Shown piece by piece: positions 1 to 64,000 of a stretch of 64,000 nt of DNA. The position numbers were made by a program, and so were the translations under genes. Position 1 is the first letter of the stretch; each line of letters begins with the position of its first letter. Below the pieces are notes generated by a model that had not been told where the DNA came from, made no database searches, and saw nothing but the letters and a program-made list of their open reading frames with translations. Origin of the DNA: Ferribacterium limneticum (GTDB lineage Bacteria > Pseudomonadota > Gammaproteobacteria > Burkholderiales > Rhodocyclaceae); the NCBI RefSeq assembly GCF_020510585.1, contig NZ_CP075190.1:4028001-4092000 (forward strand), in the 5' to 3' direction.

Positions 1-290
1 TTGGCGATATTGGCCCAGGCAGCGCGCCCGAAGGTGATCGGCACTTTCTTGACGACCACGTCGGCCGGCAACTTGGCGGCCCAGGCGGTCAGTAGCGGAT
101 TGAAATCGGCGCAGTGCGGGCAGCCGTAGCTGAAAAACTCGAGAACCTCGATTTTTGCAGCATCCTCAGTCGGCTGTGCCGGGCTGATCGGAGTGTAAGC
201 GGCGCCCTGAGCAAAAGACGGCATTGCTGCGGTCAACCCGAAAAAAAGGGCAAAAATGGAACCGACGAAACTGCGACGTGCATCCTTCAT
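1..290 (-). CDS. dsbA: DsbA-family thiol:disulfide oxidoreductase (partial, C-terminus outside window)
   Basis: The first 96 residues of a periplasmic disulfide oxidoreductase are visible; the rest lies beyond the window edge. A signal peptide (hydrophobic core FALFFGLTAAM, ending near SFAQG) is followed by KIEVLEFFSYGCPHCADF, the thioredoxin-fold strand with the CPHC active site typical of DsbA. It should oxidise cysteine pairs of exported proteins. The start at 290 is preceded by GGAG. The hydrophobic core of the signal peptide is written by an antisense copy of the dispersed repeat (227-261). A SPOR-domain gene lies just upstream on the same strand, 10 bp away, so the two are probably co-transcribed. 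Confidence 0.9.
   Translation of the reverse strand, partial: MKDARRSFVGSIFALFFGLTAAMPSFAQGAAYTPISPAQPTEDAAKIEVLEFFSYGCPHCADFNPLLTAWAAKLPADVVVKKVPITFGRAAWANIA
227..261 (+). repeat. Dispersed uptake-sequence-like repeat, copy A (in dsbA)
   Basis: Core CGGTCAACCCG, then an A-run, GGGC and AAAAATGGAA. Antisense to dsbA, where it encodes the signal-peptide core FALFFGLTAA. Carries C where the consensus has G after ACC. Confidence 0.85.
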
Positions 291-299
291 TCGTTACTC

Positions 300-914
300 C
301 TATTTGGCTAGTTGGGCTTCAACGCCTGATTTGGCAAGCTCGGCGCGTACTTTGTTCAATTCATCGATCTTCGTGTAGGGACCAACACGGACCCGATAGA
401 AGGTCTTGTCCTGAATCATCACCTGCTGGACAACGGCCTCTATACCCATAAACGCCAGCTTGGCCTTTTGGTTGTCAGCATCCTGCGCCGTGCTGAACGA
501 ACCGGCCTGCAGGAAGAGCGGGGTCTTCGACTCTTTGGACTCTTCCTTCTTCGCTTCCTCTTTCTTCGGCTCTTCCTTCCTGGCGTCCGGTTTGGGCGCC
601 TTGTCGGGCACGGCGTCGGCCTTGCCGGGCAGGATGTCGTAGAACTGGAAGCGTTTTTCCGGAATCGGATCGCCTGGCTTGCCGGGCAGCGCCAGCGGCT
701 GGCTCGGCTGACCGTTCTTGCCATTGGCTCCGTCCGCCCGAGCCGGCGGCTGCGCCCGCTCGACAAAAGGCAACGGCGACTTGTTGAGGTACCAGACGAC
801 ACCCGCCGCCATGCCAATGCCAATGACCAGGCCAATGAACATGCCGACCAGCGTACCGCCAGCCGCCTTCTTTTTCGCCGGCTGGCTCTTGCGGGGCTTC
901 ATATCGCGACTCAT
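300..914 (-). CDS. SPOR-domain membrane protein (FtsN-like)
   Basis: 204 residues. A basic cytoplasmic N-terminus (PRKSQPAKKKAAG) is followed by one membrane helix (GTLVGMFIGLVIGIGMAAGVVWYL, residues about 20-44). Next comes a long Pro/Lys/Glu-rich periplasmic linker, then a C-terminal SPOR domain (FLQAGSFSTAQDADNQKAKL ... YRVRVGPY). SPOR domains bind denuded septal peptidoglycan, and this single-pass layout is that of FtsN-like cell-division proteins. It lies directly downstream of argS (10 bp gap), an arrangement I recall from other betaproteobacteria. Whether it is the functional FtsN cannot be told from sequence alone. Confidence 0.85.
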   Translation of the reverse strand: MSRDMKPRKSQPAKKKAAGGTLVGMFIGLVIGIGMAAGVVWYLNKSPLPFVERAQPPARADGANGKNGQPSQPLALPGKPGDPIPEKRFQFYDILPGKADAVPDKAPKPDARKEEPKKEEAKKEESKESKTPLFLQAGSFSTAQDADNQKAKLAFMGIEAVVQQVMIQDKTFYRVRVGPYTKIDELNKVRAELAKSGVEAQLAK

Positions 915-923
915 GGCAATTCC

Positions 924-2687
924 TTACATGGATTCCGGACAGCTGACACCCAGAATGGTCAGGCCGTTGCGTATCGTCTGACGCACGGCGATGGCCAGCG
1001 CGACGCGGGCATCGCGTAGCGCCGCATCGTCGACCAGCATGCGCTCGGCGTTGTACCAGCCATGGAATTCACCAGCCAGATCCTTGAGGTAGAAGGCGAT
1101 CAGGTGAGGCGCCAGTTCGCGGGCGGCGTTGTCGATCAGGTCGCGGAACTCGGTCAGCTTGCTGGCAATGGCCAGTTCGCGCGGATTGCTGAGCAGCGAC
1201 AGATCGGCATCGGCCAGCGCAGCCTGATCACCGGCCCACTGATTGACCACCGAACAGATGCGGGCGTGAGCGTACTGGATGTAATAGACCGGGTTTTCGT
1301 TGGTCTGGCTCTTGGCCAGATCGAGGTCGAAATCGAGGTGCTGGTCGGACTTGCGCAGGGCATAGAAGAAACGGCAGGCATCGTTGCCAACCTCGCCGCG
1401 CAGCTCGCGCAGGGTGACGAATTCGCCCGAGCGCGTCGACATCGACGCCTTCTGGCCATTGCGGTAGAGCACGGCAAACTGGACGAGCGCCACCTGCAAC
1501 TTGCTGGCGTCCAGCCCGAGAGCCGTGATCGCCCCGTTAACGCGGGAAATGTAGCCGTGGTGGTCGGCGCCCCAGATGTTGATGACCTTGTCGAACCCGC
1601 GCTCGAACTTGTTCAGGTGGTAGGCGATGTCGGAAGCGAAATAGGTATAGAGGCCGTTCTCGCGCTGGACGACACGGTCCTTCTCGTCGCCGAACGTGGT
1701 CGACTTGAACCAGCGGGCACCATTCTGCACGTACAGATGGCCATTTTTTTCGAGCAGATCGACGCAACGGGCGACCAGGCCGGTATCGAACAGCGCCTGC
1801 TCGGAGAACCAGACGTCGAAATGAACGCCGAATTGCTCGAGATCGTCACGACAGTCGGCCAACTGCTCGGACAAGGCATGTTGATGGACGTAGGTCCAGT
1901 CAGCACCGAGCAAGGTCTTGGCGTTGGCGATCAGGGCATCGAGATGCTGGTCGCGTTGGCGCTTGGCCTCGTCGTCGGCCCGCTCGGCATCCGGCAAACC
2001 GGGCGTTCCGGCGAGCACGTCGGCAGCCTGACGGACGTATTTGGTGCCGTGCGCCGCGCTCATCTGCTTGGCCATGTCGCGCACGTAGTCGCCCTGATAG
2101 GCGTTGGGCAGGAAGGGCACGTCAACGCCGTTCTGCGCCAGGTAACGCAGCCAGGTCGACAAGCCGAGAATATCCATCTGCCGGCCGGCGTCATTGACGT
2201 AGTACTCGCGGGTCACATCCCAGCCAGCAAAAGTCAGCAGGTTGGACAAGGACGCGCCATAAGCCGCGCCACGGCCGTGGCCGACGTGCAGCGGGCCGGT
2301 CGGGTTGGCCGAAACGAATTCGACCTGCACCTTTTGCCAGCCACCCAGCGTAGACCGACCGAAATTCTCGCCCTCGGCCAGCACAGCCTTGACAACGCGG
2401 GTCTTAGCCCCGGCATCGAGGGTAAAATTGATGAAGCCGGCGCCGGCCACTTCAGCCTTGGTAACCAGGGCCGAGACCGGCAATTCATTCACCAGTTGCT
2501 GGGCAATTTCGCGCGGATTTTTCTTCAGCGCCTTGGCCAGTTGCATGGCCAGATTGGTCGCAAAGTCGCCGTGCGTCGGATCGCGCGGCCGCTCAAGTTG
2601 AATGGGGGTATCGGTTGCGGTCGGCGCAACGCTGGCCAGCGCCTGTTGCAGAAGGGCGGTCAGCTGGGTTTTGACGTCTAGGGGCAT
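924..2687 (-). CDS. argS: Arginyl-tRNA synthetase
   Basis: 587-residue class I aminoacyl-tRNA synthetase that charges tRNA-Arg. The HIGH-like signature is NPTGPLHVGHGRG (about residue 125), and the KMSKS loop appears as KASMSTRSG. The N-terminal additional domain (residues 1-85) and the C-terminal DALR anticodon-binding domain are both present, ending in ILGVSCPESM. The start at 2687 (MPLDVKTQL) is chosen over an in-frame ATG 84 bp upstream because the extra residues look like untranslated spacer and family proteins begin here. It appears to be the first gene of a short operon with the SPOR protein and dsbA. Confidence 0.96.
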   Translation of the reverse strand: MPLDVKTQLTALLQQALASVAPTATDTPIQLERPRDPTHGDFATNLAMQLAKALKKNPREIAQQLVNELPVSALVTKAEVAGAGFINFTLDAGAKTRVVKAVLAEGENFGRSTLGGWQKVQVEFVSANPTGPLHVGHGRGAAYGASLSNLLTFAGWDVTREYYVNDAGRQMDILGLSTWLRYLAQNGVDVPFLPNAYQGDYVRDMAKQMSAAHGTKYVRQAADVLAGTPGLPDAERADDEAKRQRDQHLDALIANAKTLLGADWTYVHQHALSEQLADCRDDLEQFGVHFDVWFSEQALFDTGLVARCVDLLEKNGHLYVQNGARWFKSTTFGDEKDRVVQRENGLYTYFASDIAYHLNKFERGFDKVINIWGADHHGYISRVNGAITALGLDASKLQVALVQFAVLYRNGQKASMSTRSGEFVTLRELRGEVGNDACRFFYALRKSDQHLDFDLDLAKSQTNENPVYYIQYAHARICSVVNQWAGDQAALADADLSLLSNPRELAIASKLTEFRDLIDNAARELAPHLIAFYLKDLAGEFHGWYNAERMLVDDAALRDARVALAIAVRQTIRNGLTILGVSCPESM

Positions 2688-2740
2688 TGATTCGTGGGGC
2701 AAAAATTGCAAAACGTCGATTATACGCTGCCGATCCCTAC

Positions 2741-3247
2741 TTATTTGGCTGGCGCGACAATCACCGACCACGCCGCGAGCTTGTCGGCGTAACTGCTCGC
2801 CGCGTGCGCCGGGCTGGTCGACGGCAGGCGGACCAGCTGCAGGTTCAAATCCTGAAGACTGGGCAAGACATAGCGGCGAAAAGTCGCCTCAGCCGCCCCG
2901 CCATTGAAGAAAACATGACGAATCCCACGGTGTACGGCAAAAAAGGCCAAAAAATCGTTAACGCAAACAGAGTGTTTGACGATGTTGGCATCGAGGCTGC
3001 CCGGACGCTCACCGGCGGCGATTACATCCCACAGCGCAATGCCGGCCGAGCGCAAGCTCTCCAGCCGCTGGGCATAAGGCAGGTCCGGCCCTGCACCAAT
3101 CAGATCGCCCATGATGCGCCAGAAGGCGTTTTGCCGGTTGGCGTAATACTCCTGCGCATTGAGCGATGCCTTGCCGGGAAGACTGCCAAGGACCAGCACG
3201 CGCGCCGACGGCGCGGCAACCGGCGGAAAACAGTGACTCAAATCCAT
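2741..3247 (-). CDS. Hypoxanthine/uracil-DNA glycosylase superfamily protein (DNA-deoxyinosine glycosylase type)
   Basis: 168 residues with the uracil-DNA-glycosylase fold signatures: motif A VLGSLPGKASL, a YYANRQNAFWRIM segment typical of the family-6 (hypoxanthine-DNA glycosylase) branch, VFFNG, and a C-terminal motif B LPSTSPAHA. Such enzymes excise deaminated bases (hypoxanthine from deoxyinosine) for base-excision repair. Residues 95-108 (FLAFFAVHRGI) are encoded over a degenerate antisense copy of the dispersed repeat (2923-2957), with no obvious gain in length. It lies upstream of argS on the same strand. The family call is firm; the substrate is inferred. Confidence 0.8.
   Translation of the reverse strand: MDLSHCFPPVAAPSARVLVLGSLPGKASLNAQEYYANRQNAFWRIMGDLIGAGPDLPYAQRLESLRSAGIALWDVIAAGERPGSLDANIVKHSVCVNDFLAFFAVHRGIRHVFFNGGAAEATFRRYVLPSLQDLNLQLVRLPSTSPAHAASSYADKLAAWSVIVAPAK
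2923..2957 (+). repeat. Dispersed repeat, copy B (degenerate, in DNA glycosylase gene)
   Basis: CCCACGGTGTACGG, then CAAAAAAGGCC and AAAAAATCG. Three core mismatches and one base shorter. Encodes FLAFFAVHRG antisense. Confidence 0.6.
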
Positions 3248-3261
3248 CGAAAAATGAGCCG

Positions 3262-4782
3262 TCAGCCGCCCATCACGCGGTTCTTGCCGGCGCGTTTGGC
3301 CAGATACATGGCCTGGTCGGCACGCCGGATGGCATCGGTACCGGACTCGTCGACAGCCAGCTGGGCGACCCCGGCGCTGAAGGTGATCAGGATTTTCTCG
3401 CTGCCCGACATGTAAATGGCCTTGGTCAGCTCCCGCTGCAGGCGGGCCATGGCCTCAATGCCCTGTTCAAGTTTCGTGTCCGGCATCAGCACGACAAACT
3501 CTTCTCCGCCATAACGGGCCAGCGTATCGCTCGGCCGCATGGTTCGCCGGGCAACGTCGACCAGGTGGACCAAGGCACGATCGCCGGCCTCATGGCCAAG
3601 GCGGTCATTGAGCTTCTTGAAATTGTCGATATCGAGCAGGCTGACCGACAACGGTACTTCCTTGCGCCGCATGCTCGAAATCTCCCGCTCCATGGCCTCC
3701 TCCAGCCCCTTCCGATTCAGGGCGTCGGTCAGCGGGTCATGGCGGGCAAGGGCGCTAGCGCTATCCAGCTCCTGGTGCAGGTGGATGAGCTCTGCCTCGG
3801 TAACCACCACCTTTTCCTGCAGGCTCTTCAGTTGCTCACGCGAGCTTGCCGTCTCTTCGGCCATCGCATGCGTCGCCACGATGACGTCGTCGAGCAAGGG
3901 TTTCAGATCCTCGATACGGGAGACCTGTTCAATCTGACGGGCGCTGGCTTCGATACGCCCCTCGAACTCGGTGCTCGATTTGTTCATCACGCCCAAACGC
4001 TCGATAAACTCGGCAAGCATATGGCGCATTTCGGCCTGCGCTTCGACCGAGCGCGACTTGGCGCGCCCCTGTTTTTCCATGACGTCACGCAGACGCCGTT
4101 CCATTTCGTCGAGATGGCGCAGGGTCAAGGGCGGCGCCACGCTGGCCAGCAGGCCGTCAATCTGCCCCTTGAGCCAACTGTCGTCCGTACTCAATTCGCC
4201 AATGTTTTCAATAATCAGGTGTAGGAGTTTGAGCAGGGAGCCCTTGATCTCGACCTGCTCCTCGGCGGCAAAAACAGCCTGGTGTGTCAGGCTGCCAAAC
4301 AGAGCCTGCACCTGCCCGATCTCGACCCTCGGCTGCCGCAGCAACAGGAGCAGCTCGCCTGCCACGCTGAGGATTCGCGAATCTTCATCGCCGAGCGCCG
4401 GCAGCACGCACTCGACAAATCGCGCCAGCTTGCCGGCAAACTCACCCGGCAGGGCAGGCGCCAAGGCATGCACTACTTCTTCGTGAAGGTGTGGCTCGCC
4501 GGCTTGAGCGAAGGCGGCCAAGGACTCCTTGACCCCCTGCCAGCTACGCTTGGCAATCGCTGCAGAAAGCTTGTCGAGATGTTTTCCCTGCGCCGTGTTC
4601 CGGGCCGGCAATTCACCCAGCAACTCCCGCAGCTGCGCTTCGGGAAAAGCCGGGGTGTTCGGGAGATTGGCGATTTCGTTGTAGCAAGCCTGGTAATTGG
4701 CCGGCGTCGGAGCCAATTGACTGGTCGCCAGACGCCTGAGCGCCTCGCGGGCGATAACGGAGGGGTGTTTCGGTTCGTTCAT
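3262..4782 (-). CDS. GGDEF diguanylate cyclase
   Basis: 506 residues. The N-terminal 330 residues are helical, with coiled-coil character around VEAQAEMRHMLAEFIERLG and SREQLKSLQEKVVVTEAELIHLHQEL, and no membrane segment. The C-terminal GGDEF domain (about 340-506) carries RYGGEEF at about residue 424, with an RPSD inhibitory I-site exactly five residues before it. It should therefore make cyclic di-GMP from two GTP and be product-inhibited. The N-terminus starts PSVIAREALRRLATSQLAPTP, a cytoplasmic sensory/regulatory region I cannot name. It is divergent from ubiB across a 208-bp spacer. Confidence 0.9.
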   Translation of the reverse strand: MNEPKHPSVIAREALRRLATSQLAPTPANYQACYNEIANLPNTPAFPEAQLRELLGELPARNTAQGKHLDKLSAAIAKRSWQGVKESLAAFAQAGEPHLHEEVVHALAPALPGEFAGKLARFVECVLPALGDEDSRILSVAGELLLLLRQPRVEIGQVQALFGSLTHQAVFAAEEQVEIKGSLLKLLHLIIENIGELSTDDSWLKGQIDGLLASVAPPLTLRHLDEMERRLRDVMEKQGRAKSRSVEAQAEMRHMLAEFIERLGVMNKSSTEFEGRIEASARQIEQVSRIEDLKPLLDDVIVATHAMAEETASSREQLKSLQEKVVVTEAELIHLHQELDSASALARHDPLTDALNRKGLEEAMEREISSMRRKEVPLSVSLLDIDNFKKLNDRLGHEAGDRALVHLVDVARRTMRPSDTLARYGGEEFVVLMPDTKLEQGIEAMARLQRELTKAIYMSGSEKILITFSAGVAQLAVDESGTDAIRRADQAMYLAKRAGKNRVMGG

Positions 4783-4990
4783 CGACGCTTCGAATAACTA
4801 ATGATGGCTAAGCATGACACCGGCAGGTTTCAATATCGAGTTTATCCTATTGCCCATGCCACCTTGCAAGATTGTTGGTGCGGCCCCAGCTGACTCAAAC
4901 AGTCGCAAATCACGGGGGCGCAACCGCCGTTGGCGTGTTAACATGCTCGTTTAGCGATTTTGCCCGGTCCAGCCGGCGTTTACAGTCCAC

Positions 4991-6511
4991 ATGCGTCTCT
5001 TTCGTTTGCTCAAGATCGCCTCTGTCGCCAGCCGTTTCGGCCTCGACGAAATGGTGCTCGAACACGAGCCGAGCGGTCGACTGGTACGCCTCGCCAACGC
5101 CCTGCAATTCTGGCGCGACCTGTCCACGCCGCGCGCTGTCCGCCTGCGCCTCGCCCTTGAATCGCTCGGCCCGATTTTCGTCAAGTTTGGCCAGGTGCTG
5201 TCGACCCGGCGCGACCTCATGCCGATGGACATCGCCGACGAGCTGGCCAAGCTGCAGGATCGCGTTCCACCCTTCGCTTCCGACCTCGCCCTGGCGGAAA
5301 TCGAAAAAGCCTATGGCCGGCCGGCCAGCGAAGTCTTCGCCGAATTCGACCCGACGCCGATCGCCTCGGCGTCGATCGCCCAGGTCCATTTCGCCAGACT
5401 GCACGCGACCGACGGTGGCCATGAAGTGGCCGTCAAGGTATTGCGTCCCAACATGCTCTCGGTCATCGAGCACGACCTGGCGCTCATGGACAACCTAGCC
5501 ATGCTGCTTGAAAAGCTGTGGGCCGACGGCAAGCGCCTGAAGCCGCGCGAAGTGGTCGCCGAATTCGCCAAATACCTGCGCGACGAGCTCGATCTCATGC
5601 GCGAAGCGGCCAACGCCTCGCAACTGCGGCGCAATTTCGTCGACTCCAAACTACTCATTGTTCCCGAGATTTATTGGGATTTCTGCACGTCGACCGTGAT
5701 GGTCATGGAGCGCATGAAAGGCACGCCGATCTCGCAGATCGACCGGCTGCGCGCCGACGGTATCGACCTTTCCAAGCTCTCTGCGGCCGGCGTCGAAATC
5801 TTCTTCACCCAGGTTTTCCGCGACGGTTTTTTCCATGCCGACATGCACCCCGGCAACATCTTCGTCGCCCCCGATGGCCGCTACATCGCGCTCGATTTCG
5901 GCATCGTCGGCACGCTGACCGACTCCGACAAGAATTACCTGGCGCAGAACTTCCTCGCCTTCTTCCGCCGCGACTACAAGCGCGTTGCCGAAGCCCACAT
6001 CGAATCCGGCTGGGCGCCCAAGGACACCCGCGTCGACGAGTTCGAGGCAGCCATCCGCGCCGTCTGCGAGCCGATCTTCGACCGCCCGCTCAAGGACATT
6101 TCCTTCGGCAAGGTGCTGCTCCGCCTGTTCCAGACCTCGCGCCGCTTCAACGTCGAGATTCAGCCGCAACTGGTCATGCTGCAAAAGACCTTGCTCAACA
6201 TCGAAGGACTCGGTCGCCAACTCGACCCTGAACTCGACCTGTGGACCACCGCCAAGCCTTTCCTCGAACGCTGGATGAGCGAGCAGATTGGCTGGCGCGG
6301 ACTGATCCGCAGCTTCAAACAGGAAGCCCCCTATTTGGCCCGCACCATTCCGCAACTGCCGCGCCTTGTCCATCAGGCGCTGGCCCAGCCGGCCAAGACC
6401 GATCTGCAACCACAAATCGATCGCCTGATCGCCGTCCAGCAACAGCAGAACCGCTGGCTGTCCATCATCGCCCTGCTCCTCGCCCTGCTTGTCGGCGCCC
6501 TGTTTGCCTGA
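4991..6511 (+). CDS. ubiB: UbiB/ABC1-family atypical kinase for ubiquinone biosynthesis
   Basis: 506 residues of the ABC1/ADCK/UbiB family, needed for aerobic ubiquinone synthesis. Landmarks: the KxGQ motif as [10 protein letters not shown] (about residue 65), the Ala-rich loop [12 protein letters not shown] (about 123-134), catalytic-loop ADMHPGNIF (about 283) and the metal-binding ALDFGIVG (about 300). The C-terminus has a hydrophobic anchor ([17 protein letters not shown]), as in bacterial UbiB. Start at 4991. Its stop lies 6 bp before the SNF2 gene, so the two are probably co-transcribed. UbiB acts as an ATPase/kinase-like accessory factor rather than a classical protein kinase. Confidence 0.92.
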
Positions 6512-6517
6512 CCGCCG

Positions 6518-9500
6518 ATGGCCGTAGTCAACCTCACCACCTTCACCGAAGAAAACGTCGCCGAGTGGTTCGCCACGCGCGACATCAACAAGGCCCGGCC
6601 TTATGTCGACCTGGTGCGCGACCTGAGCATCGATGGCAGCCAGATGCGCGCCCTGGTGCCCGGTTCGTCCACCGAGCCCTACGTCGTACAGGCCTATCTG
6701 AGCCAGGCCCAGAGCGGCGAGATGGCGGTGATCAGCCGCTGCACCTGCTCGGCCGGCAAGCATTGCAAGCACGTTGCCGCCATGCTGCTCAAGGCTATCG
6801 AAGAGCGCAATCCGAAGGAGCACGTCAGCGGCAGCGCCCTGTCCTGGCTTGAAGACCTGCGCCGCGTCTCGGTCGCCGTCGCCAAGAAGAAGGCGCGGCC
6901 GGCCAGCGCCCGGCAGCAGCTTTTCTACATTCTGAAATGGACGGCCGACAAGCGCCAGTTCGGCATCGAGATCCGCAAGGGAAAATATCCGGAAAACGCC
7001 GAGGAATGGTGGAAGGTGGACCGCGCGCTGGTCACGCCGCCGCAGTTCGTCAATGAAGAAGACCTCGGCATCCTGCGCCTGATCTGGGCCGACCGTGGCC
7101 ACGAAACCGGCTTACGTGCCTTTGGACTGGGCCCCAAGAATGGCGCCGAAATTCTGCAGCGCATGGCGGCCAGCCACCGGCTTTACCCGGAGGACGATCT
7201 CGGCCTGCCGCTCAACGCCGGCCCGACCCGGCCGGCCAGCATTGGCTGGCAGGTCGACGGCATGGGTTTCCAGCGGCCGCATTTGAAGCCCGAGCCATCG
7301 GCCGAGATGGTCGTCGCCGTCGATCCGCCGTGGTACATCGATCTGGCCGAGGGCGAAGCCGGGCCGCTCGAAGTCACCGGCAATCCGGACGTGATCACCC
7401 GTTTGTTCTCGCTGCCACCGCTATCAGCCAACGAGGCTGCGCTGGTTGCCGAGGCACTGTCCGAACTGGCCCCCGACCTGCCGCTGCCCGGCTCCGATGC
7501 CGGCGCCCGCCTGCGCCTGGTCGACGCGCCACTGATTCCCATCCTGCAACTCGAAACCCTGCACACCCATGGCCAACGAGCCTGGCGTAACTATCCGCAG
7601 AACTTCGGCGGCGGTCCCTTCGATGTCGCCAAGGTCATTTTCCGCTACGGCGATGCCGACGTTCGCCCCGAAGAAAAGAGTGAATTCATCACCCTGCCCG
7701 AAGGCGAAACCATCCGCCTGCTGCGCCGCCCCGACGACGAAGCCAAGTCGCTGCTGGCGCTTGAGGGCTGTGGCTTGCAGAAGGTTCCCGGGCACACTCT
7801 GCACACCTTCGGCAGCCCGCCGGAAGGCGTTTACGGGCTGGCCGAAGAGGCCAGCTGGGTACCCTTCATGCAGGACGGCACCCAGCGCCTGAAGGAAGCC
7901 GGCTGGCAGATCGAGTTCCCCGAGGATTTCCGCCACCACGTCATCGAAGTCGATGGCTGGGAGGCCGAGCTTTACGAGGCCGACAACGGCTGGTTCAACC
8001 TCGACATGGGCGTCATGGTCGAAGGCGAGCGCCTGCCGCTCGCTCCCTTGCTGGCCAATCTTTTCCGCACCGACCCGCGCTGGCTCGAAGCGACCGAACT
8101 CGAACGCGTGCCCGACGACGAAGGCATCGATCTCTACACCCCCCGCGGCAAGCGTCTGCGCGTCCCGGCCGGCCGCCTCAAACCGCTGGCCGCAACGCTG
8201 ATCGACCTGTTCGACGGCTTTACCGGCGGCAACACCCTGCGCCTGTCGCGCTTCGATGCGCCACGCCTGGCTGAACTGTCCGACATCAGCCGCTGGCAGT
8301 TCCGCGGCCAGAGCGACATCATGGCGCTGGCCGAGCGCCTGCTCAAGGCGCAGGGCATCGGCGACGTCGAACCGCCGGCCGGCTTCAAGCTCGAACTGCG
8401 CCCCTACCAGAAGGAAGGCCTGGCCTGGCTGCAGTTCCTGCGCGAGCATGAACTGTCCGGCATCCTGGCCGACGACATGGGCCTCGGCAAAACGGCGCAA
8501 ACACTGGCCCACCTGTTGATGGAAAAGGAAGCCGGACGCCTCGACAAGCCGGCCCTGATCATCCTGCCGACCTCGCTGATCTTCAACTGGAAGAACGAAG
8601 CGGCACGCTTTGCACCCGACCTCAAGGTGCTGTCGCTGCACGGCCCGGAACGCAAGGTGCGCTTCCCGGAGATCATGCAGCACGACGTGGTGCTGACCAC
8701 CTACCCGCTGCTCTGGCGCGACGCCGAAGAATTGATGCAGCACAGCTATCACCTGCTCATTCTCGACGAGGCGCAGACGGTCAAGAACGCCCAGAGCCAG
8801 AGCGCCGAGGCCGTGCGCAAGGTTGATGCGCGGCATCGCCTGTGCCTGACCGGTACGCCGCTGGAAAACCACCTCGGCGAACTGTGGAGTCAGTTCGACT
8901 TCCTGCTGCCCGGCTTTCTCGGCACCAGCAAGCAGTTCACCCGCCACTGGCGGACGCCGATCGAGAAGCAGGGCGACCTCCGTCGCCGCACCCTGCTCGC
9001 CCGCCGCATCCGACCCTTCATCCTGCGTCGCAAGAAGGAAGACGTGGCCCAGGAACTGCCGCCGAAAACCATCATCATCCGCAGCGTCGAACTCGAAGGT
9101 TCGCAACGCGATCTTTACGAAACGGTGCGCGCCGCGATGGATGCCAAGGTCCGCGACGAAATCGCCAACCGCGGCTTCGCACGTAGCCAGATCGTCATCC
9201 TCGATGCCCTGCTCAAGCTCCGTCAGGTCTGCTGCGATCCGCGCCTGGTCAAGGCCACGGCGGCCCGCAAGGTGCCAGAACGGGCCAAGCTCGACCTGCT
9301 CATGGCGATGCTGCCCGAACTGGTCGACGAAGGCCGCAAGGTCCTCGTTTTCTCGCAATTCACCAGCATGCTGGCGCTGATCGAGCACGAACTCGACAAG
9401 ATGGGCATCGCCTACGTCACGCTGACCGGCGATACTGTCGACCGCGAAGTGCCGATCCGCCGCTTCCAGGATGGCGAAGTGCCGATTTTCCTGATCAGCC

Positions 9501-9796
9501 TCAAGGCTGGCGGCGTCGGTCTCAACCTGACCGCGGCCGATACCGTGATCCACTACGACCCGTGGTGGAACCCGGCCGTCGAAAACCAGGCCACCGACCG
9601 CGCCCACCGTCTCGGCCAGGACAAGCCGGTATTCGTCTACAAGCTGATCGTTAGCGGCAGTATCGAGGAAAAGATTCTCGCCCTGCAGGAACGCAAGGCC
9701 GAGCTGGCGGCCGGCATCCTGTCCGACGATTATCGCGTTGACGTCAAGTTCGGCACCGACGATCTCGCGGCGCTGTTCGAGCCACTGCCCGAATAA
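6518..9796 (+). CDS. SNF2-family helicase with SWIM zinc finger
   Basis: 1092 residues. A SWIM zinc finger sits near the N-terminus (CTCSAGKHCKHVA, about residue 75, the CxC...CxH pattern). A long central region of unknown function follows, then the SNF2/RapA-type ATPase: motif I DDMGLGKTAQT (about 652), motif II LILDEAQTVKN (about 749), and the helicase C-lobe with VLVFSQFTSM (about 942) and ATDRAHRLGQ. Such proteins translocate on double-stranded DNA and remodel protein-DNA complexes; the bacterial SWIM-SNF2 branch has no settled role. The start is 6 bp after ubiB. Confidence 0.92.
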   Translation: MAVVNLTTFTEENVAEWFATRDINKARPYVDLVRDLSIDGSQMRALVPGSSTEPYVVQAYLSQAQSGEMAVISRCTCSAGKHCKHVAAMLLKAIEERNPKEHVSGSALSWLEDLRRVSVAVAKKKARPASARQQLFYILKWTADKRQFGIEIRKGKYPENAEEWWKVDRALVTPPQFVNEEDLGILRLIWADRGHETGLRAFGLGPKNGAEILQRMAASHRLYPEDDLGLPLNAGPTRPASIGWQVDGMGFQRPHLKPEPSAEMVVAVDPPWYIDLAEGEAGPLEVTGNPDVITRLFSLPPLSANEAALVAEALSELAPDLPLPGSDAGARLRLVDAPLIPILQLETLHTHGQRAWRNYPQNFGGGPFDVAKVIFRYGDADVRPEEKSEFITLPEGETIRLLRRPDDEAKSLLALEGCGLQKVPGHTLHTFGSPPEGVYGLAEEASWVPFMQDGTQRLKEAGWQIEFPEDFRHHVIEVDGWEAELYEADNGWFNLDMGVMVEGERLPLAPLLANLFRTDPRWLEATELERVPDDEGIDLYTPRGKRLRVPAGRLKPLAATLIDLFDGFTGGNTLRLSRFDAPRLAELSDISRWQFRGQSDIMALAERLLKAQGIGDVEPPAGFKLELRPYQKEGLAWLQFLREHELSGILADDMGLGKTAQTLAHLLMEKEAGRLDKPALIILPTSLIFNWKNEAARFAPDLKVLSLHGPERKVRFPEIMQHDVVLTTYPLLWRDAEELMQHSYHLLILDEAQTVKNAQSQSAEAVRKVDARHRLCLTGTPLENHLGELWSQFDFLLPGFLGTSKQFTRHWRTPIEKQGDLRRRTLLARRIRPFILRRKKEDVAQELPPKTIIIRSVELEGSQRDLYETVRAAMDAKVRDEIANRGFARSQIVILDALLKLRQVCCDPRLVKATAARKVPERAKLDLLMAMLPELVDEGRKVLVFSQFTSMLALIEHELDKMGIAYVTLTGDTVDREVPIRRFQDGEVPIFLISLKAGGVGLNLTAADTVIHYDPWWNPAVENQATDRAHRLGQDKPVFVYKLIVSGSIEEKILALQERKAELAAGILSDDYRVDVKFGTDDLAALFEPLPE

Positions 9797-9881
9797 GTTT
9801 TTGCCGTTTTTGAGCGTCAAGCGCAGGCGAAGGACATCGCCTACAATGAGCACATCAGATATCGCTAATACAGGAGCCAGC

Positions 9882-10322
9882 ATGCGCCACTTCACATTTT
9901 TGCTGTGCTTTGCACTGGCCGCTACGCTGGCCCAGGCCGAAGAGTGGATGGTCAAAAAAAAGCTGACCAGCAATTTTGCCGATACCCGCGACGCCGTCGT
10001 CATGGCCATCGAAAACCGCGGGCTGGTGATCAACTACACCTCGCACATAGCCGACATGCTGAACCGTACCGGCGCCGATATCGGTGCGACGCGCCAGATC
10101 TTCGAGCAGGCTGAAATCATCGAATTCTGCTCGGCCGGGCTGTCGCGCAAGATGATGGAAATGGACCCGCACAACATCGTGTTCTGCCCATTCGCCATCT
10201 CGATCTACACGCTGCCCGGCGAGAAGAACACCACCTGGGTAAGCTATCGGCAGCCCAAAGGCCCCGCCGCCAAGCTGGTCGCCCCTTTGCTCGAGGAAAT
10301 CGCCGCCGAAGCGGGGCTTTAA
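9882..10322 (+). CDS. Secreted DUF302-domain protein
   Basis: 146 residues. The signal peptide MRHFTFLLCFALAATLAQAEE is followed by a DUF302 domain (VVMAIENRGLVINYTSHIADML ... DPHNIVFCPFAISIYTLPGE). The start at 9882 is preferred over an in-frame ATG at 9846 because AGGAG lies just upstream and the signal peptide then begins at the N-terminus. DUF302 proteins are periplasmic or cytoplasmic and of uncertain role, often found near oxidative or sulfur metabolism genes. Two cysteines are present (EFCSAG and VFCPF). The stop is followed within 7 bp by a copy of the dispersed repeat, and the next gene converges. Confidence 0.85.
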   Translation: MRHFTFLLCFALAATLAQAEEWMVKKKLTSNFADTRDAVVMAIENRGLVINYTSHIADMLNRTGADIGATRQIFEQAEIIEFCSAGLSRKMMEMDPHNIVFCPFAISIYTLPGEKNTTWVSYRQPKGPAAKLVAPLLEEIAAEAGL

Positions 10323-10328
10323 AACTTT

Positions 10329-10364
10329 AAATTTGGCCGTTTTTTCCGGTTGACCGTAGCATTC
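10329..10364 (-). repeat. Dispersed repeat, copy C
   Basis: Minus-strand core CTACGGTCAACCGG, AAAAAA, CGGCC and AAATTT; 7 bp after the DUF302 gene stop, between convergent genes. Confidence 0.9.
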
Positions 10365-10377
10365 CGGAAAACCTCGT

Positions 10378-12933
10378 TCAGGTGCTCGTCGTGCCGCCCA
10401 GCCAGTGGTACAGAGCCGTATAGAGCAAGGTCGGATTGACCGGCTTGGTGACGAAATCATTCATCCCGGCCTGCAGACACTGCTCGCGATCTTCGGCAAA
10501 GGCGTTGGCGGTCATCGCCAGGATCGGCACCTTCTGGCGATCCGGCAGCTGACGGATACGCCGGGTCGCCTCCAGCCCGTCCATGCGCGGCATCTGCATG
10601 TCCATGAGGACGAGCCCGTAGTTGTTCCGGGAAACCTTATCGACTGCCTCGACGCCATCCTCGGCCACATCGATGGCCAGGCCGACATCTTCCAGCAGCA
10701 TTTGCGCCACTTCGCGGTTGATCGGCTCATCCTCGACGAGCAGGACTAGCCGTCCAGCAAACTTGCTGCGCAGCATGGCCTCGACGTCGCTGCCCAGCGC
10801 CAGGGGAGACCGAAAAGCGCCATCGTCCGGTTGCCGCTTCAGGCGCGCCGTGATCCAGAACACGCTGCCTTTGCCCGGCGTACTCTCGGCCCCCGATTCC
10901 CCGCCCATCAAGGTCGCCAGATGCCGGGTAATCGCCAGCCCGAGGCCGGTGCCACCGTATTTTCGGGTGGTCGACGTATCGGCCTGCTCGAAAGGTGAAA
11001 ACAGGCGGGCCAGGGCTTCAGGCGCGATGCCGATGCCGGTATCCGAAACCTCCAGCCGGACCAGGACGCTTTCGGCATCTTCCTCAAGCACCTTGCCACA
11101 CAGCCTGATCGTGCCGTTCTCGGTAAATTTGATCGCATTGTTGGCGTAGTTGAGCAGCGCCTGACGCAGCCGCGTCACATCACCAAGCAGGCCGCCCGGC
11201 AGGACCGCGGACTCGACGCGCAAGGCCAGGTTTTTCTCGCGCGCCGGCCCGGCCAGCATTTCCGCGACTTCATTCATCAGGCGGGGCAGCATGAGCGGCG
11301 CCTCTTCAAGCACCAGCTTGCCCGCCTCGATCTTCGACAAGTCGAGGATGTCGTCAATGATTGCCAGCAGGTGCTGGCCGGAGGCTTCGATGCGATTCAG
11401 GGACACCTTCAAGGCGTCGTCCACGCCGCCACGGCGCATCAGGTAAACCGAGCCGAGAATGGCGTTCATCGGGGTCCGGATTTCATGGCTCATGTTGGCC
11501 AGGAAAGCGCTCTTCGCCTTGGTCGCTGATTCAGCCAGATCCTTCGCCTCGCGCAATTCCTGCTCGACCCGCTGGCGTTCACTGATGTCGCTGACGAAGG
11601 TGATGAAACGCGCCGGTTCGCTTGCCGTCTCCGGCCGATAATAAACGTTGAGGTGCACCGGAATCATGTGGCCGTCGCGGTGCCGGTTCCAGGAATCCAG
11701 GCTGGCGCGGCCGGTCCGCCGCATTTCCGCCGTCGCTTCGACAAATCCGCCTTGGGGGAAGGCTGGGTCGATATCGGGCACGCTGAGCTGGAGCAGCTCG
11801 TCGACCGAATAGCCGAGTATCTCGGCCGCGACATGATTGACGTACACAAAACGCCCGTCAGCATCGACCCAATGGATGCCCAGCCCGACCCGGTCCATCG
11901 CAAACTGGGTCTGTTCCAGCCGGGCATTGGCCTGCGCCAGGTCACGGGTACGTTCAGCAACCATCGCTTCAAGATGGCGTCGATGCTGTTCCAGTTCCGC
12001 CTCGCTGTTGCGCAATGCCTCCTCGACCCGCCGGCGCTCGGTAATCTCCCGCGCTACGCCAAGCACGCCGATCAACTCCCCATCCTTGTCGCGCATCGGC
12101 GTCTTGATCGTCTCGAAGAGACCCCGATAGCCGTTATCGGCGAAAGTCAGCCACTCCTCGTTAACCGTCGGGCCACCGGCAGCGGCCGCCGCCCGGTCGT
12201 TGGCGCGGAAAGTTTCGGCCAGTTCCTGGCTGACAAAATCATCGTCGGTGCGCCCGACGATGTCATATTCGCTGGCGTTATAAAGGCGCGAAAAGGTCGG
12301 ATTGCAGGACAGATATACGCCGTCTGGATCCTTGACCCAGGCCAGGTCGGGAATCGCGTCATAGAGCGAATCGAGAAACGCCCGCTCGCGCTCGCTCTGG
12401 GCCAGTGCCACCGCCAGCTCGGCCCGCGCGTCATCGCGGTCATTGGCCAGCGCCTGGGTCAATCGCTCGTTGTTGCGACAAAGAATGACCGCCTTGGCCA
12501 GATTGGCCAGCACCGGCTGGAATATCTGCGTCAGCGGGAGCTCGGAGGCCGGTGCGGCGGGCGACAGGAGCAGGATGGTGTACTGCGCATCAACCGGCAG
12601 ACGAAGACAATACACGTAAGCCTCGTCCAGCGAAAATGAACGGAGCAGAACGGCGTCGTCGAGCAACTGGACCTTGCCGGCGAGCAAGCCGGCCGGCAAG
12701 TTGAAAGTCGTCCCGTGGCGTTCGGCCAGCAGGTAGTCGCCGACTGAAGTTTCCAGCGTGGCCGACACCCCGAACTCCGTGACTTTCGGCGCTGCCAGGA
12801 CCACACCGGCCGGAAACGAGGTATGAAAAAGCAGGCGTTGCAGCGTTTTCTTGAGCAGGCTGTCGAGGCCGACCTCGCCGCCGATAGTCAGCGACAGATC
12901 GTAAAGAACACTCAGAATCTGTTCGCGATTCAT
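10378..12933 (-). CDS. Hybrid sensor histidine kinase/response regulator (GAF-like, PAS-PAS-HisKA-HATPase-REC)
   Basis: 851 residues and no membrane helix. Residues 1-160 look GAF-like. PAS 1 (about 180-300, [20 protein letters not shown]) and PAS 2 (about 335-450, [17 protein letters not shown]) follow. The HisKA phospho-acceptor [12 protein letters not shown] is at about 481, then HATPase_c with GGTGLGLAI, and a C-terminal receiver with [12 protein letters not shown] and phospho-accepting [10 protein letters not shown] (about 778). Start at 12933: the ATG overlaps the FIST gene stop as ATGA, so the two are translationally coupled. The kinase is likely a phosphorelay partner reading the FIST protein. 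The output is unknown; no regulator is adjacent. Confidence 0.92.
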
Positions 12934-14069
12934 GGCACAGGCCAGGGCGAACAGACCAGCGTCGCATTGTGGAACATTGGGTAGCCCCAGCGCACCGTGC
13001 TGCCGATTTCCCCCAGCGACAAGGCGCCGGCCAGTTCGCCAACGCGAGTTGCCGCCTGCAGCTCGGCCAGTTCCTTTTCGGCATCGTCGCCGAGATGCAT
13101 GCGCCGACCGGCACAATAAAAGGTCAGCAACTGCGTCCCCTGCAGCGAGCCATGGGCGCTACGCAGATGCTCAGCCAGCCGCCCAATGCAGCCATGCGCC
13201 CCGGCAGCCGGCGCCTGCAGCAAAACCAGCATGGCGTTCTCGGGAATTTCGCCGACGCAATACAACGCCCCATCATCGGCCAAAGCGACAGGAATGCGCA
13301 CCACAACATCGCCATTGGCGCGCAGGAGGCCGAAGGGGAAATGCACTGCGTACTCGTAGAAATTGTCGCGCCTCAGGTCGATGCCGTATTGCGCCTTGAT
13401 GATTTCCTGATAGATCTCGAATGCCGGCCGCCAGTCGATCATGGCGATCCGGTTGCCGGCGGTCGAGGTCGCGCTCATCGCCCGCTCCGGCTGCTCGAAG
13501 CCATGCTCAAGGGTTGGCGCCATGGAGCCCGGCAGCAGCAGGCCAAGGACGCCATCGCCCAGCACCTGCCTGTCGTCGAACAGGCAGGGCATAGGCAGAA
13601 AAGTCTCGCTGCCGGCATTGACGCCGCCGTACTCGACGCGATTCGACAATTCCAGGTAGATACCATCGAGAAGGCTGGCGACGTTGGGTACCATGCCATC
13701 GAAAACCATGAACAAGGTCGGCTTCGGTGCCCCGGGCGGATAGACTTTCAAGCCCTGTCGAGCCGCAGCGACCACTGCCCCGACGGCATCGGCCGCCGTG
13801 TTTAGTGCCGGCAACAAGAAATGCGGCGGCATCTGATCGAAGCAGAGCAGCCAAACGCCGTGGGTCAGGAAACCCTGATTCCCGACCAGGGCTGGAAAAA
13901 TTCCGCCGACCAGCGCCAGACCACGTTGCCGACAGGCTGCCTGCAAGACGGGAAGATGATCCTTTTCCGCCTCCGGCAACAAGGCAACAATACCCGCCCC
14001 GGCCTGCCTTGGAGACCATTCGTTCAGCGCCTGATCGATGGATTCGCGATTCAGCTCAACGTAACGCAT
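12930..14069 (-). CDS. FIST-domain sensory protein
   Basis: 379 residues matching the FIST N plus FIST C sensory architecture: the N-terminal half has [37 protein letters not shown], and the C-terminal half runs from [18 protein letters not shown] to [15 protein letters not shown] domains occur in signalling proteins and are thought to bind small ligands such as amino acids. The start at 14069 ([10 protein letters not shown]) has GGGAG 9 bp upstream; longer in-frame starts run through AT-rich spacer. Its TGA overlaps the start codon of the hybrid kinase gene, a strong sign the two proteins work together. Confidence 0.85.
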
Positions 14070-14157
14070 CGATATCTCCCGACCGATTTTGCATAGTTCT
14101 TTTTTTCGAATTTTTGTTTTGTATTGTTTCCGAGTTTCCCGGAAAACCCCGACCGCC

Positions 14158-14658
14158 TCAAGCGCTACAGACAGCCGCTCCCACTCGGTCAATCAAGCCA
14201 TTGAGCGCATAACGCACCGATTGCTCGCGAACCGCCGCCCGATCACCGCTGAACAGGCAGCTCTGCGCCTCGCATCCCCCATCCTTGCGGGCCCAGGCAA
14301 AACACACCGTGCCCACCGGCTTTTCCGGCGAACCGCCACCCGGCCCGGCTATGCCGGTAATCGCCACCGACCAGTCAGCCCGGCTATGCGTCAGAACGCC
14401 TTGAGCCATCGCTCTCGCCACCGCTTCGGAAACCGCGCCATGACGCTCCAGCATACTTTCGGGAACGCCCAGCATGTCGACCTTCGCGGCATTGGAATAA
14501 GTCACGAAACCACGGTCGAACCATGTCGAGCTGCCGGCAATCGCCGTCACCGACTGAGCAAGCCAGCCGCCGGTGCAGGACTCGGCAGCGGCCAGCCATT
14601 CGCCGCGCTCGATGAGCAGGCGGCCAAGACCTTCGGCAAGTTTTTCCAGTTCGGACAT
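14158..14658 (-). CDS. pncC: CinA C-terminal-family nicotinamide-nucleotide amidohydrolase
   Basis: 166 residues of the CinA C-terminal (PncC) family, which deamidates NMN to NaMN in pyridine nucleotide recycling. Signatures are LAAAESCTGGWLAQ (catalytic Ser in ESCTGG), GFVTYSNAAKVDMLGV, AVSEAVARAMAQG and VAITGIAGPGGGSPEKPVGTVCFAW. Its length is that of stand-alone PncC, without the N-terminal CinA nucleotide-binding domain. The start at 14658 (MSELEKLAEGLG) is chosen over an ATG six codons upstream because the family begins there. Divergent from mobA, with only 65 bp between start codons. Confidence 0.92.
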   Translation of the reverse strand: MSELEKLAEGLGRLLIERGEWLAAAESCTGGWLAQSVTAIAGSSTWFDRGFVTYSNAAKVDMLGVPESMLERHGAVSEAVARAMAQGVLTHSRADWSVAITGIAGPGGGSPEKPVGTVCFAWARKDGGCEAQSCLFSGDRAAVREQSVRYALNGLIDRVGAAVCSA

Positions 14659-14723
14659 AATGCCCCATCCTAGCATGTGACCAACGACGAATGCCCACCC
14701 CTGCCTCCAGACACCCCGAAGAC

Positions 14724-15287
14724 ATGATTACCGGCGTCATCCTGGCTGGCGGACGGGGAACACGGATGGGGGGCGTCGACAAGGGATTGCAGCTCTATGA
14801 CGGCAAGGCACTGGTCTGGCACGTCGCCAAACGCCTGGCCCCACAGGTCGACCATCTGTTGATCAATGCCAACCGGAGCGAAGCGGAATACGCGTCTTTC
14901 GGCTACCCGGTGCTGGCCGACCATATCACCGGCTTTGCCGGGCCGCTCGCCGGCCTGCATGCCGCCCTCGCTGCTGCCCAAACGACCCTGGTACTTACAG
15001 CGCCCTGCGATTCGCCCAGGCTGCCGCTCGATCTGGTCAATCGTCTGCACCGCGCGCTGCAGAGCGCCAACGCAAATCTGGCCATCGCCAGTGCCGGCGG
15101 CCGTCTGCACCCGGTTTTCTGCCTGTGCCGAAGCTCGCTTCTCGGACAGCTGCAAGCCTATCTCGAGGGCGGAGGACGCAAGGTTGCCGCATGGTGTGCC
15201 GACATGGGCGCCGTCGAAGTCGATTTTTCCGACCAGAGCGAAGCCTTCGGCAATTTCAACACCCTAGCCGACCTGGCGAAAAGCTGA
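14724..15287 (+). CDS. mobA: Molybdenum cofactor guanylyltransferase
   Basis: 187 residues from MITGVILAGG; an in-frame ATG at 14691 would add 11 residues (MPTPASRHPED), and neither start has a strong ribosome site. The nucleotidyltransferase signature LAGGRGTRMGGVDKGL and the metal-binding VLTAPCDSPRLPLDLV are present, as is GFAGPLAGLHAAL. MobA attaches GMP to molybdopterin to make the dinucleotide cofactor of the DMSO-reductase family (nitrate, perchlorate and formate enzymes). It stands alone here, with no other moa/moe genes beside it. Confidence 0.93.
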   Translation: MITGVILAGGRGTRMGGVDKGLQLYDGKALVWHVAKRLAPQVDHLLINANRSEAEYASFGYPVLADHITGFAGPLAGLHAALAAAQTTLVLTAPCDSPRLPLDLVNRLHRALQSANANLAIASAGGRLHPVFCLCRSSLLGQLQAYLEGGGRKVAAWCADMGAVEVDFSDQSEAFGNFNTLADLAKS

Positions 15288-15394
15288 GCCCGACAGGCGC
15301 GCAAAAACCTGTGGTAAACCGATATTGCGCCGCAACATATTGGGGCTATACTCGACTGGCAGAAACAATAATTGTCCATAAATCGAGAACAGCC

Positions 15395-15577
15395 ATGAAC
15401 GTCAAGATCCATTACCGCATCACTCAGGACCGCGCCGGCATCCCGCAGGACTACTCGGGCGCCCGCCATTTCGTCGTGAGCGAAGGCGAAGCGATTGAAG
15501 ACATCGCCATGCACCAGCTGGCAACGGACTATCAGGTTCCGAAAAGCGCCGTCCAGATCTGCCGCATCGAAAGCTGA
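15395..15577 (+). CDS. Small conserved-looking protein of unknown function (60 aa)
   Basis: MNVKIHYRITQDRAGIPQDY is followed by SGARHFVVSEGEAIEDIAMHQ and ends QVPKSAVQICRIES. It is soluble, acidic to neutral, with no signal peptide and no motif I recognise. Codon use matches its neighbours, and a clean rho-independent terminator follows 29 bp after the stop, which supports a real single-gene transcript. Longer in-frame starts upstream run through mobA in another frame and are discounted. I cannot assign a function. Confidence 0.65.
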   Translation: MNVKIHYRITQDRAGIPQDYSGARHFVVSEGEAIEDIAMHQLATDYQVPKSAVQICRIES

Positions 15578-15605
15578 GCAGCCGAAAGAGCGGCCAAAGG
15601 CCATC

Positions 15606-15643
15606 GGCACGGGACGCCCGAAAGGCATTTCCGTGCCTTTTTT
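15606..15643 (+). terminator. Rho-independent terminator of the 60-aa gene
   Basis: GGCACGG (15606-15612) pairs with CCGTGCC (15631-15637), followed directly by six T (15638-15643). Confidence 0.85.
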
Positions 15644-15659
15644 ATGCCCGTTCGCCTAC

Positions 15660-15676
15660 TTTGTGCATCGCACAAA
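15660..15676. promoter_or_regulatory. 17-bp inverted repeat, candidate operator
   Basis: TTTGTGC ATC GCACAAA is a perfect 7-3-7 inverted repeat upstream of the putative small RNA. A half copy (TTGTGCA) recurs at 15754-15760. There is no T-tract, so it reads as a protein-binding site rather than a terminator. The binding protein is unknown. Confidence 0.5.
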
Positions 15677-15749
15677 TTTAATACAGCCACATTTTGTTAC
15701 AGAAGGCTACGAAAGAACGACAGACTTTGAGAGCGCGGGAACCTAGACT

Positions 15750-15828
15750 GCAGTTGTGCATTGAACCCCTCCTCTCGAAACTCCCCCTTTCGAGAATTTC
15801 AACCCCGCCGCTGGCGGGGTTTTTTTTG
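15750..15828 (+). ncRNA. Candidate small RNA with C-rich anti-Shine-Dalgarno loop
   Basis: The 313-bp gap between the 60-aa gene and cytochrome c5 holds two consecutive hairpins. The first is a perfect 8-bp stem TCTCGAAA/TTTCGAGA (15773-15780, 15788-15795) presenting the loop CTCCCCC, with CCCCTCC just before it. The second is a strong intrinsic terminator. A C-rich loop able to pair with ribosome-binding sites plus a terminator is the usual build of trans-acting riboregulators. The 5' end is uncertain; a TAGACT box at 15744-15749 could be a -10, but no good -35 was found. No protein is encoded here. Confidence 0.4.
15801..15828 (+). terminator. Strong rho-independent terminator
   Basis: AACCCCGCC, loop GCT, GGCGGGGTT, then a run of T to 15827. 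It ends the candidate small RNA and insulates the cytochrome gene. Confidence 0.9.
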
Positions 15829-15850
15829 CTCAGCCGCCGCCCCACGCCGT

Positions 15851-15856
15851 TATAAT
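15851..15856 (+). promoter_or_regulatory. -10 box of the cytochrome c5 gene
   Basis: A perfect TATAAT lies 35 bp before the chosen start at 15891. The -35 is poor (TTGCTC at 15826-15831, 19-bp spacing). This box overlaps the in-frame ATG at 15855, so that upstream ATG cannot be the translated start. Confidence 0.6.
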
Positions 15857-15890
15857 GGCATTTTTTAAACAATGCACTGGGGTTTTGAGC

Positions 15891-16334
15891 ATGGCCGAGC
15901 AACATTCTTCCAAGAGCATCATGTGGGCAACGATCATCGTCGCCGCCCTTCTGATCGCTGTCATTTACCCGCTGACCGCCAACAAGGGCAGTTCCAAGGC
16001 GAACACCGGCAACGCTGCCGACGAAGCTGATATTCGCATTCAGCCGGTTGCCAGGTTTGAACTGGCCAAGGCCGAAGCGCCTGCCGCCAGCGGTCCCCGT
16101 GATGGCGCAACGATTTACAACACGGTTTGCGGCGCCTGCCACAACACCGGCGCGGCCGGCGCTCCGAAGATTGATGACAAGGGTGCCTGGGCACCGCGTC
16201 TGGCCCAGGGCAAGGATGCCCTGATCAAGAGCGTGACCAACGGCAAGAACGCCATGCCGCCAAAGGGCGGCACGACGCTGTCCGACGACGAGATCAAGGG
16301 TGTTGTCGCATACGTGATGAGCAAGGCGAAGTAA
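15891..16334 (+). CDS. Membrane-anchored cytochrome c5-type monohaem cytochrome c
   Basis: 147 residues. An N-terminal membrane anchor (MWATIIVAALLIAVIYPLT, residues about 11-29) precedes a linker and a class I cytochrome c domain with haem-binding CGACH (about residue 85) and the Met ligand in NAMPPKGG (about 125). It would carry electrons in the periplasm, for example to a terminal oxidase or reductase. The start at 15891 is used because an upstream in-frame ATG overlaps the TATAAT promoter box. Monocistronic: its own promoter and terminator flank it. Confidence 0.93.
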   Translation: MAEQHSSKSIMWATIIVAALLIAVIYPLTANKGSSKANTGNAADEADIRIQPVARFELAKAEAPAASGPRDGATIYNTVCGACHNTGAAGAPKIDDKGAWAPRLAQGKDALIKSVTNGKNAMPPKGGTTLSDDEIKGVVAYVMSKAK

Positions 16335-16353
16335 GCTTCGCCGCTCACATCGA

Positions 16354-16376
16354 GGGAGGCTGCGGCCTCCCTTTTT
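16354..16376 (+). terminator. Rho-independent terminator of the cytochrome c gene
   Basis: GGGAGGC, loop TGCG, GCCTCCC, then five T. Confidence 0.88.
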
Positions 16377-16385
16377 CGTTGACGT

Positions 16386-16410
16386 AAAAAAGGGCGCCTC
16401 GTGAGCGCCC
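16386..16410 (-). terminator. Rho-independent terminator of the Ala/Lys/Pro-rich protein gene
   Basis: Read on the minus strand: GGGCGC, loop TCACGAG, GCGCCC, then six T. Back to back with the cytochrome terminator. Confidence 0.88.
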
Positions 16411-16458
16411 CGGCCAGTGCAGCTTTTGGAGGGCTGCGACTGACGTCCTGCGGATTCC

Positions 16459-16788
16459 TTACTTCTTGGCCGGTTCGGCGGCCTTTGCGGCTTCCGGTAC
16501 GACAGCAGGTGCGGCGGCCTCAGCCGGCTTCGCAACTTTCTTCGCTTTCTTGACCTTGGCAGCGGGCTTGGCGGCAGCCGGTGCTTCGTCCTTCTTCATT
16601 TCCGGGGCGGCGACAGCCGGCTTGGCTTCCGGCGCCTTGACTGCTTCGGCGCCCTTCGGGGCTTCAGCCTTGACGGTGGCGGCAACCGGGGCAGCAGCCT
16701 TCACTTCAGCGGCGGCCGGCTTGACGTCAGCGGCGTGGGCAACACCAAAAGCGGTGGCAAGGATGATGGCGACGAGTTGTTTGGTCAT
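16459..16788 (-). CDS. Secreted Ala/Lys/Pro-rich low-complexity protein
   Basis: 109 residues. The signal peptide MTKQLVAIILATAFGVAHA ends at AHA-AD. The mature part is almost entirely Ala, Lys, Pro, Glu and Val in irregular repeats (KPAAAEVKAAAPV, EAPAAAKPAAKVKKAKKV), like histone H1-type or cell-envelope tether proteins. No cysteines and no recognisable domain. The start at 16788 has GGAG upstream; an ATG 16 codons earlier is rejected because the signal peptide would not be N-terminal. Its own terminator follows, and GTTAC repeats lie upstream (16896-16920). Probably a monocistronic, regulated, highly expressed periplasmic protein; function unknown. Confidence 0.8.
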   Translation of the reverse strand: MTKQLVAIILATAFGVAHAADVKPAAAEVKAAAPVAATVKAEAPKGAEAVKAPEAKPAVAAPEMKKDEAPAAAKPAAKVKKAKKVAKPAEAAAPAVVPEAAKAAEPAKK

Positions 16789-16895
16789 TTTTGATTCTCC
16801 AGTGTTGTTAATTCGGTTTTTGATCCGGCTTTGCAAAATTGCGCTGCCTTGTGCCGAATAACGCGACTGGTTACTGCCCGGATGTCATGAGCAGC

Positions 16896-16920
16896 GTAAC
16901 CCGTTGTAACGCAGTGTTAC
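16896..16920 (-). promoter_or_regulatory. GTTAC repeats at 10-bp spacing upstream of the Ala/Lys/Pro-rich gene
   Basis: GTAAC at 16896-16900 and 16906-16910, then GTTAC at 16916-16920: three pentamers starting exactly 10 bp apart, the last inverted on the plus strand. They lie about 110 bp upstream of the gene start. A TTGCAA, 17-bp, AATTAA promoter candidate lies between. Direct repeats one helical turn apart suit an OmpR-family regulator dimer. Confidence 0.4.
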
Positions 16921-16927
16921 CAAGCGG

Positions 16928-18919
16928 TTAGCGCTTGTTTCCGGCCAGCATGGCCTTCATGGCATCGAGCCGGGCACTACCGGTGGCCTTGTCAGGCGGG
17001 ATATCCTGTTTGCCGCCGGTAAAACGGACATCTTCCTTGCCCATTTCGTCGATGAAGCGCGATGGCTCGCAGGGCACGAATTCGCGGGCCTGCTTGCGGC
17101 GTTCGCAGTAAGAGATATTCAGGGTGTGCTGGGCGCGGGTGATGCCAACGTACATCAGGCGGCGTTCTTCCTCGAGCTTGGCCGGATCGACCGATTCACG
17201 GTGCGGCAGGATGCCTTCCTCGACGCCGACCAGGAAGACATTCTTGTACTCCAGCCCCTTGGCGGCATGCAGCGTCGACAGTTGCACCGCGTCGTATTCG
17301 TCGTCGTTTTTCTTGTCGAGCATGTTGATCAGCGCGATGCTCTGGGTCAGATCAACCAGCGTTTTGCCGTCCTGTTCGCCCTTCTTGTTGAGCCAGTTGG
17401 CAAATTCGCAGACGTTGGCCCAGCGTGTCTGCGCCGTGCGCTCCTCTTCGTGGTCGTAGAGAAAGGTTTCGTAATCGATGGCCTTGAGCAGGTCGGGCAG
17501 GACCTGATGCGCCGGCTCTTTGCTGGCCCGTGACTGGGTGCGGTTGATGAAGTTGCAGAATTCGAGCAGGGGGTCGAGCTGACGGGGCTGGACTCGGTGC
17601 GCGAAGCCTTCTTCAAAGGCGGCCTGGAAGAGCGAGACGTGGCGCTCGCCGGCATAGATGCCGAGCACCTGTAGCGTCGCCGCACCGATGCCGCGCTTGG
17701 GCGTCGTGGCGGCGCGAATGAAGGCCGGATCGTCGTCTTCGTTGGTCAACAAGCGCAGGTAGGCGGTGATGTCCTTGATTTCGGCCTTGTCGAAGAAGGA
17801 TTTGCCGCCGGAAAGCAGGTAGGGAATGCGGTGGTCGCGCAGGTATTCCTCGAAAATCCGCGCCTGGTGGTTGGAGCGGTAGAGGATGGCGTAATCCTTG
17901 AATTTGGCGCGATGCTCGAACTTGTGCGCCTGCAGTTTCATGACCACGCCTTCGGCCTCGGCATCGTTGTCGCGGCAGGCCGTAACGGAAATCTGTTCGC
18001 CGTAGCCAAGATCGGACCACAGCTTCTTGTCGAACAGTTTTTCGTTGTGCGAGATGACGTTGTTGGCGGCCTTGAGGATTCTTACGGTCGACCGGTAATT
18101 TTGCTCAAGTTTGATGACCTTGAGGGCGGGAAACTCGGTCGGCAGTTTCTTGAGATTCTCGATATCGGCGCCACGCCAGCCGTAGATCGCCTGATCGTCA
18201 TCGCCCACCGCCGTGAATTGGGCGCGAACGCCGGTCAGCAGTTTGAGTAGCTGGTACTGACAGGCGTTGGTGTCCTGGTATTCATCGACCAGCAGGTAGC
18301 GCAGGCGGTTCTGCCACTTGTCGGCGATTTCCGGATGCTCGCTGAACAGTTTGACCGGCAAGCCAATCAAATCGTCGAAATCAACCGCCTGATAGGCCTT
18401 GAGCGTCGCTTCATAGGACAGGTAGGCGTGGGCGGCCAGCTTTTGATGTTCGTCGGTAGCCAGATGGCGCGCCGCTTCTGGGGTGATCAGCCCATTCTTC
18501 CAGTTGGAAATGGTGGATTGGACGATGCGCAGCGTCGCCTTGTCGACGGTACCGGCCGTTTCGCTGATGATGCCTGCGCAGTCAGCCGAATCGAAAATCG
18601 AGAAACGCGGCTTGTAGCCGAGCGCCTTGGCCTCCTCGCGCAGGATGCGGACGCCCAGCGAGTGGAAGGTTGAAATCTGCAACTCGTCGGCTTGTTGCTT
18701 GGAGAGCAGCTTGCCGATGCGCTCCTGCATTTCCTTCGCCGCCTTGTTGGTGAAGGTGATGGCGGCAATATTGCGCGGGTTGAAGCCGCAACTCTGCACC
18801 AGATAGGCGATTTTCTGCGTGATCACCCGCGTTTTGCCCGATCCGGCACCCGCCAGCACCAGCAGGGGGCCGTCGAGGTAGTGGATCGCTTCGCGTTGCG
18901 GTTGATTGAGGCCGGACAT
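16928..18919 (-). CDS. rep: ATP-dependent DNA helicase Rep (UvrD/PcrA superfamily 1A)
   Basis: 663 residues. Motif I is LVLAGAGSGKTRVITQKI (residues about 21-38), Ia ITFTNKAAKEM, motif II LVDEYQDTN, motif III VGDDDQAIYGWRGA, motif IV EQNYRST, and motif VI MYVGITRAQHTLNISYCERR. Length and the N-terminal MSGLNQPQREAIHYLDGP fit Rep, the 3'-5' helicase that clears proteins ahead of replication forks. The C-terminal tail is short, unlike the longer UvrD C-terminus. Single gene. Confidence 0.93.
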   Translation of the reverse strand: MSGLNQPQREAIHYLDGPLLVLAGAGSGKTRVITQKIAYLVQSCGFNPRNIAAITFTNKAAKEMQERIGKLLSKQQADELQISTFHSLGVRILREEAKALGYKPRFSIFDSADCAGIISETAGTVDKATLRIVQSTISNWKNGLITPEAARHLATDEHQKLAAHAYLSYEATLKAYQAVDFDDLIGLPVKLFSEHPEIADKWQNRLRYLLVDEYQDTNACQYQLLKLLTGVRAQFTAVGDDDQAIYGWRGADIENLKKLPTEFPALKVIKLEQNYRSTVRILKAANNVISHNEKLFDKKLWSDLGYGEQISVTACRDNDAEAEGVVMKLQAHKFEHRAKFKDYAILYRSNHQARIFEEYLRDHRIPYLLSGGKSFFDKAEIKDITAYLRLLTNEDDDPAFIRAATTPKRGIGAATLQVLGIYAGERHVSLFQAAFEEGFAHRVQPRQLDPLLEFCNFINRTQSRASKEPAHQVLPDLLKAIDYETFLYDHEEERTAQTRWANVCEFANWLNKKGEQDGKTLVDLTQSIALINMLDKKNDDEYDAVQLSTLHAAKGLEYKNVFLVGVEEGILPHRESVDPAKLEEERRLMYVGITRAQHTLNISYCERRKQAREFVPCEPSRFIDEMGKEDVRFTGGKQDIPPDKATGSARLDAMKAMLAGNKR

Positions 18920-19000
18920 GACTCTGCAAATGACGGCGCCCCGACGAGGCGGGGCGCGCTGGATAGGTTGCCTTGATTCTAACCTACCGACTCAATGCTG

Positions 19001-19052
19001 AAAATCGGCCATTTTTACGTTTCACGAAGTAAACCCGGTTGACCGTGGAAGC
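19001..19052 (-). repeat. Dispersed repeat, copy D (split by an insertion)
   Basis: Minus-strand core CCACGGTCAACCGGG, then about 17 inserted bases containing TTCGTGAA, and only then AAAAATGGCCGATTTT. 5 bp after the stop of the 105-aa gene. Confidence 0.75.
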
Positions 19053-19056
19053 CGCT

Positions 19057-19374
19057 TCAAACTGAGTCGTCGATGCCGATCAGGCGGTCCAGCGGCACAC
19101 CGGGCTTGATCAGGCTGTCGGTACCGACATCCATCTCCAGCAGCTGCGCCGCGACGTCGCGCGCCCCTTGCAGCACGCGTTCCTGACCGTGAAAGTCGCC
19201 GACGGCGCCGGGGTCAACTTCGGCGATCTCCTGTTGCAGCGTGCGCTGGCGATCGCCTTCGATGCCTTCCATGACTTCGACCCGCCGAATCTGTTCGTTG
19301 TCGACCGGACGCACCCGCTCGCTCGATTCACGAGTGGCGCGTTGCGTGGTGCTCGACAAACGGGTGAGTTTCAT
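19057..19374 (-). CDS. Small hypothetical protein (105 aa)
   Basis: Starts MKLTRLSSTTQRATRESSERVR and ends DSLIKPGVPLDRLIGIDDSV; hydrophilic and highly charged, no signal peptide. I recognise no domain. It is considered real because AAGGA lies at the right distance upstream, the reading frame is clean and the coding bias is normal. The ribosome site sits in the loop of a 9-bp perfect hairpin that also captures part of the AUG (19373-19395). A split copy of the dispersed repeat follows 5 bp after the stop. Confidence 0.6.
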   Translation of the reverse strand: MKLTRLSSTTQRATRESSERVRPVDNEQIRRVEVMEGIEGDRQRTLQQEIAEVDPGAVGDFHGQERVLQGARDVAAQLLEMDVGTDSLIKPGVPLDRLIGIDDSV

Positions 19375-19395
19375 TGGGGGCTCCTTGCCCCCAAT
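19373..19395 (-). promoter_or_regulatory. Hairpin presenting the Shine-Dalgarno of the 105-aa gene
   Basis: In the mRNA, AUUGGGGGC, loop AAGGA, GCCCCCAAU form a perfect 9-bp stem. The loop is the ribosome-binding site, and the last two stem bases are the A and U of the AUG. No T-tract follows, so it is not a terminator. This looks like a translational control hairpin. Confidence 0.55.
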
Positions 19396-19418
19396 TACGG
19401 CATTTAAAGCCGATAGCT

Positions 19419-20108
19419 TTAATTCAGCGCGCCAAAGACGTTTTTCAGCAGATCGCTGCCGGCGCCCATCGGGTTGGCGCGCAACTTCTTTTCCTCTTCG
19501 GCGATCATCAGGAACAGGCCGTCCATGGCCTTCTGCGTCACGTAGCTGTCGACGTCGGCATTCTGTTTATCGACCAGACCGGCGCTCGCTGCCTTGCCGG
19601 CAAACTTGTTGTACTGGTCGGCCAGCTTGAGCTTGGTGGTTTCCTTCTTGACGATGGGCTTGAACTTGGCGGTCAGCTGATCGGTCGAGGTCCGCTTGAA
19701 ATACTGCGTCACGCTGTCCTCGCCGCCGGTCAGAATGTCCTTGGCGTCCTTGATGCTCATCTTCCTGATCGATTCGGTCAGGATGGGCTTGGCTTCGGCC
19801 ACGGCATTTTCAGCCGCGTGATTCATCGTTTCGACCAGTTGGTCAGCCTGCTTGCCCAGGCCGAACATGCGCAGGGCCGAATCGGCCTTTTCCAGATAGC
19901 CGGGCAGCTTGATCTTGACCTTGTCGTTGCCGAGGAAGCCGCCATTCTTGCCGAGGGACGCGACAGCGTAATCAGCCCCCTTGGCCAGCGCCTCCTTGAC
20001 GCCGGCGCTGGCGTCGCCGCTGGAAATGGCATCGAGCGCCCCGGCCTGGGCGAATCCCACGGTCAACCCGAAAAAAATCGCAAAAACGGAATGTTTCAAG
20101 GCAGGCAT
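19419..20108 (-). CDS. Secreted DUF4197 protein
   Basis: 229 residues. The signal peptide MPALKHSVFAIFFGLTVGFAQA precedes a DUF4197 domain (LDAISSGDASAGVKEALAKGADYAVASLGKNGGFLGND ... VDSYVTQKAMDGLFLMIAEEEKKLRANP). The family is widespread in proteobacteria and mostly helical; its role is unknown. The start at 20108 has AAAGGAG upstream. The signal peptide core FAIFFGLT is written by an antisense copy of the dispersed repeat (20054-20092), the same solution as in dsbA. It lies downstream of pilTU on the same strand. Confidence 0.88.
   Translation of the reverse strand: MPALKHSVFAIFFGLTVGFAQAGALDAISSGDASAGVKEALAKGADYAVASLGKNGGFLGNDKVKIKLPGYLEKADSALRMFGLGKQADQLVETMNHAAENAVAEAKPILTESIRKMSIKDAKDILTGGEDSVTQYFKRTSTDQLTAKFKPIVKKETTKLKLADQYNKFAGKAASAGLVDKQNADVDSYVTQKAMDGLFLMIAEEEKKLRANPMGAGSDLLKNVFGALN
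20054..20092 (+). repeat. Dispersed repeat, copy E (in DUF4197 gene)
   Basis: CCCACGGTCAACCCG, A7, TCGC and AAAAACGGAA. Antisense, encoding the signal-peptide core FAIFFGLTVGF. Confidence 0.88.
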
Positions 20109-20124
20109 GAGAAGCTCCTTTGGA

Positions 20125-21261
20125 TCAGACGATGTCGAGGTGACCGATCCCGGTCGACAGATCGCGGTCCTTCGACTCCTTGCCATGCAGCTTGATCTGC
20201 AGGCGCAGGTCGTTGAGCGAGTCGGCGTTGCGCAGCGCATCTTCGTAAGTAATCTTGCCGGCTTCGTAGAGGTCGAACAGCGCCTGGTCGAAAGTCTGCA
20301 TGCCGAGCTCGCGGGATTTCTTCATGATTTCCTTGATCTCGTGCACCTCGCCCTTGAAGATCAGATCGGAAATGAGCGGCGAGTTGAGCATGACCTCGAT
20401 CGCCGCCATCCGCCCACGACCATCTTTTTTCGGAATCAGGCGCTGCGAAACCAAGGCGCGCAGGTTCAGCGAGAGGTCCATGAGCAATTGCTGACGACGC
20501 TCTTCCGGGAAGAAGTTGATGATCCGGTCGATGGCCTGGTTGGCGCTGTTGGCGTGCAGCGTAGCCAAGGCCAGGTGGCCGGTTTCAGCGAAGGCGATGG
20601 CGTAGTCCATGGTGTTGCGGTCGCGGATTTCGCCCATCAGGATGACGTCCGGCGCCTGACGCAGCGTGTTCTTGAGCGCCGGACCCCAGTCATCGGTATC
20701 AACGCCGACTTCACGCTGGGTGACGATGCAGTTCTTGTGCTCGTGCACATACTCGATCGGGTCTTCGATGGTGATGATGTGACCGTAGGAATTCTCGTTG
20801 CGGTAATCGACCAGCGCTGCCAGCGACGTCGTCTTGCCGGTACCGGTGCCGCCGACGAAGATGATCAGGCCGCGCTTGGTCATCGCCAGATCCTTGAGCA
20901 CGGGAGGCAAGAGCAGTTCGTCTAGGGTCGGGATGCTCATGTTGATCGTCCGGCAGACGACACCGACACGACCCTGCTGAACCAGCGCATTGACCCGGAA
21001 ACGGCCGATGCCGGCCGGCGAAATGGCGAAGTTGCATTCCTTCGTCGCTTCAAACTCCGAAGCCTGGCGGTCGTTCATGATCGAACGCGCCAGTTCGGCC
21101 GTGTGCTGCGGTGTCAGAATCTGATTCGAGACCGGCGTAATCTTGCCGTCAATCTTGATGGCTGGCGGAAAGCCGGCGGTGATGAAGAGGTCGGAGCCTT
21201 TCTTTTGCGACATCAGACGCAAAAGATCGTGCATGAATTTCATTGCCTGATCGCGTTCCAT
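20125..21261 (-). CDS. pilU: Type IV pilus retraction ATPase paralogue PilU
   Basis: 378 residues, PilT/PilU family. Walker A is IFVGGTGTGKTTS, the Asp box IITIEDPIEYVHEHK, Walker B VILMGEIRDRNTM, and the His box ATLHANSANQAIDRI. The C-terminal tail (MHGKESKDRDLSTGIGHLDIV region) and its position just after pilT identify it as PilU. PilU assists PilT in depolymerising pili and, in naturally competent species, in DNA uptake. The start at 21261 has GAGGGGA upstream. It is 33 bp downstream of pilT, in one operon. Confidence 0.95.
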   Translation of the reverse strand: MERDQAMKFMHDLLRLMSQKKGSDLFITAGFPPAIKIDGKITPVSNQILTPQHTAELARSIMNDRQASEFEATKECNFAISPAGIGRFRVNALVQQGRVGVVCRTINMSIPTLDELLLPPVLKDLAMTKRGLIIFVGGTGTGKTTSLAALVDYRNENSYGHIITIEDPIEYVHEHKNCIVTQREVGVDTDDWGPALKNTLRQAPDVILMGEIRDRNTMDYAIAFAETGHLALATLHANSANQAIDRIINFFPEERRQQLLMDLSLNLRALVSQRLIPKKDGRGRMAAIEVMLNSPLISDLIFKGEVHEIKEIMKKSRELGMQTFDQALFDLYEAGKITYEDALRNADSLNDLRLQIKLHGKESKDRDLSTGIGHLDIV

Positions 21262-21294
21262 ACTTTCCCCTCGTTTATTCTGTTGGCCGCCCGA

Positions 21295-22338
21295 TCAAGC
21301 CGGGAAGGCATCCTTGTTGGCGGCACGGAAGCGCGCCTCGGCACTTGAAACAACATTGCGCCGCACCAGATCGATCAGGTTCTGGTCCAGTGTCTGCATG
21401 CCGAAATTCTGGCCGGTCTGGATCGCTGAATACATCTGAGCGATCTTGTTTTCGCGGATCAGGTTGCGGATAGCCGGCGTGCCGATCATGATTTCGTGTG
21501 CAGCAACGCGGCCCGTACCGTCCTTGGTCTTGAGCAGCGTCTGCGAGATGACTGCGCGCAGCGATTCGGAGAGCATGGAGCGGACCATTTCCTTTTCCGC
21601 CGCCGGGAAGACGTCCACTACGCGGTCCACCGTCTTGGCAGCCGACGAGGTGTGCAGGGTGCCGAACACCAGGTGGCCGGTTTCAGCCGCAGTCAGCGCC
21701 AGGCGAATGGTTTCCAGGTCACGCATTTCGCCGACCAGGATGACGTCCGGGTCTTCGCGCAGGGCTGAACGCAGGGCGTTGGCGAAGGACAGAGTATGCG
21801 GCCCGACTTCGCGCTGATTGATCAGGCACTTTTTCGATTCATGGACGAATTCGATCGGATCCTCGACGGTCAGGATGTGGCCGTAATCGTTTTCATTGAC
21901 GTGATTGACCATCGCCGCCAGCGTCGTCGATTTGCCGGAACCGGTCGGCCCCGTACACAAAACGATGCCGCGCGGATACTCGGAAATTTCCTTGAAAATC
22001 TTCGGGCAGTTGAGCTCTTCGAGCGTCAGGACCTTGGACGGAATGGTCCGGAAGACGGCACCAGCGCCGCGATGCTGATTGAAGGCATTGACCCGGAAAC
22101 GCGCCAGATTGGGGATTTCAAAGGAAAAGTCACATTCCAGCGTCTCTTCATAAATCTTGCGCTGGCCGTCGTTCATGATGTCATACACCATGCCATGAAC
22201 GTCCTTGTGTTCCATGGCCGGCAGGTTGATGCGCCTGACATCGCCATGCACGCGGATCATCGGCGGCAGGCCGGAGGACAGGTGCAGGTCGGAGGCCTTG
22301 TTCTTGACGCTGAAAGCCAGCAGTTCGGTGATGTCCAT
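21295..22338 (-). CDS. pilT: Type IV pilus retraction ATPase PilT
   Basis: 347 residues and near-canonical PilT: MDITELLAFSVKNKASDLHLS, Walker A LCTGPTGSGKSTT (about 130-142), the Asp box ILTVEDPIEFVHESK, Walker B VILVGEMRDLETIRL, the His box GTLHTSSAAKTVDR, and the C-terminal AIRNLIRENKIAQMYSAIQTG, which matches the conserved AIRNLIRE motif essential for retraction. It powers twitching motility, phage uptake and transformation. It is transcribed from its own promoter (22360-22388), back to back with yggS. Confidence 0.97.
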   Translation of the reverse strand: MDITELLAFSVKNKASDLHLSSGLPPMIRVHGDVRRINLPAMEHKDVHGMVYDIMNDGQRKIYEETLECDFSFEIPNLARFRVNAFNQHRGAGAVFRTIPSKVLTLEELNCPKIFKEISEYPRGIVLCTGPTGSGKSTTLAAMVNHVNENDYGHILTVEDPIEFVHESKKCLINQREVGPHTLSFANALRSALREDPDVILVGEMRDLETIRLALTAAETGHLVFGTLHTSSAAKTVDRVVDVFPAAEKEMVRSMLSESLRAVISQTLLKTKDGTGRVAAHEIMIGTPAIRNLIRENKIAQMYSAIQTGQNFGMQTLDQNLIDLVRRNVVSSAEARFRAANKDAFPA

Positions 22339-22359
22339 GCGGATCGTCCTCGGAGCGCG

Positions 22360-22388
22360 TGTATACTTGGTTTGTTGTTAATTCCCAA
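22360..22388 (-). promoter_or_regulatory. Sigma-70 promoter of pilTU
   Basis: On the minus strand, TTGGGA (-35), a 17-bp spacer and TATACA (-10) lie about 20 bp before the pilT start. The -35 lies next to the yggS start on the other strand. Confidence 0.6.
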
Positions 22389-22394
22389 TGGATT

Positions 22395-23084
22395 ATGAGC
22401 GCAATCGCCGACAACCTGCAAGCTGTCCAGGCCCGTATCAGCGATGCCGCGGTGCTTGCCGGCCGTTCACCGGAAAGCATACGCCTGCTGGCGGTCAGCA
22501 AAACCTGGCCGCTGGCCAGCGTGCTTGAGGCTGCCGATGCCGGCCAGCGTGCCTTCGGCGAGAACTACGTGCAGGAAGGTATTGACAAGGTTGCGGCAAC
22601 TGCCGGGCGCAATCTGGAATGGCATTTCATCGGCCCGCTGCAGAGCAACAAGTCGCGTGCCGTCGCCGAGCACTTCGACTGGGTGCACTCGATCGAACGC
22701 CTGAAAATTGCCGAACGGTTGTCGGTCCAGCGCCCGGCGAACCTGCCGCCCTTGCAGGTCTGCATTCAGGTAAACGTTTCCGGCGAAGCCAGCAAGAGCG
22801 GTTGCGCGCCGGATGAAGCGCAGGCCTTGTGCCAAGCCGTTGCGGCCCTGCCCGGCCTCCAGCTACGCGGCCTGATGGCCATCCCCGAGCCAACCGACGA
22901 CCTCGCCGCCCAACGCGCGCAGTTCCACCATGTATGGGAAATTTACGACCATATCCGGGCGGCCGGCATACCGCTCGACACCCTGTCCATGGGCATGTCC
23001 CACGATCTTGAAGCAGCCGTGGCCGAGGGCGCGACCATCGTCCGCATCGGCACGGCCATTTTTGGTGAGAGAAATTACAGATGA
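22395..23084 (+). CDS. yggS: PLP homeostasis protein (YggS/PROSC family)
   Basis: 229 residues, single-domain PLP-binding TIM barrel. The PLP lysine is in LLAVSKTWP (about residue 37). Other landmarks: FGENYVQEGIDK, WHFIGPLQSNKSRAVAEHFDWVHSI, GLMAIPEPTD, LSMGMSHDLEAAVAEGATIVRIGTAIFGER. It buffers pyridoxal phosphate and amino-acid pools. The start at 22395 gives the usual N-terminus. Its TGA overlaps the proC ATG (ATGA), so the pair is translationally coupled. Confidence 0.95.
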   Translation: MSAIADNLQAVQARISDAAVLAGRSPESIRLLAVSKTWPLASVLEAADAGQRAFGENYVQEGIDKVAATAGRNLEWHFIGPLQSNKSRAVAEHFDWVHSIERLKIAERLSVQRPANLPPLQVCIQVNVSGEASKSGCAPDEAQALCQAVAALPGLQLRGLMAIPEPTDDLAAQRAQFHHVWEIYDHIRAAGIPLDTLSMGMSHDLEAAVAEGATIVRIGTAIFGERNYR

Positions 23085-23893
23085 AGATTGTTTTCCTGGG
23101 TGGCGGCAACATGGCCAATGCGCTGATCGGCGGCATGCTCAAGCAGGGCTTCGCGGCCAGCGATATCGATGTCATTGATCCGGGCGCCGAAGCGCGCACC
23201 AAGCTGGCCGCGTCGTACGCGGTCACCTGCCATGAAAGTGCCGCCAGCGCGCCTGCCGCGCCGGACATCCTCGTGCTCGCCGTCAAACCGCAGCAGATGA
23301 AGGAGGCCGTCGCGCCGCTCGTCGGCAAGCTGGGCCAGGCTGTGGTCATCAGCATCGCTGCCGGGCTCGACATGACGGCCCTGTCGCGCTGGCTCGGTGG
23401 CCATCGCCAGATCGTCCGCTGCATGCCCAACACGCCAGCCCTGATCGGCGCCGGCATCACCGGGCTGTGCGCCCTGCCGGAAGTGAGCGCTGACCAGCGC
23501 GCGGCGGCAGATCGCGTGCTGCGCGCCGTCGGTACTACGGTATGGATCGAGGACGAGGCCAAGATCGACGGCGTGACTGCCATTTCCGGTAGCGGCCCGG
23601 CCTACGTATTTCTGTTCATCGAAGCACTGCAACAGGCCGCCGCCGACCTCGGCTTTACGCCGGAACAGGGTCGCCTGCTGGCCATCGAAACGGTGCAGGG
23701 TGCCGCCGCGCTGGCTGCCCAGTCCACCGAACCGGCGTCGATCCTGCGCGAACGCGTCACCTCGAAGGGCGGCACAACTGCCGCCGCCCTCAACGTCATG
23801 GCCGAACGCGGCGTCAAGGAAGGCATCGTCGCCGGCTGCATGGCCGCTGCGGCGCGCGGTCAGGAACTTGGCAAGATTCTCGGAGCCGATTGA
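23081..23893 (+). CDS. proC: Pyrroline-5-carboxylate reductase
   Basis: 270 residues, last step of proline synthesis (P5C to proline with NAD(P)H). Rossmann signature MKIVFLGGGNMANALIGGML, then ILVLAVKPQQMKE, RCMPNTPALIGAGITGL and the C-terminal family signature SGSGPAYVFLFIEALQQAA ... VTSKGGTTAAALNVM. The operon yggS-proC-yggT-yggU is a classic proteobacterial arrangement; overlaps of one to four bases link each pair here. Confidence 0.97.
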   Translation: MKIVFLGGGNMANALIGGMLKQGFAASDIDVIDPGAEARTKLAASYAVTCHESAASAPAAPDILVLAVKPQQMKEAVAPLVGKLGQAVVISIAAGLDMTALSRWLGGHRQIVRCMPNTPALIGAGITGLCALPEVSADQRAAADRVLRAVGTTVWIEDEAKIDGVTAISGSGPAYVFLFIEALQQAAADLGFTPEQGRLLAIETVQGAAALAAQSTEPASILRERVTSKGGTTAAALNVMAERGVKEGIVAGCMAAAARGQELGKILGAD

Positions 23894-24426
23894 TGCAAGC
23901 CATCGTTTTCCTGCTCGACGCCGTCGTCAGCTTCTTTTGCACGCTATTTCTGCTGCGTTTCATGATGCAGGCACTGCGCGTTTCGTTTGGCGGACAGATC
24001 GGCGATTTCGTCATCAAACTGACCAACTGGGCGGTCAAACCGCTGCGCCGCGTCATCCCCGGCGCCGGCGGTTTCGACTGGGCCAGCCTGGTTGCTGCGT
24101 TGGCGTTGCAACTGCTGTTCACCGGCATCATCGTCGGCGCCTCCGTCAGCTTCGGTGAAGTTGATGGCGCCGGTCTGGTGCTGACGATTCTCTGGATCGC
24201 CGTGCGCGGCCTGCTGCGCCTCTCCGTTTACATTATGATCGGCGCCTTGATCCTGCAGGCCGTGCTGTCGTGGGTCAATCCCTACTCGCCGCTGTCGGCC
24301 CCGGCCCACCAGCTGACCCGGCCGCTGCTCGACCCGATCCGCCGCTTCATTCCGAGCATTTCCGGCATCGACCTGTCGCCGCTCGTCGCCATCCTGCTCC
24401 TGCAAGCGGTGCTGATGTTCCTGTGA
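23893..24426 (+). CDS. yggT: YggT-family integral membrane protein
   Basis: 177 residues with two YggT repeats: FLLRFMMQALRV ... NWAVKPLRRVIPG and LSWVNPYSPLSAPAHQLTRPLLDPIRRFIP, surrounded by about four membrane helices. The family is linked to cell-envelope and osmotic resistance functions that remain poorly defined. The start at 23893 overlaps the proC stop (TGATG). Confidence 0.93.
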   Translation: MQAIVFLLDAVVSFFCTLFLLRFMMQALRVSFGGQIGDFVIKLTNWAVKPLRRVIPGAGGFDWASLVAALALQLLFTGIIVGASVSFGEVDGAGLVLTILWIAVRGLLRLSVYIMIGALILQAVLSWVNPYSPLSAPAHQLTRPLLDPIRRFIPSISGIDLSPLVAILLLQAVLMFL

Positions 24427-24716
24427 GCGACTGGTTCCGGCTGGCCGCCGACGGCCGTATCACACTGACCCTGCACATCCAGCCCGGCGCCAAGAAGACC
24501 GAATTTGCCGGGCTGCACGGCGACGCGCTGAAAATCCGCCTCGCCGCGCCGCCGGTCGACGGCAAGGCCAACGAGGCGCTGGTCAAGTTCATCGCCGAAA
24601 CGCTGAAACTGCCGAAGTCGGCGGTCAACCTGAAAAGCGGCCAGACCTCACGGCGCAAGGTGCTCGAAGTTCAGGGCGCCGAGGTTGGCGCCATTGCCGC
24701 TTTCGCCTCGGCGTAA
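24423..24716 (+). CDS. yggU: DUF167/YggU-family protein with GTG start
   Basis: 97 residues beginning with GTG, which overlaps the yggT stop (GTGA). The body LTLHIQPGAKKTEFAGLHGDALKIRLAAPPVDGKANEALVKFIAETL and SGQTSRRKVLEV is the complete DUF167 signature. Function unknown; small alpha/beta fold. A degenerate match to the dispersed repeat core (24621-24650) encodes SAVNLKSGQ. Last gene of the operon; it converges with ureG. Confidence 0.9.
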   Translation: MSDWFRLAADGRITLTLHIQPGAKKTEFAGLHGDALKIRLAAPPVDGKANEALVKFIAETLKLPKSAVNLKSGQTSRRKVLEVQGAEVGAIAAFASA

Positions 24717-24726
24717 ATTCGGGCGC

Positions 24727-25332
24727 TTAAAGCATCCCGCGTTCGCGGATGAAGGCGATGATCTTGTCCAGACCTTCGCCGGTCTTCAGGTTGGAGAAAA
24801 CAAAGGGCCGCTCGCCGCGCTGAACCTTCGCGTCGTGCGCCATGACCTCGAGCGAGGCACCGACCATCGGGGCGAGGTCGATCTTGTTGATGATCAACAG
24901 GTCTGACTTGGTGATACCCGGCCCGCCCTTACGCGGGATTTTCTCGCCAGCGGCGACGTCGATGACGTAGAGCGTCAGGTCGGAAAGTTCAGGCGAAAAG
25001 GTCGCCGCGAGGTTGTCACCACCCGATTCGACGAGGATCAGCTCGACATCGGGAAAGGCGCGTTGCAGGCGATCGATGGCCTCGAGATTGATCGAGGCAT
25101 CCTCACGAATGGCTGTATGCGGGCAGCCGCCGGTCTCGACGCCAATGATGCGCTCGGGTGCCAGCGCCGAGTGATTGACCAGGAACTTGGCGTCCTCGGC
25201 GGTATAGATGTCGTTGGTGACGACTGCCATGTCGATCTGCTCGCGCAGGGCCTGGCACAGGGCGAGGGTCAGGGCGGTTTTGCCGGAACCGACGGGGCCG
25301 CCGATGCCAACGCGTAAGGCTTGTTTGCTCAT
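24727..25332 (-). CDS. ureG: Urease accessory GTPase UreG
   Basis: 201 residues. P-loop [17 protein letters not shown] (about 8-24), [12 protein letters not shown], the metal-binding Cys-Pro-His in [34 protein letters not shown] and the G4 NKIDLAP. UreG delivers nickel to apo-urease in a GTP-dependent complex with UreD, UreE and UreF. The start at 25332 gives [12 protein letters not shown]. Last gene of ureDABCE-(tautomerase)-FG; 4 bp after ureF. Confidence 0.97.
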
Positions 25333-25336
25333 GATT

Positions 25337-26032
25337 TTACGATCTGAAGAGACGTGAATATTGGGTTTCGTGGCGGGCGCAGGCGATAGCAAAGGCCGGG
25401 GTGAAATTGGACCATTTCGATTTTGGCCAATTTTTCCGGTTGACCGTGACATCCGGGATTTGCCGGCCGAGATCGGCCAGCAGGCGTTGTCCGGCTGCCT
25501 GGCCGAGCGGCACTGCCTTGAGAGCAGCCATCACCTGGTTTTCGGCCCATGACCAGAGGTAGGCGGTGAGCGCGGCTTCCGGGTCGATCTGCCAGGCGGC
25601 CGCGATGCCGGCCCAGACCGTCGGAAACGCCACTTCGGGCAGAGCTTCGACCGTGGTCATCACGCTGCTTAGCGAATCGTCGCGCAGATCGCGCAGCAGG
25701 CGACGCATCGAGAAACCCATCTGGGCCGTTTCGGCGCGCAGTTCGGCCGATTCCCGGCTGGCCAGGAATTCGGCGTTGAGGCAGTCGATCTCGGCCATGT
25801 CGTCGGCCGACCAGGCTGCCATCAAGGCAACGACCAGTGGCGCCTCGTAACTGCCGATGCCATGGTGCAGCAGGTCAGCGATCCAGCGCCCCGCCCCCGC
25901 CTCGTCGCGGATGATGCCGAACTCGACCGCCCACTCCAGCCCCTGCGAATAGGTGTAGGCGCCGACCGGCAGGGCCGGGCTGGCCAGTTGCAGCAGGCGG
26001 GCGAGTTGGAGCATTGACGAAGCTGGATTCAT
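25337..26032 (-). CDS. ureF: Urease accessory protein UreF
   Basis: 231 residues; [25 protein letters not shown] at the N-terminus and [17 protein letters not shown] at the C-terminus are UreF hallmarks. It acts with UreD and UreG in nickel insertion. Between these, residues [18 protein letters not shown] are encoded by a sense copy of the dispersed repeat (25413-25454). The segment between two family prolines has about the length I expect in other UreF proteins, so residues appear replaced rather than added. The start overlaps the upstream tautomerase stop (ATGA). Confidence 0.93.
25413..25454 (-). repeat. Dispersed repeat, copy F (in ureF)
   Basis: Minus-strand GTCACGGTCAACCGG, AAAAATT, GGCC, AAAATCGAAA. 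Sense to ureF, encoding [13 protein letters not shown]. Confidence 0.9.
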
Positions 26033-26235
26033 CCGGTCGCTTGCTGCTTTTTCCAGTCGTCAGTGAGCAGCCCGGCGAAGCCCCAATTCTCGTCGTCGAT
26101 TTCCTGGATAACGATGTGCGTGTGCTCCGGCTTCTTGCCCAGCACACGGGCCAGCGAGTCGGTGATATCACGAACGATTTCTGCCTTTTGTGCCCGGGTG
26201 GCACCCTTGGTGATTTGAACGTTGACGTAGGGCAT
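26029..26235 (-). CDS. 4-oxalocrotonate tautomerase-family protein within the urease operon
   Basis: 68 residues beginning MPYVNVQITKGATRAQKAEIV, so the mature protein carries the catalytic N-terminal Pro1. Length and the VLGKKPEHTHIVIQEIDDENWGFAG region match the 4-OT/tautomerase family. It lies between ureE and ureF on the same strand, with ATGA overlap to ureF and a 17-bp gap from ureE, so it is firmly in the operon. Tautomerases are not part of nickel insertion, so the link is unexplained. It could be a passenger gene, or act on a urease-related nitrogen compound. Confidence 0.88.
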   Translation of the reverse strand: MPYVNVQITKGATRAQKAEIVRDITDSLARVLGKKPEHTHIVIQEIDDENWGFAGLLTDDWKKQQATG

Positions 26236-26252
26236 GTCGACAAATTCCCCGT

Positions 26253-26792
26253 TTAGCGCGGCTTGAATTGGTGGATTTTAGGCACTGAGCGATGCGGGCC
26301 GTGACCTGGGTTGTGCAGGTCGGGGGCCGGCTCATTGTCATCATGATGGTGGTGGCCCCCGTGCGAACCATAGGCGCCGGATTCCGGCTGAAACGGAGCT
26401 TCGGTTTCGCTGACCGTACAGCCCAAACCGCGCACCATGTCGGCCAGCACGTGGTCGGTCTGGAAGCGCAGCTTGCCGCCGTTTTCGGTCGGCAGAATCT
26501 GCACCGGAACGTGGCGGTTGCCGAGGTGGTAGGCGGCGCGGGCAAAGAGCTGCGGGCTGTCGGCGACGGCCTCAATGAGCTTTTCCGGGGCGGCGAGGAT
26601 TTCGACGACGGTACTGCCCTCCTCGGCCAGCAATTTGTCGCCGCCCTGCAGATGGTCGCCGCGTTCGAGAAAGATGCCGGCTTCGGCGCCGGAAGCGAGC
26701 GTCACCTTGAGGCGGCTGCGCTTGCGTTCGTCGTAGGCGAGGGCGACCGAGTCGGTGGCGGGCTGTTGGGTACGTTGGTTGAGAATCAGCAT
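26253..26792 (-). CDS. ureE: Urease accessory nickel metallochaperone UreE
   Basis: 179 residues from MLILNQRTQQPATDS. UreE signatures: AGIFLERGDHLQGGDKL, AYHLGNRHVPVQI and the metal-binding LGNRH segment. The C-terminus has the His-rich nickel-binding tail GSHGGHHHHDDNEPAPDLHNPGHGPHRS. It supplies Ni to the UreDFG-urease complex. The start at 26792 is used because upstream in-frame sequence overlaps ureC. ureC ends 1 bp before. Confidence 0.95.
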   Translation of the reverse strand: MLILNQRTQQPATDSVALAYDERKRSRLKVTLASGAEAGIFLERGDHLQGGDKLLAEEGSTVVEILAAPEKLIEAVADSPQLFARAAYHLGNRHVPVQILPTENGGKLRFQTDHVLADMVRGLGCTVSETEAPFQPESGAYGSHGGHHHHDDNEPAPDLHNPGHGPHRSVPKIHQFKPR

Positions 26793-26793
26793 G

Positions 26794-28500
26794 TCAGAAC
26801 AGGAAGTAGCGTTGGGCCAGCGGCAGTTCAGTCGCCGGCTCGCAGACCAGATGCACGCCGTCGGCCTTGACGACATAAGTTTCGGGATCGACGGTGATTT
26901 CCGGCGTGGCGCCGTTGTGCACCATGTCCGATTTTTTGAGCGTGCGCGTGCCAGAGACGGCGATCAGCGGTTTGCTCAGTCCGAGCGCGGCGACGGCCGG
27001 GTTCTTGAGCGCCGCCTGCGAAACGAAGGTCACCGAGGTCTTCAGCGCCTTGCCGAAGCTGCCGAACATCGGCCGGTAATGCACCGGTTGCGGCGTCGGG
27101 ATCGAGGCGTTGGGGTCGCCCATGGCGGCGGCGGCGATCATGCCGCCTTTCAGGATCAGGCTCGGCTTGACGCCGAAGAAGGCCGGTTTCCACAGCACCA
27201 GATCAGCCAGCTTGCCGACTTCGATTGAGCCGACAGTATGCGCGATGCCGTGGGTCAGCGCCGGGTTGATGGTGTATTTGGCGATGTAGCGCTTGACGCG
27301 GAAGTTGTCATTGCGGGCGTTGTCTTCGGGGAGCGCGCCGCGCTGCAGCTTCATCTTGTGTGCTGTCTGCCAGGTGCGGATGATGACTTCGCCGACGCGG
27401 CCCATGGCCTGCGAGTCGGAAGACATCATCGAGAAGGCGCCGAGGTCGTGCAGGATGTCTTCGGCGGCGATGGTTTCGCGGCGGATGCGGCTTTCGGCAA
27501 AGGCGATGTCCTCGGCGATGCTCGGGTCGAGGTGGTGGCAAACCATCAGCATGTCGAGATGCTCGTCGATGGTATTGACCGTATACGGCATGGTCGGGTT
27601 GGTCGAGCTGGGCAGGACGTTGGGCAGCCCGGCCGCCTTGATGATGTCCGGGGCGTGGCCGCCGCCGGCGCCTTCGGTGTGGAAGGTATGGATGGTGCGG
27701 CCCTTGAAGGCGCCCAGCGTCGCTTCGACGAAGCCCGATTCGTTGAGCGTGTCGGAGTGGATGGCGACCTGCACGTCCATCTCGTCGGCGACGGTCAGGC
27801 AGCAGTCGATGGCGGCTGGCGTGGTGCCCCAGTCTTCGTGCAGCTTGAGCCCCATGGCGCCGGCCTCAACCTGCTCGCGCAGGGCTTCCGGCAGGCTGGC
27901 GTTGCCCTTGCCGAGGAAGCCGAGGTTCATCGGGAAAGCGTCGGCGGCTTCGAGCATGCGGTGGATGTGCCACGGACCCGGCGTGCAGGTGGTGGCGAAG
28001 GTGCCGGTCGCCGGGCCGGTGCCGCCGCCGATCATGGTCGTGACGCCCGAGTAGAGCGCCTCGTCAATCTGCTGCGGGCAGATGAAATGGATGTGGCTGT
28101 CGATGCCGCCGGCCGTGACGATCATGCCTTCGCCGGCGATAACCTCAGTGCCGGGGCCGATGACGATGCTCACGCCGGGCTGGATATCCGGGTTGCCGGC
28201 CTTGCCAATGGCGGCGATGCGGCCCTCCTTGAGGCCGATGTCAGCCTTGATGATGCCGGTCACGGCGTCGACGATCAGCGCGTTGGTGATGACGGTATCG
28301 ACGGTTTCCGCCGAAACAAGTTGGCTCTGTCCCATGCCGTCACGGATGACCTTGCCACCGCCAAATTTCACTTCTTCACCGTAGATCGTGTGGTCCTTCT
28401 CAACCTCAATGATCAGTTCGGTGTCGGCCAGGCGCAGGCGGTCGCCGGTCGTCGGCCCGAACATTTCGGCATAGGCCTGGCGGGTAATTTTCGTGCTCAT
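26794..28500 (-). CDS. ureC: Urease alpha subunit (catalytic)
   Basis: 568 residues. Nickel ligands and active site: [10 protein letters not shown] (His pair), carbamylated Lys in [39 protein letters not shown], and the flap [22 protein letters not shown]. It hydrolyses urea to ammonia and carbamate. The N-terminus [21 protein letters not shown] is the standard separate-subunit form, with UreA and UreB encoded apart. The ATG overlaps the ureB stop (ATGA). Confidence 0.98.
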
Positions 28501-28802
28501 AGCGCCCCCTGTATCAGGCCACGGAAACCATAGACCTTGCGGCCACCGGCTAGCGCCACCAGTTGCACGGTGCGCGTCTGCCCAGGCTCGAAGCGCACGG
28601 CGGTGCCGGCGGCGATGTCGAGGCGGAAGCCACGGGCAGCTTCGCGGTCAAAGCTCAGGCCGGCGTTGGTTTCATAAAAGTGATAATGCGAGCCGACCTG
28701 GATTGGCCGGTCGCCGGTGTTGGCAACGACCAGCGTGATGGTCGGCCGGCCGGCGTTGAGTTCGAGTTCGCCGGGTTCGGCGAGGAGTTCTCCGGGGATC
28801 AT
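28497..28802 (-). CDS. ureB: Urease beta subunit
   Basis: 101 residues: [65 protein letters not shown], and [12 protein letters not shown], all diagnostic of UreB. Structural subunit of the UreABC trimer. Translationally coupled to ureC. Confidence 0.97.
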
Positions 28803-28811
28803 GTCAGCTCC

Positions 28812-29114
28812 TCAAACAATCGGGTTATGCACGGTGACCAGCTTGGTGCCGTCCGGAAAAGTGGCTTCGACCTGAATCTCAGGAATCAGCTCGGCGATGC
28901 CGTCCATCACCTCGGCGCGGCTCAGGACCTGCGTGCCGGCGTGCATCAGCTCGGCAACGGTCTTGCCTTCGCGGGCGCCTTCCATGATGGCGCAGGTGAT
29001 CAGCGCCACGGCTTCCGGGTAGTTGAGCTTCAGGCCCTTGGCCATGCGCCGTTCGGCGAGCAGGCCGGCGGTGAAGATCAGCAGCTTGTCTTTCTCGCGG
29101 GGTGTCAGTTCCAT
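28812..29114 (-). CDS. ureA: Urease gamma subunit
   Basis: 100 residues: [53 protein letters not shown], and the end [19 protein letters not shown]. Canonical UreA. Nine bp before ureB and nine bp after ureD. Confidence 0.97.
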
Positions 29115-29123
29115 GAAGACTCC

Positions 29124-29990
29124 TCAGGTATTCCAGATTCGGGGGGTAACTGCCGGTCGACCGCAGCAGGCCGGGCGCAGGATGGCCCACAGGTCGGCGA
29201 ACCACAATCGGGCGGCTTCGCCGCTGTCGCCGAGGTAGCGGGCGACGAGCATGCCGGGCAAGGCGCTCAGGCCATGATTGGCGCCATCGGCGGGAGCGAT
29301 CTTGCGGCAGGCTTCGAGCAGGGCCGCTGACTGCTGCGGCAATTCGGGAAAAGCGCACAGCAAGGTGCCGCACACCGTGGCGCCAGCCCAGCCGGCCGGG
29401 CTGCTCAACATCGCGTCGTTGCCGTTGAAACCGCCGCGTTCAAGCCAGATCGGTTGATTGCTACGGTCAACCCGAAAAAACAGGTCAAAACGACCATTTT
29501 CAAAACGCTCGCCAGCCGCCGCGCGACCAAGGCACAGGATGTCCCAGCCGATATAGCGGCTGTCGGCGGCCAATGAAACACGGGTTTCCATTCGCGCCCG
29601 GGCGCCGTCGAAGATGATGGTTTCCTGCGGCAGCCATTCCAGCGTGGCGCCGGCGGCCACCTTGAAGCTTATGCACTGCGAAGCCTCGGCGCCGCCACTG
29701 CGGTACCACTTGCCCGCCCCCGGCGTCGTCAGTTGCGCGTGGGCGCCAGCATCAATCTCGACTGAAATCGCCAGATGATCACCGCCGGCAATGCCTGATG
29801 GCGGATGCAGCACAATGGCCTGACAGACCGCATCGCCCTCCGGATACAGCGCTTTCTGCACACGTAGCGGCCCCCGATGCCGGTTTTCGCGCAACACCGT
29901 GCGTTCGCCATGGCGGGCGAAGCCAAGATGCAACTCGGCGTGCCAGCTCGGCGAATGCTCCGGCGGCGATACGGGAAGGCGCGAGGTCAT
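29124..29990 (-). CDS. ureD: Urease accessory protein UreD
   Basis: 288 residues, first gene of the operon. Landmarks: SWHAELHLGFARHGERTVLRENRHRGPLRVQKALYPEG, LHPPSGIAGGDHLAISVEI, AQLTTPGAGKWYRS, WLPQETIIFDGARARMETRV. UreD scaffolds apo-urease for UreFG. Residues FDLFFRVDRSNQPIW are encoded by an antisense copy of the dispersed repeat (29458-29497); the flanking family pattern (GRF ... LER) keeps its normal spacing. The promoter lies in 29991-30110; no clean box was identified. Confidence 0.94.
   Translation of the reverse strand: MTSRLPVSPPEHSPSWHAELHLGFARHGERTVLRENRHRGPLRVQKALYPEGDAVCQAIVLHPPSGIAGGDHLAISVEIDAGAHAQLTTPGAGKWYRSGGAEASQCISFKVAAGATLEWLPQETIIFDGARARMETRVSLAADSRYIGWDILCLGRAAAGERFENGRFDLFFRVDRSNQPIWLERGGFNGNDAMLSSPAGWAGATVCGTLLCAFPELPQQSAALLEACRKIAPADGANHGLSALPGMLVARYLGDSGEAARLWFADLWAILRPACCGRPAVTPRIWNT
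29458..29497 (+). repeat. Dispersed repeat, copy G (in ureD)
   Basis: GCTACGGTCAACCCG, AAAAAA, CAGGTC, AAAACGACC. Antisense to ureD, encoding DLFFRVDRS. Confidence 0.82.
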
Positions 29991-30170
29991 GGCCGGATTA
30001 TCCGGGAAAGAAAAGGCGGCGGGGAATACGCAGGAATGCGCAGACCCTATTTAGCGGGGTTGCTGCCTTTCAAGACAAAACCGAACGCGATGACAAATGC
30101 TATTCTGCAAGGAGCTAAACTTTGGGAAGTCTTAAAACCGACTTACTGGAATCTCGAAAAGTATAAGCTC

Positions 30171-31445
30171 ATGAACGATAAGAGAAAATTTCCGTCAAAT
30201 TCAGTCTTTGCCGGCCTGTTTTATTTGTTCTGCCTGTTGGTTACTCCTTTTTTTCTGAGCGGATGTGAAGGACCGGCAAGCAACGGTCAATTCATCGTCG
30301 CCAAATGGCACAAACAAGATCTTGATGCCCATCTGACTCGTTGGTTAGCCATAGCGCCAACACCATCTGGTCTTCTTTTAAGCAGATTTGATCGTCAGTG
30401 GAAAGCCATGCCTACTCAGGGCGGGGATCTGACTACTCATAGTCGCCTTCTATTTACGATGATCGTTGGATATGAAATCACCGGCGACAAGCACTATTTG
30501 GACGCAGCCATACGAGGTACGGAGTTTTTGCTCAATCGATTCTACGATCCTCAATATGGGGGCTTTTTTTCGAGTGTTGCGGATGATGGCAAGGTAATCA
30601 ACGAGAGCAAAAATACGTATGGTCATGCTTTTGCGCTTTTCGCTCTATCTCACGTTGCTCGTGTGACAAAGGAGGAGAAATTCCGAGCGGCCGCACTAAC
30701 GGCGTGGAGCGACATTAACAAGCACCTGAGGGATTCCGATGGCGGGTTTCGGCCTGAGGCCCCTCGTGATTTTGGCCCATCAAGTAGTTTGCGAAATCAA
30801 AATCCTGTCATGCACATGTTTGAAGCCTTGCTTGCGCTCATTGATGCAACAGGTGACCCACGAGCAGTGGCTGGTGCACAAAGTGTTGGAAACTTCGTAC
30901 TCTATAAATTGCTTGAGGGCCAAAATGATGGCGGGGCCTACATCCCGGAGTGGTATGACGAGCACTGGAAGGCGCTTCCCACCAAGGAAAAGGGCGGCTA
31001 CATCGATCTGGGCCATCAATTCGAATGGAGCCACCTGCTTGCGACCTCGGAGCGCCGAGGGCTACCTGCGCTGTATGGTGATGTGGCAGAAAGATTGTTG
31101 AAATACGCAATAAAAGCTGGTTACGATGAAATAGAAGGTGGCATATTCAACCGAGCCTATCCTGACGGCTCAACTGATCGTGACAAGTATTGGTGGCAAC
31201 AAGCAGAGGGCCTGCGTGCTCTGTTGGTGGCGGCATCAAGCACCAACCGCCGAGACCTCTGGCGACGATATGAACAAACTCAAGAACTGGTGAAGGATCA
31301 GTTCATTGATGAGGTTGATGGGGGGTGGAAGTTCTCTGGTAAGCGAACCTGTGGCGCTGGTCGCTGTGGATCTGAGCAACCAGAGCCGTATCACATGGTT
31401 GGCATGCACCTCACAGCGCTCAACCTCGTAAAATCCGAGCGCTAG
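30171..31445 (+). CDS. AGE-family (N-acylglucosamine 2-epimerase-like) lipoprotein, probably acquired
   Basis: 424 residues. An N-terminal lipoprotein signal (FAGLFYLFCLLVTPFFLSGCEG, lipobox LSGC) is followed by an alpha/alpha-barrel of the AGE epimerase/isomerase type: THSRLLFTMIVGYEITGDKHYLDAAIRGTEFL, YDPQYGGFFSSV, KNTYGHAFALFALSHVAR, QNPVMHMFEALLALIDATGD, GHQFEWSHLLA, DKYWWQQAEGLRALL and YHMVGMHLTALNL. These barrels act on sugars; the export signal and C-terminal CGAGRCG are unusual for the family. The gene is visibly AT-richer than its neighbours with different codon use, and lies between urease and urt on the opposite strand. An AAGGAG at 30109 precedes a short ORF, so the start could also be at 30090. 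Confidence 0.75.
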   Translation: MNDKRKFPSNSVFAGLFYLFCLLVTPFFLSGCEGPASNGQFIVAKWHKQDLDAHLTRWLAIAPTPSGLLLSRFDRQWKAMPTQGGDLTTHSRLLFTMIVGYEITGDKHYLDAAIRGTEFLLNRFYDPQYGGFFSSVADDGKVINESKNTYGHAFALFALSHVARVTKEEKFRAAALTAWSDINKHLRDSDGGFRPEAPRDFGPSSSLRNQNPVMHMFEALLALIDATGDPRAVAGAQSVGNFVLYKLLEGQNDGGAYIPEWYDEHWKALPTKEKGGYIDLGHQFEWSHLLATSERRGLPALYGDVAERLLKYAIKAGYDEIEGGIFNRAYPDGSTDRDKYWWQQAEGLRALLVAASSTNRRDLWRRYEQTQELVKDQFIDEVDGGWKFSGKRTCGAGRCGSEQPEPYHMVGMHLTALNLVKSER

Positions 31446-31523
31446 CGGCCTTCATCGGGTCTTGTGAAAAGCGGCAATGGATCGCTGGCTGATCGGCCTC
31501 TTTGGGTACGGTAGCTTCAGTGA

Positions 31524-32216
31524 TCAAACCGCCAACGCCTCCCGCACCCCGTCCTGCGGCATCGTTTCACCCCTCCCCCGCATGATGAATTCGCCGCGTT
31601 CCATGAGCAGGTACTGGTCGGCCAGGGATTCGGCGAAGTCGTAGTACTGCTCGACCAACAGGATCGCCATTTCACCGGTTTCGGCCAGCATGCGGATGGC
31701 GCGTTCGATGTCCTTGATGATCGAGGGCTGGATGCCTTCGGTCGGTTCGTCGAGGATGAGCAGTTTCGGGCCCATGGCCAGGGCGCGGCCGATGGCGAGT
31801 TGTTGTTGCTGGCCGCCGGAGAGGTCGCCGCCGCGTCGGTGCATCATCTGCTTGAGGACCGGGAACATGTCGAAGATGCGCTGCGGAATCGGAGTGCTGC
31901 CCGGTTTGGTGGCGAGGCCCATGAGCAGGTTTTCCTCGACGGTCAGGCGCGGGAAGATCTCGCGACCTTGCGGGACGAAACCGATGCCGGCCTTGACGCG
32001 TTCGTGCGGCGGCAGGTGGGTGATGTCCTTGCCGTCAAAGGTGATCGAGCCGGATTTGGTCTTGACCAGGCCCATCAGCGACTTGAGCAGGGTCGTTTTG
32101 CCGACACCGTTGCGACCGAGCAGGGTGGTGACTTCGCCGGTTTTGACCTCGAAGCTGAGGCCGCGCAGGATGTGGCTGCCGCCATAGGCCTGGTTGAGGG
32201 TATCGACTTTCAACAT
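31524..32216 (-). CDS. urtE: Urea ABC transporter ATP-binding protein UrtE
   Basis: 230 residues. Walker A TTLLGRNGVGKTTLLKSLMGL, signature LSGGQQQQLAIGRAL, Walker B LLILDEPTEGIQPSIIKDIE, His-loop LLVEQYYDFAESLAD. LivF-like size; the TEGIQPSI segment is characteristic of UrtE. It energises high-affinity urea uptake with UrtABCD. Last gene of urtBCDE. Confidence 0.95.
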   Translation of the reverse strand: MLKVDTLNQAYGGSHILRGLSFEVKTGEVTTLLGRNGVGKTTLLKSLMGLVKTKSGSITFDGKDITHLPPHERVKAGIGFVPQGREIFPRLTVEENLLMGLATKPGSTPIPQRIFDMFPVLKQMMHRRGGDLSGGQQQQLAIGRALAMGPKLLILDEPTEGIQPSIIKDIERAIRMLAETGEMAILLVEQYYDFAESLADQYLLMERGEFIMRGRGETMPQDGVREALAV

Positions 32217-32250
32217 GATGTTTTGTCCTGTTCGGGTTGGCTGCCGGGGT

Positions 32251-32288
32251 TTCCACGGTCAACCGGAAAAAATGCCCAAAATTGAAAT
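32251..32288 (+). repeat. Dispersed repeat, copy H
   Basis: TTCCACGGTCAACCGG, AAAAAAT, GCCC, AAAATTGAAA. Near-consensus, 17 bp beyond the urtD stop. Confidence 0.93.
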
Positions 32289-32304
32289 CCGCAAGGTGGC
32301 CGAC

Positions 32305-33141
32305 TCAGCGGCCGAGATACACCTCGATGACGCGCTGGTCGTTCTGCACCGTCGCCAGATCGCCTTCGGCCAGCACTGACCCTTCATGCAGCACGGTGAC
32401 GAGGCCGCCGAGCTTTTCGACGAAGGCCATGTCGTGCTCGACCACAACCAGCGAGTGCTTGCCGGCCAGCGAGACGAACAGTTCGGCGGTGCGCATGGTT
32501 TCGTCGTCAGTCATGCCGGCGACCGGTTCGTCGAGCAGCAGCAGCTTCGGTTCCTGCATGAGCAGCATGCCGATTTCCAGCCACTGTTTCTGGCCGTGCG
32601 AGAGCAGGCCGGCCTGGCGGTCGGCTTCGCCGTCGAGGCGGATCAGGCGCAGGGTTTCGGCGATCTTGTCGCGCTCGTCGCCGGCCAGCCAGGCCATCAG
32701 GCTTTTCCAGACGCGTTTGTCGGTCTTCATGGCCAGCTCTAGGTTTTCGAAGACGGTGTGCTGCTCGAAAATCGTCGGTTTCTGGAATTTGCGGCCGATG
32801 CCGACGTGGGCGATTTCCGGTTCGGTCAGGCGGGTCAGGTCAATCGACTGGCCGAAGAAGGCCTTGCCGGAATCGGGCCGGGTCTTGCCGGTGATGACGT
32901 CCATCATCGTCGTCTTGCCGGCGCCGTTCGGGCCGATGATGCAGCGCAGTTCGCCGGCGTTGATCGCCAGGTTGAGATTATTGAGTGCCTTGAAGCCGTC
33001 GAAGCTGACGGTGATGTCTTCGAGATAGAGGGCGACGCCGTGCGAGAGGTCGAGCTCGCCGGTAACGAGGTGGCCCATCTGGTCGGCGCCGTCGCTGCCT
33101 TCCGGGCGGTCGTCCGCAAATAGATCGACGGTGTTCAGCAT
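32305..33141 (-). CDS. urtD: Urea ABC transporter ATP-binding protein UrtD
   Basis: 278 residues. N-terminal extension (MLNTVDLFADDRPEG) then the LivG-like ATPase: Walker A CIIGPNGAGKTTMMDVITGK, GIGRKFQKPTIFEQHTVFENLELA, signature LLSHGQKQWLEIGMLL (LSHGQ, as usual in UrtD), Walker B LLLLDEPVAGMTDDE. The frame stays open far upstream, but that is shadow sequence of urtC and urtB; the start at 33141 overlaps the urtC stop by 7 bp. A repeat copy separates it from urtE. Confidence 0.95.
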   Translation of the reverse strand: MLNTVDLFADDRPEGSDGADQMGHLVTGELDLSHGVALYLEDITVSFDGFKALNNLNLAINAGELRCIIGPNGAGKTTMMDVITGKTRPDSGKAFFGQSIDLTRLTEPEIAHVGIGRKFQKPTIFEQHTVFENLELAMKTDKRVWKSLMAWLAGDERDKIAETLRLIRLDGEADRQAGLLSHGQKQWLEIGMLLMQEPKLLLLDEPVAGMTDDETMRTAELFVSLAGKHSLVVVEHDMAFVEKLGGLVTVLHEGSVLAEGDLATVQNDQRVIEVYLGR

Positions 33142-34250
33142 GCTTCGGCTCCTTTCTTCGCCATGATTTTCTTCCACAGGCCGACCAGGCCTTGCGGCAG
33201 CATCAGCGTCACGACGATGAAGAGCAGGCCGAGGAAGAACAGCCAGTATTCGGGGAAGCTGACGGTGAACCAACTCTTGGCCAGATTGACGACGAAGGCG
33301 CCGATGATCGGCCCGATCAGCGTGCCACGCCCGCCGACCGCGACCCAGATGGCGATTTCGATGGAGTTGCCGGGTGACATTTCGGAGGGGTTGATGATGC
33401 CGACCTGTGGCACGTAGAGCGCCCCGGCGATGCCGCACAGCACGGCCGAGATGACCCAGATGGTCAGCTTGTACCAGAGCGGGTTGTAGCCGATGAACAT
33501 GACGCGGGATTCGGCATCGCGGATGGCGGTCAGCACCCGGCCGAACTTGGATTTGACCAGCCACGCAGAGAAGACCAACGTCACGGCAAGCATCACGGCG
33601 GTCAGGCCGAACAGCACGAGCCGGGTTTCCGACGAAGTGACGCTGTAACCCAGCACGCGTTTGAAGTCGGTGAAACCGTTGTTGCCGCCAAAGCCGGTTT
33701 CGTTGCGGAAGAAAAGCAGCATCGCGGCGTAGGTCAGGGCCTGGGTGATGATCGAAAAATAGACGCCCTTGATCCGCGAGCGGAAGGCGAAGTAGCCGAA
33801 GACGAAGGCGACCAGCGCCGGCACCGCCATGACCAGGATAGCCACCCAGCCGAAGCTGTCGCTGCCGAGCCAGAACCAGGGCAGTTCTTTCCAGTCGAGG
33901 AAGACCATGAAATCGGGCAGGTCGGCGCCGTAGCTTCCGTCGCGGCCGATCTGGCGCATCAGGTACATGCCGAAGGCGTAGCCGCCGAGCGCGAAGAACA
34001 AACCGTGGCCGAGCGACAGGATGCCGCCGTAGCCCCAGATCAGGTCCATGGCCACGGCGACCAGCGCGTAGCACATGATCTTGCCGATCAACGTGATGGC
34101 GTAAGTCGAAACGTGCAGGGCACTGTCTTCCGGGAAGTTGAGGTGGAGCACCGGAACGACGACCAGCGCGAGAGCGAGGAAGATGCCCAGCGCCAGCCAG
34201 CTTTTCTTGTCCAGCGCGGACAGGATGCGAATGGTGAGAGGTTTGCGCAT
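33135..34250 (-). CDS. urtC: Urea ABC transporter permease UrtC
   Basis: 371 residues, LivM-like inner-membrane permease with about ten hydrophobic helices (e.g. SWLALGIFLALALVVVPVL, YAITLIGKIMCYALVAVAMDLIWGYGGILSLGHGLFFALGGYAFGMYL). The C-terminus has GRGTLIGPIIGAFVVNLAKSWFTVSFPEYWLFFLGLLFI, the UrtC hallmark WF.....PE.W. Partner of UrtB. Confidence 0.95.
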   Translation of the reverse strand: MRKPLTIRILSALDKKSWLALGIFLALALVVVPVLHLNFPEDSALHVSTYAITLIGKIMCYALVAVAMDLIWGYGGILSLGHGLFFALGGYAFGMYLMRQIGRDGSYGADLPDFMVFLDWKELPWFWLGSDSFGWVAILVMAVPALVAFVFGYFAFRSRIKGVYFSIITQALTYAAMLLFFRNETGFGGNNGFTDFKRVLGYSVTSSETRLVLFGLTAVMLAVTLVFSAWLVKSKFGRVLTAIRDAESRVMFIGYNPLWYKLTIWVISAVLCGIAGALYVPQVGIINPSEMSPGNSIEIAIWVAVGGRGTLIGPIIGAFVVNLAKSWFTVSFPEYWLFFLGLLFIVVTLMLPQGLVGLWKKIMAKKGAEAC

Positions 34251-34259
34251 GGTTCAGCC

Positions 34260-35837
34260 TTACTCGACGAAACGGCCCTTGAGGGCGAAGATGCCCTGCG
34301 GCCGTTTCTGGATGAAGATGATGATGCAGACGAGGATGCTGATCTTGGCGATGACCGCCCCGGCCCAGCCTTCGAGCAGCTTGCTGAAGATGCCCAGGCC
34401 GAGCGCCGCCCACACCGCGCCGGCCAGTTGCCCGACGCCGCCGACGACGACCACCATGAAGGAATCGACGATGTAGCCCTGGCCCATGTCCGGGCCGACG
34501 TTGGAGATTTGCGACAGCGCAACACCGCCCAGCCCGGCGATGCCGGCGCCGAGTGCGAAGGCCATGGTGTCGATGCGCGCCGTCGGCACGCCGACGCAGC
34601 CGGCCATCGGGCGATTCTGCGTCACGGCGCGGACGAACATGCCGAGCCGCGTCTTGTTCATCAGCAGCCAGACCAGCAGCAGGACGAACATGGCGAAGCC
34701 GACGATGATGATGCGGTTCCACGGCAGGATCAGGTTGGGCATGACTTCGATGCCGCCCGACATCCAGCTCGGGTTCGAGACTTCGACGTTCTGCGCGCCG
34801 AACAGCACGCGCGCCGACTGGATCAGCACCAACGACAGGCCCCAGGTGGCGAGCAGGGTTTCCAGCGTGCGGCCGTAGAGCCAGCGGATGACCGTGCGCT
34901 CCATGACGACGCCGACCAGTGCGGCAGCGAAGAAAGCGACCGGGATGGCGGCTGGCAGATACCAGTCGATGGCCTCCGGGAAGTAGGCGCGGAACAGCGT
35001 CTGCATGCCGTAGGTGGCGTAGGCGCCGACCATCAGCAACTCGCCGTGCGCCATATTGATGATGCCCATGACGCCGTAGGTAATGGCCAAGCCTAGCGCG
35101 CCGAGCAACAAGATGCTGCCGAGCGACAGGCCGGAGAAGGCGCGGCCAACGTTTTCGGCAATGGCCAGCCGGCTGTCGATGGCTTTCACCGCGGCGATGG
35201 CTTCGTAGCGCACCTTGTCGTCGGGCTCGCCGGCCTTTTCGGTGAGTGGCAGCAGGACGCTCTTGATCGTCGGCGACGAGGTTTCGGCCAGCGCCTTGAC
35301 GGCGGCGAGGCGGGCGGCCGGGTCGGTGTTGGCGAGATTTGCCTGGGCGTGGGCCAGGGTCAGTAGGGCCTTGATCTGCGCGTCGGTTTCCTTGTCCAGC
35401 GCCCGGGCCAGCAGCGGGGCCATTTCCGGGGTTACCTGGCTTTGCAGCTTCTGGGCCGAGGCGAGGCGAACCGTCGCGTCGGCATCGAACAGCTTGAGCG
35501 CGGCCAGCGCGCTGGCCAGTTCGCCACGGATGCGGTTGTTGACGGTCGGCGACTCGGGATTGGCCGGCATCTTGATCGCTTCGCCGGTCGCCCCGTCGAA
35601 AGCCTTGTCGCCGTCGATGATCACCACCTTGTCGCCGGCCAGGAACAGGCTGTCTTCCGCCATCGCCTTGAGGACGCGCACGGCGTCCGGGTCGGCAGTT
35701 TGTGTCAGTTGGCGAATAGCCGCCACCTTGTCGGTCGAATCCTCGGCGGCCAGCTGGCGCACCTGCGCCGGGTCGAGCGCGGCTTGCGCCGACAGGCTGC
35801 CGAGGCTGAGCAATAAAGCAATTAGCGTTTTTTTCAT
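34260..35837 (-). CDS. urtB: Urea ABC transporter permease UrtB
   Basis: 525 residues. A signal peptide (KKTLIALLLSLGSLSAQAAL) and a roughly 200-residue helical, HEAT-like periplasmic domain (AVRVLKAMAEDSLFL, AALKLFDADATVRLASAQKL) precede the LivH-like permease (SLGSILLLGALGLAITYGVMGIINMAHGELLMVGAYATYGMQ). This long N-terminal form is normal for UrtB. The start is ATG 35837; a TTG one codon earlier is unlikely. Its promoter is at 35859-35921 and closely matches that of urtA. Confidence 0.95.
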   Translation of the reverse strand: MKKTLIALLLSLGSLSAQAALDPAQVRQLAAEDSTDKVAAIRQLTQTADPDAVRVLKAMAEDSLFLAGDKVVIIDGDKAFDGATGEAIKMPANPESPTVNNRIRGELASALAALKLFDADATVRLASAQKLQSQVTPEMAPLLARALDKETDAQIKALLTLAHAQANLANTDPAARLAAVKALAETSSPTIKSVLLPLTEKAGEPDDKVRYEAIAAVKAIDSRLAIAENVGRAFSGLSLGSILLLGALGLAITYGVMGIINMAHGELLMVGAYATYGMQTLFRAYFPEAIDWYLPAAIPVAFFAAALVGVVMERTVIRWLYGRTLETLLATWGLSLVLIQSARVLFGAQNVEVSNPSWMSGGIEVMPNLILPWNRIIIVGFAMFVLLLVWLLMNKTRLGMFVRAVTQNRPMAGCVGVPTARIDTMAFALGAGIAGLGGVALSQISNVGPDMGQGYIVDSFMVVVVGGVGQLAGAVWAALGLGIFSKLLEGWAGAVIAKISILVCIIIFIQKRPQGIFALKGRFVE

Positions 35838-35858
35838 CAATTTCCCGTCCGCAATTTG

Positions 35859-35921
35859 TGCAGTGCAACGACAGGTTACGGGGCAGGCCGGCGATCAGGA
35901 ATACGATGAATTGCGTAGTGG
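35859..35921 (-). promoter_or_regulatory. urtB promoter with activator box shared with urtA
   Basis: Reading toward urtB: box CTACGCAAT ... CGTATT (TACG, N8, CGTA), directly followed by -35 TTCCTG, 17 bp, -10 TAACCT, and the conserved initial transcribed stretch TGCACTGCA. The two conserved blocks start 41 bp apart, exactly as upstream of urtA. The box abuts the -35, the position of a class II activator site. The likely activator is the NarL-type regulator encoded at 46347-46985. Confidence 0.7.
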
Positions 35922-36036
35922 CTGCCGGCCGGCTTTGGCACCGGCGGGCGCGCCTTGGTCCTGAATTTGCTAGTTCAGTCCCTGACCTGCTTTTTTGGCG
36001 GGTTTTTGTGGTTTATCCGACAATCCTGAACCAGCC

Positions 36037-36318
36037 ATGAACTCCTCCGATCTGACGATCCGCTACTTCACGAGCTACAGCGGGGCTCGCCTGCCACTCA
36101 ACCTGGTTGGCGAACTCGCCGCTGACGACATGCGCAACCGCAACACCTTCTACCGTGGGGCGTTCGACGCCGGCGGCATGCTCAAGCGCTGCGAGAAGGT
36201 GGTTTATGGCGAGATCGAGGTTTGTCACGATTACCACTATCACTCGGATGGCAAGCTGGCCCAGGCCGTGATTCAGAACGCCGGGGACGATCCGGAAACG
36301 CTCGACTACCCGGCCTGA
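36037..36318 (+). CDS. Hypothetical protein (93 aa)
   Basis: MNSSDLTIRYFTSYSGARLP, then LNLVGELAADDMRNRNTFYRG, ending DDPETLDYPA. Tyr-, His- and Asp-rich (CHDYHYHSDG), two cysteines, no signal peptide. The internal pattern (IRYFTSYSG at the start, RYF/YHYH late) looks like a small beta-rich fold of unknown function. It begins divergently from urtB. I cannot assign a role. Confidence 0.65.
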   Translation: MNSSDLTIRYFTSYSGARLPLNLVGELAADDMRNRNTFYRGAFDAGGMLKRCEKVVYGEIEVCHDYHYHSDGKLAQAVIQNAGDDPETLDYPA

Positions 36319-36366
36319 TCAGGCTGCCCAAGCGCTGCCCATTTTGTTTTAACCCAAGGAGAAATC

Positions 36367-36585
36367 ATGTCCGTTGCACCGATCAAGGCCTTTTCTGAAA
36401 AAGCCAAGGCCAATCCCGAACTGGGCGCCCAGTTGAAGGCCTGCCTGAAAATCAAGGAACTCCGTGCCCTGTCCGCCGCCGAGGGTTTCGAGATCGAAGA
36501 AAACTCCCTCTACCCGCCGAACGAACCGCAGTTCACCGAAGACCAATTGTCGGAGCGCCTGGTCAAGGCCCTGCTGCGCGTCTGA
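36367..36585 (+). CDS. Nif11-like small protein (72 aa)
   Basis: IKAFSEKAKANPELGAQLKACLKIKELRALSAAEGFEIEENSLYPP resembles the Nif11 domain (F...l..np.L...l......el..lA...GFei). Nif11 proteins are found in nitrogen-fixing bacteria and as leader-like domains of ribosomal peptides, but no peptide-modifying enzyme is nearby. A strong AAGGAG site precedes ATG at 36367. The resemblance is my reading only, so the family call is tentative. Confidence 0.6.
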   Translation: MSVAPIKAFSEKAKANPELGAQLKACLKIKELRALSAAEGFEIEENSLYPPNEPQFTEDQLSERLVKALLRV

Positions 36586-36630
36586 GGCACCGGCCGGAGA
36601 CCGTGGATCGCCCGTACTGCAAAAACGGCG

Positions 36631-36669
36631 ATTCCACGGTCAACCGGAAATAATGGCCAAAATCAAAAT
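36631..36669 (+). repeat. Dispersed repeat, copy I
   Basis: ATTCCACGGTCAACCGG, AAATAAT, GGCC, AAAATCAAAA. Between the Nif11-like gene and the HARP-like gene. Confidence 0.93.
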
Positions 36670-36756
36670 CGGCGGCGAAGGCCTCCGTCTCGCCAACTGG
36701 CAAGTCGTAGTCCTGTTGCGGCTGTGCCTCCGGAATAACCCGGCACGCCACCTGCC

Positions 36757-37332
36757 ATGCTGACCGACGAAGAAGCCCTCTCCCGCCTCACCACCCATCC
36801 GTTGCCTGCCAACCCGTGGGTTTATGCCACCGACCGCGCCATCGTCATCAAGGCCGAGTACACCGACACCATCGAGCGCATGCTGCGCTGGGTGCCGAAG
36901 ACGCGCTGGAGTGCGAAGCACCGTTGCTGGATCGTGCCGCTGAGCGGCCTGGAACTGGTGCGCTCCATCCTGCCCGAACTGAGCCGTCTGGCCGAGGCAA
37001 TGCAGATGCAGCCAGTAGCCTCCGAGGTGGCCGGCAGCACGGCCCTGCCGCTTGACGCCACGGCCGCCGACGAAACGGCTCGCCAGATTTTTCGCGACAA
37101 CGCGCGCCTGCTCTACGGCAGCGACTGGCAACGCGAAACCGCGCGTGCCCTGGGCCGCAACGAGGCTGCCCTGGCCAGCTGGCTGGTTGGCCTGGGCGTC
37201 ATGGAAGCGCCACCGGCCGTGCTGCTCGGCGAAATGCTGGCGCTGATGCGCCGGCGCGTGCTGGATATCGCGGCCGCCGCCGACACGCTGGAACGACAGC
37301 TGGCGGCCAGTGGCATCGCACCGCCCGCCTGA
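36757..37332 (+). CDS. Hypothetical protein with HARP-like N-terminus
   Basis: 191 residues. Residues 25-70 (RAIVIKAEYTDTIERMLRWVPKTRWSAKHRCWIVPLSGLELVRSILPEL) look like the HARP domain of SMARCAL1-type annealing helicases (a Y...hh...pk..W....k.W.vPl pattern). The C-terminal half is helical with a possible helix-turn-helix (ETARALGRNEAALASWLVGLG). No helicase domain is attached. Soluble. A DNA-binding or DNA-repair role is only inferred. Confidence 0.55.
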   Translation: MLTDEEALSRLTTHPLPANPWVYATDRAIVIKAEYTDTIERMLRWVPKTRWSAKHRCWIVPLSGLELVRSILPELSRLAEAMQMQPVASEVAGSTALPLDATAADETARQIFRDNARLLYGSDWQRETARALGRNEAALASWLVGLGVMEAPPAVLLGEMLALMRRRVLDIAAAADTLERQLAASGIAPPA

Positions 37333-37346
37333 ACCTTCGTCAGCGC

Positions 37347-37817
37347 TCAGATTGCCCGCACCTGATCGGCCGCAAGCGTGAGTTGCAGTTTGTCTGCCTT
37401 GTCGAAGATGGTGAGCGGCACGTCAAAGACCACCTGGTTCTCGTACCAGGCGCGGCCATAGGGCAGGAAGAGACTGCTCGCCGGCAGGGTCAGCAGAGCG
37501 TCCGCGCCGCTCAGCAGCGCCACCGTGTAGCCGCCGCAGACGCCTTCCGGCACGTTGTCGTCGCCGAAGACCTCGAACTGCAGGAAGACCTTGGCCGACT
37601 CGACCCCGCCTTCGGCCGTCCTGACCGCGGTCACCCGGATGTTCTGGTAGCGGCGGCCGACCTTGCCGTCCTCGGTGGACTGCAGAAACTCATGCAGCTT
37701 GCCCTTCTTTACCTGAGTGCTGTCGAGCACGGGAATGCCGAGCTGGGTCATGCCCAGGCCGGTCGGTTTGGCGGATTTCAATGAGATCAGGGTGGTATTT
37801 TCAGTCAGTACGGGCAC
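37347..37817 (-). CDS. Hypothetical protein (156 aa), GTG start
   Basis: Starts at GTG 37817 (VPVLTENTTLISLKSAKPTG) with GGAGAG upstream. The rest contains FLQSTEDGKVGRRYQNIRVTAVRTAEGGVESAKVFLQFEVFGDDNVPEG and VFDVPLTIFDKADKLQLTLAADQV. It looks like a beta-rich soluble protein; no domain recognised. The longer open frame upstream crosses non-coding sequence and is discounted. Function unknown. Confidence 0.6.
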   Translation of the reverse strand: MPVLTENTTLISLKSAKPTGLGMTQLGIPVLDSTQVKKGKLHEFLQSTEDGKVGRRYQNIRVTAVRTAEGGVESAKVFLQFEVFGDDNVPEGVCGGYTVALLSGADALLTLPASSLFLPYGRAWYENQVVFDVPLTIFDKADKLQLTLAADQVRAI

Positions 37818-37955
37818 GACGCTCTCCGTAGTATCGAATGCAACAAGGGCGGGATGAGTGTGCGACAAATGACAGACAAAACTGCGGTCATCGTCGCATC
37901 CGGCAGGGAATAAGCACTTTCGATGCCAAACGGGCTGCCTGAACCCCGCGCGTCC

Positions 37956-37993
37956 AATCCCACGGTCAACCGGAAATTCTGGCCAAATCGGCA
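37956..37993 (+). repeat. Dispersed repeat, copy J
   Basis: ATCCCACGGTCAACCGG, AAATTCT, GGCC, AAATCGGC. In the 346-bp intergenic region. Confidence 0.88.
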
Positions 37994-38079
37994 TAGAGGG
38001 GAGTCGCTGTAGACTGCGCCCCTGCCACACCACCCGGCATGCGGGTCCGCACCGGGCAGCTCGAGAAGGTGAGGTTATG

Positions 38080-38100
38080 AAAACCGGGGCCAAGCCCCCG
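38080..38100 (-). terminator. Terminator of the AraC-family gene
   Basis: On the minus strand a GGGGGC/GCCCC hairpin is followed by GGTTTTC. It belongs to a recurring terminator type in this window (also at 40351 and 48206). Confidence 0.5.
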
Positions 38101-38163
38101 TCTCGCCCAAGAACAAGTCGCAACGCGGCAGCACTTGCGCTGTCGGGCAGCTCCACGCTTGCC

Positions 38164-39177
38164 TCATCGTGCCTGTCGTGAGGCGTTCTGGGTCCGCCGC
38201 CAAGCCGCTGGCGGCATGCCAACGGTGCGTTTGAACGCGCGCGCAAAGGCAGCTTCCGAATCGTAGCCGACCTCCAGGGCAATCGTCGCCACGTTCGCTG
38301 AACCCTCGCGCAGCAGGCAGGCGGCACGCTGCATACGCCAATTGGTCAGATACTGCATCGGTGGCTGCCCGACCAATTCAACGAAGCGTTCGTGCAGCGC
38401 CGAGCGCGACAGCCCAACCTGGCGCCCCAGTCTGTCGATCGTCCACATCTCGGCCGGCTGGGCATGCAGCAGGTCGATCGCCTTGCCGACATGGCGGTCG
38501 CGGAGTCCGGCCAGCCAGCCCGAGGCATCGGCGGGCAAGGACTCGAGGTAGCGCCGCGCGGCGTCGACGAAAACCATTTCACTGACCCGCTCGAGTACCG
38601 CCGCGCTGCCGGCCCGGCTCTGGCGGGATTCGGATACAGCCTGGTCGAGTACCGGCGCCACCCACGAGCCAACACTATTTGCGGCCAGGTGCAAAATCCG
38701 CGGCAAGGCGGCGATCAGCGGATTGAAGGGACGCAGGTCACAGCCGACGAAGCCGCAGATGATCACGGTTTCAGCCTCGTCGGCCGGCTGCGACGAGCCG
38801 GGCCGCAGGACGCCCTGATGGTAGGCCAGGGCAATCGGTTTGGGGTCGTTGCGCGTCGTGAAATGCCAGTTGTCGTTGTCCGGCTGCGCGTGCATTCCCG
38901 GTGCGCTCGACAACACATGCCGGTCGCCGCGCGGAAACATGATGATGTCGCCGCTGTTCAGGCGAACCGGATGCTCGCCGTCGGTTGCCGCCCAGCCGCC
39001 GCCCTTGGCGATCAGGTGGTAGGCCAGCACATGTTCGGTACCCGGCATCAAGGCCTCGGCAAGCTGGCTCGAGGGTGGTGTTTCGGCCGCCCAGTCCTGG
39101 CCAAAACTGACGTAATAGAAGATGGCGCCGTGCAGTCGCACGCTGCTCAGCACATCGGACAAAGGGTCATGCTTCAT
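38164..39177 (-). CDS. AraC-family transcriptional regulator with cupin sensor domain
   Basis: 337 residues. The N-terminal cupin-like half (about 10-170: SVRLHGAIFYYVSFGQDWA, RLNSGDIIMFPRGDRHVL) senses a ligand. The C-terminal AraC DNA-binding domain (about 235-337) has two helix-turn-helix elements: IDRLGRQVGLSRSALHERFVELVGQPPMQYLTNWRMQRAACLL and VATIALEVGYDSEAAFARAFKRTVGMPPAAWRR. The start at 39177 is chosen because earlier residues overlap the divergent spacer. It faces the methyltransferase gene across 204 bp, so it probably regulates that gene. Confidence 0.9.
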   Translation of the reverse strand: MKHDPLSDVLSSVRLHGAIFYYVSFGQDWAAETPPSSQLAEALMPGTEHVLAYHLIAKGGGWAATDGEHPVRLNSGDIIMFPRGDRHVLSSAPGMHAQPDNDNWHFTTRNDPKPIALAYHQGVLRPGSSQPADEAETVIICGFVGCDLRPFNPLIAALPRILHLAANSVGSWVAPVLDQAVSESRQSRAGSAAVLERVSEMVFVDAARRYLESLPADASGWLAGLRDRHVGKAIDLLHAQPAEMWTIDRLGRQVGLSRSALHERFVELVGQPPMQYLTNWRMQRAACLLREGSANVATIALEVGYDSEAAFARAFKRTVGMPPAAWRRTQNASRQAR

Positions 39178-39381
39178 GACTGACGACGCCTCGAAGAAAA
39201 GCGAATAGCCGCCGATCGGTCGGTATTGAAAAGGCGGACTTACAAGCAAAACTGGAGGACTGTTGGAGAAGTATCACTAGCCGAAAGTTCGAATAATGTA
39301 CTCGTCGTCACCCTGCAGCGCCGACGGCAATTCCAGCTTCTGGCCAGCCCAGCGGCTGCCATTCAATACAAGGAGAACGCC

Positions 39382-40245
39382 ATGAATCTCGTTATCGAAG
39401 CCCCCACCCCAACCACTTCCACTCTCCACATCCCGACCACGCCGCCGGACTACGCCGCGATCAAGCAACGCCAGCAGGCAACCTGGGCCAGCGGCGATTA
39501 CTCGGTGATCGGCACCACCTTGCAGATCGTCGCCGAGTCGCTCGCCGAAGCGGCCGATGTCCATGCCGGCACGGACGTTCTCGATGTCGCGGCGGGCAAT
39601 GGCAATGCCACGCTGGCCGCGGCACGGCGCTTCGCCAAGGTGACATCGACCGACTACGTGCCCGCCTTGCTCGACAAAGGACGCCAACGCGCCCTGGCGG
39701 AAGGCCAACAGGTGCAGTTCGAGGTCGCCGATGCCGAACAACTGCCGTTTGACACCGGCAGCTTCGATGTCGTGCTGTCCACTTTCGGCGCGATGTTCAC
39801 CCCGGATCACGCCCGCTGTGCCCACGAGATGCTGCGCGTGCTGCGCCCGGGCGGACGCATCGGCCTGGCGAGCTGGACTCCGCAGGGCTTTATCGGTCGG
39901 CTGTTCAAAACCATCAGCGCCCATGTACCACCGCCGGCTGGGCTCAAATCTCCCGTGCTGTGGGGAACCGAGCCGCACATCGTCGAATTGTTCGGCTCCC
40001 GCGCCGCAGAAATCCGCAGCGAGCGGCGCCTGTTCAATTTCCGTTATCGCTCGGCAGCGCACTGGCTGCAAGTGTTCCGCGATTACTACGGACCGACGCA
40101 CAAGGCTTTCGCCGCCTTGGATGCAGCGGGCCAGCAGGAGCTCGAGCGCGACATCAAAATGTTGCTCGATGAACTCAACACAGCGGGTCAGGCCTCACTG
40201 GTGGTGCCCAGCGAGTATCTCGAAGTGATCATCACCAAGGGCTGA
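39382..40245 (+). CDS. Class I SAM-dependent methyltransferase
   Basis: 287 residues. Motif I DVLDVAAGNGNATLAAARRF (about 69-88), motif II TSTDYVPALLDKGRQRA, DAEQLPFDTGSFDVVLSTFGAMF and the post-motif EMLRVLRPGGRIGLASWTPQGFIGRLF. UbiE/COQ5-like fold, small-molecule type; the substrate is not evident. AAGGAG precedes ATG 39382. The ~50-bp leader and the divergent AraC gene suggest inducible expression. Confidence 0.88.
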   Translation: MNLVIEAPTPTTSTLHIPTTPPDYAAIKQRQQATWASGDYSVIGTTLQIVAESLAEAADVHAGTDVLDVAAGNGNATLAAARRFAKVTSTDYVPALLDKGRQRALAEGQQVQFEVADAEQLPFDTGSFDVVLSTFGAMFTPDHARCAHEMLRVLRPGGRIGLASWTPQGFIGRLFKTISAHVPPPAGLKSPVLWGTEPHIVELFGSRAAEIRSERRLFNFRYRSAAHWLQVFRDYYGPTHKAFAALDAAGQQELERDIKMLLDELNTAGQASLVVPSEYLEVIITKG

Positions 40246-40315
40246 ACGGCCGTGGTCAAAAACAGCGTTCCATAGCACCGCCGGGCGCTCAGGCCGGAAT
40301 GCAGGCCCGGCGCCC

Positions 40316-40354
40316 ATTCCCACGGTCAACCGGAAATTTTGCCCAAAATTGAAA
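40316..40354 (+). repeat. Dispersed repeat, copy K
   Basis: TTCCCACGGTCAACCGG, AAATTTT, GCCC, AAAATTGAAA. Between convergent genes, abutting a terminator hairpin. Confidence 0.93.
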
Positions 40355-40375
40355 ACGGGGGCCTCGGCCCCCGTT
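40351..40375 (-). terminator. Terminator of the diguanylate cyclase gene
   Basis: ACGGGGGCC, loop GA, GGCCCCCGT followed on the minus strand by TTTTC. It abuts repeat copy 40316-40354. Confidence 0.7.
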
Positions 40376-40414
40376 CGGTCGACTGGCAATCGATCCGGAT
40401 TATTTCACTCCCGC

Positions 40415-41581
40415 CTAGACCGGGATGGCTGCCGCGTTTGCGCGTGGACTCACCATCTCGGGCGACACGGCCGGCGTGTCGCAGACCACGCGGTTGCGGC
40501 CATGGGTCTTGGCCGCATACATCGCCAGGTCGGCCCGATGCATGAGGCTGGACAGGCTGTGCTCTTCCTTCTGCAGCAAGGCAATGCCGATGCTGACAGT
40601 CGGCTGCACGGGGTGACCCTGGATGTCGAGGTGCAGCGCGGCCGTCGCCTGGCGCAGGCGCTCTGCCGTTTCCATCGCTTCGGCCTGCGTCGTCTCGGGC
40701 AGGAGCAGGGCGAACTCTTCGCCGCCCAGCCGCCCCAGGCAATCACCCGTGCGCAGATGCCGGGACAAGGCATCGACGACGGCCACCAGCACCTCGTCGC
40801 CGGCCAGGTGGCCGTACTGGTCATTGACCTGCTTGAAGTGATCGAGATCAATGATCATCAGGGCCAGGACCTGCGGGGAACGTTGTGCTGCCTGAAGTTT
40901 CTTGTTGGCCTCGGCGAGGAAATAGCGGCGATTGACCAGGCCGGTCAGCGAATCGCGTGAGGCTTGCGATTCAAGTTCGCGGATCAGTATCTCGTTGCGC
41001 TGGCGCAGTTGCAGGGCCTCGGTCGAATAGGCATTGATCTGCCGGGCGACGAGCAGCATCAAGGCACTGAAACCAGCGCCGAGCAGGCAAAGACCGACGT
41101 TGAACCAGCTGAATTCAAGCAGTGGCGGGCCGAGCAGGGCGAGGATGGGAAAGATCATGTCAAACGCGAGGATGCGCAGATGGGCATTGCTCATCGAGGT
41201 GGTCAGCGAAATCAGGCCGATGTGCACCAGCATGATGAAAACCAGACTGGGAAAACTGCCTTGTTGCCAGGCCCAGAAAACCAGCGACGACCAGGCCAGC
41301 ATGTGGGCGCCGTGGGCGATGGCGATCCGTCGGGCCCAGCCCGGCTCGTCGCGCGGCGTGGCGTTGCTGCGCTTGAAGGCGCGGTAAACGCGAATGTAGT
41401 TGGCAATGATCAGCAGTTCGGCACCGGCCCAGGCGGCGGCCCAGGCAACCGGCACCCAGTTGGTGAGCAGCGCGGCGACCACCAGGGCCAGTGGCGGAGC
41501 CAGAAAGCGATCGTGCAGGTGGATGTCCACATAGAGGTGGAGCTGGGCCAGACGGATGTTTGCCCGCGTGTCAGTTGTCAT
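40415..41581 (-). CDS. Membrane GGDEF diguanylate cyclase
   Basis: 388 residues. The N-terminal half has about six membrane helices (e.g. FLAPPLALVVAALLTNWVPVAWAAAWAGAELLIIANYI, AHMLAWSSLVFWAWQQGSFPSLVFIMLVHIGLISL). The C-terminal GGDEF domain (about 210-388) has SLTGLVNRRYFLAEANKKL and LGRLGGEEFALLLPE. The RxxD I-site position before GGEEF reads RTGD, so product inhibition is likely. A membrane-sensing c-di-GMP synthase; ligand unknown. Confidence 0.92.
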   Translation of the reverse strand: MTTDTRANIRLAQLHLYVDIHLHDRFLAPPLALVVAALLTNWVPVAWAAAWAGAELLIIANYIRVYRAFKRSNATPRDEPGWARRIAIAHGAHMLAWSSLVFWAWQQGSFPSLVFIMLVHIGLISLTTSMSNAHLRILAFDMIFPILALLGPPLLEFSWFNVGLCLLGAGFSALMLLVARQINAYSTEALQLRQRNEILIRELESQASRDSLTGLVNRRYFLAEANKKLQAAQRSPQVLALMIIDLDHFKQVNDQYGHLAGDEVLVAVVDALSRHLRTGDCLGRLGGEEFALLLPETTQAEAMETAERLRQATAALHLDIQGHPVQPTVSIGIALLQKEEHSLSSLMHRADLAMYAAKTHGRNRVVCDTPAVSPEMVSPRANAAAIPV

Positions 41582-41859
41582 GGGAACTGCTTTTCATCGG
41601 GAATGCGCAAGGGGCCGACTATGCCTGATCGGCGCCGCCCTGTCATCGCCGGTCCTCGGCGCAGACGAGGTCTCTGTTCCACTCTGGAATGCCGATCAGG
41701 CGCTAGACAAGGCCAAGCGACCAGGCAAGAACGCCAACATTCTGTTCACCCATGCACGGCAAGGCCGAGAAGGCCTTGCTGTTTCGGTGCGCCTGGCGTC
41801 TGGCTGAAATTTCCAGCCGGAAGCAAGGGCGCCCGGCTACCCCTTCCGACCAGCCTGGC

Positions 41860-42303
41860 TCAGTAAGTCTTGTAGGGCAGAAACTTGCCGCTCATGGTGA
41901 TCTTGACGCGGTCGCCCTTGGGGTCGGCTTCGCGGGTCAGGTCCATGTTGAAGTCGATGGCGCTCATGATGCCGTCGCCGAATTCTTCATGGAGCAGCGA
42001 CTTGAAGGTCGTGCCGTAAACGCTGATCAGCTCGTAGAAGCGGTAGATCAGCGGGTCGGTCGGCACGGCGGTGGGCAGCGAACCCTTGTAGGGCACGACC
42101 TGCAGTTGCGTGACGGCATCTTCCGGCAAATCAAGCGCGACGCCGACGGCCTTGGCCTGCGCTTCGGTCAGCGTCATCTGGCCGAGCAGGGCGGCGGTGC
42201 TCCACTCCTTGCTGTGGCCGACCACTGTGGCCAGCTGGGCCCAGGTCAGTTTCTTTTTGACTTTCTGGGTGACGATCAGGTCGGTGACTTCTTCGCGGTT
42301 CAT
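41860..42303 (-). CDS. cynS: Cyanate hydratase (cyanase)
   Basis: 147 residues; CynS converts cyanate and bicarbonate to ammonia and CO2. The N-terminal helical domain MNREEVTDLIVTQKVKKKLTWAQLATVVGHSKEWSTAALLGQMTL and the C-terminal catalytic domain IYRFYELISVYGTTFKSLLHEEFGDGIMSAIDFNMDLTREADPKGDRVKITMSGKFLPYKTY are canonical, including the catalytic Arg, Glu and Ser (YRFYE, HEEFG, MSAIDF). Last gene of the cyn operon, 19 bp after the ATPase gene. Confidence 0.98.
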   Translation of the reverse strand: MNREEVTDLIVTQKVKKKLTWAQLATVVGHSKEWSTAALLGQMTLTEAQAKAVGVALDLPEDAVTQLQVVPYKGSLPTAVPTDPLIYRFYELISVYGTTFKSLLHEEFGDGIMSAIDFNMDLTREADPKGDRVKITMSGKFLPYKTY

Positions 42304-42322
42304 GGTGGGTCTCCTTGAGAAA

Positions 42323-43171
42323 TTAAGCAGCGAGTGAGGTGGTGGCCGGTTCGTCTTCGCCGGGGCGGACGACCGGGGGATGGATTTCGCCGGCCGGCTT
42401 CGGGTCTTTCGAGCGGCTGACCAGAAAATCGACCAGATGGTTTCGGATGCGGTAGAAACGCGGGTCGTGGTGCATATCGTGGCGGGTGCGGCTGCGCGGC
42501 AGCGTCACTTCGACAATCTCCGCGATGCGCGCCCGCGGACCGTTGCTCATCAGCAGGATGCGGTCGGAGAGCAGGATCGCCTCGTCCACATCGTGGGTGA
42601 TCATGAATACCGTCTGCGCCGTCGCCTGAACGATCTTCAGCAACTCGTCCTGAATCGTGCCGCGGGTCAGCGCATCGAGTGCGCCGAAGGGCTCGTCGAG
42701 CAGCAGCATCTTGGGCTGGATAGCGAAGGCCCGGGCGATGCCGACGCGCTGCTTCATGCCGCCGGAGAGCATGCTCGGCTTCTTGTGCAGGGCGTGGCCG
42801 AGGCCGACCATTTCCAGATACTGGGCCGCCTGCGCCTCGATCTGCGCCTTGCTCCAGTCTGGCCAGCGCGAGCGCACGCCGAACTTCACGTTGTCGATGA
42901 CGCTCATCCACGGCATCAGCGCATGGCTCTGGAAAACGACGCCACGATCCAGCCCCGGCCCGATCACTTCGCGGCCGTCCATGGTCAGGTTGCCGTCGCT
43001 GGCCGTTTCCAGCCCGGCCAGGGCGTTGAGGATGGTCGTCTTGCCGCAGCCGGAGTGGCCGATGATGCAGACGAACTCGCCTTTCTCGATGGTGAAATTG
43101 ACGTTCTCGAACACCGGCGCGTCGTTGCCGGGGTAGGACTTGGCGAGGTTTTCAACGTGCAGGAAGGCCAT
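42323..43171 (-). CDS. cynD: Cyanate ABC transporter ATP-binding protein (NrtD/CynD type)
   Basis: 282 residues. Walker A CIIGHSGCGKTTILNALAGL, Q-loop GVVFQSHALMPWMSVIDNV, signature LSGGMKQRVGIARAF, Walker B LLLDEPFGALDALTRGTIQ, H-loop VFMITHDVDEAILLSD. The nitrate/cyanate/taurine subfamily; the partner permease and binding protein are adjacent, and the downstream cynS points to cyanate. Its C-terminal tail (HPPVVRPGEDEPATTSLAA) is low-complexity. Confidence 0.93.
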   Translation of the reverse strand: MAFLHVENLAKSYPGNDAPVFENVNFTIEKGEFVCIIGHSGCGKTTILNALAGLETASDGNLTMDGREVIGPGLDRGVVFQSHALMPWMSVIDNVKFGVRSRWPDWSKAQIEAQAAQYLEMVGLGHALHKKPSMLSGGMKQRVGIARAFAIQPKMLLLDEPFGALDALTRGTIQDELLKIVQATAQTVFMITHDVDEAILLSDRILLMSNGPRARIAEIVEVTLPRSRTRHDMHHDPRFYRIRNHLVDFLVSRSKDPKPAGEIHPPVVRPGEDEPATTSLAA

Positions 43172-43175
43172 GGTC

Positions 43176-44015
43176 TTACTCCGTGTAGCTGACCAGCGCT
43201 TGCAGGCCGGCGAAGCAGCGGTCGAGCGCCATGCCGACGACGCCGATGACGAGAATGGCGAAGATCACGTTGGGCAGCGCCAGGTTGTTCCACTCGTTCC
43301 ACACGAAGTAGCCAACCCCGGTGCCGCCGACCAGCATTTCGGCGGCGACGATGACCAGCCAGGCAATGCCCATCGAGATGCGCATGCCGGTCAGGATGGT
43401 CGGCGCGGCAGCGGGCAGGATTACCGTCAGCGCTTTCCTGAGCGGCCGGACTTCCAGCGTGCGGGCGACGTTGAGCCAGTCCTTGCGCACGTTGGCGACG
43501 CCGAAGGCGGTGTTGATCAGCATCGGCCACACCGAGCAGATGAAGATCACGAAAATGCCCGAGAGGTCGGAATCCTTGATCGTGTACAGCGCCAGCGGCA
43601 TCCAGGCGAGCGGCGAAATCGGCTTCAGGACCTGGATGAACGGATCGAGCGCCCGGTGCAGCAGCGGCGACATGCCGATGACGAAACCGAGCGGCAGCGC
43701 CACCAGAATGGCCAGCGCGAAGCCCACGCCGACGCGGCCGAGCGAATGGCCGAGCTGGATGGCGATCCCCTTGTCGTTCGGCCCGTTGTCCTTGAACGGG
43801 TCGGACAGGTGGGTGACGATGGCCTTGCCGATTTCCTGCGGCGGCGGGAACCCCCCGGACTTGGCGGCTCCCTTGCCCATCAGCGCCGCATATTCGTCCT
43901 GCGCCGCGGCTTGCTGCGCGCTCTCCTTCGGCTGCGTGGCAACAAACCACACGCCGACGAAGAAGGCGAACAGCACCACCGACAGCAGCAGGCTCTTCCA
44001 GTGCTCCTTTTTCAT
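43176..44015 (-). CDS. cynB: Cyanate ABC transporter permease (NrtB/CynB type)
   Basis: 279 residues with about six helices. N-terminal LLLSVVLFAFFVGVWFVA anchor, then BPD_transp_1 core: LGRVGVGFALAILVALPLGFVIGMSPLLHRALDPFIQVLKPISPLAWMPLALYTIKDSDLSGIFVIFICSVWPMLINTAFGVANV and the EAA-like loop ALTVILPAAAPTILTGMRISMGIAWLVIVAAEML. Partner of the ATPase downstream. Confidence 0.93.
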   Translation of the reverse strand: MKKEHWKSLLLSVVLFAFFVGVWFVATQPKESAQQAAAQDEYAALMGKGAAKSGGFPPPQEIGKAIVTHLSDPFKDNGPNDKGIAIQLGHSLGRVGVGFALAILVALPLGFVIGMSPLLHRALDPFIQVLKPISPLAWMPLALYTIKDSDLSGIFVIFICSVWPMLINTAFGVANVRKDWLNVARTLEVRPLRKALTVILPAAAPTILTGMRISMGIAWLVIVAAEMLVGGTGVGYFVWNEWNNLALPNVIFAILVIGVVGMALDRCFAGLQALVSYTE

Positions 44016-44027
44016 GGCGGGCTTTCG

Positions 44028-45407
44028 TCAGGCCTTCTTGATGGCGAAGGAATTGACGTAGGCGTCTGCCTTCATCGGGTCGAACTCCTTGCCCATGACC
44101 TTGAATTTGGCGTAATTGTCCTTGGGCGCCGGCATGCCGATCTCGGCCATGTGCTTGCGGGCATCGGTGATCAGATAGACCTTCTCGGCGATCTCCTTGT
44201 AATTGACGTCGCCCTTGATGTAGCCCCAGCGCTTCATCTGGCTGAGGATCCACACCGCCATCGAATACCACGGGAAGGGGTCGAAATCGGCACGGGTCGG
44301 CACGTTCTGCACATTGCCCAGGCCGTCGGCGAACTTGCCGGTGAGCACCTGTTCGAGCACTGTCTTCGGCTGATTGAGGTAGGCGGCCGGCGACAGCACT
44401 TCGGCCATGATCGGGCGGTTCTTCGGGTCGCGGGCCATCTTGGCGGCGGTCAGGATGGCGCGGTAAAGGGCGGCGAAGGTATTGGGGTTCTGCTTGACGA
44501 AATCGGTCGGCACGCCGAACGAGCAGCAGGGGTGGCCATCCCAGATTTCCTTGGAGAGGATGTGGATGAAGCCAACTTCGTCATAAACCGCCCGCTGGTT
44601 GAACGGATCAGGGCCGAGGTAACCGTCGAGGTTGCCGGCGCGGAGGTTGGCGACCATCTCCGGCGGCGGCACGACGCGGATCTGGATGTCCTTGTCCGGG
44701 TCCAGCCCGTGCTCGGCCACGTAGTAGCGAAGCAGGAAGTTGTGCATCGAATACTCGAAAGGCACGGCGAACTTGAAGCCCTTCCACTGCCTGGGATCGC
44801 GCTTGTCCTTGTGTTTGACGTGCAGGGTGATCGCCTGGCCGTTGGTGTTCTGGATGGTGGCGACGTTGAGCGGGATGGGGTTGGAGCCGATGCCCATGCT
44901 CATCGCAATCGGCATCGGGGCCAGCATGTGCGAGGCGTCGTATTCGCGGTTCAGCACCTTGTCGCGGATCAGCGCCCAGCCGGCGGTCTTGATCATCTGC
45001 ACGTTCAGGCCCTGGGCCTTGTAGAAGCCCAGCGGGTCGGCCATCAGCAGTGGGCTGGCGCAGGTGATGGGGATGAAGCCGATCTTCAGGTCCTTCTTTT
45101 CCAGTGGCCCTTTTTCCTGAGCCATCGCTTCCAACGCGCCGAGCGGGAAGAAGCTGGACAGCGCAGCCATCGCCGTCGACCGGCCGACAGCGCGCAGGAA
45201 GCGGCGGCGCTCGCCGTCATCCGGGAAAACGGCGCGCATGATCGCCGATTCGATGGTGCGGCGGTTCAGCGATTCCTCATTGGCCTCGACCGGCAAATCG
45301 GCGGCCTTGGCCAGCGCCGCATCGTGTGCGGCCTGCGAGTGGTGCTTGCCGCAGGAACAGCTGCCGAGCTTGATGCCGTCGCTGAATGGGTCCTTGAAAG
45401 CAGACAT
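44028..45407 (-). CDS. cynA: Cyanate-binding periplasmic protein (NrtA/CmpA/CynA type), Tat-exported
   Basis: 459 residues, nitrate/bicarbonate/cyanate binding-protein family: LKIGFIPITCASPLLMADPLGFYKAQGLNVQMIKTAGWALIRDKVLNREYDASHML is the family N-lobe. An unusual ~70-residue N-terminal extension precedes a twin-arginine signal (RRRFLRAVGRSTAMAAL, about 71-87); the extension begins with Cys/His-rich LGSCSCGKHHSQAAHD. The long extension is odd for a Tat substrate. The gene is second in the operon, 24 bp after the DJ-1/PfpI gene. Confidence 0.92.
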   Translation of the reverse strand: MSAFKDPFSDGIKLGSCSCGKHHSQAAHDAALAKAADLPVEANEESLNRRTIESAIMRAVFPDDGERRRFLRAVGRSTAMAALSSFFPLGALEAMAQEKGPLEKKDLKIGFIPITCASPLLMADPLGFYKAQGLNVQMIKTAGWALIRDKVLNREYDASHMLAPMPIAMSMGIGSNPIPLNVATIQNTNGQAITLHVKHKDKRDPRQWKGFKFAVPFEYSMHNFLLRYYVAEHGLDPDKDIQIRVVPPPEMVANLRAGNLDGYLGPDPFNQRAVYDEVGFIHILSKEIWDGHPCCSFGVPTDFVKQNPNTFAALYRAILTAAKMARDPKNRPIMAEVLSPAAYLNQPKTVLEQVLTGKFADGLGNVQNVPTRADFDPFPWYSMAVWILSQMKRWGYIKGDVNYKEIAEKVYLITDARKHMAEIGMPAPKDNYAKFKVMGKEFDPMKADAYVNSFAIKKA

Positions 45408-45431
45408 GGCAATCTCCTTCTTGAAAATCGA

Positions 45432-46106
45432 TTAAAGGGCGGGTTCGTTGAATTCGCTGAATTCGATATCGTGCCGATACAACTCGTAGGCACGGTGGTA
45501 TTCCATGACGCGGGCGACATCGTCGATGAATGCCTCGTCGTAGCCGGCGCGGCGCAGCAGGTGAAAGCCCATCTCCATGCCGGAAGCGATGCCGCCAGCC
45601 GTGACGATGCGCCCGGCATCGACCACGCGCGCCCGGCTGACGCGGCAGGCCGGGGCGATCTCGGCCAGCCGGTCGATCGGCGTCTTGCCCATGTGCGAGG
45701 CCTCGAGGCGATCCGGCTCCTTGCGGTTGGTGGCCGGCAGGCCGTCAAGCAGGCCCATCCGGGCGTAGATCCACGAGCCGGTGCACACGCTGGTCAGCAG
45801 GCAATCCGGCGGCAGCGCCTTGATGTAGCGGTGCAGGTTGGCGTTGTTCATCTCCTGCCGCGTGCCGTAGCCGCCGGGAATCAGGAAGGCATCCATCGCC
45901 GGCTGGTCGGCGAAGCTGTAGTTGGGGAGGACGGTAAACCCGGCCTGCGTCTGCACCGGCCGCATCGATTCGGCGATCAGGAAAGTGTCGAGTTCCGGAT
46001 CCAGCCGCCGGGCAACTGAAATGACCCCGGCCGGCGCCGCGTAATCGACGATCTCGGCGTCCTTGAAAACGTAGATGCCCAGCCTGAACCCCTGCTTGCG
46101 TGCCAT
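45432..46106 (-). CDS. DJ-1/PfpI-family protein at the head of the cyanate operon
   Basis: 224 residues from MARKQGFRLGIYVFKDAEIVDYAAP. The nucleophile elbow is SVCTGSW (Cys about residue 114), as in GATase1-like DJ-1/PfpI proteins; PMDAFLIPGGYGTRQE and VVDAGRIVTAGGIASGMEMGFHLL match. No helix-turn-helix, so this is not a GlxA-type regulator. The nearest named relatives are isonitrile hydratases (InhA), which hydrate isonitriles to formamides. Its position, 24 bp before the cyanate binding-protein gene, suggests it acts on a cyanate-related nitrogen compound; that is inference. Confidence 0.85.
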   Translation of the reverse strand: MARKQGFRLGIYVFKDAEIVDYAAPAGVISVARRLDPELDTFLIAESMRPVQTQAGFTVLPNYSFADQPAMDAFLIPGGYGTRQEMNNANLHRYIKALPPDCLLTSVCTGSWIYARMGLLDGLPATNRKEPDRLEASHMGKTPIDRLAEIAPACRVSRARVVDAGRIVTAGGIASGMEMGFHLLRRAGYDEAFIDDVARVMEYHRAYELYRHDIEFSEFNEPAL

Positions 46107-46195
46107 GAAACGACTCCCTGTAGAGAAGATTCGGGCAGCCGGCGCGATTGCCGCGAGGGACTGCCTGTTGGGAGCCATATTCAATGAACGGCGAC

Positions 46196-46214
46196 TTGTC
46201 GTGTATCACGACAA
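46196..46214. promoter_or_regulatory. 19-bp perfect palindrome upstream of the cyn operon
   Basis: TTGTCGTG TAT CACGACAA, 8-3-8 perfect inverted repeat, about 90 bp before the first cyn gene. No T-tract follows, so it is an operator candidate. The shape suits a dimeric HTH regulator of the GntR or TetR kind; none is encoded next to it. Confidence 0.55.
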
Positions 46215-46226
46215 ATGTGATTCGCG

Positions 46227-46244
46227 TGTAGTACGTGCACTACA
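46227..46244. promoter_or_regulatory. Second inverted repeat upstream of the cyn operon
   Basis: TGTAGT, six bp, ACTACA. The inner bases ACGTGC contain a further ACGT. It lies 12 bp beyond the 19-bp palindrome, away from the cyn start. It could be a second operator or an upstream activator site. Confidence 0.4.
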
Positions 46245-46307
46245 TCGGCAGGCCGGCGGTTAGCGGTTGGACATGGCGATAATCATCGCGATGACCGCCC
46301 GGGCAGC

Positions 46308-46347
46308 TTCCTACGGTCAACCGGAAAAGATGCCAAAAAACGGAAAT
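46308..46347 (+). repeat. Dispersed repeat, copy L
   Basis: TTCCTACGGTCAACCGG, AAAAGAT, GCC, AAAAAACGGAAA. Ends on the stop codon of the NarL-type regulator. Confidence 0.9.
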
Positions 46348-46985
46348 CACTGCGTCAGCCGATGCCGGGCCGCGTAGCTGAACAGGTCGGCCGGGTTGTG
46401 CAGGCTCAGTTTCTCGAAGATTCGCGCCCGGTAGGTCGAGATGGTATTGGCCGAAAGCGTCAATTGCTGGGCGATCTGGCCAACGCTGCGGCCTTGGGCG
46501 AGCAGTTGCAAGACCTGGAATTCGCGGTTGGAGAGGGCTTCGTGCGGCGGCTTTTCGTCGTCGGGGCCACCCCGGACGTTTTGTGCCAGCAACTCGGCCA
46601 GTACCGGGGTGATGTAAAGACCGCCGCTGGCTACCTTGGCAATGGCGGCGAACAGGATGTCCGGACTACAGCCCTTGTTCAGGTAGGCATGGGCGCCGCC
46701 GCGCATGGCGCGCAGGGCGAACTGGTTTTCCGGGTACACCGACAGCATGATCACGCCAAGGCGCGGGAATTCTCCGTGCAGGGTCTTCAGCACGTCCAGC
46801 CCGTCGCGTTCGCCGAGCGCGATGTCGAGCAGCACCACGTCGACCGGCGTCGAGCGGAGCAGGCGGAGCGCCGTCGGACCATCCTCGGCTTCGTGGATAT
46901 CGCCGATGGCGGGCGATTCGGAAAGAATCTGCCGCAGGCCGCGGCGGATGATCATGTGGTCGTCGACAATGAGGATAGTAGTCAT
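46347..46985 (-). CDS. NarL/FixJ-family response regulator
   Basis: 212 residues. Receiver (1-120) with ILIVDDHMIIRRGLRQIL, phospho-accepting LLDIALGERDG (Asp about residue 54), LSVYPENQFALRAMRGGAHAYLNKG; LuxR-type HTH (about 150-212) with LSNREFQVLQLLAQGRSVGQIAQQLTLSANTISTYRARIFEKL. Lies 6 bp after the kinase gene. Lying between the cyn operon and urtA, it is the best candidate for the activator that recognises the TACG-N8-CGTA box at both urt promoters. A repeat copy abuts its stop. Confidence 0.93.
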   Translation of the reverse strand: MTTILIVDDHMIIRRGLRQILSESPAIGDIHEAEDGPTALRLLRSTPVDVVLLDIALGERDGLDVLKTLHGEFPRLGVIMLSVYPENQFALRAMRGGAHAYLNKGCSPDILFAAIAKVASGGLYITPVLAELLAQNVRGGPDDEKPPHEALSNREFQVLQLLAQGRSVGQIAQQLTLSANTISTYRARIFEKLSLHNPADLFSYAARHRLTQ

Positions 46986-46991
46986 GGCATT

Positions 46992-48155
46992 TCAGGCGAT
47001 GGCGTTGGGCAGGCGCAGCACGACGCGCGTGCCGTCGCCTGGGCTGCTGACGATATTGAGCGTGCCGCCCAGCTCCAGCGTCCGTTCGCGCATGCCGAGC
47101 AGGCCGAACGAGGTGGGTTGCGGCGGGACACGCATGCCCAGGCCGTTGTCGGCAATGCTGAGGACGAGATCGCGATTGTCGGCATGGGCGTCGAGCTGGA
47201 CCTGCTTGGCCTGGGCGTGGCGGGTGACGTTGGTCAAAACTTCCTGGACGATGCGGTAGAGCGCGATTTCTGCATCGCGGCCAAGGCGGCAGCGTTCGAT
47301 CTCCGGCGTGCAGGTGTAGCGGCAGCTCAGCCCGGAGCGTTTCTGGAAATCGAGCAACAGGCTTTCCAGCGCCGCCCACAGACCAAGGTGATCGAGCACG
47401 CCGGGGCGCAGGTCGTTGAGGATGCGGCGCACGGCCTGCATGGCGTGGCTGCCGATGTCGAGCATGCCGTCGAGCTTGTCGCGCATCGCGGCATCGTCGC
47501 CTAGGCGCTGGCGCAGCCAGTTCATTTCCAGTTGCAGGGCGGTCAATGAAGCGCCGAGGTCGTCGTGGATGTCGCGCGCGATGTGCCGGCGTTCCTCCTC
47601 GCGCACGGTGTTCAGGTGGGCCGACAGGCGGCGCAGCGATTCGTGCGACTGGCGCAGGTGGTCGTGGGCGGCCGTCAGTTCGGCGGTGCGTTCGCGGACG
47701 CGCTTTTCCAGCTGGTCGTGGGCTTCCTGCAGCAGCTTTTCGGTGCGCTTGCGCTCGGTGATGTCGTTGAAGGTGACGACGGCGCCGACCACGGTGTCGC
47801 CATCGCGGATCGGGTAGGAGGCGTATTCGGCCGGGAAGCTGCTGCCCTCGCGCCGCCACAGTACCTCGTCGTCAACGCGGATGCCATGACCCTCCTGGAA
47901 GGCCTTGTAGATGCGGCATTCGTGCACCGGCATCAGGGTTTCGTCGGCGTGCGAGTGGTGGATCAGGTAGTGCATCGAGCGGCCGAGCACTTCATCCGGC
48001 GTATAGCCGAGCATCTCGGCGCCGGCTTCGTTGATAAAAATGCAGCGTCCATGGAGATCGATGCCGTAGATGCCGTCGCCGGTCGATTCGAGAATCATCT
48101 CTAGCTGGCGGCGCCAGGCGGCGTGATGCGATAGTTGGTGCAGGTTGGCAAACAT
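46992..48155 (-). CDS. PAS-containing sensor histidine kinase (HisKA_3 family)
   Basis: 387 residues. PAS domain (about 10-140: MILESTGDGIYGIDLHGRCIFINEAGAEMLGYTPDEVLGRSMHYLIHHSHAD), a coiled-coil linker (HDQLEKRVRERTAEL), the HisKA_3 dimerisation box with ARDIHDDLGASLTALQLEMNWLRQRL (phospho-His in DIHDDLG), and HATPase with LVLSIADNGLGM. No membrane helix, so it senses a cytoplasmic signal. The start at 48155 has AGGTGA eight bp upstream; a GTG four codons earlier is less likely. Cognate kinase of the downstream NarL-type regulator. Confidence 0.92.
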   Translation of the reverse strand: MFANLHQLSHHAAWRRQLEMILESTGDGIYGIDLHGRCIFINEAGAEMLGYTPDEVLGRSMHYLIHHSHADETLMPVHECRIYKAFQEGHGIRVDDEVLWRREGSSFPAEYASYPIRDGDTVVGAVVTFNDITERKRTEKLLQEAHDQLEKRVRERTAELTAAHDHLRQSHESLRRLSAHLNTVREEERRHIARDIHDDLGASLTALQLEMNWLRQRLGDDAAMRDKLDGMLDIGSHAMQAVRRILNDLRPGVLDHLGLWAALESLLLDFQKRSGLSCRYTCTPEIERCRLGRDAEIALYRIVQEVLTNVTRHAQAKQVQLDAHADNRDLVLSIADNGLGMRVPPQPTSFGLLGMRERTLELGGTLNIVSSPGDGTRVVLRLPNAIA

Positions 48156-48205
48156 CGGCGTAATCACCTGAGCGCTGTGAAATCTGACGGGCTGGATTCA
48201 GCCAG

Positions 48206-48230
48206 CAAAACAGGGGCCGAAGCCCCCGTT
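48206..48230 (-). terminator. Terminator of urtA
   Basis: On the minus strand GGGGGC, loop TTC, GGCCCC followed by TGTTTTGC. Same type as the terminators at 40351 and 38080. Confidence 0.6.
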
Positions 48231-48254
48231 CCTGCGACTGACAGTAGTGCCGGA

Positions 48255-49517
48255 TTACTTCATTTCCGGCTCGTCCTTCTTCTTGTCGTTGCCGGCGATG
48301 AACGGGCTCCACGGCTGGGCCTTGACCGGGCCGGGCGTCTTCCAGACGACGTTGAACTGGCCGTCGGCCTTCACTTCGCCGATGAATACCGACTTGTGCA
48401 GGTGGTGGTTCTTTTCGTCCATCTTCGACATGATGCCGCTCGGCGCCTTGAAGGTCTGGCCGGCCATGGCCGCGATGACCTTGTCGGTGTCGGTCGACTT
48501 GGCCTTCTCGACCGCCTGCTTCCACATGTGGATACCGATGTAGGTGGCTTCCATCGGGTCGTTGGTGACGACCTTGTCGGCGTTCGGCAGCTTGGCCTTT
48601 TTGGCCCAGTCGCGGTAGAGCTTCACGAACTTGTCGTTTTCCGGGTTCTTCAGCGACATGAAGTAGTTCCACGAGGCCAGGTGGCCGACCAGCGGCTTGG
48701 TATCGACGCCGCGCAGTTCTTCTTCGCCGACCGAGAAGGCGACGACCGGCACATCGGTGGCCTTCAGGCCGGCGTTGCCGAGTTCCTTGTAGAACGGCAC
48801 ATTGGAGTCGCCATTGATGGTCGAGACGACGGCCGTCTTCTTGCCTTCCGAGGCGAACTTCTTGATCTTGGCGATGATGGTCTGGTAATCGCTGTGGCCG
48901 AACGGCGTGTAGTCTTCCATGATGTCGGCGTCAGCAACGCCCTTGGACTTCAGGAAGGCACGCAGGATCTTGTTGGTGGTGCGCGGATAGACGTAGTCGG
49001 TACCGAGCAGCACGAAGCGCTTGGCTTCGCCGCCGTCCTTGGACATCAGGTATTCGACGGCCGGGATGGCTTGCTGGTTGGGCGCGGCGCCGGTGTAGAA
49101 GACGTTCTTTTCGAGCTCTTCGCCTTCGTACTGGACGGGATAGAAGAGCAGGCCGTTGAGTTCCTTGTAAACCGGCAGCACCGACTTGCGGGAAACCGAA
49201 GTCCAGCAACCGAAGGTGACGGCAACCTTGTCCTTGGTCAGCAGCTGGCGGGCCTTTTCGGCGAACAGCGGCCAGTTGGAAGCCGGGTCGACGACGACCG
49301 GCTCCAGCTTCTTGCCCATCACGCCGCCGGACTTGTTGATTTCGTCGATGGTCATCAGCACGGTTTCCTTGAGCGCGGTCTCGGAAATGGCCATGGTGCC
49401 GGACAGGGAATGCAGCACGCCGACCTTGATGGTGTCGGCGGCATGGGCGGCCATGCCGATGGTCGACAGGGCGGCGGCAAGAACGGTTGCCTTGATGAAG
49501 TTGCGACGATTGCTCAT
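48255..49517 (-). CDS. urtA: Urea ABC transporter substrate-binding protein UrtA
   Basis: 420 residues. The signal region MSNRRNFIKATVLAAALSTIGMAAHAA carries RRNF near its N-terminus, so Tat or Sec export is possible. The mature part is UrtA-like: IKVGVLHSLSGTMAISETALKETVLMTIDEINKSGGVMGKKLEPVVVDPASNWPLFAEKARQLL, GLLFYPVQYEGEE, GTDYVYPRTTNKILRAFLKSKG. UrtA captures urea in the periplasm for UrtBCDE. It is located about 12 kb upstream of urtBCDE on the same strand with its own promoter and terminator. Confidence 0.96.
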   Translation of the reverse strand: MSNRRNFIKATVLAAALSTIGMAAHAADTIKVGVLHSLSGTMAISETALKETVLMTIDEINKSGGVMGKKLEPVVVDPASNWPLFAEKARQLLTKDKVAVTFGCWTSVSRKSVLPVYKELNGLLFYPVQYEGEELEKNVFYTGAAPNQQAIPAVEYLMSKDGGEAKRFVLLGTDYVYPRTTNKILRAFLKSKGVADADIMEDYTPFGHSDYQTIIAKIKKFASEGKKTAVVSTINGDSNVPFYKELGNAGLKATDVPVVAFSVGEEELRGVDTKPLVGHLASWNYFMSLKNPENDKFVKLYRDWAKKAKLPNADKVVTNDPMEATYIGIHMWKQAVEKAKSTDTDKVIAAMAGQTFKAPSGIMSKMDEKNHHLHKSVFIGEVKADGQFNVVWKTPGPVKAQPWSPFIAGNDKKKDEPEMK

Positions 49518-49554
49518 GGAAGCTCCTCGGAAATTGGAATCTGGTCTGCGTTGT

Positions 49555-49617
49555 TGCAGTGCAGCGCCAGATTACGACCGGGGTTGTTCGGGAGAAATAC
49601 GTTAGATTGCGTAGGGG
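49555..49617 (-). promoter_or_regulatory. urtA promoter with activator box shared with urtB
   Basis: Reading toward urtA: box CTACGCAAT ... CGTATT (TACG, N8, CGTA), -35 TTTCTC, 17 bp, -10 TAATCT, then TGCACTGCA. Block-to-block distance is 41 bp, identical to the urtB promoter. Confidence 0.7.
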
Positions 49618-49670
49618 TACGCAGGCGATAGCCATGGCCGCCAACCCGGCGTCTTCATGCCGACGAGCGC

Positions 49671-49709
49671 TTTCGATTTTGGCCGTTTTTTCCGGTTGAC
49701 CGTGGCATT
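49671..49709 (-). repeat. Dispersed repeat, copy M
   Basis: Minus strand ATGCCACGGTCAACCGG, AAAAAAC, GGCC, AAAATCGAAA. Between urtA and the sigma-54 operon. Confidence 0.93.
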
Positions 49710-49737
49710 CAGCCTAGCAGCAGGCCAGTGACGAGTC

Positions 49738-49784
49738 GTGCGGATTTCCGCACACGCCACCTGCCCGATTCCGGATTCCTGCAC
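49738..49784 (+). promoter_or_regulatory. Two upstream activator sites for a DctD-type sigma-54 regulator
   Basis: First site: perfect inverted repeat GTGCGGA TT TCCGCAC (49738-49753). Second, degenerate copy (49769-49784) keeps 12 of 16 positions. Their centres are 31 bp apart, three helical turns, about 70-110 bp upstream of the sigma-54 promoter. Confidence 0.55.
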
Positions 49785-49847
49785 AACGCACGGGGCCACA
49801 GTCGCGAATAGTCTTTGAAAATCATTGCCTTGTGATTTTTCCGACCC

Positions 49848-49863
49848 TGGCACGCCTCCTGCA
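49848..49863 (+). promoter_or_regulatory. Sigma-54 (-24/-12) promoter of the ABC transporter operon
   Basis: TGGCACG, four bp, CTGCA: the -24 GG and the -12 GC are exactly 12 bp apart. A single mismatch to the consensus (C for T). A GAYTGA-type sigma-54 activator is encoded in the same cluster. Confidence 0.75.
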
Positions 49864-49918
49864 AATAAATCCGGTATCCGCGCCCTGCGGCCCACGAGAA
49901 AATCTGGAGGAGACACCC

Positions 49919-50899
49919 ATGAACAAAACCATCCGCCTCGCCCTCATCGCCGCCTTTGGCGTCGCCGTGCCATTCGCCGCCCAGGCCCAGACGCCCGATG
50001 TCGTGCGTCTCGGCAACCTCAAGTTTGCCCACTACGGCGCCGTGTCGTACATGAAGGAAGCCTGCGGCAAGTACAACCTCAAGGTCGAGGAGCGGATGTT
50101 CCCGAAGGGTCCGGACATCATGCCGGCCATCGTCGCCGGTGAAATCGACATCGCCGCGCTGGCCTCCGACGGCGCCATCTCGGGCCGCGCCAATGGCGTG
50201 CCGATCGTCACTGTCGCCGGTTTCGCCAAGGGCGGCGCGCGCATCGTCGCCGGCGTCGATACCGGCATCAAGACCCTGCAGGACATGAAGGGCAAGAAGG
50301 TCGGCGTGACCCGCGGCGGCGCCCACGAATTGCTGCTTTACGCCGAACTCGAAAAGGCCGGCCTGACCTGGTCCGACAAGCCGGGCAAGGATGTGCAGAT
50401 CGTCTTCCTCGCCTTCGCCGATCTGAACCAGGCGCTGGCCGCCAAGCAGATCGATGCGATGAACCAGTCCGAACCGCAGTCGTCGCAGGCGCTCAACAAG
50501 AAATTCGGCGTCGAGGTCATGAAGCCCTACAGCACGGCGATGGGCGAGCCGGTACGCCTGCTGGTCATGACCGAGAAGATGTACAACGAGAAAAAGGACG
50601 TCGCCCAGCGCCTGCTCAAATGCTTCGTCGAAACCACCGCCCTGTTCAACAAGGACACCGCACTGGCCGACAAGTACGTGCGCGAATCGATGTTCAAGGG
50701 TCAGATCACCGCGCAGGATTTCAAGGACGCGATGGACAACGCCGACTACACCTACGACGTGACGCTCGAGCACATCGACATCACCACCGACTTCATGCAG
50801 AAATACGGCGTCGGCCGCATGGCCAAGCCGCCGAAGGCCGCCGAGTGGGTCAAGCTCGACCTGCTGCAGAAGGCCAAGGCCGACCTCAAGGTCAAATAA
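49919..50899 (+). CDS. ABC transporter periplasmic binding protein (NMT1/SsuA-TauA type)
   Basis: 326 residues. A signal peptide (KTIRLALIAAFGVAVPFAAQAQ) precedes a binding protein of the sulfonate/nitrate/thiamin-precursor class: VRLGNLKFAHYGAVSYMKEACGKYNLKVEERMFPKGPDIMPAIVAGEIDIAALASDGAIS, VAGVDTGIKTLQDMKGKKVGVTRGGAHELLLY. The ligand is unknown. GGAGG precedes ATG 49919. First gene after a sigma-54 promoter, in a cluster with a permease, an ATPase, a second unrelated binding protein and a DctBD-type pair. Confidence 0.9.
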   Translation: MNKTIRLALIAAFGVAVPFAAQAQTPDVVRLGNLKFAHYGAVSYMKEACGKYNLKVEERMFPKGPDIMPAIVAGEIDIAALASDGAISGRANGVPIVTVAGFAKGGARIVAGVDTGIKTLQDMKGKKVGVTRGGAHELLLYAELEKAGLTWSDKPGKDVQIVFLAFADLNQALAAKQIDAMNQSEPQSSQALNKKFGVEVMKPYSTAMGEPVRLLVMTEKMYNEKKDVAQRLLKCFVETTALFNKDTALADKYVRESMFKGQITAQDFKDAMDNADYTYDVTLEHIDITTDFMQKYGVGRMAKPPKAAEWVKLDLLQKAKADLKVK

Positions 50900-50902
50900 G
50901 CC

Positions 50903-51718
50903 ATGCTGCAGAAACTGAAAGATTTCGCCCACGGCTCGCTGGTGCCGGTGCTGCTCCTCATCCTGTGGGAGGCCGGCTCGCGTTTCGGGCTTTTCTCGGA
51001 GGTACTGCTGCCTTCGCCGACCGCCGTCGCCATCAAGTGGTGGGCCTACCTGCTGCCGCTGCAGCCGCAGGAAGCCGGCCAGAGCTACCTCGCCTGGCTG
51101 GTTTCCGGCGAGATGCTGCATGACGCCTACTCCAGCCTGTTCCGCGTCGTTGCCGGCTTCCTGATCGGTGCCGCGCTGGCCCTGCCGCTTGGCCTGCTGA
51201 TGGGCGCCAGCACCCGCATCTACGCTCTGTTCAACCCGCTCATGCAGATCCTCCGGCCGATTCCGCCGATCGCCTACATTCCGCTGGCGATCCTGTGGTT
51301 CGGCCTGGGCAATCCGCCCTCCTTCTTCCTGATCGCCATCGGCGCCTTCTTCCCGGTGCTCATGAACACCATCGCCGGCGTTCGGCAGGTCGACGGCATC
51401 TTCCTGCGTGCCGCCCGCAACCTCGGCGTCAATCAATGGACGATGTTCACCCGCGTCATCCTGCCCGCCGCCACGCCCTACATCCTGGCCGGCGTGCGCA
51501 TCGGCATCGGCACCGCCTTCATCGTCGTCATCGTTTCCGAAATGATCGCAGTCAATGACGGCCTCGGCTTCCGCATTCTCGAAGCGCGCGAATTCATGTG
51601 GTCGGACAAGATCATCGCCGGCATGATCACCATCGGCCTGCTCGGGCTGGCCATCGACACCGCCGTCAGCCGTCTGAACAACCACCTGCTGCGCTGGCAT
51701 CGTGGCCTGGAACACTGA
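50903..51718 (+). CDS. ABC transporter permease (TauC/SsuC type)
   Basis: 271 residues, BPD_transp_1 family. LVPVLLLILWEAGSRFGLFSEVLLPSP, LFRVVAGFLIGAALALPLGLLMGASTRIYALFNPLMQILRPIPPIAYIPLAILWFGLGNPPSFFLIAIGAFFPVLMNTIAGV and the EAA loop RAARNLGVNQWTMFTRVILPAATPYILAGVRIGIGTAFIVVIVSEMIAV. Starts 3 bp after the binding-protein stop. Confidence 0.93.
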   Translation: MLQKLKDFAHGSLVPVLLLILWEAGSRFGLFSEVLLPSPTAVAIKWWAYLLPLQPQEAGQSYLAWLVSGEMLHDAYSSLFRVVAGFLIGAALALPLGLLMGASTRIYALFNPLMQILRPIPPIAYIPLAILWFGLGNPPSFFLIAIGAFFPVLMNTIAGVRQVDGIFLRAARNLGVNQWTMFTRVILPAATPYILAGVRIGIGTAFIVVIVSEMIAVNDGLGFRILEAREFMWSDKIIAGMITIGLLGLAIDTAVSRLNNHLLRWHRGLEH

Positions 51719-51730
51719 TCCGGAGACAAC

Positions 51731-52861
51731 ATGCGCTACACCACAGCACTGAAATTTGCGCTCTGCGCCGCCCTCGTTCTGGCCGATGCCGCCCATGCCC
51801 AGTTGCGCGTCGTGCAGATCGCCCCGCTGTCCGGCCCGCTGGCCGAAACCGGACGGCAGGTCCAGCAGGGTGCCCAGCTCGCCTTCCGCGAAGCCAACGA
51901 CGCCGGCGGCATCAATGGCCAGAAGATCGTCCTCGAAACCCTCGACGACGCCTACAAGGTCGACGAAACCCTGCGCCTGGCCCGCGAAGTCGCCAAGCGG
52001 CCGGAAAAACCGGTCGCCCTGCTCGGGCTGGTCGGCACCGGCAACGTCGCCGCGTTGATCAAGGAGCACGTCATTGACGACATCGGCGTCCCTGTCGTCG
52101 GTGTCCGCACTGGCGCCACCGCCCTGCGCCAGCCGACACATCCCCTGGTCTATCACCTACGCGCCTCGTACAGCGCCGAGGTGGACAAGCTGATCGAGGT
52201 TGCCAGCACCATCGGCAACAGTCGATTCGCCGTCATGTATCAGGACGATCCGTTCGGGCAGGATGGCCTTAAAGCCCTGCAACAGGCGCTCGACCAGCGC
52301 AAGTTGCCGCTGGTGGCCAGCGCCAGCTACGAAAAGAACACGACCAAGGTCGAAGCAGCGGTCGATACCCTACTCAAGGCACCGAGCATTTCGGCCATCA
52401 TCCTCGTCGCCAACAGCAAGGCAACCGCGGCCTTCGTCAAAGCCTATCGGGAAAAAGGCGGACTGGCCCAGCTCTACACCCTGTCGGTCACCAACGACCG
52501 GGAGGTGGTCGCCACCATCGGCGCCAGGCTGGCGCGTGGCCTCGGCATCACGCAGGTCGTCCCTTTCCCGACTTCGGGCGTCCTCCCGCTCACCCGCGGT
52601 TACCAGCGCCTGCTGGCGAAATACCAGCCCGACGGACAGCCCAACGTCTCCAGCATGGAAGGTTATCTCTACGGCAAGGTCCTAATCGAAGCCTTGCGCC
52701 GCGCCGGGCCGAAACCGAGCCGTGAAACGCTGACCAAGGCCCTCGCCGCCGGCCCCTTCGAGTTCGGTGGCTACCAGATCAAATTCCCCTCCGGCAGCCA
52801 CGAAGGTTCCGACTTTGTCGAACTGACGATGATCGGCGCCGAAGGCAAACTCATTCGCTAG
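51731..52861 (+). CDS. LivJ/LivK-type periplasmic binding protein
   Basis: 376 residues. Signal peptide, then a type 1 periplasmic-binding fold: LRVVQIAPLSGPLAETGRQVQQGAQLAFREANDAGGINGQKIVLETLDDAYKVDETLRLAREVAKRPEKPVALLGLVGTGNVAAL and MYQDDPFGQDGLKALQQAL. This fold normally serves branched-chain amino-acid or urea transporters, not a TauC-type permease. No matching LivHM permease is nearby. It may be a receptor feeding the DctB-type kinase, or a second substrate receptor. Confidence 0.9.
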   Translation: MRYTTALKFALCAALVLADAAHAQLRVVQIAPLSGPLAETGRQVQQGAQLAFREANDAGGINGQKIVLETLDDAYKVDETLRLAREVAKRPEKPVALLGLVGTGNVAALIKEHVIDDIGVPVVGVRTGATALRQPTHPLVYHLRASYSAEVDKLIEVASTIGNSRFAVMYQDDPFGQDGLKALQQALDQRKLPLVASASYEKNTTKVEAAVDTLLKAPSISAIILVANSKATAAFVKAYREKGGLAQLYTLSVTNDREVVATIGARLARGLGITQVVPFPTSGVLPLTRGYQRLLAKYQPDGQPNVSSMEGYLYGKVLIEALRRAGPKPSRETLTKALAAGPFEFGGYQIKFPSGSHEGSDFVELTMIGAEGKLIR

Positions 52862-52869
52862 GACCATCC

Positions 52870-53664
52870 ATGACTACCCACATCGACATCCGCCAGGTCA
52901 ACAAGGTCTTTCGCACCGGCGAACGGGAAGTGATCGCCCTCAAGGAGATCAATCTCGAAATCAGGCAAGGCGAGTTCGTCTGCCTGCTCGGCCCCTCGGG
53001 CTGCGGCAAATCGACGCTGCTCAACGCCGTGGCCGGCTTTCAGCCGCCATCGAGCGGCGAAATAGTCATCGAAGGCAAGAAGATCCTCAAGCCTGGCCCG
53101 GATCGCGGCATGGTCTTCCAGGAATACGCCCTCTTTCCGTGGATGACGGTGGCCCAGAACATCGCCTTCGGCCTCGAAATCCAGAAAAAGGACAAGGCCG
53201 AGATCGAGCTGACGGTGAACCAGTTGCTCGACCTGCTGCACCTCACCGACTTCCGCGATCGTTTCCCGAAGGATCTCTCCGGCGGCATGCGCCAGCGCGT
53301 TGCCATCGCCCGCGTGCTCGCCCTCGACTCGCCGATCATGCTCATGGACGAGCCGTTCGGCGCCCTCGACGCGCTGACCCGGCGCAACCTGCAGGACGAG
53401 CTGCTGCGCATCTGGGAAAAGCTCGGCAAGACCATCCTCTTCGTCACCCACTCGATCGAGGAGTCGATCTACCTGGCCGACCGCATCGTCGTCATGACCT
53501 ACCGCCCCGGCACGGTCAAACGCGACCAGATCGTCGACATGCCACGGCCGCGCGATCCGTCGTCGGCCGCCTTCAACGACCTCAAGCGCGAACTCGGCCG
53601 CCTGGTCATGGAGGAGCAGGAACGCCACGCCAACGACGAAATGAAACTTGCTGCGGTCGACTGA
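52870..53664 (+). CDS. ABC transporter ATP-binding protein (TauB/SsuB type)
   Basis: 264 residues. Walker A CLLGPSGCGKSTLLNAVAGF, Q-loop GMVFQEYALFPWMTVAQNI, signature LSGGMRQRVAIARVL, Walker B IMLMDEPFGALDALTRRNLQ, H-loop LFVTHSIEESIYLADRI. Energises the permease at 50903. A degenerate copy of the dispersed repeat (53651-53684) spans its stop codon. Confidence 0.94.
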   Translation: MTTHIDIRQVNKVFRTGEREVIALKEINLEIRQGEFVCLLGPSGCGKSTLLNAVAGFQPPSSGEIVIEGKKILKPGPDRGMVFQEYALFPWMTVAQNIAFGLEIQKKDKAEIELTVNQLLDLLHLTDFRDRFPKDLSGGMRQRVAIARVLALDSPIMLMDEPFGALDALTRRNLQDELLRIWEKLGKTILFVTHSIEESIYLADRIVVMTYRPGTVKRDQIVDMPRPRDPSSAAFNDLKRELGRLVMEEQERHANDEMKLAAVD

Positions 53665-53684
53665 GAAAAACGGCCAAAATCGGT
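53651..53684 (+). repeat. Dispersed repeat, copy N (degenerate, over a stop codon)
   Basis: CTGCGGTCGACTGAG, AAAAAC, GGCC, AAAATCGG. Spans the TGA of the ABC ATPase gene. Confidence 0.7.
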
Positions 53685-53695
53685 AGGATGACGGG

Positions 53696-55525
53696 GTGAA
53701 TCCCAACCAAGTCCCCCGCCCGGCCGGGCGAAATCGCCGCACCCTGCTCCTGCTCGGTGCGGCGGTTTGTTTCTGCCTGCTGCTCGGCGGGCTGACCTAC
53801 CGCGTCTTCTTCGGCATCCATCTGGACAGCGACCGGCATCTGTCCGCCCAGCGCCTCGACGCCTTTGCTCTGTCGCTCGACGCCACGCTGGCCCGCCACG
53901 AATCGCTGCCCGGCCTGCTCGCCCTCGACCCGTCGCTCGCCGCGCTGCTCCGCGACCCGGGCAACCCGCAACGGATCGCCGCTGCCAACGCCTACCTTGA
54001 AGCCGCCCAGCAGGGCGCCGCGGTCGCCGCGACCTATCTGATCGACGCCAAAGGCATGACCCTGGCCGCCAGCAACTGGCGCCTGCCGCACAGCTTCGTC
54101 GGCCACAACTACGCCTTTCGCCCCTATTTCCGCGACGCGCTGAAGAATGGCCTCGGTCGTTTCTACGGCGTCGGCGTGACCACCGGCGAACCCGGCTATT
54201 TCCTCGCCGCCCCGGTCCGCGAACAGGGCAAGGCGCTCGGCGTAATCGTCCTCAAGGTGGGTTTGGAAGCCATGGAACAAGCCATGGCCGGCGCCGGCGA
54301 AACACTGCTGCTGGCCGATGCCGACGGCATCGTCTTTCTCTCCTCGGACCGCCAGTTGCATTACCGGACGCTGGCGCCGCTCAGCGCCGCGGTCAGTGCC
54401 CGACTGGCCGAGACTCAGCAATATGGCAACCAGGCCATCAGGCCGTTGGCCACCCGGACGATTCCGCTCAACGCCAGCGAACCGATCCGCCTCGCCCTGC
54501 CCGAACAGGCGCCCCGCGAATGGCTGATCCACGCCCGGCCGGTCGGCAATTCAGGTTGGCAGGTCGTCCAGTTGGGCGACCCCGGCGAAGCGCGCAGCAC
54601 GGCAACCGCCGCCGCCACTGCCGTCGCCTTCGCCACTGCCTTCCTGCTCGGCGTCGCCGCTCACTTTCGCCAGCGCAGCCGCCGGCGCGAAGAATTGCGC
54701 CGCATCTACGCCGAACTTGAAACCCGCATCGCCGAACGTACGGCCGATCTGACCGAGCAGATCGCCGCCCTCGAGAGCACCAAGGCGATCCTGCGCGAAA
54801 CCCGCGACGCCGCCGTGCAGGCCGGCAAGCTGGCGACGCTGGGTCAGATGTCGGCCGGCATCAGCCACGAACTGAACCAGCCGCTGGCCGCCCTGCAAAC
54901 CTTTGCCGACAACGCCAGCGCCCTGCTCGCCCGCAGCCGTTACGACGAAGTCGCCGAGAACCTGCAGATGATCAGCGAGCTGGTCGACCGCACCGGGCGC
55001 ATCGTGCGCCAGCTCAAGACCTTCGCCCGCAAGGAAGCGCCGACGCCGCAGGCGGTAACGGTGACGAGCGCCATCGAACACGCGTTGATGATCGTCGAGC
55101 CGCGTCGCCGCGAAATCGGCGCGCGCATTGCCGTCGCTCCATCCGCGCCAGATTTGCTGGTCGTCGCCGAAGCCGGTCGGCTGGAGCAGATACTGGTCAA
55201 CCTGCTGCGCAACGGGCTGGACGCCATGGCCGGTCAGCCGGAACCGGTGCTCGACGTGGCGACCCGGCGCGACGGCGACGCCGTCAGCATCGCCGTCAGC
55301 GATCATGGCGCCGGCCTGTCGGACGACGCCCGCAGCCACCTCTTCGAGCCTTTCTACACCACCAAGCCGGCCGGCGAAGGCCTCGGCCTCGGCTTGGCCC
55401 TGTCGCTGACCATCGCCGAAAGTTACGGCGGCACGCTGAGCGCGCACAATGCGCCCGAAGGCGGCGCCGTTTTCGTGCTGAGCCTGCCTTCTGCTGGAGA
55501 GACCAATGCCCCATCTGACGCTTGA
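53696..55525 (+). CDS. DctB-type membrane sensor histidine kinase
   Basis: 609 residues. First TM (TLLLLGAAVCFCLLLGGLTYRVFF, about 15-38); a periplasmic double-PAS-like (PDC) domain (about 45-285); second TM (TAAATAVAFATAFLLGVAAHF); a coiled-coil linker (LRRIYAELETRIAERTADL); HisKA with AGISHELNQPLAALQTFADNAS (the DctB-type HExNQPLAAL box); HATPase with HGAGLSDDARSHLFEPFYTTKPAGEGLGLGLALSL. The start is GTG 53696. It senses an external, probably organic-acid-like, ligand and phosphorylates the DctD-type regulator. Its end overlaps the tautomerase gene by 20 bp. Confidence 0.92.
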   Translation: MNPNQVPRPAGRNRRTLLLLGAAVCFCLLLGGLTYRVFFGIHLDSDRHLSAQRLDAFALSLDATLARHESLPGLLALDPSLAALLRDPGNPQRIAAANAYLEAAQQGAAVAATYLIDAKGMTLAASNWRLPHSFVGHNYAFRPYFRDALKNGLGRFYGVGVTTGEPGYFLAAPVREQGKALGVIVLKVGLEAMEQAMAGAGETLLLADADGIVFLSSDRQLHYRTLAPLSAAVSARLAETQQYGNQAIRPLATRTIPLNASEPIRLALPEQAPREWLIHARPVGNSGWQVVQLGDPGEARSTATAAATAVAFATAFLLGVAAHFRQRSRRREELRRIYAELETRIAERTADLTEQIAALESTKAILRETRDAAVQAGKLATLGQMSAGISHELNQPLAALQTFADNASALLARSRYDEVAENLQMISELVDRTGRIVRQLKTFARKEAPTPQAVTVTSAIEHALMIVEPRRREIGARIAVAPSAPDLLVVAEAGRLEQILVNLLRNGLDAMAGQPEPVLDVATRRDGDAVSIAVSDHGAGLSDDARSHLFEPFYTTKPAGEGLGLGLALSLTIAESYGGTLSAHNAPEGGAVFVLSLPSAGETNAPSDA

Positions 55526-55868
55526 ATACACCCGCAACCTGAGCGATTTCGATCCGACCGTGGCGCTCGCCGCGATCAATGCGGCGGCCTTCGATTCCGG
55601 CCTGTTCGGCGAGCCGGATATCAAGAGCCGGGCCATCGGTCTCGATTGCTTTCAGATCGGCGTTCTGCCCGGCGCGCGCGGCTTCATCCACATCCGCATT
55701 GCCCTGCTGGCCGGGCGCAGCGACGAGGAACGGCAGCATTTGGCCGAGGCCGTGCTGGCGGCGCTGAATGCCACGGTCAACCGGAAAAAAGGCATGGAAA
55801 TCCAACTCAGCGTCGAAACGGTCGATCTCGACCGGGCCAGCTACGCCAAGGCCGTGATCGATGGCTGA
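55506..55868 (+). CDS. 5-carboxymethyl-2-hydroxymuconate isomerase-type tautomerase
   Basis: 120 residues starting MPHLTLEYTRNL (Pro1 catalytic after Met removal), with FIHIRIALLAGRSDEERQHLAEAVLAAL and IQLSVETVDLDRASYAKAVI. CHMI family, an enzyme of homoprotocatechuate breakdown. Residues ATVNRKK come from a sense copy of the dispersed repeat (55767-55804). It overlaps the kinase gene before it by 20 bp and the dctD-type gene after it by 8 bp, so all three are co-translated. Suggests an aromatic-acid or dienoic substrate for the transporter. Confidence 0.85.
   Translation: MPHLTLEYTRNLSDFDPTVALAAINAAAFDSGLFGEPDIKSRAIGLDCFQIGVLPGARGFIHIRIALLAGRSDEERQHLAEAVLAALNATVNRKKGMEIQLSVETVDLDRASYAKAVIDG
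55767..55804 (+). repeat. Dispersed repeat, copy O (in CHMI-type tautomerase gene)
   Basis: ATGCCACGGTCAACCGG, AAAAAAG, GCATGG, AAATCC. Sense, encoding NATVNRKKG. Confidence 0.88.
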
Positions 55869-57192
55869 ACTGACAGTATTTCTGGTTGAGGACGACGCAG
55901 CCGTCCGCAAAGGCTGCGAGCAGGCGCTGTCGCTGGCCGACATCCCGGTGCGCGGCTTTGCCGATGGCGAAGCCATGCTTGCCGCGCTGGTTGCCGGCCA
56001 GCCGGCGTTGGTGGTGACCGACGTGCGCCTGCCGGGCAAGGACGGCCTCGAACTGCTGCGCGAACTGCGCCAGCACGACCGCGAACTGCCGGTGCTGCTG
56101 ATGACCGGCCACGGCGACGTGGCCATGGCTGTCGAGGCGATGCGCGAAGGCGCCTACGATTTCATCGAAAAGCCGTTCCCCTCAGAGCGCCTGATCGCCG
56201 CCGTGCGCAGCGCCCTAGAAAAGCGCGCCCTGATCCTCGAAAACCGGCAGCTCAAGGAACGCATCGGCGACAACGGCGTCGCCCGCATCATCGGCCAGTC
56301 GCCCATCATGCAGCGCATTCGCCAGCTCGTCGGCACGCTGGCGCCGACCGGCGTCGATATCCTGCTCAATGGCGAAACCGGTAGCGGCAAGGAAGTCGCC
56401 GCCCGCGCCATCCACGAAGCCAGCCACCGGCGCGGCCCTTTCGTCGCCATCAATTGCGGTGCGCTGCCTGAAACGGTCTTCGAAAGCGAGCTGTTCGGCC
56501 ACGAAGCGGGCGCTTACACCGGGGCCGGCAAACGCCGTATCGGCCGCATCGAACACGCCAACGGCGGTACGCTGTTCCTCGACGAAATCGAGTCGATGCC
56601 ACTCAACCTGCAGGTCAAGTTGTTGCGCGTGCTGCAGGAACGCAGCGTCGAGCGGCTGGGCAGCAACGCGGCGATTCCCGTCGATTGTCGGCTGGTCGCG
56701 GCGAGCAAGATCGACCTCAAGGCGGCGTCGGATGCCGGCCAGTTCCGCGCCGATCTGTATTACCGCCTCAACGTCGTCAGCCTCGACCTGCCGCCACTGC
56801 GCCAGCGGCGCGAGGATATTCCGCTGCTCATGGCGCATTTCCTGCACGAAGCGGCGCTGCGTTTCCAGCGCCCGTTGGCGGGTTGGACGCCGGCCGATCT
56901 GGCGCGCTGGTCGGCCCACGACTGGCCGGGCAATGTCCGCGAATTGAAGAACGTCGCCGAACGCTGGGCCCTCGGCCTGCCCGACGCGCTGCGCGGAAAC
57001 GAGGTGCCGGTACCAGCCGCGCTGTCGCTGGCCGAGCAGGTCGATGCAACCGAACGCCAGATCATTGAAAGCGTGCTTGGCCAGTGCGCCGGCAACGTCG
57101 CCCAGGCCGCCGAAGTGCTGCACACTCCGAAGAAAACGCTGTACGACAAGCTGACCCGGCACGGCATCGCGGCAGACAACTTCAGGCATTGA
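55861..57192 (+). CDS. DctD-type sigma-54 response regulator
   Basis: 443 residues. Receiver (1-120): [18 protein letters not shown], phospho-accepting [26 protein letters not shown]+ core (about 140-370): [15 protein letters not shown] (Walker A), GAYTGA at about 221 (the sigma-54-contact GAFTGA loop, Y for F), [12 protein letters not shown] (Walker B), [11 protein letters not shown]. Fis-type HTH at the end: [28 protein letters not shown]. It should activate the sigma-54 promoter at 49848 by binding 49738-49784. Confidence 0.94.
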
Positions 57193-57200
57193 GGCCGGCG

Positions 57201-57260
57201 ATTTTCCACGGTCTACCGGGCTTGCTACGGTCAACTGGAAAAAACGGCCAAAATTGAAAT
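57201..57260 (+). repeat. Dispersed repeat, tandem copies P1 and P2
   Basis: P1 (57201-57220): TTTTCCACGGTCTACCGGG, core only, without A tracts. P2 (57221-57260): GCTACGGTCAACTGG, AAAAAAC, GGCC, AAAATTGAAA. Between convergent genes, 4 bp from the LuxR-type regulator stop. Confidence 0.88.
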
Positions 57261-57263
57261 GAC

Positions 57264-58190
57264 TCAGGCGCCGCGCATCTTGCTCATGGCCAGATTGGCC
57301 GCTGCCGTGCGCGTTTCAACGCCGAGTTTCTCGAAGACGTGTTCGAGGTGCTTGTTAACCGTGCGCGGGCTGTTGCCGAGGATTTCGCCAATGTCATTAC
57401 TCGTCTTGCCCTGCACGACCCAGTAAAGCACTTCGGCCTCGCGCTGGGTCAGGCGGAAGGCGGCGATCAGCGATTCGACGGCCGAGGCGTCGTTTTCCTC
57501 GCGCAGCACGACGAGCCATTCATCGTCGCCGGTCTGGTCGTGGAACGACGCGAGCAGGCGCTTGTTGCCTTCGGCGATGAGCAGGGCCGGCGCATCGCGG
57601 CCATCGGCGCGGGCGCGCAGAGCGGCGGCGATCCAACTCAGCAGCTCTTCCGGGGCGACCGTTTCCGGGTTGGCGAAATAGGCGTTGAGCAGGCTGCGGG
57701 CGAGCGGCGTCTGCCAGACAATCTTGCTGTCGGCGGCGCGCACGGCGACGGTAGCCTGGCCGAAGGCATCGAGCGCGCTGCGCGCCTGCTTCATCTGCCG
57801 GGCGTTGGCCATGTGGGCAGCGATGCGGGCCAGTACCTCGGCCGGGCGGATCGGCTTGGTGACGTAATCGGCACCACCAGCGGCGAAGGCAGCGACGACG
57901 TGCTCGGTTTCGGTCAGGCCGGTCATGAAGACGATGGGGATGTGCTGGGTCGAGAAATCGGCTTTCAGGCGACGGGCCACTTCGAAGCCGTCCATGCCGG
58001 GCATCAGCGCGTCGAGCAGAATGACGTCGGGCAGGCTCTGGCGTGCCCGCTGCAACGCCGCTTCGCCGTGCGTCGCGACGAGCACGGTGTAGCCGGCCTC
58101 GTCTAACGCATCGTGCAGCAGGGAGAGGTTTTCCGGCACATCGTCCACGATCAGGACGATGTCGGAGATGGTCCGGTCAACTGGCGGCAT
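57264..58190 (-). CDS. LuxR-type response regulator with long central region
   Basis: 308 residues. Receiver (10-125): VLIVDDVPENLSLLHDALDEAGY, LLDALMPGMDGFEVARRL (Asp about 59), KPIRPAEVLARI. A central region of about 100 residues (QATVAVRAADSKIVWQTPLARSLLNAYFANPET) looks PAS-like. C-terminal LuxR HTH: LTQREAEVLYWVVQGKTSNDIGEILGNSPRTVNKHLEHVFEKLGV. It overlaps the permease-kinase gene by 14 bp, so the two form one two-component unit. Confidence 0.9.
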   Translation of the reverse strand: MPPVDRTISDIVLIVDDVPENLSLLHDALDEAGYTVLVATHGEAALQRARQSLPDVILLDALMPGMDGFEVARRLKADFSTQHIPIVFMTGLTETEHVVAAFAAGGADYVTKPIRPAEVLARIAAHMANARQMKQARSALDAFGQATVAVRAADSKIVWQTPLARSLLNAYFANPETVAPEELLSWIAAALRARADGRDAPALLIAEGNKRLLASFHDQTGDDEWLVVLREENDASAVESLIAAFRLTQREAEVLYWVVQGKTSNDIGEILGNSPRTVNKHLEHVFEKLGVETRTAAANLAMSKMRGA

Positions 58191-61100
58191 CGCGCATTTT
58201 CCTGAGAATTTCCTTCATCGCATCGAACTGGAATTGTCGCGCAAGATCGCGCAGGATGCGGACGAATTCGCCGTGGCTGGCATCCATCCGCTCGATCTCG
58301 GCGAGCTTGTTGAGGATGCCGCGCAGGTAGCCGAGGGTGATCAGTTCATCGAGCGCGGCCATTTCGGTTTCATCAGGCGGCAGCAGCGGCAGGGGTTCGG
58401 CTGGCGCGGCGGGGGTTGCGGCGACCGGTGCTTCGGCGGTGACCCATTCGAGGTCGAGCTTGCGGCCCAGCCAGGCGAGCAGTTCGTCGACCTTGAGCGG
58501 CTTGACGATGAAATCGTCGGGCGTCACGCCGACATCGTTGTCCAGCCCCTTGTCGTAGGCGTTGGCCGAGAGGATGGCAATGCTGGCCTCGTTATGGCCC
58601 TGCTGACGCAGGCGGCGGATGGTTTCCCAGCCATCGATGCCGGGCATGCCGAGGTCCATGAAAATCAGGTGCGGCGCGAAACGCGGCACGGCGGCCAGGC
58701 ATTCGTAGCCGCTGGCCGCCTGCTCGACAACGAAGCCGAGCGGTTCGAGGACATTTTGCAGCAGGTCGCGGTCGACCTTTTCGTTGTCGACCACCAGAAT
58801 GCGCTGCCGCACGCCGACGTAGCCGATGCGGTTGAGTTTGGGCAGTTCCCGCGCCGCCTGCGCCGAATGCACCGAGGGCAGGAAGAGGCGGATGCGGAAC
58901 AGCGTGCCTTCGCCCGGCGGGCTCGACACCTGCATTTCACCGCCCATGAGGTCGGTCAGCATGCGGGCGATGGTCAGGCCGACGCCGCTGCCGCCAGCCT
59001 GCACGCTGCTGCCGCGCGTGAAAGGCTCGAAGATGCGCTCCATGTCGGCAGCCGGAATACCGGGGCCGGTGTCGCGGATTTCAAAAATCGCCATGTCGCG
59101 CCGGCATTCGACGCCGAAAGTGACGCCGCCGCGCACGGTGAATTTGACGGCGTTGCCGAGCACGTTGATCAGGATCTGACGCAGGCGTTTTTCGTCGGCT
59201 CGGACGACAGCCGGCACCTCGCCGAGCGGCCGGTACTCAAAGCTCAGCCCCTTGTTGCGCGCTTGCAGCTCGAACATGCCGACGATCTGCTGCATCAGTT
59301 CGGGGAAATCCATCGCCCTAACGTCAAGCGTCAGCTTGCCGCCCTCGATGCGGGCGATGTCGAGCGTGCCTTCGATAACCGACAGCAGGTGGTCGCCGGA
59401 TTTGCGGATGACGCTGACGGCCTGGGCACGGTTGGGCGGGACGTCCTCGTCGGCAGCGAGAATCTGGGCGTAGCCGAGGATGCTGTTGAGCGGTGTCCGT
59501 AGTTCGTGGCTGATCGCCGTGATGTAGCGGCTCTTGGCCTGGTTGGCCTGCTCGGCGACGACCCGGGCTTTTTGCAGCGCCTCATCGGTGCGCTGGTGCG
59601 ATTCGATTTCCTGCATGAGCAACTGCGTTTGCCGGTTCGACTCCTCCTGCGCGACGCGCCGGCTTTCCTGGGTCAGCACCATCCACCAGGCGATGACCCC
59701 GGAGAGCATGAGCAGCGCCGCGAAGGTCTTGATGAAGCTGTCCTGCAGGCGGGCAATGACGGCCGGTTCGGGTGCGCCGAGGGCCAGCAACTCGTGCGTA
59801 TAAAGCACGCCGAGAATCAGCGCGAGGATCGGCACGATGCCGGTCATCAGCAGCAGGTAGTGGCCGAGGCCGGTCTCAAGGTAAGGCAGCGCGGCCTTGG
59901 GCAGGATGCGCCGGAGCACCGCGTTCCATTGCGCGCCAAGATGGCCGGCCGGCTTGCACTGGTCATGGCAGCGGGCATCGAGCGTACAGCACAGCGAGCA
60001 GATCACGCCTTGGTAGGCGGGGCAGTAGGCCATGTCCTCGCCTTCGTAGTCGCGTTCGCAAATTGAGCATTTTTTTCGGTTGACCGTGGGAACCTCTTTG
60101 GGGCGGACCAAGTAGTAGCGCCCCCCCGTTCCCCAAGCAATCAGCGGCGAGGCAACGAACGCCGCGACCAGCGCGACAAATGGCGCATACGGCTGCAGCG
60201 CCTCGCCAAACAGCCCGACGAAGGTGCACACTGACAACAGCGAGGCGATGGCCATGGCGCCGACGCCAACCGGGTTGATGTCGTATAGATGACTGCGCTT
60301 GAACTCGATGCCCGGCGGCGACAGGCCAAGCGGCTTGTTGATGACGAGGTCGGCGACGACAGCCGCCATCCACGAAATGGCGATGTTCGAGTAAAGCCCG
60401 AGCACCTGGCCGAGCGCCTGGAAGACATCGAGTTCCATGAGGAGCAGCGCGATCAGGGTGTTGAAAACGACCCAGACAACGCGGCCAGGGTGGCTGTGCG
60501 TCAGCCGGGAGAAGAAATTCGACCAGGCCAGCGAACCGGCGTAGGCGTTGGTAACGTTGATCTTGAGCTGCGAAATGACGACGAACAGCGCCGTCGCAGC
60601 AACGGCCAGCGTCGTGTTGTCGAAGACGTGCGAAAAGCCGATCAGGTACATCTGGTTCGGGTCGACCGCCTTTTCGGCGGGAATGCCGTTGCGCAACACG
60701 AGCCAAGCGAGCAGTGCACCACCGAGCATTTTGAGGACGCCGGGCACCACCCAGCCCGGCCCGCCGATGATGACGGCCAGCCACCAACGCCGATTGTTGG
60801 CTGGCGTTTTTTCCGGCATGAAGCGCAGGTAATCGACCTGTTCCGCCATCTGCGTGACCAGCGCGATGCCGACGGTCAGCGCCGCCGCGAAGAGGTGCGG
60901 GTTGAAGCTGGCTTCACCGCCCCGCTCGCCGCCGTATTGCCAGAGGCCGGACAGCGCCTGCGGATCTTCGAGGAAAAGGAAGGCGTAGGGCAGGACGAGC
61001 AGGAAAATCCACAGCGGCTGCGTCCACGCCTGCAGTTTGCTGATCGCTGTGACGCCGTGGGTGACCAGAGGAATGACCACAAGCGCACAGATCAAGTAAC

Positions 61101-61569
61101 CCCAGACCGGCGGAATCTTGAAGGCGAGTTCGAGCGCATAGGCCATGATCGCCGCTTCGAGGGCGAAGAATATGAAGGTGAAACTGGCGTAGATCAGCGA
61201 GGTGATCGTCGAGCCGATGTAGCCGAAGCCGGCGCCGCGCGTCAGCAGGTCCATGTCCAGCCCGTGGCGGGCAGCCATGACGCTGATCGGCAGACCGATC
61301 AGGAAGATGATCAGGCCGGTGGCAAGAATGGCCCAGAAAGCGTTGAGAAAACCAGCCTGGACGAGCATGGTCGCACCGACCGCTTCGAGCACGAGAAACG
61401 AAGCCGCGCCAAAGGCCGTGTTGGCGACGCGCAACTCGGACCATTTGCGGAAACTGCGCGGGGTAAAACGCAGCGCGTAGTCTTCCAGGGTTTCGTTGGC
61501 AACCCAGGTGTTGTAGTCGCGCCGGATTTTGATGATGCGCTGGGTAGCCGTCGTGAGCTGTGGATCCAT
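58177..61569 (-). CDS. NCS1 permease fused to hybrid histidine kinase, with Cys cluster
   Basis: 1130 residues. N-terminal 1-480: NCS1 (nucleobase/hydantoin/allantoin-type) transporter with about 12 helices (ANTAFGAASFLVLEAVGATMLVQAGF, LTRGAGFGYIGSTITSLIYASFTFIFFALEAAIMAYAL, DNTTLAVAATALFVVISQLKINVTNAYAGSLAWSNFFSRL). Next, a Cys-rich segment (about 501-540, CSICERDYEGEDMAYC ... CSLCCTLDARCHDQC), possibly metal-binding. Then two helices, HisKA SHELRTPLNSILGY (about 686), HATPase GGSGVGLTIARM, and a receiver with FMDLGMPGIDG (about 968). A repeat copy encodes VPTVNRKKCSI at the transporter-Cys junction. Probably a transceptor kinase signalling nucleobase-like solutes. Confidence 0.88.
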   Translation of the reverse strand: MDPQLTTATQRIIKIRRDYNTWVANETLEDYALRFTPRSFRKWSELRVANTAFGAASFLVLEAVGATMLVQAGFLNAFWAILATGLIIFLIGLPISVMAARHGLDMDLLTRGAGFGYIGSTITSLIYASFTFIFFALEAAIMAYALELAFKIPPVWGYLICALVVIPLVTHGVTAISKLQAWTQPLWIFLLVLPYAFLFLEDPQALSGLWQYGGERGGEASFNPHLFAAALTVGIALVTQMAEQVDYLRFMPEKTPANNRRWWLAVIIGGPGWVVPGVLKMLGGALLAWLVLRNGIPAEKAVDPNQMYLIGFSHVFDNTTLAVAATALFVVISQLKINVTNAYAGSLAWSNFFSRLTHSHPGRVVWVVFNTLIALLLMELDVFQALGQVLGLYSNIAISWMAAVVADLVINKPLGLSPPGIEFKRSHLYDINPVGVGAMAIASLLSVCTFVGLFGEALQPYAPFVALVAAFVASPLIAWGTGGRYYLVRPKEVPTVNRKKCSICERDYEGEDMAYCPAYQGVICSLCCTLDARCHDQCKPAGHLGAQWNAVLRRILPKAALPYLETGLGHYLLLMTGIVPILALILGVLYTHELLALGAPEPAVIARLQDSFIKTFAALLMLSGVIAWWMVLTQESRRVAQEESNRQTQLLMQEIESHQRTDEALQKARVVAEQANQAKSRYITAISHELRTPLNSILGYAQILAADEDVPPNRAQAVSVIRKSGDHLLSVIEGTLDIARIEGGKLTLDVRAMDFPELMQQIVGMFELQARNKGLSFEYRPLGEVPAVVRADEKRLRQILINVLGNAVKFTVRGGVTFGVECRRDMAIFEIRDTGPGIPAADMERIFEPFTRGSSVQAGGSGVGLTIARMLTDLMGGEMQVSSPPGEGTLFRIRLFLPSVHSAQAARELPKLNRIGYVGVRQRILVVDNEKVDRDLLQNVLEPLGFVVEQAASGYECLAAVPRFAPHLIFMDLGMPGIDGWETIRRLRQQGHNEASIAILSANAYDKGLDNDVGVTPDDFIVKPLKVDELLAWLGRKLDLEWVTAEAPVAATPAAPAEPLPLLPPDETEMAALDELITLGYLRGILNKLAEIERMDASHGEFVRILRDLARQFQFDAMKEILRKMRDAAS
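60059..60096 (-). repeat. Dispersed repeat, copy Q (in permease-kinase gene)
   Basis: Minus strand TCCCACGGTCAACCG, AAAAAAATG, CTC, AATTTG. Sense, encoding PTVNRKKCS. Confidence 0.85.
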
Positions 61570-61663
61570 GCGGCGATTAAACCATGAATCAACAGTTCAG
61601 ACGGGCAGGCGAATCAGTGCCGAAGTCACCATTTCTCGCCCGCCAAGCGCGGGCTGCACCACC

Positions 61664-62911
61664 TCAAGCCTGATAGACGACGCGTCCGCCAACCAGCGTG
61701 GACTTCACCTTGCCGGTCATCATGTAACCGGTCCATGGCGAATTCTTGCCACGGCTCCTGAGCGCATCCGGCGTCAGTTGCCAGGTCGCTTCCGGGTCGA
61801 AGATGCAGATATCGGCGGCGGCACCGACAGCGAGCTGACCGCTGGGCAGGCCGAGGACAGCAGCCGGCGCCGAAGTAATGCGGGCCAGCGCATCAGGCAG
61901 GCTGACGCCGGCTTCTTCGGCCCATTTCAGGGTGAGCGGGAGCAAAACCTCAAGCCCGGTCGCCCCCGGCTTGGCTTCGCCGAAAGGCAGCAACTTTTCA
62001 TCGGCGCCGACTGGGGTGTGATCGGAACAGATGGCGGCCAGACCAGCAGCGGCGGCTTTCGACAAGGCCTGACGATCGCTCTGGGCGCGTAGCGGCGGGC
62101 TGAAACGGGCGTGCGGGTTGAAGTAGCCGATATCGTTTTCGGTCAGCAGCAGGTGATGGACGCCGATGTCGAAAGTGACCGGCAAGCCTTCATGCTGCGC
62201 CCGCTGGACGAGTGCCACGCCAGCCGCCGACGACAGGCGGGTCAGATGTACGCGGCAACCGGTATCGCGCACGAGCTGGACAATGGTGCCGACGGCAATG
62301 GTTTCGGCGGCGACCGGAATGCCGGCCAGACCGAGACGGCTGGACACCTCGCCCTCATGCGCGATGCCGTTGCGCGACAGCCAGTAATCCTGTGGCTGTA
62401 GCCAGATGGCGAAGCCGAAGGTGGCGGCGTATTCCATGGCGCGAAGCAGCGCTTCGGTATCGGTGACCGGCCGGTTGGCCTGCGAGAAGGCAACACAGCC
62501 GGCCTTCTTGAGACCGGCCAGTTCAGCCAGACGCTCGCCATTGAGACCCAAGGTCAGGGCACCGAGCGGCAGGACGCGCGCCTTGCGGATTTCCTTGGCG
62601 CGATGAACGAGGCGATCTGCCAGTTCCGGCTCGTCGAGCGGCGGATCGGCATCGGGCGGTACGACAACCGAAGTCACGCCACCGGCAACGGCAGCGGCCA
62701 GTTCGGCTTCGATGGAGTTGAGGCGGGCGCCAAGGTCGATCAGGCCCGGACAGACAACGCAACCGGCAGAGTCGATGGTTTGGTCGGCGACAAAGCCGGC
62801 CGGTGCGTCGCCCAGCCCGGCGATCTTGCCGTCGACGACATACAACGAAGTACTGCGGTCAACACCGTTTTTCGGGTCAATTACGCGGCCATTCTGGATA
62901 AGGATGTTCAT
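61664..62911 (-). CDS. pyrC: Non-catalytic dihydroorotase-like subunit PyrC'
   Basis: 415 residues from MNILIQNGRVIDPKNGVD. Amidohydrolase fold, but the normal metal-binding HxH of dihydroorotase is replaced (VVCPGLIDLGARLNSIEAE); the second-half landmarks AAAGVALVQRAQHEGLPVTFDIGVHHLLLTE and ICSDHTPVGADEK persist. This is the inactive PyrC' that assembles with PyrB in betaproteobacteria and pseudomonads. Start 1 bp after the pyrB stop, co-translated. Confidence 0.93.
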   Translation of the reverse strand: MNILIQNGRVIDPKNGVDRSTSLYVVDGKIAGLGDAPAGFVADQTIDSAGCVVCPGLIDLGARLNSIEAELAAAVAGGVTSVVVPPDADPPLDEPELADRLVHRAKEIRKARVLPLGALTLGLNGERLAELAGLKKAGCVAFSQANRPVTDTEALLRAMEYAATFGFAIWLQPQDYWLSRNGIAHEGEVSSRLGLAGIPVAAETIAVGTIVQLVRDTGCRVHLTRLSSAAGVALVQRAQHEGLPVTFDIGVHHLLLTENDIGYFNPHARFSPPLRAQSDRQALSKAAAAGLAAICSDHTPVGADEKLLPFGEAKPGATGLEVLLPLTLKWAEEAGVSLPDALARITSAPAAVLGLPSGQLAVGAAADICIFDPEATWQLTPDALRSRGKNSPWTGYMMTGKVKSTLVGGRVVYQA

Positions 62912-62912
62912 C

Positions 62913-63872
62913 TCAATTCCCCGCAACGATGCTCATGACGGCCATGCGAACCGCGATACCAAAAGTGACTTGCGGCAGGATCACTGCCTGCGCCCCGTCG
63001 GCCACTGCCGAATGGATTTCGACGCCGCGGTTCATCGGCCCCGGGTGCATGACGATGGCGTCCGGCTTGGCCAGCGCCAGCTTCTGCGGCGTCAGGCCGT
63101 AGTGGCGGAAATATTCGCCGGCCGAGGGCAGCAGGGCGCCGGTCATCCGTTCGTTCTGCAGGCGCAGCATGATGACGACGTCGACGTCTTTCAAACCTTC
63201 GTTCATGTCGTGGAAGACATGCACGCCAAGCTTGTCGAGATGCTTCGGCAACAGGGTTTCCGGCCCGATGGCGCGAACTTCCGGAACGCCCAGCGTGGTC
63301 AGCGCATGAATATCCGAACGGGCCACGCGCGAATGCAGGATGTCGCCGACGATGGCGACGCGCAACTGAGTGAAATCCTTCTTGTAGTGGCGGATCGTGT
63401 ACATGTCGAGCAGGCCCTGCGTCGGGTGGGCGTGGCGACCGTCACCGGCATTGACGACATGGACGTCGTCGCGGCCGATGCGCTGCAGATGCTCGGCAAT
63501 CAGGTAGGGCGCGCCGCTCGACGCGTGGCGCACGACGAACAGGTTGGCGTGCATGGCGACGAGGTTGTCGATGGTGTCGAGCAGTGTTTCACCCTTGGCC
63601 GTCGACGACTTGTTGATGTCGAGGTTGATGACGTCGGCGGAGAGACGCTTGGCGGCGATCTCAAAGGTCGTCCGGGTGCGCGTCGAGTTTTCGAAGAACA
63701 GGTTGAAGACGCTCTTGCCGCGCAGCAGCGGCACCTTCTTGACGTCGCGTGCCGAGACTTCCATGAAGGAGGCAGCGGTATCGAGAATCTGCGTCAGGAT
63801 GCGCTGGGGCAGCCCCTCGATCGACAGCAGGTGGGTCAGTTCGCCATCCTTGTTCAACTGCGGGTTATGCAT
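62913..63872 (-). CDS. pyrB: Aspartate carbamoyltransferase catalytic subunit
   Basis: 319 residues. Carbamoyl-phosphate site [19 protein letters not shown], then [66 protein letters not shown]. Second step of UMP synthesis. The start at 63872 overlaps the pyrR stop by 8 bp. Partner of PyrC'. Confidence 0.97.
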
Positions 63873-64000
63873 TTTCCATTCTCCAAACCAGTCGACCGTC
63901 GTCCTGCTTGCCCAGCACCAGATTCTGGTGGTCATTGAGCTCCACTGCCCACGCCCCGTAGGTTGCGGCCACCGGCAACTCACGCCCGCCGCGGTCGGCC
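63865..64000 (-). CDS. pyrR: PyrR, pyr operon regulator/uracil phosphoribosyltransferase (partial, C-terminal end)
   Basis: Only the last 44 codons are in the window. They read [20 protein letters not shown] then [23 protein letters not shown], which is the C-terminus of PyrR (DRGGRELP is conserved). The start is beyond the window. It overlaps pyrB by 8 bp. Confidence 0.85.

What the first reader, a model, noticed from the sequence alone, without database searches (positions are those of the whole stretch)
227..60096. A dispersed repeat with the architecture of a DNA uptake sequence
About 18 copies of one non-palindromic element lie in 64 kb, on both strands. The consensus is CCACGGTCAACCGG, then A6, YGGCC, then AAAATYGAAA. 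Fourteen copies keep CGGTCAACC exactly. A conserved core followed by two A-rich tracts about one helical turn apart is the plan of the Haemophilus/Pasteurellaceae uptake signal sequence (established knowledge). Copies sit between genes and in seven genes, without any transposase, target duplication or palindrome. Mobile short repeats and RAYT-type REPs fit less well. I propose an undescribed uptake sequence for natural transformation in this betaproteobacterium.
Basis: partly seen in the sequence, partly recalled or inferred. Interest (0 to 1): 0.92.

Follow-up and report, generated by a model that had tools for sequence, protein, structure and literature searches.

The report
Uptake-sequence-like motif family in Dechloromonas/Azonexus
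A roughly 40-base DNA signature is scattered several hundred times through this environmental bacterium's genome, and related species carry their own spelling of it; it looks like the tag that a few bacteria use to recognise DNA of their own kind when taking it up, a trait so far reported from only two bacterial families.

Summary
The repeat is real. Core CGGTCAACC occurs 15 times in the window (shuffle mean 0.62); a 40-bp matrix finds 18 sites. CGGTCAACCGG occurs 491 times genome-wide against 27 for its reversal. Sites are a core plus two A/T tracts 11 bp apart, in both orientations, half inside genes.

Related genomes favour an uptake sequence over a mobile repeat. Of 107 loci only 16 could be aligned to outgroups; 9 show zero length difference and none a clean 40-bp gain. 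The core is held far better than its flanks (2.6% against 10-17% mismatch). By a threshold of 40 copies, 37 of 76 genomes of the genus carry one of three spellings: YACGGTCAACCGG, CTGCGGTCAAC, CAGCGGTCGAC. The first two are not enriched in sampled other genera. CTGCGGTCAAC shares TGCGGTCAA with the published extended Haemophilus USS.

I found no uptake data and no receptor. [quoted passage not shown] this would be a third. A recurring double-core composite, and most intergenic copies, remain unexplained or untested.

The parts
223..262 (+). element, inside gene 3-290(-)
   Evidence: 48.7 bits; orthologues without a gap in the element in G255, G210, G221, G230, G266; degenerate in G218
2921..2960 (+). 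weak element inside gene 2741-3247(-)
   Evidence: 14.4 bits
10324..10363 (-). element, intergenic
   Evidence: 59.1 bits
18078..18117 (+). weaker element (CGGTCGACCGG) inside gene 16928-18919(-)
   Evidence: 22.5 bits; zero length difference to 11 outgroup genomes
19013..19052 (-). element with an 18-bp insertion between core and A-tract (composite form), intergenic
   Evidence: 28.9 bits; simple form in G216, G215, G244, G230; G240 lacks 37 bases against this form
20053..20092 (+). element inside the DUF4197 gene 19419-20108(-)
   Evidence: 49.6 bits; other spellings or degenerate versions, without an element-sized gap, in related genomes
25414..25453 (-). element inside ureF 25337-26014(-)
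   Evidence: 60.5 bits; UreF Pfam match
29457..29496 (+). element inside ureD 29124-29990(-)
   Evidence: 37.4 bits; UreD Pfam match
32249..32288 (+). element, intergenic
   Evidence: 64.3 bits
36630..36669 (+). element, intergenic
   Evidence: 59.9 bits
37956..37995 (+). element, intergenic
   Evidence: 44.9 bits
40316..40355 (+). element, intergenic, followed by a GC-rich hairpin
   Evidence: 61.5 bits; sequence
46307..46346 (+). element, intergenic
   Evidence: 48.4 bits
49670..49709 (-). element, intergenic
   Evidence: 60.6 bits
53647..53686 (+). weaker element across the end of gene 52870-53664(+)
   Evidence: 22.4 bits
55767..55806 (+). element inside gene 55506-55868(+) (CHMI family)
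   Evidence: 37.8 bits; Pfam
57221..57260 (+). element; with the upstream CGGTCTACCGG at 57209 it makes a double core at 19-bp spacing
   Evidence: 56.0 bits; second core
60054..60093 (-). element inside histidine-kinase gene 58177-61569(-)
   Evidence: 44.8 bits; ungapped orthologues in G221, G244, G210, G230

Best explanation
The element is a self-DNA uptake sequence for natural transformation in the Dechloromonas/Azonexus genus of Rhodocyclaceae, working like the Pasteurellaceae USS. A surface receptor on the competence type IV pilus (inferred, not found) contacts the CGGTC(A/G)AC core. The phased A/T tracts, one and two helical turns downstream, bend or soften the duplex so that it can be kinked into the secretin (inferred from the published USS model). 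Fragments that bear the element enter more often and recombine into the genome, so copies accumulate and are maintained in place by substitution plus biased recombination (shown for the alignable loci: equal-length differences, conservation, no clean insertion; inferred: the drive). Specificity changes between lineages, giving dialects, and is absent or lost in others.
For: Abundance: 491 exact 11-mers, 240/251 by strand, control 27. Architecture: 66 of 76 core sites have at least 4 of 6 A/T at +12..+17; 49.9 bits in all, 32.5 outside the 9-bp core; TpA steps are rare in the tracts (9 and 1, against AA 212 and 154). Sites lie between genes or at gene edges three times more often than expected (45 of 92), yet 47 of 92 are inside genes, 24 in the gene's sense and 23 opposite. 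In-place evolution: of 107 loci, 16 have an outgroup orthologue, 9 with zero length difference to at least one, none with a clean 40-bp gain. Conservation within the D1 clade: core mismatch 0.026 and tract 2 0.070, against 0.104 and 0.171 in the flanks. Dialects; at orthologous sites the clade and G266 differ mainly at the base before CGG (0.64, against 0 to 0.04 over +1..+8; 28 non-independent pairs). The run at +24..+27 is at least 60% A/T in all nine genomes examined. The two commoner spellings are not enriched in sampled other genera. A ComEC match in 71 of 76 genomes, including 51 of 51 good-quality ones; a ComP_DUS-family pilin in 70 of 76.
Against: I found no uptake or transformation data for this genus (searches; listings only). 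No receptor was found: the ispH-linked minor-pilin operon differs between G000 and G210, which share a dialect. Motif-less relatives also keep comEC, so comEC and motif are not clearly linked. A double-core composite recurs at 11 places in this genome, which suggests some copying. 91 of 107 loci have no outgroup orthologue, and 7 of the 16 that do show only non-zero length differences (-27 to +83). At the 19013 locus G240 lacks 37 bases against the composite form and 18-20 against the simple form, which could be an insertion or a deletion. Tract 1 (0.102) is no better conserved than the left flank, and the seven bases before the core (0.217) are worse than either flank. G266 and G233 carry both spellings, so dialects are not clean everywhere. 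The estimated density (about 876 per 4.42 Mb, extrapolated) is below that of H. influenzae (2,206 USSs).
Confidence: 0.8

Rival explanations
1. A mobile short interspersed repeat (REP/RAYT- or MITE-like) that copies itself into new sites.
For: About 40 conserved bases is long for an uptake sequence; a double-core composite recurs at 11 places in G000 and in 11 of 76 genomes, all above the motif threshold; an 18-19 bp length difference recurs at the 19013 locus and G240 lacks 37 bases there.
Against: No clean 40-bp gain at the 16 loci with outgroup orthologues; copies inside genes differ by equal-length substitutions; A and T are interchangeable in the tracts; at the same orthologous site species carry different spellings that largely follow their dialect.
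Confidence: 0.07
2. A binding site for a chromosome-organising or nucleoid-associated protein, spread by selection on chromosome structure.
For: Phased A-tracts suit a bending protein; the core is an imperfect inverted repeat; 18 of 20 sampled stretches and the window hold sites.
Against: No strand bias by contig half in the sample (20+/20- and 30+/22-; origin position not tested); 39 of 76 genus members fall below 40 copies of each tested spelling; dialect turnover would be unusual for a chromosome-wide function; the core matches the USS.
Confidence: 0.09
3. A transcription terminator or regulatory element.
For: Sites are enriched between genes (45 of 92 between genes or at gene edges, about 16% expected); one copy adjoins a hairpin (window 40316).
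Against: About half are inside genes in both orientations (24 same, 23 opposite); the consensus has no GC-rich stem followed by a T-run (read).
Confidence: 0.03

Closest known systems
Pasteurellaceae uptake signal sequence (Hin-USS, Apl-USS)
   Same: Core plus A/T tracts; subtypes differing in the bases before GCGGT; evolution in place by point mutation (published, passages). The published extended Hin-USS AAAGTGCGGTCAATTTT shares TGCGGTCAA with spelling CTGCGGTCAAC, and extended Apl-USS AACAAGCGGTCAAATTT shares GCGGTCAA.
   Different: Found in a betaproteobacterium; the published 9-mers are not enriched here; spelling D1 changes GCGG, the published crucial inner core, to ACGG; about 40 bp long; CCGG sits between core and first tract in D1; lower density.
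Neisseriaceae DNA uptake sequence (DUS) and its receptor ComP
   Same: Family-wide dialects, with five family genomes lacking an obvious DUS; type IV pilus and ComEC background; a PF16732 pilin in most genomes.
   Different: The published DUS is a continuous motif up to about 13 nt with core CTG; sequence unrelated and not enriched here; PF16732 is also found in most motif-less members.

Membership tests
Pasteurellaceae USS | Hundreds or more copies far above expectation | tested here: met
   491 against 27
Pasteurellaceae USS | 9-mer AAGTGCGGT or ACAAGCGGT enriched | tested here: not met
   0 and 3 in 464 kb of G000 (reversed controls 2 and 10); at most 3 of either in each of 21 other sampled genomes
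Pasteurellaceae USS | Inner core GCGG | tested here: inconclusive
   Present in D2 and D3, ACGG in D1
Pasteurellaceae USS | Discontinuous motif with A/T tracts | tested here: met
Pasteurellaceae USS | Arises by substitution, not insertion | tested here: inconclusive
   No clean insertion at 16 testable loci and equal length at 9 of them, but 91 of 107 loci untestable and one locus with an unresolved 18-37 base difference
Pasteurellaceae USS | Stimulates DNA uptake | not testable with these tools
   Needs an assay
Neisseriaceae DUS | Continuous motif with CTG core | tested here: not met
   Discontinuous motif with core CGGTCRAC; GCCGTCTGAA at most 1 in each sampled genome
Neisseriaceae DUS | ComP as receptor | tested here: inconclusive
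   PF16732 in 70 of 76, motif-bearing or not
REP/RAYT or MITE repeat | Insertion at new loci with clean empty sites | tested here: not met
   No such case at 16 testable loci
REP/RAYT or MITE repeat | Associated transposase gene | not tested
   Only 10 window genes, several of them near copies, were scanned, none a transposase; no genome-wide RAYT search was made

The most novel reading that the evidence does not exclude
The betaproteobacterial genus and the gammaproteobacterial Pasteurellaceae read the same basic word (GCGGTCAA plus phased A-tracts) through related receptors, so the USS system is older or more mobile than thought and is not confined to mucosal host-associated bacteria.
Probability: 0.25. 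Interest if true: 0.94.

Novelty: new variant of a known kind. Interest (0 to 1): 0.86.

Why it matters
Sequence-tagged DNA uptake is described as limited to two families (PMC12616744, passages; PMC7811141, passages). A third lineage, probably free-living (inferred from the genus), with dialects, losses and many genomes, would let the origin of uptake sequences, drive against selection, and receptor-motif coevolution be tested comparatively. It would challenge explanations tied to mucosal habitats and could make these environmental bacteria genetically tractable.

Tried and rejected
Receptor by orthology: the PF16732 pilin and the ispH-linked minor-pilin operon do not follow dialect, since G000, G210 and G240 share D1 but carry unlike cassettes while ispH (83%, 76%) and fkpB (96%, 95%) stay similar to G000. 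A second pilin locus (L317) also did not follow dialect: the G000 pilin is 55% identical to G210 (D1) and 57% to G266. Link between comEC loss and motif loss: motif-less G218 and G250 have interrupted comEC, but motif-bearing G230 does too; I made no formal test. A histidine kinase as synteny anchor failed because of paralogues. Copy-free stretches L012 and L027 carry accessory-type genes among the five proteins scanned in each; two stretches are too few to conclude. Plasmids: no match to one 101-bp copy with flanks. Strand-biased chromosome signals look unlikely on strand counts. CAGCGGTCGAC was not counted outside the genus.

Full report
WHAT IS THERE. The window is C1:4028001-4092000 of a 4,419,140-base single-contig genome. 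The core CGGTCAACC is 24 times more frequent than in shuffles. I took twenty 20-kb stretches at 200-kb steps, which with the window make 464 kb, and aligned the 76 core sites. Information rises above background from about -7 to +33: ATTSCYA, CGGTCAACCGG, a six-base A/T tract (+12..+17), YGSCC, a second tract (+23..+28), GAAAT. In the tracts AAAAAA, AAATTT and AATTTT occur side by side while TpA is rare, the pattern expected if DNA shape rather than sequence is kept. A matrix from 66 sites (10 sites with fewer than 4 A/T in tract 1 were left out) finds 92 sites at 10 bits or more, against 0 on the reversed sequence and 1 on one shuffle. Extrapolated, this is about 876 per genome. By my simple codon-usage gene finder, 47 of 92 sites lie in genes (83.5% expected, p = 6e-13), 24 in the gene's sense and 23 opposite.

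HOW COPIES EVOLVE. I compared stretches from 20 other genomes of the genus. In the DUF4197 gene (window 20060) the alignment has no element-sized gap: nine of ten genomes of the D1 clade read CCACGGTCAAC; G233 (the tenth), G266 and G177 CTGCGGTCAAC; G220 CTGCGGTGAAC; G202 CAGCGGTCAAC (not its own commonest CAGCGGTCGAC); G218, G199, G206, G203, G112, G242 and G247 have no such core. The gene ending near 290 behaves alike. From 178 element sites in the ten D1-clade genomes (107 loci), 752 pairs had both flanks found and 611 passed my edge filter (flank alignments ending within 25 bases of the element); the others were dropped. Of the 611, 464 had zero length difference: 336 of 448 within the clade and 128 of 163 against other genomes. 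Pairs are not independent. By locus, 16 have an outgroup orthologue: 9 with zero difference to at least one, 7 with only other differences (-27 to +83), none a clean 40-base gain; within the clade 15 of 19 comparable loci differ by at most 2 bases. Against: 91 loci could not be tested with outgroups, and at the 19013 locus G240 lacks 37 bases against the composite form, 18-20 against the simple form. In zero-difference pairs whose 45-base flanks mismatched at 50% or less, clade genomes differ by 2.6% in the core, 7.0% in tract 2, 10.2% in tract 1 and 21.7% just before the core, against 10.4% and 17.1% in the flanks; against G266 the base before CGG differs in 64% of pairs while +1..+8 differ in 0-4%; against motif-poor genomes the core differs by 32% (flanks 18% and 35%) (336, 28 and 71 pairs).

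DIALECTS. Exact counts in 76 genomes of the genus, with 40 copies as my threshold: CGGTCAACCNGAAA in 14, CTGCGGTCAAC in 32, CAGCGGTCGAC in 2, with 306 and 313 copies; union 37 of 76. G242 is among them but 10% contaminated. The other 39 fall below the threshold; some are mildly enriched (G265: 23 CTGCGGTCAAC, control 5). The first pattern does not include the base before CGG; that D1 has YA there rests on sampled sequence: YACGGTCAAC against CTGCGGTCAAC is 77 against 7 in G000 and 17/5, 13/1, 17/1, 15/1, 14/2 in G221, G255, G230, G210, G244; G266 (10/12) and G233 (3/2) are mixed. G202's dialect was found blind from over-represented k-mers. In D2 and D3 genomes tract 1 may be weak, but +24..+27 stays at least 60% A/T in nine of nine genomes, background 37-42% (6 to 14 sites per genome, 62 for G000). 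In a one-gene tree of 33 genomes, rooted at the midpoint for drawing only, the ten D1-clade genomes fall together (support 83/95), with G266 near them and other CTGCGGTCAAC genomes elsewhere; I infer that D1 is derived and that several lineages lost the motif, but repeated gain is not excluded. In other genera of the family neither of the two tested cores is enriched: 194 sampled genomes (CGGTCAACCGG; highest 17, control 22; one had 12 against control 3) and 241 (CTGCGGTCAAC; highest 7).

WHO. That the genus is Dechloromonas/Azonexus is inferred from these titles and equal contig lengths. Two viral contigs hold an exact 18-mer of the element.

MACHINERY. A ComEC match is found in 71 of 76, the five misses being 70-89% complete genomes; some matches are partial or interrupted. 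PF16732 minor pilins occur in 70 of 76. The pilin operon beside ispH is highly variable and does not track dialect. Other competence genes were not searched. No receptor is proposed.

COMPARISON. [quoted passage not shown] PMC7811141 (passages) gives the crucial GCGG, the A/T tracts, the kinking model and evolution by point mutation. PMC3630211 and PMC2397512 (passages) describe DUS dialects and the absence of DUS from recently acquired genes. In the main texts of PMC5217627 and PMC1852404 Dechloromonas does not occur. The passages of the D. aromatica genome paper PMC2907700 for repeat, interspersed, competence, DNA uptake and pili mention no such motif. Searches for 'uptake sequence' with Dechloromonas and with Rhodocycl- gave 0 papers; Dechloromonas with natural transformation and competence gave 2, unrelated by title. 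A search for the core string anywhere gave 89 papers, of which the 20 listed are unrelated by title. Only open-licence PMC papers are searched, so a report elsewhere is possible.

VERDICT. It works like an uptake sequence with probability about 0.8 by my judgement. It is not filed as a Pasteurellaceae USS or a Neisseriaceae DUS, because defining sequence features are not met.

Noticed in passing
L280 4608 to L281 13236 (G230); L282 3693 to L283 15157 (G250): comEC is interrupted at about residue 281 of the G000 frame in two genomes by stretches of about 33 kb that begin with a large serine recombinase gene: apparently a mobile element using the DNA-import gene as its site. The middle of each was not fetched.
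   Followed up: partly
L279 3635-5663 (G218): comEC lies in two overlapping frames in a motif-less close relative of the D1 clade; a sequencing error cannot be excluded.
   Followed up: partly
window 57202-57260; 19013-19052: Double-core composite with a second core about 19 bp downstream; CCGGGCTTGCTACGGTCNACCG occurs 11 times in G000 and in 11 of 76 genomes. The window 19013 site is a related form with an 18-bp insertion. How they recur is unexplained.
   Followed up: partly
L024 8316-15393 and L284-L295: The minor-pilin operon beside ispH is of unlike type between close relatives while ispH and fkpB are conserved.
   Followed up: partly
L317 1165-4473: A fast-evolving 846-aa protein without Pfam match and an adjacent 253-aa pilin; no homologue of either in the fetched G218 stretch, nor in the G204 stretch, where synteny ends.
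   Followed up: partly
L328 9695-9712; L329 827-844: Two IMG/VR viral contigs hold the exact D1 18-mer, each followed by A-rich runs.
   Followed up: partly
L012 and L027: The only two of 20 sampled stretches without a site carry accessory-type genes (ring-hydroxylating dioxygenase; metal efflux, chromate transport) among the five proteins scanned in each.
   Followed up: partly
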